Origin: Gammaproteobacteria bacterium | GTDB lineage: Bacteria; Pseudomonadota; Gammaproteobacteria; Xanthomonadales; Rhodanobacteraceae | DNA: 34,100 nt | Assembly: GCA_004295005.1 (NCBI GenBank) | Contig: SHNG01000058.1 | Location: forward strand, 1 to 34,100 | Reading direction: 5' to 3' | Part shown: piece by piece, positions 1 through 34,100 of the stretch | Numbering within the stretch: the stretch's first letter is position 1 | Layout of the letters: every line of letters starts with the position of its first letter | Program-made: the position numbers and the translations under genes | Notes under the pieces: model-generated | Told to the model about the DNA's origin: nothing | The model's database searches: none | Seen by the model: only the letters and a program-made list of their open reading frames with translations

Positions 1-2
1 TG

Positions 3-1427
3 GCCTCGTGGCAAGCGCGTCTCGCCCAAGCCGCCGCACAGGCCAAGACAGCCGAAGCGGCGCGAGCCGACCGCGAGGCGACCTCGGCACGGGCGCAGGC
101 ACAACGTGCGAAACGTTCGGCCGCCTTCGTGCTTTCCGTGTTCGAACAGGCCGACCTCTTGCGCCGCGACGGCCGCGGCGCGATCAGCATCGACGAGGCA
201 TTCGAGGATGCGCTCAAGCGCATTGACCAAGAGTTTGCCGACGACGCCATGGTCGCCGCCGACCTGCACGACAACTTCGGCGAGATCCTTGCCTCCAAGG
301 GTCGTTTCGATGAATCTCAGGCGCACCTGCGGCGGGCACTCGAACTGGCCGAGCAGAGCCACGGCAAGGACAGCCTCGAAGTCGCCGAGTCCCTGCTCAA
401 CCTCAGCATCGTCAGCGGCTATCGCGGCCGCTTGCTCGAAGGAAAGACGGAACTTGAACGCGCATTGGAGATCTTGAGGCGCCATCCCGAAGCCGACCCG
501 CTGGAACTGGCCAATGCCCGTGCCAGCTACTCGAACCTGCTTGCACAAGTCGGGCAATCGGAACTGGCCGTGGGCGAAATGCAGGCCGCATTGGCGGTGT
601 TCCGTGCGCACCTGCCTGAGGGCGACCAGCGTGTTTCGATCGCGGTATTCAACATGGGCGCTCAGTTGCACGGCAACGGCCAATGGCTGAAGGCGCAGCC
701 GTACCTGGACGAAGCATTGTCGCTGACGGAAAAAAATCAGGGTCGGGATAGTGCATCCCTGCTGCCAATCCTCGACTTCCAGGCCACCAACCTCGATGCG
801 ATCGGCCGCCACCAGGAGGCCGAACAAACCCTGCTACGCATGCTGGCGATCGCCGATTCGGCCTTCCCGCAAGCGCATCCGCTGCGAGCCGGTCCGACCA
901 TGGAGCTCGGCTACCACCGGCTTCGCCAGGGAAAAATCGAGGAAGGCGCAGCCATGATTCGGCGCGGCATCACCATGGCAGGCGAGCTGCAATCGCCCAC
1001 CGAGATCTTCGGCTGGCGTTGGCTCGGCATGGGCATGCTCGAACATGGCCGATGGAACGAGGCGCGCGCAGCCGCGCAGGAAGGCCAGGCGTTGTGCACG
1101 CGTCACAAACGCCAGACGCAAAGTCGATGCATCGACCTTCGCTTGCTCGGTGTACTCGCCTCAATCGGCGCCGATCCGTCTGCCAATGTCGATGGCGAAG
1201 TTGCTGCAATCGCAGCCGACATCGATGAATCCGACGCTGGCGGTGATACGCGCTGGCTGATGCTGCTCGTGCGTGCCGAGCACTCCTTGGCAAAGGGGGA
1301 TCGAGCCACGGCCCTTGTCGACTTTGCCGCGATGCGCGACGCACAGGTCGCGCGTTATGGCGAAGCCCACCGCGAGGTGGCAAGGACCGAAGCTCGAATT
1401 GCGGCAATCAAGTCCGGCGGCAACTGA
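3..1427 (+). CDS. TPR-rich protein, C-terminal part of a probable Ser/Thr kinase-TPR protein (5' truncated by window edge)
   Basis: The frame is open from the first bases of the window without a start codon, so the gene begins upstream. The first ~40 visible residues are an Ala/Arg/Gln-rich helix, probably the coiled coil that follows a membrane segment. Next comes a stretch around FVLSVFEQADLL, comparable to the INAFLESMLASADP stretch of the complete kinase at 3541-5994. The remaining ~400 residues are helical tetratricopeptide-like repeats, for example LHDNFGEILASKGRFDESQ and LDFQATNLDAIGRHQEAEQ. The same order (coiled coil, then TPRs) follows the kinase domain and membrane helix in the neighbour, so I infer that the missing N-terminus is a kinase or another signalling domain. 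The TPR part would bind partner proteins. The visible part holds no catalytic motif, so the kinase assignment is inference; a TPR-only signalling protein is the alternative. Confidence 0.75.
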   Translation, partial: ASWQARLAQAAAQAKTAEAARADREATSARAQAQRAKRSAAFVLSVFEQADLLRRDGRGAISIDEAFEDALKRIDQEFADDAMVAADLHDNFGEILASKGRFDESQAHLRRALELAEQSHGKDSLEVAESLLNLSIVSGYRGRLLEGKTELERALEILRRHPEADPLELANARASYSNLLAQVGQSELAVGEMQAALAVFRAHLPEGDQRVSIAVFNMGAQLHGNGQWLKAQPYLDEALSLTEKNQGRDSASLLPILDFQATNLDAIGRHQEAEQTLLRMLAIADSAFPQAHPLRAGPTMELGYHRLRQGKIEEGAAMIRRGITMAGELQSPTEIFGWRWLGMGMLEHGRWNEARAAAQEGQALCTRHKRQTQSRCIDLRLLGVLASIGADPSANVDGEVAAIAADIDESDAGGDTRWLMLLVRAEHSLAKGDRATALVDFAAMRDAQVARYGEAHREVARTEARIAAIKSGGN

Positions 1428-1468
1428 ACCAGTTCAATGGCGCGCAATCGTGCTTGCAGGCGCGATCC

Positions 1469-1805
1469 TCATGGTCCATCGAAATCATCCGCGAAGATGG
1501 AGTCGTCGAGCACTTCGTAGGGAATGCAGGGACCGAACTCCGAGGTCTGCCTTGGCCTTCCGCCGGCCGATGGCGGGGCGCTATAGCGTGTTGCCGTTGC
1601 AAGGATCCAGCGCGGCTGGTCGAAGAAGAACGGATTTTCCGGGTTCTGCAGCAGCACGTTGGCAAACGATGCCGATCCATTCTGGCCGGCGCGCGCATGG
1701 GCAAACTGGAAGCGAGTGCCCAACCGAGCACGGGAGATGCAAAACCCAGTGGCAAATAAGGGCAGCGGACAGCAGTAGCAGGGTGGACAAGCGCAGCGCA
1801 TCCAC
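1469..1805 (-). pseudogene. frameshifted remnant of a small secreted protein with the FADxFD tail
   Basis: On the minus strand a GTG at 1805 opens a hydrophobic signal-like segment (VDALRLSTLLLLSAAL). The sequence that looks like mature protein lies in another frame and includes NGSASFANVLLQNPENPFFF, ending with LDDSIFADDFDGP and a stop at 1469. Joining the two needs a frameshift near 1720-1740. The ending closely matches the C-termini of the M14 peptidase (8517-11030) and the BNR protein (31184-32212), which makes chance unlikely. I read it as a decayed or misassembled short secreted protein of unknown function. The span and the shift position are approximate. It may instead be a short intact ORF (1469-1900) with an unrecognised start. 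Confidence 0.4.
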
Positions 1806-1951
1806 CGATGCGCTGCGTACAGGCTCCCGTTGACACCAGATGGTTCGACAGGAGTAACGCGGCGCCGTCTGCGGCCGGCCGCATGCCGGAAAGGCGACAC
1901 AAACTTCCTGAATGCCGTCTGGAACCTGTGCGGGCGCCGCTTCGGCCTTTA

Positions 1952-2072
1952 GGGCAACGCTGATCAAGTCCTGCTTGTCCAGAGTGCATCTAAAAATGAG
2001 CGCATGGCGCCTTGATTCCGTTCATGGTTCGACATGCTCACCACGAACGGAAGGGATTCAATCAGCGTTGCC
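1952..2072. repeat. 121-bp palindromic intergenic element
   Basis: The ends are inverted repeats: GGCAACGCTGAT at 1953-1964 and ATCAGCGTTGCC at 2061-2072. Inside, 2018-2050 is a second hairpin with arms CCGTTCATGGT and ACCACGAACGG, one mismatch, around an 11-base loop. This nested structure without a coding frame fits a small non-autonomous repeat (MITE or REP type). The flanks 1806-1951 and 2073-2234 hold no gene that I can support. Confidence 0.6.
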
Positions 2073-2234
2073 TTGGGTGATCCCGCAGCGCCGAGTCGGA
2101 ACCCAGCCTGTCGAACTGGGAAGAAACCTTGCTGATGTCGGCGATTGCGCGTGCCCCTTGCGTGATGGTTGAGTCGCAATACAACCAAGGCATGCGCGCC
2201 GCTACAAGCGCTGCATTGTCCAAACACGGAACAT

Positions 2235-2831
2235 TCACAGTGTGCCGTGGAATTTGCCCTGCCAGGGTGAATAGAACACACGCAGTTGGGCAACGTCCGC
2301 ATCACAGTCGGCGCCAGGGTGAAACAGCGGTCCGATGCCGATGCGACGCTCCGGATAGTGGAAGTACACCGGCAGGATCGGCACCCCGGCCGCACGCGCG
2401 ATATGCCAGAAACCGGTTCGCCACTTCTGCACCGGCTTGCGTGTGCCTTCGGGTGCAACGCCCACCCACAGACACGGGGACTGTTGCAGGCGCGCTGACA
2501 TCTGCTCGACCACGCCATGTGTGCTTGAGCGCTCGATGGGAATACCGCCCAGCCTGCGCAGCACCCAACCCAGCGGGCCGACAAACAATTCACGCTTGGC
2601 CATGAAGGAGATATCGATGCCGATTGCCACCTTCATCAACAGGCCCCACACCCCATCCCACCACGAGGAATGGGGTGCAGCAATCAACACCAGGCGCGGT
2701 ACGTCGGGGAATTCGCCGACCAGGCTCCAACCGCAGCGGGTCACGATCCAGCGCGCCAACCGGCGACCGCGATGATCGGGCAGACGCGGCACGCGCGGCG
2801 GCAAGCCCTCGGGCAGCGCTCCGCGCTTCAA
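2235..2831 (-). CDS. 1-acyl-sn-glycerol-3-phosphate acyltransferase-family protein
   Basis: This 198-aa protein carries the hallmark motifs of the PlsC-like glycerolphosphate acyltransferase family. The catalytic H-x4-D is HSSWWD (His54, Asp59), the substrate-binding block is VAPEGTR near residue 126, and GGIPIERS lies between them (residues 95-102). Such enzymes move an acyl chain from acyl-CoA or acyl-ACP to a lysophospholipid or related acceptor at the inner membrane. At 198 residues it is shorter than housekeeping PlsC proteins (about 240-250 aa), so the substrate is uncertain. The start is a TTG at 2831 that overlaps the arfB stop by four bases (TTGA), with GGAG upstream. The first internal ATG would remove the catalytic His. 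It is probably translated together with arfB. Confidence 0.8.
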   Translation of the reverse strand: MKRGALPEGLPPRVPRLPDHRGRRLARWIVTRCGWSLVGEFPDVPRLVLIAAPHSSWWDGVWGLLMKVAIGIDISFMAKRELFVGPLGWVLRRLGGIPIERSSTHGVVEQMSARLQQSPCLWVGVAPEGTRKPVQKWRTGFWHIARAAGVPILPVYFHYPERRIGIGPLFHPGADCDADVAQLRVFYSPWQGKFHGTL

Positions 2832-3253
2832 TCGCCGCTCCAGTTCTGTTTGCCACGTCCCGACTTGATGCCGGCACGGCTCTTCTTTTCGCTGATGCGG
2901 CGTTCTTTCGATGCGCGCGTCGGCTTGGTTGCCACCCTTTTCTTCGGCACATGCTGTGCTGCACGGATCAGTTCGGCCAGGCGCGCGCGCGCATCCTCGC
3001 GATTCTTGGCCTGGTCGCGGAAACGGTTGGCCTGGATCACCAGCACGCCTTCCGTCGTCAAGCGTCGATCACGCCGCGCCAACAGGCGCGCACGCAAGGC
3101 TTCCGGCAGCGACGGCGAGCTCGCCACGTCGAATCGCAACTCGACCGCACTCGCCACCTTGTTGACGTTCTGCCCACCCGGCCCCGACGCTCGCACAAAG
3201 CGCTCGCTCAGTTCTTCCTCGTCAATCTGCAATTGCGCGTCGATCTCCAGCAT
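2828..3253 (-). CDS. arfB: alternative ribosome-rescue factor / peptidyl-tRNA hydrolase ArfB
   Basis: This 141-aa protein has the release-factor GGQ signature within SGPGGQNVNK (GGQ at residues 26-28), which places water for peptidyl-tRNA ester hydrolysis. The C-terminal ~35 residues are very basic (KPTRASKERRISEKKSR and beyond). In ArfB (YaeJ) this tail enters the empty mRNA channel of stalled ribosomes. Size and layout match the family (about 140 aa): no codon-recognition domain, a GGQ domain and a basic tail. It releases nascent chains from non-stop ribosomes in the cytoplasm. It precedes the acyltransferase gene, with a four-base overlap. Confidence 0.93.
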   Translation of the reverse strand: MLEIDAQLQIDEEELSERFVRASGPGGQNVNKVASAVELRFDVASSPSLPEALRARLLARRDRRLTTEGVLVIQANRFRDQAKNREDARARLAELIRAAQHVPKKRVATKPTRASKERRISEKKSRAGIKSGRGKQNWSGD

Positions 3254-3285
3254 GGCGGCATTCTAGCGGACCTGCTCCGCGACCC

Positions 3286-3467
3286 GATGCCTCGCGGTCG
3301 CGTACAGGTACGCTCCCACCCGAAGCAAAAGCCCGTCGAGTGCTGTGGACGATGAAGCGGCTTCGTGTTTTCCCGTGGGAGCGAGCTTGCTCGCGACTGG
3401 ATGCCTCGCGGTCGCGTACAGATACGCTCCCACCAGGAACAAAAGCCAGTCGAGTGCTGTGGGCGAT
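3286..3467. repeat. tandem duplication of a REP-like unit upstream of the kinase gene
   Basis: Two 68-bp copies, 3286-3353 and 3400-3467, lie 114 bases apart and differ at only a few positions. Both contain GATGCCTCGCGGTCGCGTAC and end in a CGAGTGCTGTGG-GAT block. The linker holds a 23-base palindrome (3375-3397, GTGGGAGCGAGCTTGC...) that recurs identically at 8291-8313. GTGGGAGCG at 3375 and CGCTCCCAC at about 3425-3433 could close a hairpin, as in paired REP elements. Together with the bases up to 3540 it fills the gap between arfB and the kinase gene. Confidence 0.75.
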
Positions 3468-3540
3468 TAAGGCACGAGGCTTGCAAGCAGTCCCGGCTAT
3501 CGTGTCTTGCACACGCGAATTGGCCGCCCAGGGGAATATC

Positions 3541-5994
3541 GTGACGCAAAGCGGAAAGGACACGCTGCGGCTGGGCACGCCGCAGGACACTGCCGGGGAC
3601 GTTTTCAGCATCGGGCCCTATCGGATCCTGCATTTGCTGGGTGAGGGTGGCATGGGTCGGGTTTACCTTGCCCAGCAGTTGCATCCGCAACGCCAGGTCG
3701 CTCTCAAGGTTGTGCGCGGATTGTCGGTGTTGGACATCGAGCGCATGCGACGCGAGATCGAAGTGTTGGCGCAACTCGAACATCCCGGTATCGCCCGCCT
3801 CTATGCGGCGGGCGAATCGCGTGTCGATGGCGTCGATGTGCCGTGGTTGGCGCTGGAGTATGTGCGCGGCCTTGACCTCGCCAGCCACGCCGATCAGAAC
3901 CGACTCGATCTGCCTGCCCGTCTGCGATTGCTCATCGAAGTGGCGCGCGCTGTACACCATGCCCATGGGCGCGGCGTCATCCATCGTGACCTCAAGCCCG
4001 GCAACATCCTGGTCAACGAGCATGGCCAGCCCAAGGTTCTGGATTTCGGCATCGCGCGATTGCGCGATGATGCTGCCCACGGTCTGACTCGCGATGGCCA
4101 GGTGCTCGGCACCTTGCCCTACATGAGTCCCGAACAACTGCAGGGCAACAGTTCCGGCATCGACTGCCGCAGCGACGTGTACTCACTCGGTGCGCTCGCC
4201 TATGAATTGATCAGTGGACGCCTGCCGCATCCGCGCCTGAATACCTCCACGGTTTACCAGGCGCTGGAAATCGTGCGCAACGAAACGCCGCCGCGCCTGG
4301 CCACCTTGAGCACGCTGGCGCGTGGCGACCTCGACACGGTCATCATGAAATCGCTGGCCAGCGAACGCGAACAGCGGTACGCAAGCGCAGCCGAGTGGGC
4401 CGATGATCTGCAACGCATCATCGACCATCGGCCCATCCTGGCGCGGCCGATGACCCGCATGTACCGCATTGCGCGCTTTGTGCGCCGCCATCGATTGCTG
4501 ACGGCAGCGGTTGCCAGCGTGATCCTGGTGCTGGCGGCGGCCAGTGCCATTTCGCTGCGCTTTGCCTTGTCCGAGCAGCGCGCACGCACCCTTGCCGACC
4601 AGCGTGTGCAGGAATCCGCAGCGATCAACGCCTTCCTCGAAAGCATGCTGGCATCGGCCGATCCGGAACTGGCACGTGGGCGCAAGTTGACTGTCGATGA
4701 CGTGATTGACCAGGCCGAACGCGACCTCACCCGGCTTGATGGCAAACCCGCCGTGCAACAGGCAGTGGCCGCTACGCTCTCGCACACACGTCGCGCGCTG
4801 GGTGAATATGACGCCGCGCTGGCGCTCAATGCGCGCGCCCTGAAACTCGAGGAAGAAACCGATGCAGACGCGGCACAGCGTTCGGAATTGCTGCATCAGC
4901 GTGCCTCGTTGCAGATTGATGAGGGGAATTTCGAGCAGGCCAAGGCAACGCTGACGCAGGCACGCGAGGCTTGGCCGCAGGCGCCGATGCCCAAGCAGTT
5001 GTCATTTGACCTGACCGCCGCCCGCGTCGAAGACGAAGCCGGCCATCCTGAAGCGGCCGAAGCCGGCTATCGCGCGGTGCTGGACGCGGTCCGCGCCATC
5101 GACACGGCGGTGCTGGCCAGCGATGCGGACTTGCGCGGCACCGTGGAGTTCGCCCGCAGCAACCTGTCCGGCGTGTTGCGCGAGCGTGGTGCACTCGAGG
5201 AGGCCGAACAGCTGACCCGCGAAGTACTTGCATCCCGCGTGCAAAACCTGGGCGAGCGTGCACCGCTGACACTTTCAAGCCGCAACAAGTTGGCTTTGGT
5301 TCTGGCCGCACGTGGCGACAATGCACAGGCCGAGAAGGAAGCCGCTGAAACCCTGCGCCTGCAACGCGAAGTGCTGGGCAATGACCACAGCAGCACACTG
5401 ACCACCATGCAGACCCTTGCCAACATCCTGATGGCAAGCAAGCGCCTGGACGAAGCGGAGGCGTTGACCCGGGAATCGCTGGCCGGCATGGAAGCCCAGT
5501 TTGGCGATGCCTACGCGCAAACCCTGGCTTCCATGAATACCCTGGCCTTCCTGCTCGAAGAGCGCGGCAGGATCGACGAGGCCGAAGCCGCGTATCGGCG
5601 CATCATCAGCATCCAGACCCGCGGCGGGGTCGAACATCCCACGGTGCTCGCGCCGCGCAACAACCTTGCCATGCTGCTGATGCAGGCCGGTCGCCTGGAG
5701 GCTGCGCGCGCGGAATTCGCCATCCTGATGAAATCCGCGCGGGCCATCGTCGGCGAGGGCCACGCCATGACCGCCATCTTCATGAGCAACGAGGGTCTGT
5801 GCCTCGCCCGCATGGGTCGCAATGTCGAGGCGCGCGTCGCGCTTGAGGATGCCCATGCGCGCCTGTTGAGGATTTTCGGCGCCGATCATGCCCGCTCGCA
5901 GACCGCCGCCGAACGCCTCGCGGCGGTGTACCGCGCGCTCGGCGAGCATGCCAAGGCCGACGCCCTTGGCGTGTTGCCGCAAGTCAAAACCTGA
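3541..5994 (+). CDS. membrane-anchored Ser/Thr protein kinase with C-terminal TPR domain
   Basis: The protein has 817 residues counted from GTG 3541, which has AGGGGA about seven bases upstream. Upstream in-frame starts would translate the REP duplication. The Hanks-type kinase domain spans about 25-295: glycine loop GEGGMGRVY (34-42), VALK lysine (Lys56), HRDLKPGN (Asp150), DFG (Asp168) and MSPEQ in the activation segment. All catalytic residues are present. One membrane helix (about 319-340) follows, then a short coiled coil and TPR-like repeats to the end, for example LNTLAFLLEERGRIDEAEA. With one helix, the kinase domain would be cytoplasmic and the TPR part periplasmic. Substrate unknown. 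The 5'-truncated gene at 3-1427 looks like a paralogue of the C-terminal half. Family members often neighbour ECF sigma-factor genes, but none is visible here. Confidence 0.92.
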   Translation: MTQSGKDTLRLGTPQDTAGDVFSIGPYRILHLLGEGGMGRVYLAQQLHPQRQVALKVVRGLSVLDIERMRREIEVLAQLEHPGIARLYAAGESRVDGVDVPWLALEYVRGLDLASHADQNRLDLPARLRLLIEVARAVHHAHGRGVIHRDLKPGNILVNEHGQPKVLDFGIARLRDDAAHGLTRDGQVLGTLPYMSPEQLQGNSSGIDCRSDVYSLGALAYELISGRLPHPRLNTSTVYQALEIVRNETPPRLATLSTLARGDLDTVIMKSLASEREQRYASAAEWADDLQRIIDHRPILARPMTRMYRIARFVRRHRLLTAAVASVILVLAAASAISLRFALSEQRARTLADQRVQESAAINAFLESMLASADPELARGRKLTVDDVIDQAERDLTRLDGKPAVQQAVAATLSHTRRALGEYDAALALNARALKLEEETDADAAQRSELLHQRASLQIDEGNFEQAKATLTQAREAWPQAPMPKQLSFDLTAARVEDEAGHPEAAEAGYRAVLDAVRAIDTAVLASDADLRGTVEFARSNLSGVLRERGALEEAEQLTREVLASRVQNLGERAPLTLSSRNKLALVLAARGDNAQAEKEAAETLRLQREVLGNDHSSTLTTMQTLANILMASKRLDEAEALTRESLAGMEAQFGDAYAQTLASMNTLAFLLEERGRIDEAEAAYRRIISIQTRGGVEHPTVLAPRNNLAMLLMQAGRLEAARAEFAILMKSARAIVGEGHAMTAIFMSNEGLCLARMGRNVEARVALEDAHARLLRIFGADHARSQTAAERLAAVYRALGEHAKADALGVLPQVKT

Positions 5995-6014
5995 TCCGTC
6001 GCCTCGCACACCTG

Positions 6015-6956
6015 CTATCGAGCGCATTCACAAGCGCTGGCAGCGGATGGGGCGGGCAATCGGGGTTTTGCAGGCGTGGTGTTGCCGCGAATGGTCAGGA
6101 CCACGCCGCTGATGGCGACGGCACCTCCGGCAATGGCGAGGGCGCTCAGGGTCTGGCCCAACCAAAGCCAGGCGATTACGCTGGCCAGCAGGGGTTGCGC
6201 GTACAGGAAGCTGGTGACCGTGGAGGCCGGAGCGCGCGAAAGCGCCCAGTTCCACAACAGGTAGCCCAGCACGGTGGGCGCAATGCCGAGATACAGCGCG
6301 CTCAACAACTGTGGCGTCGAAGCCAGCAGCAGTTTCTCAGGAAGATGCAGGCCGAACGGCAGCAAGCCCAGGGTGCCGGCAAAAATGCTGGCGGCAGTAA
6401 AGCCCAGCGGCGTCGTGCGCGCGAGCAGGGGCTTCTGCCAGACAAAATAGATGCTGGTTGCCAGCACCGAGACCAATACGAGCAGGACCATGGGCTCGAA
6501 CTGCATTGCACGACCGGAGCCCAGGGTCACCAGCAAGGTGCCGGCAAAGGCAACGATGAGCCCGGTCACCATGCGCGCGCTCAGCGGTTCGCCCAGTCGC
6601 AAGGCAGCAAGTGCCGCAGTCACGCCGGGCGCAAGCGCGAGCACCACGGCTACCGCGCCGGCGGCCACGCGGGTCAGGGCATAGCCGAAGGCGAGTTGGT
6701 AGATCGTCATGCCAAGCAGGCCGAGCACAATCACGGCCGGCCAGTCACGGCGCGGCGGCAGCTTGATCCAGCCCAGACTCACCGGCACCAGCAGCACGGT
6801 GGAGGCGATGGCAAAGCGGAACAAGGCCAGCTCCGCCGGCGAGAACGCCTGCAGGCCATAGGCAAAGGAGGAGAACGCGGATGACCACACCACGATGGTC
6901 AACCCGGCGGCGAGCAGCGGCAGGTAGGGCCGCGAATGGAGCAATGCACTGTTCAT
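6015..6956 (-). CDS. EamA/DMT-superfamily transporter
   Basis: This 313-aa integral membrane protein has about ten hydrophobic helices arranged as two EamA repeats (roughly 10-145 and 155-290). Typical features are WSSAFSSFAYGL in helix 1, the helix-3/4 region GMTIYQLAFGYAL, and SALYLGIAPTVLGYLLWNWAL in the second repeat. Members export amino acids, metabolites or other small solutes; the substrate cannot be read from the sequence. The ATG at 6956 overlaps the stop of a 73-aa ORF by four bases (ATGA), so the two are translationally coupled. The LysR gene diverging from them is the likely regulator. The gene ends 20 bases from the convergent kinase gene, with no clear terminator hairpin between. 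Confidence 0.88.
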   Translation of the reverse strand: MNSALLHSRPYLPLLAAGLTIVVWSSAFSSFAYGLQAFSPAELALFRFAIASTVLLVPVSLGWIKLPPRRDWPAVIVLGLLGMTIYQLAFGYALTRVAAGAVAVVLALAPGVTAALAALRLGEPLSARMVTGLIVAFAGTLLVTLGSGRAMQFEPMVLLVLVSVLATSIYFVWQKPLLARTTPLGFTAASIFAGTLGLLPFGLHLPEKLLLASTPQLLSALYLGIAPTVLGYLLWNWALSRAPASTVTSFLYAQPLLASVIAWLWLGQTLSALAIAGGAVAISGVVLTIRGNTTPAKPRLPAPSAASACECAR

Positions 6957-7174
6957 GACACCTTGCTCTCCGCACCGTTGCGATGTGTGCGTGCCCGCTG
7001 GTGCGCATTTCCCGGCTGGCGGCTGCGCGATGAGCAGTCATGCACCGAATCCGCTGCGGACTGCGTTGCCGCAGTGACGAGTGCAGACGTGCTGTCGGCT
7101 GCGTGCGGCGGTGGCGTCGGATAGCCGTGCAGACCCAGCAATCCGCTCGCGATGATTTGCAATTCCTTCAACAT
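6953..7174 (-). CDS. 73-aa small protein coupled to the EamA transporter
   Basis: An ATG at 7174, preceded by GGAG nine bases upstream, opens a 73-aa frame starting MLKELQIIASGLLGLHGYPT and ending in a polar, basic tail. Its stop overlaps the transporter start (ATGA), the usual sign of a real coupled gene. The N-terminus is a short amphipathic or weakly hydrophobic segment. There is no cleavable signal and no known domain. I do not recognise the family. A membrane-associated accessory peptide, or a leader ORF that controls transporter translation, are both possible. Confidence 0.6.
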   Translation of the reverse strand: MLKELQIIASGLLGLHGYPTPPPHAADSTSALVTAATQSAADSVHDCSSRSRQPGNAHQRARTHRNGAESKVS

Positions 7175-7282
7175 GGGAGTGACTCCGAAATCCGTGACTG
7201 GCTTGTCACAGCGGCACAATACCCGGATATCCTGCGATACCGTAGCGACATCTTTGATAGCCAGACTTGAGGAAAATCGAAC
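7175..7282. promoter_or_regulatory. divergent promoter region between the LysR gene and the small ORF/EamA operon
   Basis: This 108-bp gap lies between two divergent start codons. It is AT-richer than its surroundings and contains the partial dyad ATCCTGCGATACCGTAGCGAC around 7228-7248. LysR-type regulators commonly bind such gaps and control both themselves and the divergent target. No exact -35/-10 pair or T-N11-A box can be assigned with confidence. The LysR ribosome site (GAGGAAA) lies at its right edge. Confidence 0.4.
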
Positions 7283-8233
7283 ATGGAACGCCCGCCGCTG
7301 AATGCCCTGCAGGTTTTCGTGCACGCCGCGCGTGCGCAAAACATGACGCGTGCCGCCGAGCGCCTGCACCTGACCGTGAGCGCACTCAGCCACCAGGTGC
7401 GCCTGCTGGAACAACGTCTCGGTCGCGCGTTGTTCACGCGCAGTCCGCGCGGGTTGAAACTCACTGGCGAAGGAGCCCTGTTGCTCGAGCGCGTTGCGCC
7501 GCACCTGGATGCGATTGATGCCGTATTGCAGCCGTTGGGGGCCCGCCATGGACACATGCTCGGTATCAGCGCCTTGCCTTCACTCGCCTCGAGCTGGCTG
7601 GTGCCGCGTTTGCCGCGCCTGGTCGCGCGCATGCCGGATCTGGAATTCAATCTCGATTCCTCGGTCGAGCGCGTGGACTTTGCCGACGGTCGCTTTGACG
7701 GAGCGCTACGCTATGGGGGCGGGCACTGGGAGGGCGTGATTGCGGAACTGTTGTTCGAGGAGTGGCTGACACCGGTGGCCAGCCCTGACTTGTTCGGCAA
7801 GCGCAAGCCGCCCCGGCTGGAACAACTGGGGGATTGGCCGCTGCTGGGCATGGATGACGCCTGGCCGCGCTGGTTCGAACGCCACGGCGGCAAGGCGCCG
7901 AAACGCTATGTGGCAACCTTCAGCGATTCGGAAACCATGCAGCGCGCCAGTGTCGAAGGCATGGGTATTTCGCTGGGTCGGGAAACCCTGATTCGACCCT
8001 TGATTCAAAGCGGGCGCCTGATGGCCCTGGTTCCGCAGCGCATGCCGTCGCGTTTCGCTCACTATCTCGTCTACCCGCAACGCGCGATGCAGCGTGCTGC
8101 ATTCCGGGCCTTTCGCGACTGGATCCACGCCGAAGCGAAGGAATTTCGCGAAGGTTCCGCAGACACCGGCAGGCCCGGCCGCAAGCGCAAGCTCGCGCCG
8201 GCATGCGGCAGAGGCGGGCGGTCGCCGCGCTAA
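7283..8233 (+). CDS. LysR-family transcriptional regulator (GcvA-like subgroup)
   Basis: This 316-aa protein has an N-terminal winged helix-turn-helix (about 1-62: LNALQVFVHAARAQNMTRAA, then SALSHQVRLLEQRLGRALF) and a LysR substrate-binding domain (about 90-290). The start pattern RPPLNALQVF and the text GRFDGALRYGGGHWEGV resemble the GcvA-like subgroup. The start ATG 7283 has GAGGAAA eight bases upstream. The effector is unknown. Divergence from the 73-aa ORF/EamA pair suggests that it regulates solute export. The last ~25 residues are Arg/Gly/Pro-rich and lie beyond the usual domain end. They may be a lineage-specific tail. Confidence 0.9.
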   Translation: MERPPLNALQVFVHAARAQNMTRAAERLHLTVSALSHQVRLLEQRLGRALFTRSPRGLKLTGEGALLLERVAPHLDAIDAVLQPLGARHGHMLGISALPSLASSWLVPRLPRLVARMPDLEFNLDSSVERVDFADGRFDGALRYGGGHWEGVIAELLFEEWLTPVASPDLFGKRKPPRLEQLGDWPLLGMDDAWPRWFERHGGKAPKRYVATFSDSETMQRASVEGMGISLGRETLIRPLIQSGRLMALVPQRMPSRFAHYLVYPQRAMQRAAFRAFRDWIHAEAKEFREGSADTGRPGRKRKLAPACGRGGRSPR

Positions 8234-8253
8234 GGCAGGTCTGCACAAGTATT

Positions 8254-8313
8254 GTCGCGAGCAAGCTCGCCCCCACAAAATCAAGCAATGGTGGGAGCGA
8301 GCTTGCTCGCGAC
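8254..8313. repeat. inverted pair of REP palindromes
   Basis: A left copy (8254-8276) and a right copy (8291-8313) of one 23-base sequence lie in inverted orientation around a 14-base spacer. Each copy carries its own inner palindrome (GCGAGCTTGCTCGC). The right copy is identical to 3375-3397, and the left differs at one base. This is the organisation of a REP doublet. It sits within the 283-bp gap 8234-8516, between the LysR and peptidase genes, where I see no other feature except the peptidase ribosome site. Confidence 0.75.
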
Positions 8314-8516
8314 GAATGAGTTCCGAACCTGTTCAGGGTTTCCTTAAGCTCTGCGCAAGCCAAGGACCCCAGGCACGCCGGACCCGAAATCCTTCCGAAT
8401 ATCACGTGGCGTGTGGGCCTGGTCGGGTCAACGGCCAGGAGCAAAGTGTGATGCAATTCACACTATTGTCGATGCGCGGACCGCTAACGTTTCCGCCTTT
8501 CGCCAGGGGAAGTCCG

Positions 8517-11030
8517 ATGCGCAGAGCCTTGCTCGCGTCCGTGTTCGCCATTGCCGCTTCGATTGCGGCAGCCGACGAATCATTGAGCCTCGAATGGGCG
8601 GTGGATGCGCACTACGCCGACGCGCAGGCTTTGGCTCGCGCGGCTGCCCATTTCCAGCATGTGCGCGTGGACCGCAAGCACCAGCGCCTGAGCGTGATCA
8701 CCGACGCGACCGGCATGGACCTGCTGCGCTCGGAAGGACTCGAAGTCAGCATCGACCATGTTGCCAGCGCGCAGTTGCACCAGGCCCTGGCACGGGCGGA
8801 TGCGGCTCGGCGCTCGGGCGTGGTCGAGTACGGATCCAGCGGTTATCCCGGAATCCCGGGCTATGCGTGCTACCGCACGGTTGAAGGCACCTACCAGACC
8901 ATGGATGACCTGGTGGTCGCACATCCGGGCATCGTCGAGATCGACGCCATCGGTCCAAGCTGGAAGAAAACGCAGAACGCTTCGCAAGGCTACGAGATGC
9001 GTGCGCTGCGAATCACCAATCTGGCCACGGCCGCGACCGATCCCGACCGTCCCAAGCTGGTCGCGTTCAGCTCCATTCACGCGCGCGAGTACGCACCAGC
9101 CGAGTTGATGACGCGTTTCGCCGAGTGGCTGGTCAATGGCTATGGCATCGATCCGGAAGCCACCTGGCTGGTCGACCACAATGATTTCCGCCTGATCCTG
9201 CAGGCCAACCCGGATGGACGCAAAAAGGCCGAAGACGGCATCCTTTGGCGCAAGAACATCGACAACATCGATGGTTCCTGCGCAAGCAGCAACTATGTCG
9301 GCATCGACCTCAACCGCAACTTCCCCTTCCACTGGAACATCACCAACGGCGGCGGGTCCAGTGGTGATACCTGTGATGAGACCTATCGCGGCCCGCTGCG
9401 CCAATCCGAGCCGGAAACCGAAAACCTGGTGGGCTACGTTGCGGGCACCTGCAATGACGCGGGAGAGTGCAGTGGAGGTGTCTTCGCTGATCGCCGCAGT
9501 GGCTCGATGGCGGGCACGGCTGGCAGCGACGATGGCAACGCCGCGCCGGACGACACGCGCGGCATCTTCTTCGACATGCACAGCTATTCGGATCTCGTGC
9601 TGTGGTCATGGGGCGATACCTCGACCGCGGCGCCCAATGGCACCCAACTGCGTACCCTGGGCCGACGCCTGGCCTGGTTCAACGACTACACCCCACAGCA
9701 GGCCGACGAGTTGTATGCCACCGACGGCACCACCGATGACACCATTTACGGTCTGCTCGGAGTCCCTGCCTATACCTTCGAGCTGGATGACGAATTCTTC
9801 CAGCAGTGTGCAAGTTTCGAAAACACCACCGTGCAGAAGAACATCGATGCCTTGCGCTATTCCGCGCGCAGCCTGCACGCGCCCTATCGCTTGCCTGCCG
9901 GGCCGGACACGTTGGCCGTGGACGCCAATGGTGCCGACCTGGTGGCGACCGGAACGCCCGTGGACATCACCGCGCAGCTCGACAGCAGCCGCTTCAACCA
10001 GAGCAACGGCACTGAAACCGTGCGCCCGATTGCAGGCGCCAATGCCTATGTCGACCAATTGCCATGGGATGCAGGTGCAACCCCGATTGCCATGAATGCG
10101 GCGGATGGCGCCTTCAATTCAAACAGCGAAACGGCCAATGCCTCCTTGTCGACCACGGGCTGGAGCAACGGACGCCACCGCGTGATGGTGCAGGGCGTTG
10201 CCGCGACGACCGCTCAGGCCGGCACGCCGAACGCGGTGTGGGTGGACGTGGCTGGCGCCGGGGATATCGCAACGCTGGGCGGGCACGTCACTGCCCAGGG
10301 CAATGGCGCACCCGTTTCGGCAACGGTCACCGTGTCCAATGTCGGCACCGGCGAAATCCGCAGCGTTGACACCAATCCGGCCGACGGCGCCTATGCGCGC
10401 ACCATGCTGGCCGGCAGCGTTGCCGTGCACGTCAGTGCGCAGGGTTTTCTCGACGAAGACCTGCCCGCAGTGAATCTCGTCGGCGGTCAGACGACGGTAC
10501 GCGACTTCGCCATGATTCCACGCTGCACCCTGTTCGAAGACGACATCGAAGCCGGTGGCGCGGCCTGGGTCGCGCAGTCGCCGTGGTCGATTGTCGGCAA
10601 TGTCAGCGGCAACACCACGCAGGCCTGGAGCACGGGCACCTATGCCGACAACCTTCAGCGCAGCTTGACCAGCTCCGCGACGATCAGCGTGACCGGTTAC
10701 AGCGATTTCGAGGTTGCGTTCGACGACCGCTGCGACACCGAGAACGGCTATGACTTCGGCTATGCCGAGTTCAGCACGGACGGCGGCGGAAGCTGGTCGC
10801 GCGTGTATGCCTGTGACGGCCGGCCGAGCTGGGAATCGCATCGCATCGAGTTGCCTGCGGCCGTCAATGGGGCCAGTGGCCTGAAACTGCGATTCCTGTT
10901 CACCTCGGACTCCAGTGTGAATCGCCCCGGTTGGGCCATCGACAATGTGCGATTGACCGCAGGTGGCGAAGCCTGTCGAGCCCAGCAACAGAGCGATCTC
11001 ATCTTTGCCGACGGTTTCGACTTCGACTGA
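8517..11030 (+). CDS. secreted M14-family zinc carboxypeptidase with C-terminal accessory domains and FADGFD tail
   Basis: The protein has 837 residues from ATG 8517 (AGGGGA seven bases upstream). This start puts the signal peptide MRRALLASVFAIAASIAAAD at the N-terminus. The M14 domain spans about 105-460. Zinc ligands are His188 and Glu191 (HAREY) and His355 (DMHSYSDL). Asn266-Arg267 (LNRNF) fit substrate carboxylate binding and Glu422 (YTFELDDEF) fits the catalytic base. A Cys/Gly/Asp-rich insertion lies at about 305-345. Then come a possible carboxypeptidase-regulatory-like beta domain (about 580-665), and a domain at about 675-820 reminiscent of MAM/jelly-roll domains of secreted proteases (LFEDDIEAGGAAWV, PGWAIDNVRLT). 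The end is SDLIFADGFDFD, the tail discussed in the findings. It is predicted to be an exported metallocarboxypeptidase for extracellular or envelope peptides. Confidence 0.92.
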   Translation: MRRALLASVFAIAASIAAADESLSLEWAVDAHYADAQALARAAAHFQHVRVDRKHQRLSVITDATGMDLLRSEGLEVSIDHVASAQLHQALARADAARRSGVVEYGSSGYPGIPGYACYRTVEGTYQTMDDLVVAHPGIVEIDAIGPSWKKTQNASQGYEMRALRITNLATAATDPDRPKLVAFSSIHAREYAPAELMTRFAEWLVNGYGIDPEATWLVDHNDFRLILQANPDGRKKAEDGILWRKNIDNIDGSCASSNYVGIDLNRNFPFHWNITNGGGSSGDTCDETYRGPLRQSEPETENLVGYVAGTCNDAGECSGGVFADRRSGSMAGTAGSDDGNAAPDDTRGIFFDMHSYSDLVLWSWGDTSTAAPNGTQLRTLGRRLAWFNDYTPQQADELYATDGTTDDTIYGLLGVPAYTFELDDEFFQQCASFENTTVQKNIDALRYSARSLHAPYRLPAGPDTLAVDANGADLVATGTPVDITAQLDSSRFNQSNGTETVRPIAGANAYVDQLPWDAGATPIAMNAADGAFNSNSETANASLSTTGWSNGRHRVMVQGVAATTAQAGTPNAVWVDVAGAGDIATLGGHVTAQGNGAPVSATVTVSNVGTGEIRSVDTNPADGAYARTMLAGSVAVHVSAQGFLDEDLPAVNLVGGQTTVRDFAMIPRCTLFEDDIEAGGAAWVAQSPWSIVGNVSGNTTQAWSTGTYADNLQRSLTSSATISVTGYSDFEVAFDDRCDTENGYDFGYAEFSTDGGGSWSRVYACDGRPSWESHRIELPAAVNGASGLKLRFLFTSDSSVNRPGWAIDNVRLTAGGEACRAQQQSDLIFADGFDFD

Positions 11031-11041
11031 ATTGCGTGACT

Positions 11042-11731
11042 TCAGGAAACCATCGGCCAGGAAAACCGCTGCAGCACGCGGACAAACTCCGCATCGAGCG
11101 GCGCCTCGATGCGCATGCGTTGACCGGTCAGCGGATGATCGAAGGCCAGTCGATGTGCATGCAACAACAGGCGATGCACATTGAAATGTTGCTTGAACAG
11201 CCGGTTGTGTTCGGTACGTCCGTGGCTGGTGTCGCCAATCAGCGGATGACGCAGGTGGGCGAAGTGTCGGCGGATCTGTCGATAGCGACCGGTTTCCGGA
11301 ATCACTTCCACCAGCGCGTAACGTTGTTGCGGGTAACGGTTGATGGCGATCGGCACCTCGGTCGTGGCCAGGCGCCGCCAGTGGGTGATCGCCGGCTTGC
11401 GCTCGCTGTTCTCGCGCACTCCGGGTAGCGCGTAGTCGATGCTGCCGAGTTCTTCCGGCCAGCCACGACACACGGCCAGATAAGTCTTCTCCACATCGCG
11501 CTGCATGAACTGGCGGCCGAGGGTGGCCGCCACTTCGGGACTGCGCCCGATCAGCAGCACGCCGCTGGTGGCGCGATCCAGTCGATGGATCAGATGCAGC
11601 GGACCCGCAACCTGCTCGCGCACGGCGTCGATCAGGTAAACCTCACCATCACTGACCAGACGACTTCGATGCACCGGCATTGCGGCCGGCTTGTCGACGA
11701 CGACAATGGCCTCGTCCTGGTACAGGATCAT
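11042..11731 (-). CDS. truC: tRNA pseudouridine synthase C (TruC)
   Basis: This 229-aa member of the RluA-type pseudouridine synthase family has the catalytic block HLIHRLDRATSGVLLIGRS, with the active Asp in HRLDR. TruC-like features include the start MILYQDEAIVVVDKPAAMPV, the compact size without an S4 domain, and IINDT-equivalent HPLIGDTSHGRTEHNRLF. TruC makes pseudouridine 65 in tRNA. ATG 11731 lies ten bases after the ubiB stop, so it is probably the last gene of the ubiJ-ubiB-truC operon. Its Shine-Dalgarno is weak, which fits translation by coupling. A RluA-family rRNA enzyme is the less likely alternative. It converges with the M14 gene at a distance of only 11 bases. Confidence 0.87.
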   Translation of the reverse strand: MILYQDEAIVVVDKPAAMPVHRSRLVSDGEVYLIDAVREQVAGPLHLIHRLDRATSGVLLIGRSPEVAATLGRQFMQRDVEKTYLAVCRGWPEELGSIDYALPGVRENSERKPAITHWRRLATTEVPIAINRYPQQRYALVEVIPETGRYRQIRRHFAHLRHPLIGDTSHGRTEHNRLFKQHFNVHRLLLHAHRLAFDHPLTGQRMRIEAPLDAEFVRVLQRFSWPMVS

Positions 11732-11741
11732 GCGTTCGAGA

Positions 11742-13397
11742 TCAGCGCAAGCGCAGGGCGGCAATGAATGACCACGCGGCACCCAGCGCCAGCACGATGG
11801 CCGTGCTGCTGAGTCCAGCCAATCGCGGGGCGTGGCTATCGAAGAGCTGCAGGGCAACGGCGCCAAGCGCCGCGACCGTGCCCAAGCCAAGGCAGACCGC
11901 GAGTCGGGCATTGCGCTGGCTGCCATCGGCGAGCGTGCGCAGGTCTTGCGAGGCAATGCGAACCTCCAACTCGCCATTGGCAACCTGTTGCAGGTAGCGA
12001 TGCATCAATTGCGGCATTTCCGGCGCGGCGGTCAGCCATTCCGGCACACGCTTGCGCAAGCGTTTGAACATCGCGCGTGGGCCGCGCCGCTGGCGCCAGA
12101 TTTTCTCCAGCACCGGTTTGGCCACGGCCCAGATGTCGATCTGCGGATGCAACAGGCGACCGACGCCTTCGATGTTGAGCAGGGTTTTCTGCAACAGGAT
12201 CAACTGCGGTTGCAGGGTCAGCTCGTGACGACGCGCCACCTGGAACAGCTTGATCACCACTTCGGCCAGCGAGATCTCGCTCAGGGGTCGTGTGAAATAC
12301 GGTTCGCACACCGCACGGATTGCGGACTCGAGCTCGTCCATGCGCGTGCGCCTGGGCACCCAGCCGGCCTCCACGTGCAGTTCGGCAATGCGCTGGTAGT
12401 CCTGGCGGAACAAGGCGAGAAAATTTTCCGCGAGCCAATACTGATCGCGCTCGGGCAGGGTGCCCATGATGCCGAAGTCCAGCGCAATGAAACGCGGGTT
12501 GTCCACCTGCGCCGCATCCACCCAGATGTTGCCGGCGTGCGCATCGGCATGAAAGAAGTTGTCACGGAAAACCTGGGTGTAGAACAACTGCACGCCTTTC
12601 TCCGCCAGGCGCACGCGATCGATACCGGCAGCGTCGAGCGCGGCAAGATCGTCTACCGGGATGCCGTGCACGCGCGCCAGGGTGAGTACCTCGGCGGTCG
12701 TATGCGACCAGACCACTTCCGGAACCATGAGGTCGTCGGAATCGCGGAAATTGCGCCGCAACAAGCTGGCGTTGGCGCCCTCGCGTTGCAGGTCGAGCTC
12801 GTTGCGCAGGGTCAGTTCCAGTTCCGCCACTACGTCCAGCGGACGGATCTTGTCGGCATTCGCATGCACGCGATTGACCAGCTCGCCGATGCCGCGCAGC
12901 AGGGCAATGTCGCGCTCGATGCGCGCACGGATATCCGGACGCAGCACCTTGACCACCACGGAGCGGCCATCGGCGAGGCTCGCCGCATGCACCTGCGCGA
13001 TCGATGCCGATGCCAAGGGTGTCTCATCGAAAGCGGCAAAGCTCTCGCCGACCGGCTTGCCGAGCGCGCGCTCGACCGCTTCGCGCGCCTGCGTTCCGGG
13101 AAACGGAGCAACCTTGTCCTGGAGTGCGGTGAGTGCGTCGGCGATGTCAGCGGGCAAGAGATCCCGCCGTGTCGACAGCAACTGGCCGAACTTGACGAAG
13201 ATTGGACCCAGCTCGGTGAGTGCAAGCACCAGCCGTTCGCCGCGTGGAAGCGTGTCGATCTGCGCACGCGCGCGCGGCACCACCCAGCGTGCCCAGCGCA
13301 ACAGGCGAAGTCGATGCGTGTCAACGACCACTTCATCCAGGCGGTAGCGCACCAGTACGACGGCGATGCGCAGCAGTGAAGCCACCGGCAAGCTCAT
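11742..13397 (-). CDS. ubiB: UbiB, ABC1-family atypical kinase/ATPase of ubiquinone biosynthesis
   Basis: This 551-aa protein shows the ABC1/UbiB signatures: the KxGQ motif in [16 protein letters not shown] (Lys69), an Ala-rich loop [13 protein letters not shown] (127-139) replacing the usual kinase glycine loop, Lys150 in VVVKVLRP, the catalytic block HADAHAGN and the metal-binding DFG. Two C-terminal hydrophobic helices (about 500-548) anchor it to the inner membrane. The size matches E. coli UbiB. Family members are ATPases that help the UbiI/G/E/J/K assembly handle lipid ubiquinone precursors. The start overlaps ubiJ by four bases. Confidence 0.95.
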
Positions 13398-14053
13398 GCG
13401 CGTCCGGCCAGGTCGATGCGGCGAACGCGCGCCGCCAGCCGATCCGCGCGTTCACGCAGGGCATCGACGTCGTCGAAAAACTGCTCGAGCTCGGGTTTTG
13501 CCACCAGATCGCGACTTTCCTCGACCAGGTATTCGACGCTGTTGCGCAGCAGGCGCGAAGTCGATTTTCTGGCAGCGGCGAGCGCACCACGCAATACGCG
13601 CGCAAGCTGGAATCCGATCACGTCACCAAAGACACGCGCAAAGGCTTCGTCGAAATCCGGCTCAAAGCGCGAGGCGAGGCGCTCGATGCGTCGCGCCAGT
13701 TCGGCATCTCCGGAAATCTCGACCTGGCCCGGTGGCAATGCGGCATCGGCATCCCCACGCAGCCGCGCCGCCGCCATCGCCAGCAAACTGCCCGGAGTGG
13801 CGCTGACGCGAAGCTGGCTGTCGCCGGCAAACGCCGGGCCCACACGCAACTGCCCGCAGTCGACCACAATGCGCATGGCCAACCCGCTGCCCTTGAACGC
13901 AATCGTGATCGAGCGGCCATCCAATGCGCGCAAGGCATCGAGGGTTTCCGGGTCGAGACTCAACAAGCGGTTGAGATTGGCCTCCAGGCCGCGACCCAGA
14001 ACACCAAGGATCGGGTTGGGTGCGCGTTCGCTGGTCGCAGTGGATGGATTCAT
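13394..14053 (-). CDS. ubiJ: UbiJ, SCP2-domain ubiquinone biosynthesis accessory factor
   Basis: This 219-aa protein has an N-terminal SCP2-like lipid-binding domain (about 20-115) beginning [19 protein letters not shown] and a C-terminal helical half ([20 protein letters not shown]..., LFQ-like [13 protein letters not shown]). This matches UbiJ. UbiJ binds lipid ubiquinone intermediates and scaffolds the cytosolic Ubi complex. It is the first gene of the operon, and its stop overlaps the ubiB start (ATGA). ubiE, which often sits beside it in other bacteria, is absent here. The 102-bp gap to the divergent symporter gene should hold its promoter, but no boxes stand out. Confidence 0.9.
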
Positions 14054-14155
14054 GCGCGCATTCTATCCCGATGTGCAACGAGGATCGGTCTTGCCTTGAC
14101 TGGACTGCTTCCGCACCATTGCGGCGCCTGCACCCATCGCACCCTGGAGAATGAC

Positions 14156-15826
14156 ATGCCCAGCACCCGCGTGGCACAAGCCGGTACACGCGCAGGCACC
14201 GCGCTGACCCAGGGCCACGGAAAGGTGATTCTTGCCTCCAGCCTTGGCACGGTCTTCGAGTGGTACGACTTCTATCTCTACGGTTCGCTTGCGGCCATCA
14301 TTGCCGGACAGTTCTTCTCAGCGCTCAATCCCACCAGCGGATTCATCTTTGCGTTGCTGGCCTTTGCCGCGGGTTTCGCGGTGCGTCCATTCGGCGCCCT
14401 GGTGTTTGGACGCCTGGGTGACTTGATCGGGCGCAAGTACACCTTCCTCGTCACCATCGTGGTGATGGGATTGTCGACATTTCTGGTCGGCGTGCTGCCG
14501 GCCTACACCAGCATCGGCATCGCTGCGCCCATCATCCTCATCAGCTTGCGCCTGCTCCAGGGCCTCGCACTCGGGGGCGAGTACGGCGGTGCGGCGACCT
14601 ATGTGGCGGAACACGCACCGAACGGCAAGCGAGGTCTCTACACCAGTTTCATCCAGACCACGGCCACGCTGGGACTTTTCCTGTCCTTGCTGGTGATTCT
14701 CGGCGTGCGCACCTGGCTTGGTGCTGAGGCATTCGAGGAGTGGGGCTGGCGCATTCCCTTCCTGTTGTCGGCGATCCTGCTCGGCATCTCGGTGTGGATT
14801 CGCCTGCAGTTGAACGAATCGCCCCTGTTCCAGCAGATGAAGGCGGAAGGCAAGGCTTCGAAGGCTCCGATCAGCGAGAGCTTCTTTTCGAAGAACGGCA
14901 AGATCGTCCTGCTGGCCCTGTTCGGTGCCACTGCAGGCCAAGCCGTGGTCTGGTATGCGGGCCAGTTCTATGCCCTGTTTTTTCTGACCCAAACGCTCAA
15001 GGTCGACGCCACCTCCGCCAACCTGTTGATCGCCGCGGCGCTGGTGATCGGCACACCGTTCTTCATCGTGTTTGGCTGGCTCAGTGACAGGATCGGGCGC
15101 AAGTCCATCATCATGGCGGGTTGCCTGATCGCGGCGCTCACTTACTTTCCCATCTTCAAGGGCATTGCGCACTTTGCGAATCCAGCGCTGGAATCGGCCG
15201 CAACATCGAGTCCGGTGATGGTGAGCGCAGATCCGACAACCTGCTCATTCCAGTTCAACCCGGTCGGCACAACCCGCTTCACCAGCTCCTGCGATATCGC
15301 CAAGGCGGCACTCGCCAAGGGCGGCACGCCATACGCCAACGCCGCGGCTGCACCGGGCTCAATTGCGACCATCCGAGTTGGCAGCATCGAGATTGCCTCG
15401 TACGAAGGTGCCGCCCTAGGAGCACAAGAGGCGGCGACGCAAAGCGCGCGTTTCAATGGCGAACTGCAAGCTGCGCTTGCCGGTGGCGGCTATCCGCTGA
15501 AGGCAAATCCGGATGCGATCAACAAACCCATGCTGTTGGTGCTGCTGACTCTCCTGGTGATCTACGTGACCATGGTCTACGGTCCGATCGCGGCCTGGCT
15601 GGTGGAGTTGTTCCCCACCCGCATCCGCTATACCTCGATGTCCTTGCCCTATCACATCGGCAACGGCTGGTTTGGCGGTTTCCTGCCCACCACCGCCTTT
15701 GCAATGGTGGCCGCCACGGGCGACATCTACTACGGCCTCTGGTACCCGATCATCATTGCGCTGATGAGCTTCGTGATCGGCACGCTGTTCCTGCGCGATA
15801 CACGGGATGTGGATATCACACGCTGA
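14156..15826 (+). CDS. MFS metabolite:H+ symporter (MHS family) with enlarged periplasmic loop
   Basis: The protein has 556 residues from ATG 14156 (GGAGA seven bases upstream). It is a 12-helix MFS carrier of the MHS family (ProP, KgtP, ShiA relatives). Signatures are VFEWYDFYLYGSLAA in helix 1, GRLGDLIGRKYTF in the helix 2-3 loop, RLLQGLALGGEYGGA in helix 4 and WLSDRIGRKS in the second half. It would import a carboxylate or zwitterionic solute with protons across the inner membrane; the substrate is not readable. The loop after helix 9 is about 110 residues long (roughly 325-438) and holds two cysteines, whereas family members usually have a short loop there. The upstream in-frame extension runs antisense through ubiJ and is not real. 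Confidence 0.9.
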   Translation: MPSTRVAQAGTRAGTALTQGHGKVILASSLGTVFEWYDFYLYGSLAAIIAGQFFSALNPTSGFIFALLAFAAGFAVRPFGALVFGRLGDLIGRKYTFLVTIVVMGLSTFLVGVLPAYTSIGIAAPIILISLRLLQGLALGGEYGGAATYVAEHAPNGKRGLYTSFIQTTATLGLFLSLLVILGVRTWLGAEAFEEWGWRIPFLLSAILLGISVWIRLQLNESPLFQQMKAEGKASKAPISESFFSKNGKIVLLALFGATAGQAVVWYAGQFYALFFLTQTLKVDATSANLLIAAALVIGTPFFIVFGWLSDRIGRKSIIMAGCLIAALTYFPIFKGIAHFANPALESAATSSPVMVSADPTTCSFQFNPVGTTRFTSSCDIAKAALAKGGTPYANAAAAPGSIATIRVGSIEIASYEGAALGAQEAATQSARFNGELQAALAGGGYPLKANPDAINKPMLLVLLTLLVIYVTMVYGPIAAWLVELFPTRIRYTSMSLPYHIGNGWFGGFLPTTAFAMVAATGDIYYGLWYPIIIALMSFVIGTLFLRDTRDVDITR

Positions 15827-15852
15827 CAATCCGCGCCGGGACGGCGATATCT

Positions 15853-15884
15853 GCAGAACGCCACACTACGACGTGCGGTTCTGC
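15853..15884. terminator. possible bidirectional hairpin between the symporter and epimerase genes
   Basis: GCAGAAC at 15853-15859 pairs with GTTCTGC at 15878-15884, with a further CAC/GTG pairing inside. The hairpin sits at the convergent gene ends and overlaps the last codons of the epimerase gene. No U-tract follows on either strand, so intrinsic termination is uncertain. Confidence 0.3.
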
Positions 15885-16849
15885 ATGCGCACGCGGGTCA
15901 GTGCGGTGAACAGGCGGCTCATGCCTTCGGCGGTATTGAGCTTGGGCGCATAGCCGAGATCACCGCGCGCGGCGGCGAGATTGAAGCAGCTTGATCGACT
16001 GAACAGGTCAAGCAGGTAAGGCGTGATCAGGCTGCCGGGGCGTGCCGCCGTGGCCAGGGCCTTGGCGGTCAGCGCGGAATGGCGGCGCTTTTCGGCCGGG
16101 AACCCCCCGGCGCGCAGGAGCGCCGTGAAGAACGCCTCGATCGTCATCGGTTCGCCGTTGCCGATGAAATAGGCCTTTCCCGCGATGACCGAGCCCGCTT
16201 CCAGCCTGGCCAGGGCCAGTGCATGCGCATGTGCGGCATTGTCCACATGACAAGGATCGATCTTGCGATCAGGCTCACCAAACAAGCGAAACTTGCCGCG
16301 CCGCACCGCGTCCATCAGCGGCGGCAGCAGGCGCTGTTCGCCGACACCCCAGAGCAGATGCGGGCGCAGTACGCAGGTGGCCAGTTGTGGGCCGTTGGCG
16401 GCCAGAACGCGCTGCTCAGCCAGGGCCTTGGTGTGTGCATAGGCCGAGCTCCAGGTTGCCGGATAGGCTTGGCGTTCGTCGGCATTGTCCAAATCGCCAG
16501 CACCGATCACGGCTGCAGCACAGGAGGTGAGCAGCAGGCGTGGTACGCCGATCAGCTCGCAGGCACCGAGCAGGCAATCCGTGGAACGGACATTGGCTTC
16601 GTAGAGTTGTTCGATGCTCGCCAGCGGATCGCTGCTGCCGGCGGCGTGCACGATGGCATCGCATCCATCCGCCGCGCGACAGACGTCGTCGTAGGCAGCG
16701 ACATTGCCGTGCGCTTGCTCAATACCCAGCGCGGCCAGCTCGCGCAATTCGCGACGCACCAGCACGCGCACGCGATGACCGTGTTCAACCAGGCTTGCCG
16801 CAATGCGCTGGCCGAGAAAACCGGTCGCGCCCGTCAGCAGGATCTGCAT
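15866..16849 (-). CDS. NAD(P)-dependent epimerase/dehydratase (3-beta-HSD-like extended SDR)
   Basis: This 327-aa extended short-chain dehydrogenase has the nucleotide loop TGATGFLGQR (residues 6-15), an active-site Ser near LLLTSC (109) and the Tyr-x3-Lys pair YAHTK (Tyr137, Lys141). The C-terminal half contains FIGNGEPMTIEAFFTALLRA, typical of the 3-beta-hydroxysteroid dehydrogenase/OleD-like branch. Members oxidise or reduce a hydroxyl on a hydrophobic or sugar substrate with NAD(P). The exact substrate is open, and no olefin-synthesis neighbours (oleA, oleB, oleC) are visible. ATG 16849 has AGGG about ten bases upstream. The longer frame to 16960 lacks a signal or domain and is not supported. 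Confidence 0.83.
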   Translation of the reverse strand: MQILLTGATGFLGQRIAASLVEHGHRVRVLVRRELRELAALGIEQAHGNVAAYDDVCRAADGCDAIVHAAGSSDPLASIEQLYEANVRSTDCLLGACELIGVPRLLLTSCAAAVIGAGDLDNADERQAYPATWSSAYAHTKALAEQRVLAANGPQLATCVLRPHLLWGVGEQRLLPPLMDAVRRGKFRLFGEPDRKIDPCHVDNAAHAHALALARLEAGSVIAGKAYFIGNGEPMTIEAFFTALLRAGGFPAEKRRHSALTAKALATAARPGSLITPYLLDLFSRSSCFNLAAARGDLGYAPKLNTAEGMSRLFTALTRVRMQNRTS

Positions 16850-16996
16850 CGCCAAAACCCTGTTCCAATGCCGCCATGTGGCGGCCCCCGGGCGGCAGTG
16901 TGCAGCAGTGAAGGTGGAAATTCGAGTGTGTGCGCCTGGCGCGGCGATCCGCCACGCCACCTGCGGCTCTCAACCGCCCCTGCTTTCGGCAACCGA

Positions 16997-17383
16997 TCAG
17001 TGTTCTTTCAACGGATAGGTTTGCACTTCATCCGTGGGTGCCTGGTCGCGACGTGTGCCCGTTGCGGGTCGGTTGCCGCAGACAAAGGCCGCCCAGTCCT
17101 GCGCGCCATCCTGCGGCTTGTTCACCGCCTTGATGGTATCGGCGCCCAGGCTGGCGGCCTGGTTGCGTGCCATCACTTCCAGTTCATCACCCACTTTCAG
17201 CCCGCTGCGGCGATAGGGTCCCACGTTGTCCAGCACGGAGACGCTGATCGAGCCAGCCGGACGACAATGGCTCACGTCGCCGGTCCAGGCCACCCGCACA
17301 TCGCGGCCGCCGGCATCGAGTTTGATGCCCCAACTGCAGGCGCCGAGTGCGAGGATTGCAAGAGCGAGGGTCACGAATCTCAT
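16997..17383 (-). CDS. DUF4156-type lipoprotein
   Basis: This 128-aa protein starts MRFVTLALAILALGACSW, a lipoprotein signal with lipobox LGAC, so it should be lipidated at Cys16 and anchored in a membrane. The rest fits the DUF4156 pattern: VSHCRPAGSISVSV, then ARNQAASLGADTIKAV, and a late cysteine in WAAFVCG that probably pairs with the first. The last ~20 residues are polar and variable. The function of the family is unknown. It lies 147 bases upstream of the epimerase gene on the same strand; co-transcription is possible but not shown. Confidence 0.8.
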   Translation of the reverse strand: MRFVTLALAILALGACSWGIKLDAGGRDVRVAWTGDVSHCRPAGSISVSVLDNVGPYRRSGLKVGDELEVMARNQAASLGADTIKAVNKPQDGAQDWAAFVCGNRPATGTRRDQAPTDEVQTYPLKEH

Positions 17384-17499
17384 GGGGTATTTCCGCGGCA
17401 GGAACTGGATTGCCGGCAGTGTGGAACAGTCAGGCTAAGGCAACGCTGAACATGCGGCCGGAAATTTGTCCGTCGCCACGCCGGTTTGCACACAATCCG

Positions 17500-17626
17500 C
17501 CTCTCCCGCGGGCGGGAGAGGCCAACGCGCAGCGGCGGGTGAGGGTGGCGTTTGGACTTGCTCGAAGCATTGCGCTTGGGATTTGCACCACCCTCACCCC
17601 AACCCTCTCCCGCCAGCGGGAGAGGG
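17500..17626 (-). repeat. 127-bp palindrome-ended intergenic element, copy 1
   Basis: The element starts with a CCTCTCCCGCGGGCGGGAGA palindrome and ends with an ACCCTCTCCCGCCAGCGGGA palindrome. Inside lie the inverted blocks GGGTGAGGGTGG and CCACCCTCACCC, so the whole folds as nested hairpins. Copies at 22499-22625 and 28820-28946 have exactly the same length in the opposite orientation. The core is non-coding. It lies in the 532-bp gap 17384-17915 between the lipoprotein and M16 genes, which holds no gene. Confidence 0.85.
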
Positions 17627-17730
17627 AATGCGAAACGTCACCTTCTCCCGGAGCTTTTGCGCTGTTTGCCCTGTCTCTTCCTGGAGTTTTGCGATGGATG
17701 CGCGTTGTGGGCCAATCCACCCCTTCTCCG

Positions 17731-17852
17731 CCTCTCCCGCGGGCGGGAGAGGCCGACGCGCAGCGGCGGGTGAGGGTGGCGTTTGGGCTTGCTCGAAGCA
17801 TTGCGCTTGGGATTTGCACCACCCTCACCCCAACCCTCTCCCGCCAGCGGGG
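17731..17852 (-). repeat. 127-bp element, copy 2, right end truncated
   Basis: This copy repeats copy 1 in the same orientation at a spacing of 231 bases and differs at very few internal positions. The final palindrome stops after CCGCCAGCGGGG and runs into unrelated sequence, so the last few bases are missing. The near identity of two adjacent copies suggests recent local duplication or gene conversion. Confidence 0.8.
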
Positions 17853-17915
17853 GCACGCCGTCAAGCGAAACGCTTTCACGCAGGGCGGATAAGCCAAGCA
17901 CATCCGCCGGTGCGC

Positions 17916-20738
17916 TCAGCGCAGCGGCCTGCCATCGGCATCTAGCACGCTGACCTCGCCGAGCTTGAGCGCGCGCAACGGCTGTTCGATTTTCTTCAGG
18001 TCACCGACGATGACCCAGGTCAGTTCGTCGGGTTGGATGACCTGGCGCGCGGCGGCCTCGATGTCGGCATCCTTCTGGGCTTCCAGTTTCGCCTTCAGCG
18101 TTGTCACGTAGTCATCCGGTCGCTGGTATTGGGCATTGCCGACCAGCACACCCAGTACCGAGCGCGTGGTCTCGAAGCTGCCCGGCAGCGCGCGGATGCT
18201 TTGCGCCTTGATCTTGGCGATCTCGGCGTCCGTGATCGGCTTGTCGCCGATGATGGCGCGCGCTTCCTTCAGCACCTCCGCCACCGACTCGGCGGTCTTG
18301 TCGGTCTGCACCGAGGCGTAGGTGATGAAGGGGCGCTGGCCGATGGCATCCTGCAGGAAACTGGATGCACCGTAGGCCCAACGCTTGTCCTCGCGCAGAT
18401 TCATGTTGAGGCGCGAGGTGAAGGTGCCGCCGAACACGTCGTTCATGGTCTGGATTTCGAGATTGTTCGCCGCGCGCGTGGATGGCGCCAGCGAGCCGGT
18501 CAGGATCAGCGACTGCGGCGAGTCGGAACGATTGATCAGGAACACGCGGGCCTGCTTCGGTGCTTCGACCACGGCCAGGGACTTCTTTGGCACCGGCATT
18601 TCTGCCGGATCCCAATCGCCGAATACCCGGTTCAGCGCATCGGTGATGGCGGCCAGGCTGGTATCACCCGCGACCAGGATCTGCACATTGTCCGGACGGA
18701 TGAAATCACGGTGGAAGCGGCGCAGGTCCTCGGTGGTCAACGCCTTGATCGATGCCTCGGTGCCGCTGCCGGTGAACGGAATTCCGTAGGCGTGACTGCT
18801 GCCGTACAGCAGGGGCGGCAAGGTGCGCAGGGCGATGCTGGTGGGGTCGGTTTTTTCCTGGGCAATGCCGGCCAGCCACTGGCCGCGCACGCGCTCCATG
18901 TCGGCGCTGCGGAATGCCGGGTTGCGCACGATGTCGGCGAACAACGCCAGGGATGCGGGCAACTGCGAAACCAGCGCATTCAGGCTGACCGACGAACTGT
19001 CCAGTCCGGAACCGGCACCGATTTGTGCACCCAGCAGTTCGCGGCGACGCGCGATCTCCAGCGAGTCGAGGGCTTCGGTGCCTTCATCCAGCATGGTCAT
19101 GGCAAACGATGAAGTGCCGAGTTTGTGGCCCTGGTCACTGGCAAAGCCCGCATCGAACAGCAACTGCACCTGCACCACGGGAATGGTGTGGCGTTCGGCC
19201 AGAACCACGTCGATGCCGTTCTTGAGCTTGCCGCGCTCAATGGCGGGAAAGCTCAACTGCGGAAAGCTGGAGACTTCGGGCAGGCCCTTGCTGCGATCCA
19301 GATCGGTCTTGATGGTGCGGAAACCGCTCGCGGTAGGCAGCTTCGCTGCGGGCTTGCCATCGGCGGCGGGCAGGCCCTTCGGCGCCCCGGCGGCAAGTGC
19401 TTCGCCTGCGCGTGCCGGAACCACGGTCAAGGTGTAGTCGCCCTTGGCGACCCAACGCGCGGCGGCATCGCGCACCTGTTCGGGCGTGGCATTCTGGATG
19501 ATCTCCAGATCAATCTTGTAGGCAGCCGGGTCGCCGCGGTAGACCTGCGATTCGGCCAGCACGGTGGCCTTGCCGCTGAATCCGCCCACCTTCTCAAGGC
19601 CGCGGATGAAACCGGCGCGGCTGCCCATGCGTGAGCGCTCCAGCTCGTCGGCGCTGGGGCCATCCTTGAGGAAGCGTGCCCATTCTTCTGCGATGGCTTT
19701 CTCGACGGCTTTCGGATCGACGCCCTGCTTGACGTCGGCGGTCAGCACAAACTGGCTGGCCAGGGCAAACGGCTGCACTTGTACGGAAACACTGTCGACC
19801 AGCTTGTCGGCGTAGACCAGGCGTTGGTAGAGGCGCGAAGTCTTGCCGCCACCGAGCGCATCGGCGGCGAGTTCCAGCAATGGTTCGTCGGCATGGCCGA
19901 GCTGGGCCACATTCCACTCGCGAACGATGCGTACCTGGGCGACGTGGTCCTTTTGTTCGCCGCGCGTGGAAGTTTCGCGTGGTGCCACCCAGGGCTGTTG
20001 GCGCGGCACCGGCGGACCGGCTGGAATGTCGCCGAAATAGTGTTCAAGTTTTTCACGCGCAAGCTCGGGCGTGATGTCGCCGGCCAGCACGATGGTGGTG
20101 TTGGACGCGCCGTAATAGTCGTGGAACCACTTCTTCACGTCGGCCAGTGAAGCGGCATCCAGATCGGCCATCGAGCCTATGGTGTCGTGGTGGTACGGGT
20201 GATTGGCCGGGAACGCGTTGGCGAGGATGTTCTCGTCGACGCGTCCGTAGGGTTGGTTTTCGCCTTCGCGCTTTTCGTTCTGCACCACGCCACGTTGGGT
20301 ATCCAGCGCATCCTGATCGATGGCGCCGAGCAGATGGCCCATGCGGTCGGATTCCATCCACAAGGCCATGTCCAGCGCGGTGGTCGGCACGGTTTCGAAA
20401 TAGTTGGTGCGATCGAACCAGGTGGTGCCGTTCTGATCGGTGGTGCCGACCTGCTCGAACGGTTCGAAGAACTCGCCCTTGCGGTGTTCCGAGCCATTGA
20501 ACATCAGGTGTTCGAACAGGTGGGCGAAGCCGGTCTTGCCGGCGGGCTCGTCGGCAGAGCCCACGTGATACCAGATGCTCACCGCCACCACCGGCGCCTT
20601 GTGGTCCTCATGCACGATGGCGGTCAGACCATTGGCCAGGGTGAAACGGGTGAAGGGAATGTCGATGGCATCGCTGGTGGCCATGGCCGAGCCCATGAAG
20701 CCCAGCGAGAAAAGTGCAGCAGTCAGGCACTTGCGCAT
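17916..20738 (-). CDS. secreted/periplasmic M16-family zinc peptidase (pitrilysin-like)
   Basis: The protein has 940 residues from ATG 20738 (AAGGA six bases upstream), giving the signal peptide MRKCLTAALFSLGFMGSAMA. The N-terminal M16 unit contains the inverted zinc motif HLFEH (His73, Glu76, His77), and the distal ligand Glu is expected in VVQNEKREGENQPYG. The second M16 unit (starting about 520, GIDVVLAERHTIPVVQVQLL) lacks the zinc motif, as is normal for the non-catalytic half of two-domain M16B proteins. It should degrade peptides or small proteins in the periplasm. An alternative start 22 codons upstream would bury the signal peptide. The gene stands alone, divergent from the SDR gene across a 131-bp gap. 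Confidence 0.93.
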   Translation of the reverse strand: MRKCLTAALFSLGFMGSAMATSDAIDIPFTRFTLANGLTAIVHEDHKAPVVAVSIWYHVGSADEPAGKTGFAHLFEHLMFNGSEHRKGEFFEPFEQVGTTDQNGTTWFDRTNYFETVPTTALDMALWMESDRMGHLLGAIDQDALDTQRGVVQNEKREGENQPYGRVDENILANAFPANHPYHHDTIGSMADLDAASLADVKKWFHDYYGASNTTIVLAGDITPELAREKLEHYFGDIPAGPPVPRQQPWVAPRETSTRGEQKDHVAQVRIVREWNVAQLGHADEPLLELAADALGGGKTSRLYQRLVYADKLVDSVSVQVQPFALASQFVLTADVKQGVDPKAVEKAIAEEWARFLKDGPSADELERSRMGSRAGFIRGLEKVGGFSGKATVLAESQVYRGDPAAYKIDLEIIQNATPEQVRDAAARWVAKGDYTLTVVPARAGEALAAGAPKGLPAADGKPAAKLPTASGFRTIKTDLDRSKGLPEVSSFPQLSFPAIERGKLKNGIDVVLAERHTIPVVQVQLLFDAGFASDQGHKLGTSSFAMTMLDEGTEALDSLEIARRRELLGAQIGAGSGLDSSSVSLNALVSQLPASLALFADIVRNPAFRSADMERVRGQWLAGIAQEKTDPTSIALRTLPPLLYGSSHAYGIPFTGSGTEASIKALTTEDLRRFHRDFIRPDNVQILVAGDTSLAAITDALNRVFGDWDPAEMPVPKKSLAVVEAPKQARVFLINRSDSPQSLILTGSLAPSTRAANNLEIQTMNDVFGGTFTSRLNMNLREDKRWAYGASSFLQDAIGQRPFITYASVQTDKTAESVAEVLKEARAIIGDKPITDAEIAKIKAQSIRALPGSFETTRSVLGVLVGNAQYQRPDDYVTTLKAKLEAQKDADIEAAARQVIQPDELTWVIVGDLKKIEQPLRALKLGEVSVLDADGRPLR

Positions 20739-20869
20739 GAGGAGTCCTTGCAGGTGGTAAGCGAACAGGTCGGCGAGGCTAGTCGCAGCGGAACAAGGCC
20801 GCAACTCGCGAAAGCCACGGGTGGCAGTAGACTGGCCGCAGCCGGATTTGGTTCACGTGGAGAATCGAC

Positions 20870-21568
20870 ATGACCCAGTATCTGATCACCGGTGCCAATC
20901 GTGGCCTTGGCCTGGAGTTTGTGCGCCAGCTGCTGGAACGGGGTGATCGGGTGATCGCCGGGTGTCGGCATCCGGGCCGTGCCGGTGCACTCAACCGTTT
21001 CAGTGGCGCATTTCCCGGACATCTCAAGGTGCTGCCGCTGGATGTGTCCGAGCCGCGCTCGGTTGCTGCTTTCGCCAGCGAAGTGGCGATGCTGGAATTG
21101 TCCATCGACGTGTTGATCCACAACGCCGGCATGCTGGTCAGCGGCGAGGAATTCGGCAAGGTCGAGGCGCATGCGCTCAGCCACACCTTTGCCACCAACA
21201 CCATGGGTCCGTTCCTGCTCAGCCAGGCCTTGTCCGCGCAGCTCAAGGATGGCGGCAAGCTGGTCGCGATCAGTTCCGGGCTGGGGTCGATTGCACGCAC
21301 GCAGCGCTTCGGCACGCCGAGCTACGACATCAGCAAGGCCGCGCTCAACATGGCCATGCGCCTGCTGGGACATGCGCTCGCCGAGCGTCGCATCGCCGTG
21401 CTTGCCTTGAGCCCGGGTTGGGTGAAGACCGACATGGGTGGTGAAAACGCCGATCTCGAGCCAGCGCAATCCATCGCCAACATGCTCAAGGTCATCGACG
21501 CGCTGGCGTTCGATGAGGCCGCCATCGGCCAGTTCCTCGGCAACGACGGCAAGACGATTCCGTGGTAG
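20870..21568 (+). CDS. short-chain dehydrogenase/reductase (C-factor-like)
   Basis: This 232-aa classical SDR has the cofactor loop TGANRGLG (7-14), NAG (85-87), Asn110, Ser136 (VAISSGLGS), the Tyr152/Lys156 pair (SYDISK) and SPGWVKTDMGG after the active site. This layout resembles the CsgA/C-factor-like subgroup of small cytoplasmic NAD(P) oxidoreductases. The substrate is unknown. ATG 20870 has GGAGA eight bases upstream. It ends 24 bases from the convergent DUF5329 gene. Confidence 0.87.
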   Translation: MTQYLITGANRGLGLEFVRQLLERGDRVIAGCRHPGRAGALNRFSGAFPGHLKVLPLDVSEPRSVAAFASEVAMLELSIDVLIHNAGMLVSGEEFGKVEAHALSHTFATNTMGPFLLSQALSAQLKDGGKLVAISSGLGSIARTQRFGTPSYDISKAALNMAMRLLGHALAERRIAVLALSPGWVKTDMGGENADLEPAQSIANMLKVIDALAFDEAAIGQFLGNDGKTIPW

Positions 21569-21592
21569 CGCGTGCTTTCCGGTACGGCAGAC

Positions 21593-21979
21593 TCAGTCTG
21601 GCCGGATCGGATGGGAGTCGCGAATGGATTTCAGTTGTTCGAGAAACCATGCCGCGCTGGTTTGCTCGGCGCGCCCCGCGCAGCGCACACGGTAGGCTTC
21701 GCCGCTCATGCTGCTTCGGCTTGCCGCAAGTTCGATGAACTGCTCGCTGCTTGTCAGGATCGTGCGTTCTTCCAGATAACGGAGCTTGCGCTCCAGGTGG
21801 CTGCGTGCCCTGATGGCGTCATGCCAGCGACCATTGCGCTGGAACTGGCACTGCGATGTTTCAAGCCGGGCCAGCAGCGCATCGACTTCCCTACCCACGA
21901 CGGAGGTGGATGCCGCAAACGAGACTGCCGGGGTCACGCTTGCGAAAACCGCCACGCACAGCGCGCAAAGGAATCTCAC
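21593..21979 (-). CDS. DUF5329-type secreted protein
   Basis: This 128-aa protein starts at GTG 21979, overlapping the stop of the membrane-protein gene by four bases (GTGA). The N-terminus RFLCALCVAVFASVTPAVSF is a signal peptide. The mature part has a cysteine in the ETSQCQFQRNGRWHDA region, the helix AIRARSHLERKLRYLEER, then FIELAASRSSMSGEAYRVRC. The last block is what I recall as the DUF5329 signature. The two cysteines probably form a disulfide in the periplasm. The function is unknown. The longer frame extending to 22573 shadows the membrane-protein gene in its upstream part. Confidence 0.78.
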   Translation of the reverse strand: MRFLCALCVAVFASVTPAVSFAASTSVVGREVDALLARLETSQCQFQRNGRWHDAIRARSHLERKLRYLEERTILTSSEQFIELAASRSSMSGEAYRVRCAGRAEQTSAAWFLEQLKSIRDSHPIRPD

Positions 21980-22431
21980 GACGCAGCCGCGTCGTTTGTG
22001 CGCGCATCGAACCAACGCACGACATTGGCGCGTCCGAGCACGACGAAGGTGAACACGCCGAGCAAGGTTCCATAAGGAATGGCAAGACAACTGATTCCGG
22101 CAACAATCTGGCAGAACAGGCGTGACTTGCGCCGCCTGATGCAACTGGCCGCGTAGAACTTGAGCAGGGCCAGGGCCATCAGTACGACGAAGAACGCGCC
22201 ACCAAACACGCTCACGATAATGCCCAGCGCTTCGGGCGGGATCTTTTCGGGATGGGTCGCATTCATCGTCGCTTGCGCAAAGAAATGGCTCATGACGAAA
22301 CCGATGCCGGCGTAGAGCAGGCCCAGCAGCGACATCAATGCGCTCATGATTGCGGAGAAAACGTAGCCAATGGCGAGCAGGCGCAAGTGCTCGGAGTCGA
22401 TGATTTCCTGAGGAGTGGCTGTTTCGTTCAT
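21976..22431 (-). CDS. uncharacterised membrane protein (about four helices)
   Basis: This 151-aa protein has hydrophobic segments at about 18-50 (probably two helices), 69-96 and 108-133, and a polar tail that ends NDAAAS. The positively charged CIRRRKSRLF between helices suggests a cytoplasmic loop. There is no recognisable domain. ATG 22431 is the first start after the repeat cluster, with only a weak ribosome site. The stop overlaps the GTG of the DUF5329 gene, so the two are made together. It may hold or help its exported partner, but that is inference. Confidence 0.7.
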   Translation of the reverse strand: MNETATPQEIIDSEHLRLLAIGYVFSAIMSALMSLLGLLYAGIGFVMSHFFAQATMNATHPEKIPPEALGIIVSVFGGAFFVVLMALALLKFYAASCIRRRKSRLFCQIVAGISCLAIPYGTLLGVFTFVVLGRANVVRWFDARTNDAAAS

Positions 22432-22440
22432 GGGTTGAAA

Positions 22441-23005
22441 GCCGGGAACGGGTTTGGGGCCGGGAATGGGGAATCGGGATTCGGGAATCGCTTTTTCTCC
22501 CTCTCCCGCAGGCGGGAGAGGGCCGGGGTGAGGGTGGTGCAAGACGCGCGTGCGAGGCTTTGAGCAAGGCCATATGCCACCCTCACCCGCCGCTGCGCGT
22601 CGGCCTCTCCCGCCCGCGGGAGAGGCGCAAGCAAAAGCATCGCATCCCATGCAACTGCCATTGTGCTCCCTCGCTTGTCTGCGTACCCATGAGGTATGAA
22701 GGCGAAGCGAAAAATATCGCATCCTGCATCGCCGCAGTTGTGCTCCCTCGCCCGCTGGCGTACCCGGAGGGCATAAAGGAGAGGGCTGGCGTGAGGGTGG
22801 TGCAAGACGCGCATGCGAGGCTTTGAGCAAGGCCATATGCCACCCTCACCCGCCGCTGCGCGTCGGCCTCTCCCGCCCGCGGGAGAGGCGCAAGCAAAAG
22901 CATCGCATCCCGCGTCGCCGCAGTTGTGCTCCCTCGCCCGCTGGCGGGAGAGGCGGAACAGCATCGCGTCCGGCGATCCAATCCCCGCTCCCCGCTCCCC
23001 GCTTC
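22441..23005. repeat. repeat cluster between the SNF2 helicase and membrane-protein genes
   Basis: The gap is wholly repetitive. Short GGGAATGGGGAATCGGGATT-type runs lie at 22461-22490. A full 127-bp element is at 22499-22625. A diverged left arm lies around 22672-22740. A second element with a disrupted left palindrome is at 22744-22888; about 20 extra bases split its stem loop. A solo palindrome follows at 22931-22953, and CCCCGCTCCCCGCTCCCCGC near 22984-23003. The block AAGCAAAAGCATCGCATCC recurs at the right edge of both elements. No coding sequence is supported here. Confidence 0.8.
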
Positions 23006-26000
23006 TCACAACGGCGCGAACAGTTCGGCGAGATCGTCTTCGTCAAAACGCAAAGCCTGCGTGCTGCCGCCTTCAAGTACCGCTTCGGCAAGGTCCGCCT
23101 TGCGTTGTTGCAGGGCCTGGATTTTTTCCTCCACCGTGCCCGAGCAAATCAGTTTATAGACGAACACCGGCTTGTCCTGGCCGATGCGATGGGCGCGATC
23201 GGTGGCTTGTGCCTCGACTGCGGGATTCCACCACGGGTCGTAATGGATCACGGTATCCGCGGCGGTCAGGTTGAGGCCCACGCCGCCAGCCTTCAGGCTG
23301 ATCAGGAAGATGGGTACCTCGCCAGCCTGGAATCGCGCGACCAGCTCTGCGCGTTTGGTGGAGGGCGTTTGCCCGGTGAGCATTTGCCAGGCGAGCTTGC
23401 GCGCATTGAGCGCTTGCGAGATCAGCTCCAGCATTTCCGCAAACTGGCTGAACACCAGCACGCGACGCCCCTCGTCGACGAGACTGCCGAGCAGATCCAG
23501 CAACAGCTCCAGCTTGGCCGAATGCTTGACCCGCCGTGCGCCTTCGAGCTTGACCAGGCGTGGATCGCAGCAAACCTGGCGCAGCTTGAGCAGTGCATCG
23601 ATGACGATGATGCCGCTTTGCGCGAGGCCACGCTGGCGCACTTCGGCCAATACGCGTTCGTGCTGGGCCAGGCGCAGGCTTTCGTAGAGTTCGCGCTGCG
23701 CACCATCCAGATCGATGTTGCGCGGGATGATGGTTTTCTCCGGCAAGTCGGCGAGCACGTCTTCCTTGCGTCTGCGCAACAGCAGGGGCGCGATGCGCCG
23801 GCTGAGGCGCTCGCGGCGTTCGCCATCGTGGTGTTTTTCGATCGGCGTGCGGAAAAAACGCGCGAAGTGGCGTTCACTGCCCAAGAGTCCTGGCTCGACC
23901 GCATCGAACTGCGCCCACAGTTCACCGAGATGGTTTTCCAGCGGCGTGCCAGTCATGGCCAGGCGGCGACGGGCGGAGATTTCGCGCACCACGCGTGCCG
24001 CCTGGCTCTTGGCGTTCTTCACCATCTGCGATTCATCAAGAACGAGCAGGGCATACTCATGCGCGAGCAATGCCTCGCGATCACGCGCCAGCAAGGGATA
24101 GGTGGTGATGACGAGGTCGTGGTGCGGAATGGATTCATGCAGTCCGCTGCGACTCGGGCCATGCACGACCAGCACGCTCAGGGCGGGAGCAAAGCGCTGC
24201 GCCTCGCTGCGCCAGTTGGAAACGAGGCTGGTTGGCGCGACCACCAGGGCCGGTTGATAGAGACGTCCGCGTTGCTTCTCCGACAGCAGGTGGGCGAGCA
24301 CTTGCACGGTCTTGCCCAGGCCCATGTCGTCGGCCAGCACGCCGCCGAGATTGGCGTCGGCGAGAAATCCGAGCCAGGCCAATCCATCACGCTGGTAGCC
24401 ACGCAAGCTGGCCTTGAACCCTTCCGGCTCACTGGCAGGTTCGCGGGCATCGTGCAGTCTTGCCAGTTGTTCACGCAGGTTTTCGGCGCCGCGCCAGGGC
24501 AGCTTGCCGCGCGAGGAGATCTCATCCAGCACCGTCGCCTGCGAGCGCCGCAGGCGCAGCACGCCCTGTTCGGCATCGCGTTCCGGCAGCTCCTGCAACC
24601 ATTCCAGCAGCGGCGCCATCAGGTCGCGCAACCGTTGCAGGGGCAAGGCCACGCGGCGGCGCTCGTCGATCGGCACCAGCCACATCGCATCGGCATCCTC
24701 GCCCTTGCGTGGCGTAAATGGAAAGCCCGGATCTCCAAGCAGGCGACGCAGGATCGGCAACAGATCGACGCGTTCACCGCCGATGTCGATGCCGAGGCTG
24801 AGGTCGAACCAGGCATTGCCGGATTCCTCGACCTCGGCATACCACTCCTCGGGTTCGTCGAGCAGCTCGAACGGGAAGCCGGCATCGGTTTCCAGGCGGA
24901 AGCCGTGCTCGCGCAGGCGCGGGGCCAGCGCAAACAACTGCTCGGCGGCAAGCAACTGGCCGCGACGCGGTTCAAGCACGAAGTCACCGTCGGCAAACAC
25001 GCCGGCACCCGGCATGGGCATGCGCGGCAGCAGCTCCACGTCGATCAGGCCGAGGGCTTCGAGTTGTTCGCAGGCGGAAATCTCGGCCGAGCGATCGCGC
25101 ACCACTTCCAGCAGGCGACCCTCGTGCAGGCGTCGTTCACGCGGTTTGGCGGGTGCAAACGGCAGGCGCGGGCCGTCGTAGTCGAAACTCAGGCGCACGC
25201 TGCCGGCCTGGTAGCGGTTGGCCGTGCCTTGCGCATAGGTGAGCACCGGAAATGCACGCAGGGTCAGCACCGGGGTGGGCGTCACCCGATGCACTTGCGG
25301 CGCTTCCGCACGCGCCGGTTTGGGAAGTCCCTGCAGATGGCTGTGGTTGCGCCAGTGTTCGACCACGAACTCGGATTCTTCAGGTCGCAAGGGTGGCGCG
25401 CGCATGGCCGCATCGATCAGGCGCGCGTCACCATCCACGCGACCGAGCGTTTGGGTGGCTGGATCGTGGTACCAGATTTGCGCAATGCGCAGCAGGCGGG
25501 TGCGTCCATTGCCTTCGGCCAGTTGCGGCACCAGCTTCTGGTTGCCTTCCTCCGACATGCGCCAGCCCCAGGTCAGCTCGCGGTGCGCGCCGAGGGTGGT
25601 GCGACCCTTCGCGGGCTTGTCGACAAAACAGGGATATTCCTCAAGCAGGATTTCCAGCAAGGCTTCATCGCGCTCGCCGTTGAGCGGATACCAGGCGCTC
25701 GATGCAAAGTGCGGACTGGCCATGCGCAAGCGCGCGACATGCTCGAACTGACGCGGCGTCAGCCGTTGCCAGGGATCAATGCCAAACTGGAACTGGCCCA
25801 CTGCCTGCGGTGCACCCAATCCTCCGCGCTTGTTGGGCTTGAGCCAAACCGGCTGCGCAAGCAAACCCGGCAATGCCCCTTCGCCAACCCTGAGCAGGAT
25901 GCCGAACACGACGCCTGGATCCACGGTGGCCGTGCGTTGCGCGGAACCGGAGCGGGCTTCCAACGACTCGAACCAGGGTTTCCAGGCGCTGCCCTGGCTG

Positions 26001-26347
26001 CGCGGATCCACAACCTGCGGTGGATGGGTTTCAAGTGACGGGCGCCCGCCCAATATTTTCAATGCAATCGCCGCAACGTGCTTGCATTCGCCCTGCAATG
26101 GGCAGGTGCAGCGTGTGTCGATGCGCGGCTTGCCGCCGTTGAGATCAATCAGGATGGCGGCGGAATAGGGTGTCGATTCGCGGCCCTGGATGGCGCCGAA
26201 CAGGGTGCCGGATTCATCGTCCGCCTCGTAGCGGATCTCGCGCACGCGCCCGTGGCGCAGGTAATCCGCACCCTTGGCCAGGGTTGCCTGGTCCAGCAGG
26301 CTGTTGACCCGGTGGGACAGCAGTTGGCGGAAAAGCGACTCTTCCAT
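23006..26347 (-). CDS. SWIM zinc-finger SNF2/Rad54-family DEAD/DEAH-like helicase
   Basis: The protein has 1113 residues from ATG 26347. A TTG 13 codons upstream is possible but less likely. The N-terminus has a SWIM zinc finger, CTCPLQGECKH (residues 80-90), typically used for DNA or protein binding. A long middle region (about 120-600) is of the type found in bacterial SNF2 proteins. The ATPase core starts around 635 with DDMGLGKT (motif I), followed by VLDESQMVKN (motif II), MTGTPLENHLGELW (motif III), and in the second RecA lobe GVGLNLTAADTVIHYDPWWN (motif V) and AHRIGQ (motif VI). All ATPase motifs are intact. These proteins translocate on double-stranded DNA in the cytoplasm. Its biological role is not evident, and no restriction or defence partner gene is adjacent. 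Confidence 0.94.
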   Translation of the reverse strand: MEESLFRQLLSHRVNSLLDQATLAKGADYLRHGRVREIRYEADDESGTLFGAIQGRESTPYSAAILIDLNGGKPRIDTRCTCPLQGECKHVAAIALKILGGRPSLETHPPQVVDPRSQGSAWKPWFESLEARSGSAQRTATVDPGVVFGILLRVGEGALPGLLAQPVWLKPNKRGGLGAPQAVGQFQFGIDPWQRLTPRQFEHVARLRMASPHFASSAWYPLNGERDEALLEILLEEYPCFVDKPAKGRTTLGAHRELTWGWRMSEEGNQKLVPQLAEGNGRTRLLRIAQIWYHDPATQTLGRVDGDARLIDAAMRAPPLRPEESEFVVEHWRNHSHLQGLPKPARAEAPQVHRVTPTPVLTLRAFPVLTYAQGTANRYQAGSVRLSFDYDGPRLPFAPAKPRERRLHEGRLLEVVRDRSAEISACEQLEALGLIDVELLPRMPMPGAGVFADGDFVLEPRRGQLLAAEQLFALAPRLREHGFRLETDAGFPFELLDEPEEWYAEVEESGNAWFDLSLGIDIGGERVDLLPILRRLLGDPGFPFTPRKGEDADAMWLVPIDERRRVALPLQRLRDLMAPLLEWLQELPERDAEQGVLRLRRSQATVLDEISSRGKLPWRGAENLREQLARLHDAREPASEPEGFKASLRGYQRDGLAWLGFLADANLGGVLADDMGLGKTVQVLAHLLSEKQRGRLYQPALVVAPTSLVSNWRSEAQRFAPALSVLVVHGPSRSGLHESIPHHDLVITTYPLLARDREALLAHEYALLVLDESQMVKNAKSQAARVVREISARRRLAMTGTPLENHLGELWAQFDAVEPGLLGSERHFARFFRTPIEKHHDGERRERLSRRIAPLLLRRRKEDVLADLPEKTIIPRNIDLDGAQRELYESLRLAQHERVLAEVRQRGLAQSGIIVIDALLKLRQVCCDPRLVKLEGARRVKHSAKLELLLDLLGSLVDEGRRVLVFSQFAEMLELISQALNARKLAWQMLTGQTPSTKRAELVARFQAGEVPIFLISLKAGGVGLNLTAADTVIHYDPWWNPAVEAQATDRAHRIGQDKPVFVYKLICSGTVEEKIQALQQRKADLAEAVLEGGSTQALRFDEDDLAELFAPL

Positions 26348-26471
26348 GCGGGTGCGCGCATCCGTTGAGCGGCATCGAACAGGCAATCGTGCCTGCCGGC
26401 GCCGGTTACGTCCAGCGTCGGCCCGCAGTGCTCATGGAAAAGCCGAGGGTACGCGTGCTGTGCCAGGAGCC

Positions 26472-27092
26472 TCAGCCGAGCATGGCTTCGGCCTGCGCGC
26501 TGAATTCGGCGACCTTGCCCGCATCGACGTGCTTGCGCAGTACGCGGCGGAATTCCGGCAGCATTTCGCGAAGGGCATCGCGGCTCGGGCACTTCTCGAT
26601 CTTCTGCGCAAACAGGAAGGAACGCAGACCCGCCTTGGCGATCAAGGTACGGCTCATGTATTCACGCGCCGCCTGCAGCATTGGATCGAAGCCCATGCTT
26701 GGCTTGGCTTCCACGGGCTGGGCAGCGGCTTCCGGCTTGGCCTTGGCTTTTGCCTCGGTCTTTGCCTCGGCTTTCGGCTTTGCGATGGGTTTGCTCGGCT
26801 GCGGCAGTTCAACTTCGATTTCTGCCACCACGGCAGCGGCAGCGGGAGTGGCGGCTACCGCCGGTTCCGCGGATCCGGCCTGTGGCACTTCGATCAGACC
26901 ATTGGCCAGGAGTTCGTCGAGTACCGAATCGATTTCGTTCATCGCGGCGAACTGCTGGCGGATGCTCGATACCGGCCGCTCGCCATTGATCGAGATCAGC
27001 ACCATGCGTTGGCGTGCGCCGATCTTGAGCCTGCGCTCATCGATTTCGAGACGGCCGGCCTGGGTCTTGACTGGAATGGCGCTTGGCAACAT
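26472..27092 (-). CDS. uncharacterised protein with Ala/Lys/Pro linker
   Basis: This 206-aa protein starts at ATG 27092 with GGGGA about eight bases upstream. It has three parts. Residues 1-70 form a compact domain (VKTQAGRLEIDERRLKIGAR, then RQQFAAMNEIDSVLDELLAN) whose helix-strand pattern could be winged-helix-like. Residues ~72-138 are a low-complexity linker rich in Ala, Lys, Glu and Pro. Residues ~139-206 are helical (LQAAREYMSRTLIAKAGLRS). There is no signal peptide. I do not recognise a named family. It is 124 bases upstream of the helicase gene on the same strand, so co-transcription is possible. Confidence 0.7.
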   Translation of the reverse strand: MLPSAIPVKTQAGRLEIDERRLKIGARQRMVLISINGERPVSSIRQQFAAMNEIDSVLDELLANGLIEVPQAGSAEPAVAATPAAAAVVAEIEVELPQPSKPIAKPKAEAKTEAKAKAKPEAAAQPVEAKPSMGFDPMLQAAREYMSRTLIAKAGLRSFLFAQKIEKCPSRDALREMLPEFRRVLRKHVDAGKVAEFSAQAEAMLG

Positions 27093-27426
27093 GACGTGAT
27101 CCCCGTGAACTCGGCCCCTATTCTCGTAAATGGCCGATCTGCTGGAAAGTGGATTGGCAGCCCATGACAATTTTCGGCACAGCCTGACCAGCAGGATTGC
27201 GCCCGCTTTCTGGACCCGCCCGATGGCGACGGGTATGGAAAGGATGTTGGAACCACCCGCTGCTGCAAGGCTCGCCAATGCGGTATCGGCGGCCATGCAA
27301 GCAGCGTTCACGGCGAAGTTTTGCACAAAGCGCGCCAAGGGGTCGGTTCGGGCGACCGTTGAAGGGCCTGTCCTGAGTACAGTCGAAAGGCTCGCCTTGA
27401 TCAGCGGAGGTCCGTGACTCGCGCGG
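27093..27426. other. intergenic stretch with a degenerate palindromic remnant
   Basis: No gene is supported in these 334 bases; reading frames across it lack ribosome sites and known patterns. Around 27355-27393 the sequence CCGTTGAAGGGCCTGTCCTG and AGTCGAAAGG resembles a worn copy of the TTCGACA...CTCA...GAACGG type of palindrome that is better preserved at 2018-2050. The promoter of the 206-aa gene should lie near 27100-27160. Confidence 0.35.
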
Positions 27427-27603
27427 TCAGAGCGGAATCCAGTCGGCCGACGGGTCGCGGGAGAGGCGCGCGTGCAGCGGCGCGGGCGCATCACTGCATG
27501 CCGAAGGCAGGGTGACCCACGCCTCGCCACCGAGCCATTCCGGGGTGGCGGACTCGGTTGTGCGCAGGGACAGCAGCTGGGCCAGGAAACCATCAATACT
27601 CAC
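27427..27603 (-). CDS. 58-aa small protein (GTG start)
   Basis: A GTG at 27603 preceded by AAAGGAG (spacing about 7) opens a 58-aa frame: VSIDGFLAQLLSLRTTESAT at the start, EWLGGEAWVTLPSACSD in the middle and DPSADWIPL at the end. The start overlaps the stop of the 101-aa ORF by four bases (GTGA). The strong ribosome site plus coupling supports a real gene, although it is short. There is no signal peptide or membrane helix and one cysteine. I do not recognise the family. Confidence 0.55.
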   Translation of the reverse strand: MSIDGFLAQLLSLRTTESATPEWLGGEAWVTLPSACSDAPAPLHARLSRDPSADWIPL

Positions 27604-27905
27604 GGGAATTCTCCTTTGCGAAGCGGCAGGCGGAATGGATCGGGCGTGCCTGCCGGATGGGGATCCCGCCCTTGGATCGCATGGTCACTCGAGCACAGCG
27701 CCAGCCGGGACGCGTCGTTGCCATCGTGGGCAATGCATGACGATGGGTGGCCGTCCCTGGCCTTTGCCTCGAGGAATCCCGCATCGCTTTCGGCACGCGC
27801 GCAGGCCATGAAGCCGAACAGCAGGGTCAATACCGCAAATCCCGTTCGCAGGGGCTCGAATCCGCGTTCCAGATCGGTGTTGCGCTCTTGCTGGATGGAT
27901 TTCAT
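27600..27905 (-). CDS. 101-aa small protein with one hydrophobic segment (probable export signal)
   Basis: ATG 27905 has GAGGAG about seven bases upstream. The polar first ~20 residues (MKSIQQERNTDLERGFEPLR) are followed by TGFAVLTLLFGFMACARA, which can serve as a late signal peptide or membrane anchor. The remaining ~62 residues are hydrophilic, with two cysteines (SSCIAHDG, ALCSSDH), and end PLRKGEFP. The stop overlaps the 58-aa gene. The pair diverges from the response regulator at 28074 over a 168-bp gap, so this system may control it. The function is unknown. Confidence 0.55.
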   Translation of the reverse strand: MKSIQQERNTDLERGFEPLRTGFAVLTLLFGFMACARAESDAGFLEAKARDGHPSSCIAHDGNDASRLALCSSDHAIQGRDPHPAGTPDPFRLPLRKGEFP

Positions 27906-28073
27906 GGCCTGCTCCTCGGACTGGCGGCCATTGCAGCCGATCAGCAAGCATCCGCAGGGGCGTGCGCGGGCAGGCCGCCGACGAGATGTGGCGGTTTGCA
28001 GGCAATCCGCGCGCCTGCATTGCATGGGTGTGTCGACGCTGCGTAATCTGGCGCTGGTTCAAGGAGCACCGTC

Positions 28074-28769
28074 ATGCCACGCAGCATCGCCATCGTCGAA
28101 GACGAGCCAATGATCCGAGCCAACTATGTCGAGGCGCTCACCCGCATCGGCTATGAAGTGCGTGGTTACGCACGTCGCAGCGAAGCCGAAACCGCATTCG
28201 CCCAGCGCATGCCGGAGCTGGTCATCATCGATGTCGGTCTGGGTGACGAGCCGGAAGGTGGCTTTGACCTGTGCCGCAACCTGCGCGCCAGGGCGGCCGG
28301 CTTGCCCATCATTTTCCTGACTGCGCGCGATTCGGACTTCGATGTGATCTCGGGCCTGCGCCTCGGTGCCGATGACTACCTGGCCAAGGATGTCTCCCTG
28401 CACCAGTTGGCGGCGCGCATCAGCGCACTGTTCCGGCGCATGGATGCACTGCGCCAGCCGGCAAAGATCGATTCCGTGCACGAACTCGGGCCGTTGCGCA
28501 TCGAATCCGAACGCATGCGGGTGATCTGGAACGGCGAGGAAGTTCCGCTGACGGTGACCGAGTTCTGGATGGTGCACACCCTGGCACGATTTCCAGGCCA
28601 TGTGAAAAGCCGCGAACAACTGATGCGCGATGCCCAGGTGGTGGTGGATGACGCCACCATCACCTCGCACATCAAGCGCATCCGCCGCAAATTCATTGCC
28701 ATCGACCCCGCCTTTGACGCCATCGACACCGTGCACGGCGCGGGGTATAGGTGGAAGAGCCGGGAATAG
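28074..28769 (+). CDS. pdsR: response regulator of the proteobacterial dedicated sortase system type
   Basis: This 231-aa OmpR-like regulator has the receiver domain (1-120) with acidic pocket EDEP (9-12), phospho-acceptor Asp53 (IIDVGLGDEPEGGFDLC), Thr in FLTARDSDFD and Lys105 (YLAKD). A winged-helix DNA-binding domain (about 135-230) contains LTVTEFWMVHTLARFPGHVK, TITSHIKRIRRKF and DTVHGAGYRWK. The wording of these blocks is what I recall for the regulator family found with proteobacterial sortases. That assignment is from memory and should be confirmed with the family model. ATG 28074 has AAGGAG seven bases upstream. Its partner kinase follows after a 396-bp gap filled by a repeat element. 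Likely targets include the divergent small-ORF pair and the BNR gene. Confidence 0.87.
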   Translation: MPRSIAIVEDEPMIRANYVEALTRIGYEVRGYARRSEAETAFAQRMPELVIIDVGLGDEPEGGFDLCRNLRARAAGLPIIFLTARDSDFDVISGLRLGADDYLAKDVSLHQLAARISALFRRMDALRQPAKIDSVHELGPLRIESERMRVIWNGEEVPLTVTEFWMVHTLARFPGHVKSREQLMRDAQVVVDDATITSHIKRIRRKFIAIDPAFDAIDTVHGAGYRWKSRE

Positions 28770-28819
28770 AGAATGGAAATTGGAGATCGGAAATTGGGGA
28801 TTCGGGGCGTTGCTTTTCT

Positions 28820-28946
28820 CCCTCTCCCGCTGGCGGGAGAGGGCTGGGGTGAGGGTGGGGCAGCACACAGGTGCAAGGCTTTTAGCAAGCCCAGATGCCA
28901 CCCTCACCCGTCGCTGCGCGCCGGCCTCTCCCGCCAGCGGGAGAGG
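28820..28946 (+). repeat. 127-bp element between the response regulator and histidine kinase genes
   Basis: This is a full-length copy: CCCTCTCCCGCTGGCGGGAG at the left, CTCTCCCGCCAGCGGGAGAG at the right, and GGTGAGGGTGG/CCACCCTCACC inside. It is flanked by GGAAATTGGGGATTCGG-type runs on the left (28772-28805) and their inverted counterpart CCCAATCCCCAATCCCCAAT on the right (about 29127-29150). The whole gap 28770-29165 is thus a composite repeat inserted between two genes that normally act together. No gene is present in it. Confidence 0.85.
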
Positions 28947-29165
28947 CAAAACCGCATTGCGTCCCGTATCTCGCATCCCGAGTCTCGCCGAACATCAAGG
29001 CACTGGGCCCAAAGGCCATGGATGACCTGCATGCGGGAATTGCAGGAGCGAACTCCCGCCTGCCTGCGCAGAGGCGACGGGGTTTGAGGTCGAGCCGCCG
29101 AATCACGAGTCCCTCGTACCGCTCTCCATTCCCAATCCCCAATCCCCAATCCCGGCTTCACGTCC

Positions 29166-31184
29166 ATGTCCCTGCGCCTGAAACTTCTGCTGGTTGCCTT
29201 GTCCACGTTGACCCTGCCCTGGGCCGGTTGGCAATTCGTGCGCCAGACCGAATCGGTGTTGCGCCAGGGACAGGAACAGACCCTGCTCGCTTCAGCCACA
29301 ACCCTGGCGCGGGCGCTGGAGGTGATGGGTGTCGAGGCACCCTCACGCGACGCCGCGTTGTATGTGCATCCCCTTGTGGGTCGCTTGAGCGTGGATGGCT
29401 ACGACAGCGATTGGCAGGCGATGCGACCGTTTGCACAAACCTTTGCCGTTTCCGGCAACGCGCAGAAACTCACGGTGATGCTGGCGGGCGATGATCAATG
29501 GTTGTACCTGTTTGCGCGCGTGCTCGACACCACGCGCCAGCGCGCCGATGCGCGCGATGCCGCCTCGGCACACAGTGACCACGTGGATCTTCGCTTGTTG
29601 CGCAATGGACAGGCACGCCAGTACCGCATCGCCAGTGCGGCACCGGGCCGCTTCGAGGCACCGACCATCGACGGTGATGCGCCGTTTCCGCAGCAACTCG
29701 TCGGAGCCTGGCAGGAAGACGGCTCCGGCTACAGCGTCGAATTGCGCCTGGCGCGCGCGGATGCACCCGATCACCTGAGTCTGGCCGTGCATGATTCGGC
29801 GCTGCCCCAAACCGGTGCGGCGCCTGTACTTGCGCTGCTCGGCTACGACGACAAACTGGCACACACGCTGCAACGACTCGTACCCCAGCACTCACGCGTG
29901 CGGTTGGTTTCGGCAGATGGCTGGCTGCTGGCGGTGGGCGGTGCGCTTGGCAGTCCCGGGAAGACTGTCGAGCGCAACGGCGGCTTCGCCGATTTCATCT
30001 ATCGCAATCTGCTTGCGCCCAAGCCAAGCCAGGCGCAAACCTCGGACGAGATCGATCCGCGCCTGCGCGATGCGGATCTTGCGCAGGTGCTGACAGGCAC
30101 GGCACAGACCGCGTGGCATGGCGATGTCCAGGGTGGCGTGCTGCTGCTGGCGGCGGTGCCGCTGCAGGGCGACGACGGCACTCGCGGTGCGCTGGTGTTG
30201 GAGCAATCCAATCCGATGTTGCCGAATCTGGCCAGTCAGGCGCTGTCGAGCCTGCTTGGCGCCAGTCTGCTCGCCCTCGCCGTCAGTGCCGGATTGCTCC
30301 TGCTGTTTGGCGGCTTGCTCAGTTGGCGCATTCGTCGGTTGCGCAATGCCACCGAGCGCGCCACACGCGCCGGCGGGAAATTGTCCGGCCCGCTGCCGCT
30401 GACCGCATCGACCGATGAGCTGGGCGATCTCGCGCGAAGTTTTGGACGTCTGTTTGATGAGGTGGGTGGCCACACAGAGTACTTGCGAACGCTGGCATCC
30501 AAACTCTCGCATGAACTGAATACGCCGCTGGCGATCGTGAAATCCTCGCTCGACAACCTCGACCACCAGCGCTTGCCCGCGGATGCGCAGCCTTACCTGG
30601 AACGTGCGCGTGATGGTGCTGATCGACTCGGCGGCATCGTGCGCGCGATGAGCGAGTCCAGCCGCGTCGAGCGCGCGATTGCCACGGCTGATGGAGAGGA
30701 TTTCGACTTGCGCGCGCTGGTGGCCGGATGTGCCGATGGATACCGCGGACTATTCAGCGGCGAGATGCACCTTTCACTTCCCGATTCGCCCGTGCCGTTT
30801 CATGGTTCTCCCGAGTTGCTGGCCCAGGCGCTCGATAAATTGTTCGACAATGCGCGCTCCTTTGCAGGCGAAGATGGCCGCATTGCGATCAACCTGCGCG
30901 AGCAGGGAGACGGACTTGTCTTGAGCATGTCCAACACCGGCCCGCTTCTGCCCGAAGGCATGCGCGAGCGCCTGTTCGATTCCCTGGTCAGCCTGCGCGA
31001 GCACAGCCAGCGCGCGGCTGGCGAAGCACCGCATCTGGGCCTCGGCCTCAGCGTGGTGCGCCTGGTGGCCGAACTGCATCACGGGAGCGCCAGCGCCGCG
31101 AACCTGGCCGATGGCAGTGGCGTGGTGTTTGATCTGCATCTCGTTGGCATGCCGCGCCGGCGTATTGGCAGGAGCGATTCCTGA
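29166..31184 (+). CDS. pdsS: sensor histidine kinase of the proteobacterial dedicated sortase system type
   Basis: This 672-aa membrane kinase has helix 1 at about 5-25, a periplasmic sensor at about 30-360, helix 2 at about 363-387 and a HAMP-like linker. The HisKA domain has phospho-acceptor His449 (KLSHELNTPLAIVKSSLDNL). The ATPase domain has the N box LDKLFDNARSF and G box HLGLGLSVVRLV. The sensor begins with VGRLSVDGYDSDWQAM, continues TVMLAGDDQWLYLFARVLD and SGYSVELRLA. This spacing recalls CBM9-like carbohydrate-binding folds. Length and layout fit the kinase family associated with proteobacterial sortases. The stop overlaps the start of the BNR gene by one base (TGATG). The ribosome site is weak. 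No sortase gene is in the window. Confidence 0.87.
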   Translation: MSLRLKLLLVALSTLTLPWAGWQFVRQTESVLRQGQEQTLLASATTLARALEVMGVEAPSRDAALYVHPLVGRLSVDGYDSDWQAMRPFAQTFAVSGNAQKLTVMLAGDDQWLYLFARVLDTTRQRADARDAASAHSDHVDLRLLRNGQARQYRIASAAPGRFEAPTIDGDAPFPQQLVGAWQEDGSGYSVELRLARADAPDHLSLAVHDSALPQTGAAPVLALLGYDDKLAHTLQRLVPQHSRVRLVSADGWLLAVGGALGSPGKTVERNGGFADFIYRNLLAPKPSQAQTSDEIDPRLRDADLAQVLTGTAQTAWHGDVQGGVLLLAAVPLQGDDGTRGALVLEQSNPMLPNLASQALSSLLGASLLALAVSAGLLLLFGGLLSWRIRRLRNATERATRAGGKLSGPLPLTASTDELGDLARSFGRLFDEVGGHTEYLRTLASKLSHELNTPLAIVKSSLDNLDHQRLPADAQPYLERARDGADRLGGIVRAMSESSRVERAIATADGEDFDLRALVAGCADGYRGLFSGEMHLSLPDSPVPFHGSPELLAQALDKLFDNARSFAGEDGRIAINLREQGDGLVLSMSNTGPLLPEGMRERLFDSLVSLREHSQRAAGEAPHLGLGLSVVRLVAELHHGSASAANLADGSGVVFDLHLVGMPRRRIGRSDS

Positions 31185-32212
31185 TGATTCGAAAGTTTGC
31201 ATGCGTCACCTTCCTTGTCGGGGTGATTTCATCCGACGCAACCGCTGCCGTGCAGCAAGTCACCTCGGGCAGCGATCTGGACTACCAGGCAGCGATACTT
31301 CGTGCGAGTAGCGACGGTGCCCGCATTGTTGTCTTCGAGCGCCTGGATGCGTCATTTTTCGGAAACCTCTGGCTGACGCGATCGACCGATGAAGGTCAAT
31401 CCTGGAGTACGCCCGCCCCGATCATCGCCACCGCAGCAAACGAGCGTCATCCTGCCCTGGTCGAAACGTCACCTGGCGCGTACACCCTGTTCTATCTGAA
31501 GGGTAGTGGTTCGAGTTCGAGCTACCGCTTGTGGCGTGCGACCAGCAGCGATGGCGCGAACTTCACGGAACAAGGCATGCTCGATCTCGGCTGGGCAAGC
31601 GGCGGGGAGGTCAACCCCCACGTGATCCGTCACGTCGACGGTACGCTGACCATGAGCTACCAGCGACTCTCCGGTGGTGTCCATGTTGCCGAATCAAATG
31701 ATGGCGGCGTGAGCTGGGACCAGCAAAAGACAGTGATCAATGCGGGCGGACAGTTGCCACGCATTGCCTTCCGCGAAAGTGATGGGCTTTATCTGGCCAG
31801 CTATCAGACCGGCAGTACGGCCTTGCAGATGTGGGTGAAGACGACAAGCAATCTTCGCGACTGGAGCGTTCCAGCCCAGGCTTTCGCGGCCAGCGGCAAC
31901 AACCACGATTCACTGCCGACGGTAATGCCGGACAATGCACTCGTGCTGTTCTGGATCCGTGAAGCGAACGGCCAGTTCGACATCGTCACACGCCGTTCCA
32001 CCGATGGCTTGAACTGGGGCAGTGACATCCCAGTCACCACCACAGTTGGAGAAAACGATGTCGAACCGCATCCGCTCATCGGCGATTCACCGGGGGTCGT
32101 CGAGCTCTACTGGGGCCGCGAAACCCCACTCGGCAGCAACGACTACGACATCGTTCGCGACGGTTCGGTGCTTATTCTGGATTTGATTCTTGCCGATGGG
32201 TTCGATCAGTAG
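31184..32212 (+). CDS. secreted Asp-box (BNR/sialidase-fold) propeller protein with ADGFD tail
   Basis: This 342-aa protein starts MIRKFACVTFLVGVISSDAT, a short signal peptide cleaved near Ala20-22. Asp-box motifs (S-x-D-x-G-x-x-W or close) occur at 67-74 (STDEGQSW), 121-127 (SSDGANF), 171-178 (SNDGGVSW) and 272-278 (STDGLNW), evenly spread as in a six-bladed sialidase-type propeller. The sialidase arginine triad and nucleophile Tyr are not evident, so a glycan-binding or structural role is as likely as hydrolysis. The C-terminus LDLILADGFDQ is the tail shared with the M14 peptidase. The ATG overlaps the kinase stop, so it belongs to the pdsS transcript and is probably the system's output or its sensed component. 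Confidence 0.82.
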   Translation: MIRKFACVTFLVGVISSDATAAVQQVTSGSDLDYQAAILRASSDGARIVVFERLDASFFGNLWLTRSTDEGQSWSTPAPIIATAANERHPALVETSPGAYTLFYLKGSGSSSSYRLWRATSSDGANFTEQGMLDLGWASGGEVNPHVIRHVDGTLTMSYQRLSGGVHVAESNDGGVSWDQQKTVINAGGQLPRIAFRESDGLYLASYQTGSTALQMWVKTTSNLRDWSVPAQAFAASGNNHDSLPTVMPDNALVLFWIREANGQFDIVTRRSTDGLNWGSDIPVTTTVGENDVEPHPLIGDSPGVVELYWGRETPLGSNDYDIVRDGSVLILDLILADGFDQ

Positions 32213-32317
32213 CAAAGGAGCCGCCTGAAGCTTGAGTATTCCTGTTTGGATGGCCGATCTGTTGCGGCGCCACATAGCCTGTTATCTTCGCGGGCCGTGC
32301 GCAGTCGAAATGTATCC

Positions 32318-33793
32318 GTGATCAGCCAGGACGAATTCAACCAGCTCGCCGCACAGGGCTACAACCGCATCCCGGTGGCGCGCGAAGTGCTGTCGGATCT
32401 GGATACGCCGTTGTCGGTGTATCTGAAGTTTGCCGATGCGCCGTATGCGTATCTGTTCGAGTCGGTCGAGGGCGGCGAGAACTGGGGTCGGCATTCCATC
32501 ATCGGCCTGCCGTGCCGGCGCGTGTATTCCCTTCGCGGCCACACGCTCAGCATCGAGGAATTGGGCGAGGTGGTGGAGACACGCGAGCTTGCTGATCCGT
32601 TGGCTGAGATCGAAGCCTTGCGTCGCCAGTACCGGGTTCCGGTCTTGCCGGACCTGCCTGCTTTCACGGGCGGGCTGGTCGGTTACTTCGGTTTCGAGAC
32701 CATCGGCTGGATCGAGCCGCGCTTTGCGATGGATCACAAACCCGATCAGCTCGGCACGCCGGATGCGCTCCTGATGCTGAGCGAGGAAGTGGCGGTATTC
32801 GACAATCTCAAGGGTCGCCTGTACCTGATCGTGCATGCCGACCCCACGCAGCCGCAGGCTTACGCAATGGCCGTGCGCCGCCTCGACCAATTGGCTTTCC
32901 GTTTGCGTCATGCCGGGTCGAGCTATCCGGAAATTCTCGATCCCAAGCCGCTGGATGAGGCCGACTTCGTTTCCGGATTCACCCGTGAAGGATTTGAAAG
33001 CGCCGTGCGTCGCGCGCAGGACTACATCCGTGCCGGCGACATTTTCCAGGTGGTGCTTTCGCAGCGACTGAGCGTGCCGTTTCGTGCGCGACCTGTGGAC
33101 GTGTACCGCGCGCTGCGTTCACTCAATCCATCGCCCTACATGTATTTCATCGATCTGGGCGGCACCCAGATTGTCGGTTCCTCGCCGGAAATCCTGGTGC
33201 GCCAGCAACACGGCAAGGTCACCCTGCGCCCGATTGCCGGCACCCGTCCGCGTGGTACGACCGTGGAGCAGGACCAGGCAATGGAAGCCGAACTGCTGGC
33301 CGATCCCAAGGAACGCGCCGAACACCTGATGCTGATTGATCTCGGTCGCAACGACGTGGGTCGGGTCAGCAAGACCGGATCAGTGGCGCTCACCGAGAGT
33401 TTCGTCATCGAGCGCTACTCGCATGTCATGCATATCGTGAGTCAAGTCGAGGGTGAGTTGGCTGATGGCTTGAATTCCATGGACGTGCTGCGCGCCGCGT
33501 TTCCCGCCGGCACGGTCAGTGGCGCACCCAAGATCCGCGCTCTGGAAGTGATCCGCGAACTGGAACCCATCAAGCGCAACATCTATGCCGGTGCGATCGG
33601 CTACATCGGCTGGCAGGGTGACACCGACACAGCCATTGCCATCCGCACTGCCGTGATCCAGGACGGCCGCCTGCATGTGCAGGCCGGTGCCGGCATCGTG
33701 CACGACTCCGACCCCGCCGCCGAGTGGGAAGAAACCATGAACAAGGGACGTGCCCTGTTCCGCGCCGTGGCCCGCGCCGCCAGCGGTTTGTAA
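32318..33793 (+). CDS. trpE: anthranilate synthase component I (TrpE)
   Basis: The protein has 491 residues from GTG 32318. In-frame codons upstream (to 32246) add a non-conserved stretch; no strong ribosome site marks either start. The feedback element LFES (46-49) in the N-terminal domain matches the LLES tryptophan-binding motif. The chorismate-binding domain (about 220-480) has the blocks AGDIFQVVLSQRLSVPF, LRPIAGTRPRG, DLGRNDVGRVSK, FPAGTVSGAPKIRA and VQAGAGIVHDSDP. With TrpG it converts chorismate and glutamine to anthranilate, the first step of tryptophan synthesis. trpG, trpD and trpC are not in the window; the sequence downstream is a repeat array. No leader peptide with Trp codons was found in the 105-bp gap upstream. 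Confidence 0.95.
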   Translation: MISQDEFNQLAAQGYNRIPVAREVLSDLDTPLSVYLKFADAPYAYLFESVEGGENWGRHSIIGLPCRRVYSLRGHTLSIEELGEVVETRELADPLAEIEALRRQYRVPVLPDLPAFTGGLVGYFGFETIGWIEPRFAMDHKPDQLGTPDALLMLSEEVAVFDNLKGRLYLIVHADPTQPQAYAMAVRRLDQLAFRLRHAGSSYPEILDPKPLDEADFVSGFTREGFESAVRRAQDYIRAGDIFQVVLSQRLSVPFRARPVDVYRALRSLNPSPYMYFIDLGGTQIVGSSPEILVRQQHGKVTLRPIAGTRPRGTTVEQDQAMEAELLADPKERAEHLMLIDLGRNDVGRVSKTGSVALTESFVIERYSHVMHIVSQVEGELADGLNSMDVLRAAFPAGTVSGAPKIRALEVIRELEPIKRNIYAGAIGYIGWQGDTDTAIAIRTAVIQDGRLHVQAGAGIVHDSDPAAEWEETMNKGRALFRAVARAASGL

Positions 33794-33806
33794 CCCCGAC
33801 CTTCTC

Positions 33807-33902
33807 GTAAAGCGGAGCTTGCTCTGCTTCTCCGCGATTGGTGTAGAGCGGAGCTTGCTCCGCTTGGCCCGCGATTGGTGTAGAGCGGAGCTTGCTCCGC
33901 TT
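33807..33902. repeat. three palindromic repeats, 36-37 bp period, downstream of trpE
   Basis: A 23-base unit (GTAGAGCGGAGCTTGCTCCG plus CTT) occurs at 33807-33829 (two mismatches), 33843-33865 and 33880-33902. The spacers are nearly constant (variants of CCGCGATTGG). Each unit is a hairpin around GAGCTTGCTC. The unit shares the AGCTTGCT centre with the REPs at 3375 and 8291 but has different arms. The first hairpin could slow transcription after trpE, but there is no U-tract. Confidence 0.8.
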
Positions 33903-33931
33903 GAGGTCGCATTTCGCATCTGCGCCAGAGC

Positions 33932-33988
33932 GTCGGGTTGAAACCCGACCTACCAGGCGTGCTTCTGTAGGTCGGGCTACAGCCCGAC
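33932..33988. repeat. inverted pair of GTCGGG palindromes
   Basis: GTCGGGTTGAAACCCGAC (33932-33949, followed by CTAC) and GTAGGTCGGGCTACAGCCCG (start 33967) are two versions of one 22-base palindrome in opposite orientation with a 13-base spacer. This is a second REP family inserted between the two halves of the array. Confidence 0.7.
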
Positions 33989-34007
33989 ACGGCACCGACA
34001 AGAGTCC

Positions 34008-34066
34008 GTAGAGCGGAGCTTGCTCCGCTTCTCCGCGATTGGTGTAGAGCGGAGCTTGCTCCGCTT
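34008..34066. repeat. two further copies of the GTAGAGCGGAGC palindrome, part of a segmental duplication
   Basis: Units lie at 34008-34030 and 34044-34066. They are followed by TCGCATTTCGCATCTG-GCCAGAGC (about 34071-34096), which also follows the first array (about 33907-33931). Segment 33843-33931 is therefore duplicated at 34008-34096, offset 164-165 bases, with the GTCGGG pair between. The window ends inside or just after this array. Confidence 0.75.
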
Positions 34067-34100
34067 GGGGTCGCATTTCGCATCTGTGCCAGAGCACCAG

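Follow-up and report, generated by a model that had tools for sequence, protein, structure and literature searches.

Two proteins encoded on one bacterial contig, an M14 zinc carboxypeptidase and a BNR repeat protein, end in closely similar short sequences. This raises the question of why unrelated proteins should carry the same tail, and what might read it. The window, i.e. the whole stretch of DNA that was analysed, comprises 34,100 nucleotides.

The shared tail in the window

A preliminary description of the window had assigned the tail to three proteins (Table 1). Reading in frame confirmed SDLIFADGFDFD and LDLILADGFDQ at the C-termini of the M14 and BNR proteins, the latter being the sole tag among the 42 of the host genome in which L replaces F at the first aromatic position. 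The two proteins were said to be otherwise unrelated, and indeed no Pfam family is common to both: the former matches Peptidase_M14 and CarboxypepD_reg, with a MAM-like match below its cut-off, and the latter BNR_2. The third case held in part. LDDSIFADDFDGP stands at the end of the minus-strand ORF and fits the consensus, but the ORF is only possibly a gene remnant, as profile searches returned no Pfam or NCBIfam match and its GC content by codon position is flat (0.60/0.60/0.67, against 0.62/0.51/0.77 in the M14 gene). Export signals, claimed for all three, were found as Sec-like starts in the M14 and BNR proteins and are unproven for this ORF. In the AlphaFold model of the M14 protein (mean pLDDT 85.5), tail residues 833-837 fall below 50, as do five other segments, which is in keeping with a flexible tail.

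Table 1. Features of the window that bear on the tag
Feature	Position	Strand	Evidence
Zinc carboxypeptidase of type M14, tagged at its C-terminus; Sec-like signal MRRALLASVFAIAASIAAADE; regulatory-like and MAM-like domains	8517..11030	+	Pfam PF00246, E 2.7e-42
C-terminal tag SDLIFADGFDFD of the M14 protein	10992..11027	+	Pattern searches; C-terminus read in frame
BNR repeat protein, tagged at its C-terminus; Sec-like signal MIRKFACVTFLVGVISSDATAA	31184..32212	+	Pfam PF13088 (BNR_2), E 3.7e-9
C-terminal tag LDLILADGFDQ of the BNR protein	32177..32209	+	Read in frame
ORF with the tag at its end; possible gene remnant	1469..1900	-	Weak codon-position signal
C-terminal tag LDDSIFADDFDGP of the minus-strand ORF	1472..1510	-	Loose pattern match

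The tag across the host genome

The tag has the consensus D-x-[IL]-F-x-D-[GD]-F-[DE], after which the protein runs on for 0-6 residues (once 14) to its C-terminus. In the 3.47 Mb host genome the strict DNA pattern FADGF[DE] gave 20 matches against 0 for the reversed control, all 20 in frame and 19 of them at most 14 residues from a stop, while a loose pattern gave 74 against 13, of which 42 were in-frame C-terminal tags after one spurious locus (L073) was left out and three doubtful ones (L057, L100 and L098) were excluded. D at position -3 (38/42) and I or L at position -1 (42/42) lie outside every search pattern used. These controls, the C-terminal in-frame placement and the conserved flanks refute the idea that the tag is an artefact of chance or composition, for which one could cite only the background occurrence of the DNA pattern outside the order described below, e.g. 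inside a putative ProA. At the DNA level 19 distinct 18-mers were found among the 20 strict matches, and this difference in synonymous codons implies selection on the protein.

Signal-peptide-like starts, called by a rough and loose heuristic, were found in 35 of 36 tagged genes versus 91 of 191 untagged neighbours. The tagged bodies have unrelated folds: the Pfam families listed (25 of 32) include M10, M12, M14, M36, GH44, endonuclease I, beta-helix and BNR proteins. All 42 tails are acidic over their last 16 residues (net charge -1 to -7), and their consensus contains neither a basic end nor a hydrophobic helix; furthermore, the 25 of 32 Pfam families listed for 39 tagged proteins include no barrel family. 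The earlier characterization of the tail as acidic, without helix or basic end, and distinct from a beta-barrel C-terminus was thus borne out.

Some tagged bodies fit NCBIfam families that bear other C-terminal anchors elsewhere, although such matches can fall far under the curated cut-off (18.9 of 1700 bits for the M14 protein of the window). On this footing choice_anch_Q was matched by 7 of 39 tagged proteins, and M36 models named for rhombosortase, myxosortase and T9SS by 4, 3 and 1. Among M14 homologues of tag-positive genomes, 22 of the 23 genes read finish in the tag or a near-tag despite a differing preceding domain; all three homologues read in G258 and G288 are without it. Tandem copies occur at two loci (L117 and L120). 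Kinase-TPR proteins (10 loci) and ECF sigma factors (5 loci) recur most often as neighbours of tagged genes, each family being named from a Pfam run on one member. Neighbouring genes were also considered as partners of the tag, and no transporter was recognised by eye in the 45 families listed.

Distribution across genomes

In samples of 229 genomes across the class and 299 across the order, the tag was found essentially limited to one order, that of Dokdonella, Marinicella and Wenzhouxiangella, where its occurrence is patchy. Outside the order (226 genomes) the DNA pattern is at background, with 0 to 11 matches per genome. Two genomes of the class sample, G357 and G493, have 11 and 10 matches and so reach the threshold applied inside the order. 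At 30 loci read outside the order, the motif lies at most 14 residues from a stop in 7, in ORFs of only 9 to 157 aa, and at another (L161) the ORF is 483 aa long, the motif lies 15 residues before its end and the D-x-I/L context is lacking. At 9 of the 30 it is internal to one protein, which we take to be ProA. Among the matches listed in a scan of named organisms, 4 of 115 stretches were stubs of less than 60 aa (Roseibium, Pyrinomonadaceae, Bacteroidetes and Melainabacteria). Five loci each were read in G060 and G019 (of 9 and 8 matches); none was C-terminal, so the matches there are probably due to chance.

The tail is thus neither equally common in cytoplasmic proteins nor a peculiarity of one genome, and its interpretation as a recognition tag, as first put forward, is supported at the level of sequence. 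It is very improbable that the tag is a signal for periplasmic quality control or degradation. Such a tail, acidic, aromatic and probably exposed, would be readable by a protease, but the 42 genes that bear it belong to enzyme and surface-type families, and elsewhere in the class it does not rise above background even though periplasmic tail proteases are widespread.

Co-distribution with a second type II secretion system

One check proposed at the outset was to look for a transporter or protease gene distributed like the motif. A type II secretion system that is the second of its kind in these genomes, termed T2SS-A, was found to co-distribute with the tag, with exceptions. It consists of a GspC with a C-terminal PDZ domain, plus GspD, GspE and GspF; at the host locus these score 106.2 (curated cut-off 101.6), 547 (351), 681 (630) and 467 (424) bits, respectively. 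No pseudopilins G-K, nor L and M, were recognised at the A loci read, and the GspG-N partners of system A did not come to light. A PDZ match was obtained for GspC-A in four lineages, in three over the gathering score, and none for the N protein of system B. That further residues follow the motif makes it less likely that a free carboxylate is bound in the classical PDZ manner.

In a set of 77 genomes, type-A GspD, called by a cut of our own, was present in 38 of 38 tag-positive genomes and in 3 of 39 low-count genomes, those three being members of g31 with the R-form of the tag described below. Across 299 genomes, counting only the G-form, 75 have both tag and T2SS-A, 10 the tag only, 41 T2SS-A only and 173 neither; in the 224 genomes at least 95% complete, counting both G- and R-forms, the corresponding numbers are 62, 9, 6 and 147. 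A tree of 57 secretins splits A from the Xps-type B at 100/100, with A mostly in line with families. T2SS in general is too broad as a reader, because GspD matches occur in 77/77 genomes; only type A tracks the tag.

Among the exceptions, the f8 genomes G063, G097 and G171 have true C-terminal tags with type B as the sole GspD over the cut-off, and G288 (f2) has 16 R/S-form DNA-pattern matches versus 1 in the control and no type-A GspD. Conversely, type-A GspD is present in G257, G230, G064 and G082, where tags are few or none; in the secretin tree the G257 copy groups with f2 and that of G230 forms a long branch. Tagged genes were found near gspCDE-A at only 2 of the 11 A loci read. The co-distribution in f1 and f2 may come from few common ancestral losses, in which case any gene lost alongside would correlate, and common ancestry is still a confounder.

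In an alternative reading, the tag would be a sorting or processing signal for another periplasmic or outer-membrane reader (sortase-like, anchoring or shuttle), T2SS-A being only co-inherited or downstream. The tag occupies the position where related families bear sorting signals, the f8 genomes retain it without GspD-A, and a C25 peptidase is found in 10/10 positives and 0/16 negatives of the set in f1. In the host the C25 gene lies two genes from gspF-A, and its product fits the T9SS sortase PorU model below the cut-off (239.5 of 420 bits). However, C25 is missing in 13 of 38 positives and hence is not a general reader, and no other candidate was found among the families profiled. We regard this alternative as doubtful, albeit the strongest of those considered.

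A variant form of the tag in one genus

In one genus, by inference Wenzhouxiangella, dozens of genes alike carry a tag in which R replaces G. In the 31 genomes of g31 and g70 the excess was 93 for the G-form and 864 for the R/S-form, as opposed to 2529 and 411 in the 75 other T2SS-A-positive genomes, and the R residue was confirmed directly at the C-termini read. Such a simultaneous change across many genes is expected if one common reader imposes the tag. It also agrees better with a partner than with local packing. Together with the unrelated folds of the tagged bodies and the low-confidence M14 tail, this makes a structural or assembly role of the tag without a dedicated reader (beta-strand addition, or docking to a surface layer or to one another) unlikely, although the tandem copies would suit binding by avidity. 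With a view to a possible charge pairing of GspC or GspD with R-form tags, acidic gains were compared at residues that change alongside the R-form; in GspC/D they are no more numerous than in the cytoplasmic control GspE.

Proposed mechanism and significance

The reading we prefer, with a probability of roughly 0.55, is that the tail acts as a short portable C-terminal tag on Sec-exported proteins that is read by T2SS-A. Tagged proteins would first be exported by Sec; the flexible tail would then be recognised in the periplasm by T2SS-A (GspC-PDZ, GspD, GspE and GspF), the contact being made presumably by GspC-PDZ or the GspD N-domains, and the folded protein would be carried through the outer membrane, to be released or displayed on the surface. 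The tail may afterwards be cleaved off or may serve to retain the protein at the surface. We infer T2SS-A as the reader; in Vibrio, secretion of VesB is reported to require the PDZ domain of EpsC (PMC12369372).

According to recent papers (PMC11981180; PMC12369372), T2SS cargo has no known conserved signal, and the tag may supply the address label that T2SS is thought to lack. The strings FADGFE, FADGFD, IFADGF and LFADGF gave no match in the literature searched, and no description of the C-terminal tag was present among the literature matches listed. With slightly less than even odds, the tag would be the first linear, transplantable T2SS signal, of about 10 residues, read by a dedicated PDZ-bearing T2SS on dozens of unrelated proteins, with a reader that shifted in Wenzhouxiangella and a whole substrate set that followed from G to R. 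Cargo choice by T2SS is an open question, which a tag tracking one T2SS subclass makes directly testable in culturable bacteria, the more so with a tag difference over the whole substrate set of one genus. Culturable, harmless bearers of the tag include Dokdonella fugitiva, Chiayiivirga flava and Marinicella species. If the proposal is true, a scan for the motif would predict secretomes in an order that has been little studied.

Comparison with known systems

Like GlyGly-CTERM/rhombosortase, PEP-CTERM, LPXTG and MYXO-CTERM, the FADGFD-type tag is a short C-terminal tag on many unrelated exported proteins; as in GlyGly-CTERM/rhombosortase-type systems, its distribution is patchy across genomes, its relation to the presumed reader is many-to-one, and the substrate families overlap. 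Those four signals combine a motif with a transmembrane helix and a basic C-terminus, whereas the FADGFD-type tag has neither helix nor basic end. Furthermore, a T2SS subclass is what tracks the FADGFD-type tag, whereas for rhombosortase Haft and Varghese saw no evidence of such a link to one (PMC3237569).

The T9SS CTD, with its sortase PorU, is likewise a C-terminal signal on Sec-exported proteins, and a PorU-like C25 peptidase occurs in f1. It differs in being a folded domain of tens of residues, compared with about 10 residues of low model confidence here, and T9SS cargo needs a PorU-type C25 sortase, in contrast to its patchy presence among tag-positive genomes; no T9SS tail family was found among the NCBIfam matches of tagged proteins listed (25/36). 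Known T2SS substrates (VesB, Ig-fold with the EpsC PDZ; PelI, Fn3 with the OutC PDZ) share Sec export and a PDZ-bearing GspC with the proposed system. Their known recognition is structural, whereas the FADGFD-type tag is a candidate for a linear and portable signal.

Recurrence of the tag in the window and the host genome

The tail noticed in the preliminary description on two otherwise unrelated proteins, an M14 peptidase and a BNR protein, was confirmed at the C-terminus of each, and a domain search found no domain common to the two. For its third bearer, described as a remnant at 1469-1805, the tag-like end is present; the minus-strand open reading frame there had no family match in the searches and a weak coding signal, and is therefore a possible remnant only. 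In the AlphaFold model of the window M14 peptidase, the last five residues, like five other segments, have pLDDT below 50, while the model is otherwise confident (mean 85.5).

Features of the window and of host contigs
Feature	Sequence	Position	Strand	C-terminus or content
M14 peptidase	window	8517-11030	+	SDLIFADGFDFD
BNR protein	window	31184-32212	+	LDLILADGFDQ
ORF with tag-like end	window	1469-1900	-	LDDSIFADDFDGP
Protein kinase with TPR repeats	window	3340-5994		
Dispersed intergenic repeats	window	17496-17851, 22498-22971, 28819-28995		~110-160 nt, direct and inverted copies
Type A system	contig C11			gspC, gspD, gspE, F
Type B system	contig C16			Xps-like operon
C25 peptidase	contig C9	L279:5940-8714		VNRNGFEQD (degenerate tag)

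In the host genome (3.47 Mb over 197 contigs, completeness 87%), a DNA pattern for FADGF[DE] gave 20 matches versus 0 for a reversed control; all 20 are in frame, 19 have a stop within 14 residues, and synonymous codon variation leaves 19 distinct 18-mers among them. A looser pattern gave 74 matches versus 13 in the control, and 42 of the 74 are in-frame C-terminal tags, which bears out the expected genome-wide recurrence. They share the consensus D-x-[IL]-F-x-D-[GD]-F-[DE], with 0 to 6 residues after it and in one case 14; the flanking D is present in 38 and I/L in all 42, neither position being part of the search pattern. Tandem tags on one C-terminus occur at loci L117 and L120, e.g. IFLDGFEGDVIFKNGYD. 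The best pairs of the window's intergenic repeats are 86-98% alike.

Proteins that carry the tag

The anticipated enrichment among exported proteins was found, with a Sec-like N-terminus in 35 of 36 complete tagged genes versus 91 of 191 untagged genes on the same stretches (p 2e-9), by one rough heuristic that is loose, to judge by its background of 48% among untagged genes; the single tagged gene failing it (L086) is signal-like by eye too. The 39 tagged proteins scanned belong to unrelated families (among 25 of 32 families listed), including metallopeptidases M10, M12, M14 and M36, GH44, endonuclease I, beta-helix, FG-GAP, PKD and BNR. Among 25 of 36 NCBIfam families listed, choice_anch_Q was matched by 7 of the 39, and a few matched M36 models whose names refer to rhombosortase, myxosortase or T9SS; judging by these labels, members of such families bear other C-terminal sorting signals elsewhere. 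Some NCBIfam matches are partial and far under the curated cut-off (window M14, 18.9 of 1700 bits), and no family describing the tag tail appears among the 25 of 36 NCBIfam and 25 of 32 families listed.

Among M14 homologs in tag-positive genomes, 22 of 23 genes read (a count leaving out three further matched places) terminate in the tag or a close variant such as IFADGFHTD or NIFYDGFQ, regardless of the MAM-like domain before it, the sole untagged one being L416 of genome G003. One homolog from family f8 (G097) ends LFKSGFEN, and two from genus g31 end LFEDRFEQ and IFDDRFEEPAG. Three genes of G258 and G288, 56% identical, end without the tag; one of the untagged (L430) may have a frameshift close to its end, and for G288 the tag-negative label covers the glycine form (G-form) only.

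Beside tagged genes, a protein kinase with TPR repeats recurs at 10 loci and an ECF sigma family at 5, with Pfam checked on one member each and the window copy; they possibly form a shared regulatory layer.

Distribution of the tag

The tag is genuine and portable, and is essentially specific to the order. Outside the order, 226 genomes of the class gave 0 to 11 pattern matches each; among 30 such loci read, the motif is internal to one putative protein in 9, which we take to be ProA, and in 7 a stop follows the motif by no more than 14 residues, in ORFs 9 to 157 aa long. Among named genomes, scanning found at least 115 matching stretches, four of them stubs from unrelated groups; the matches listed include Dokdonella, Marinicella, Tahibacter, Chiayiivirga, Pseudofulvimonas, Wenzhouxiangella, many Lysobacterales MAGs and some MAGs under other labels (Sedimenticola, Oceanospirillales). 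Tagged proteins in Sedimenticola-labelled MAGs (L168, L215, L255) may have been transferred out of the order, or the bins may carry the wrong label. Inside the order the tag occurs unevenly: matches number 15 to 151 in eleven genomes of family f1 and 0 to 9 in the remaining 65 of that family, and f2 has two genomes with 68 and 51 matches and 76 with 0 to 5.

Co-occurrence with a second type II secretion system

GspD was matched in all 77 genomes chosen as 38 high-tag and 39 low-tag, and by our reading the high-tag genomes have two secretins over the cut-off. In a 57-row secretin tree, the second (type A) and the Xps-like (type B) secretins split at 100/100, and type A mostly tracks families, as in vertical descent. 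The host type A C, D, E and F are all above NCBIfam cut-offs, and GspC-A has a PDZ match in 4 of 4 lineages tested, above the gathering score in three; the N protein of system B matched no Pfam family and gave a weak XpsN match. Of the 11 A loci read, 8 have gspC, gspD and gspE adjoining each other, the remaining loci being incompletely called by the gene finder; 5 have an adjoining DEAD-type helicase, 3 have gspF coming after, and 2 have tagged genes close to gspCDE-A. Locus L285 (G103) holds four tagged genes and gspCDEF-A within the same 20 kb, which is not general.

A GspD-A search of 299 genomes, cross-tabulated with the G-form at a threshold of 10 matches, gave 75 with tag and A, 10 with tag only, 41 with A only and 173 with neither (in this order, f1 11/0/2/63; f2 2/0/0/76); in f8, f9 and f10, each alone, the association was not significant. 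With glycine and arginine forms combined in genomes at least 95% complete, the candidate for the transporter sought as tracking the tag is type A, which follows it (62/9/6/147 at threshold 10, 62/6/6/150 at 12), with exceptions both ways; by genus (both forms, n=85), 31 have tag and A, 44 neither, 6 A only and 4 tag only. This correlation has few independent losses behind it. GspD-A accompanies few or no tags in G257, G230, G064 and G082, and in the GspD-A tree the G257 copy groups with f2 and G230 is a long branch. G123 has tags, and its gspD is a fragment cut by the edge of a contig, probably owing to a gap in the assembly; G288 has 16 R/S-form pattern matches versus 1 control without GspD-A. 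The matches read in G060 and G019 are not C-terminal and are thus probably due to chance.

True tags persisting without GspD-A in three f8 genomes (G063, G097, G171) speak for the main rival, in which another reader recognises the tag and T2SS-A is a passenger; we regard it as rather unlikely. The most likely explanation (probability about 0.55) is that T2SS-A recognises the tag for outer-membrane passage or display.

A PorU-like C25 peptidase was rejected as a general reader, missing in 13 of 38 positives; within f1, all 10 tag-positive genomes examined have one strong copy, and none of 16 negatives does. The host C25 lies two genes from gspF-A.

An arginine form of the tag

Most A-only genomes of the G-form table belong to g31, which we infer to be Wenzhouxiangella, where arginine replaces glycine in the tags of choice-of-anchor proteins (IFNDRFEQP, VFQDRFEQP, IFRDRFEEP). 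R/S-form searches found a median of 32 matches (range 3 to 95) across the 13 g31 genomes with a completeness of 94% or more, and 46 matches in G139 of genus g70. Elsewhere most counts are close to background, with raised counts in f5 genomes G004, G016 and G034 (32, 39, 39), in G003 (23; listed codons mostly serine) and in a few more. In total, G-form matches exceed the control by 93 and R/S-form matches by 864 in the 31 genomes of g31 and g70; in 75 other A-positive genomes the figures are 2529 and 411. The same changed residue across dozens of unrelated genes is what a shared reader would be expected to impose. One MAG labelled Wenzhouxiangella has two stretches with the G-form. In the GspD-A tree, whose inner nodes are weakly supported, G-form lineages sit between g70 and g31; more than one switch may therefore have occurred. 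When GspC, D and E of R-form lineages were set against those of G-form lineages, no charge signal exceeded that of the cytoplasmic control. At L303 and L308 of g31, some choice-of-anchor proteins instead carry a terminal hydrophobic helix and basic cluster resembling an exosortase-type signal; two C-terminal systems thus seem to be present side by side.

Comparison with known systems

For type II secretion, one account states that no linear universal signal is known (PMC12369372), and another that no conserved signal has been identified (PMC11981180); a third found no evidence for rhombosortase as the marker of a T2SS subclass (PMC3237569). XpsC carries a helix in place of others' PDZ domain (PMC11981180), and VesB needs the PDZ domain of EpsC (PMC12369372).
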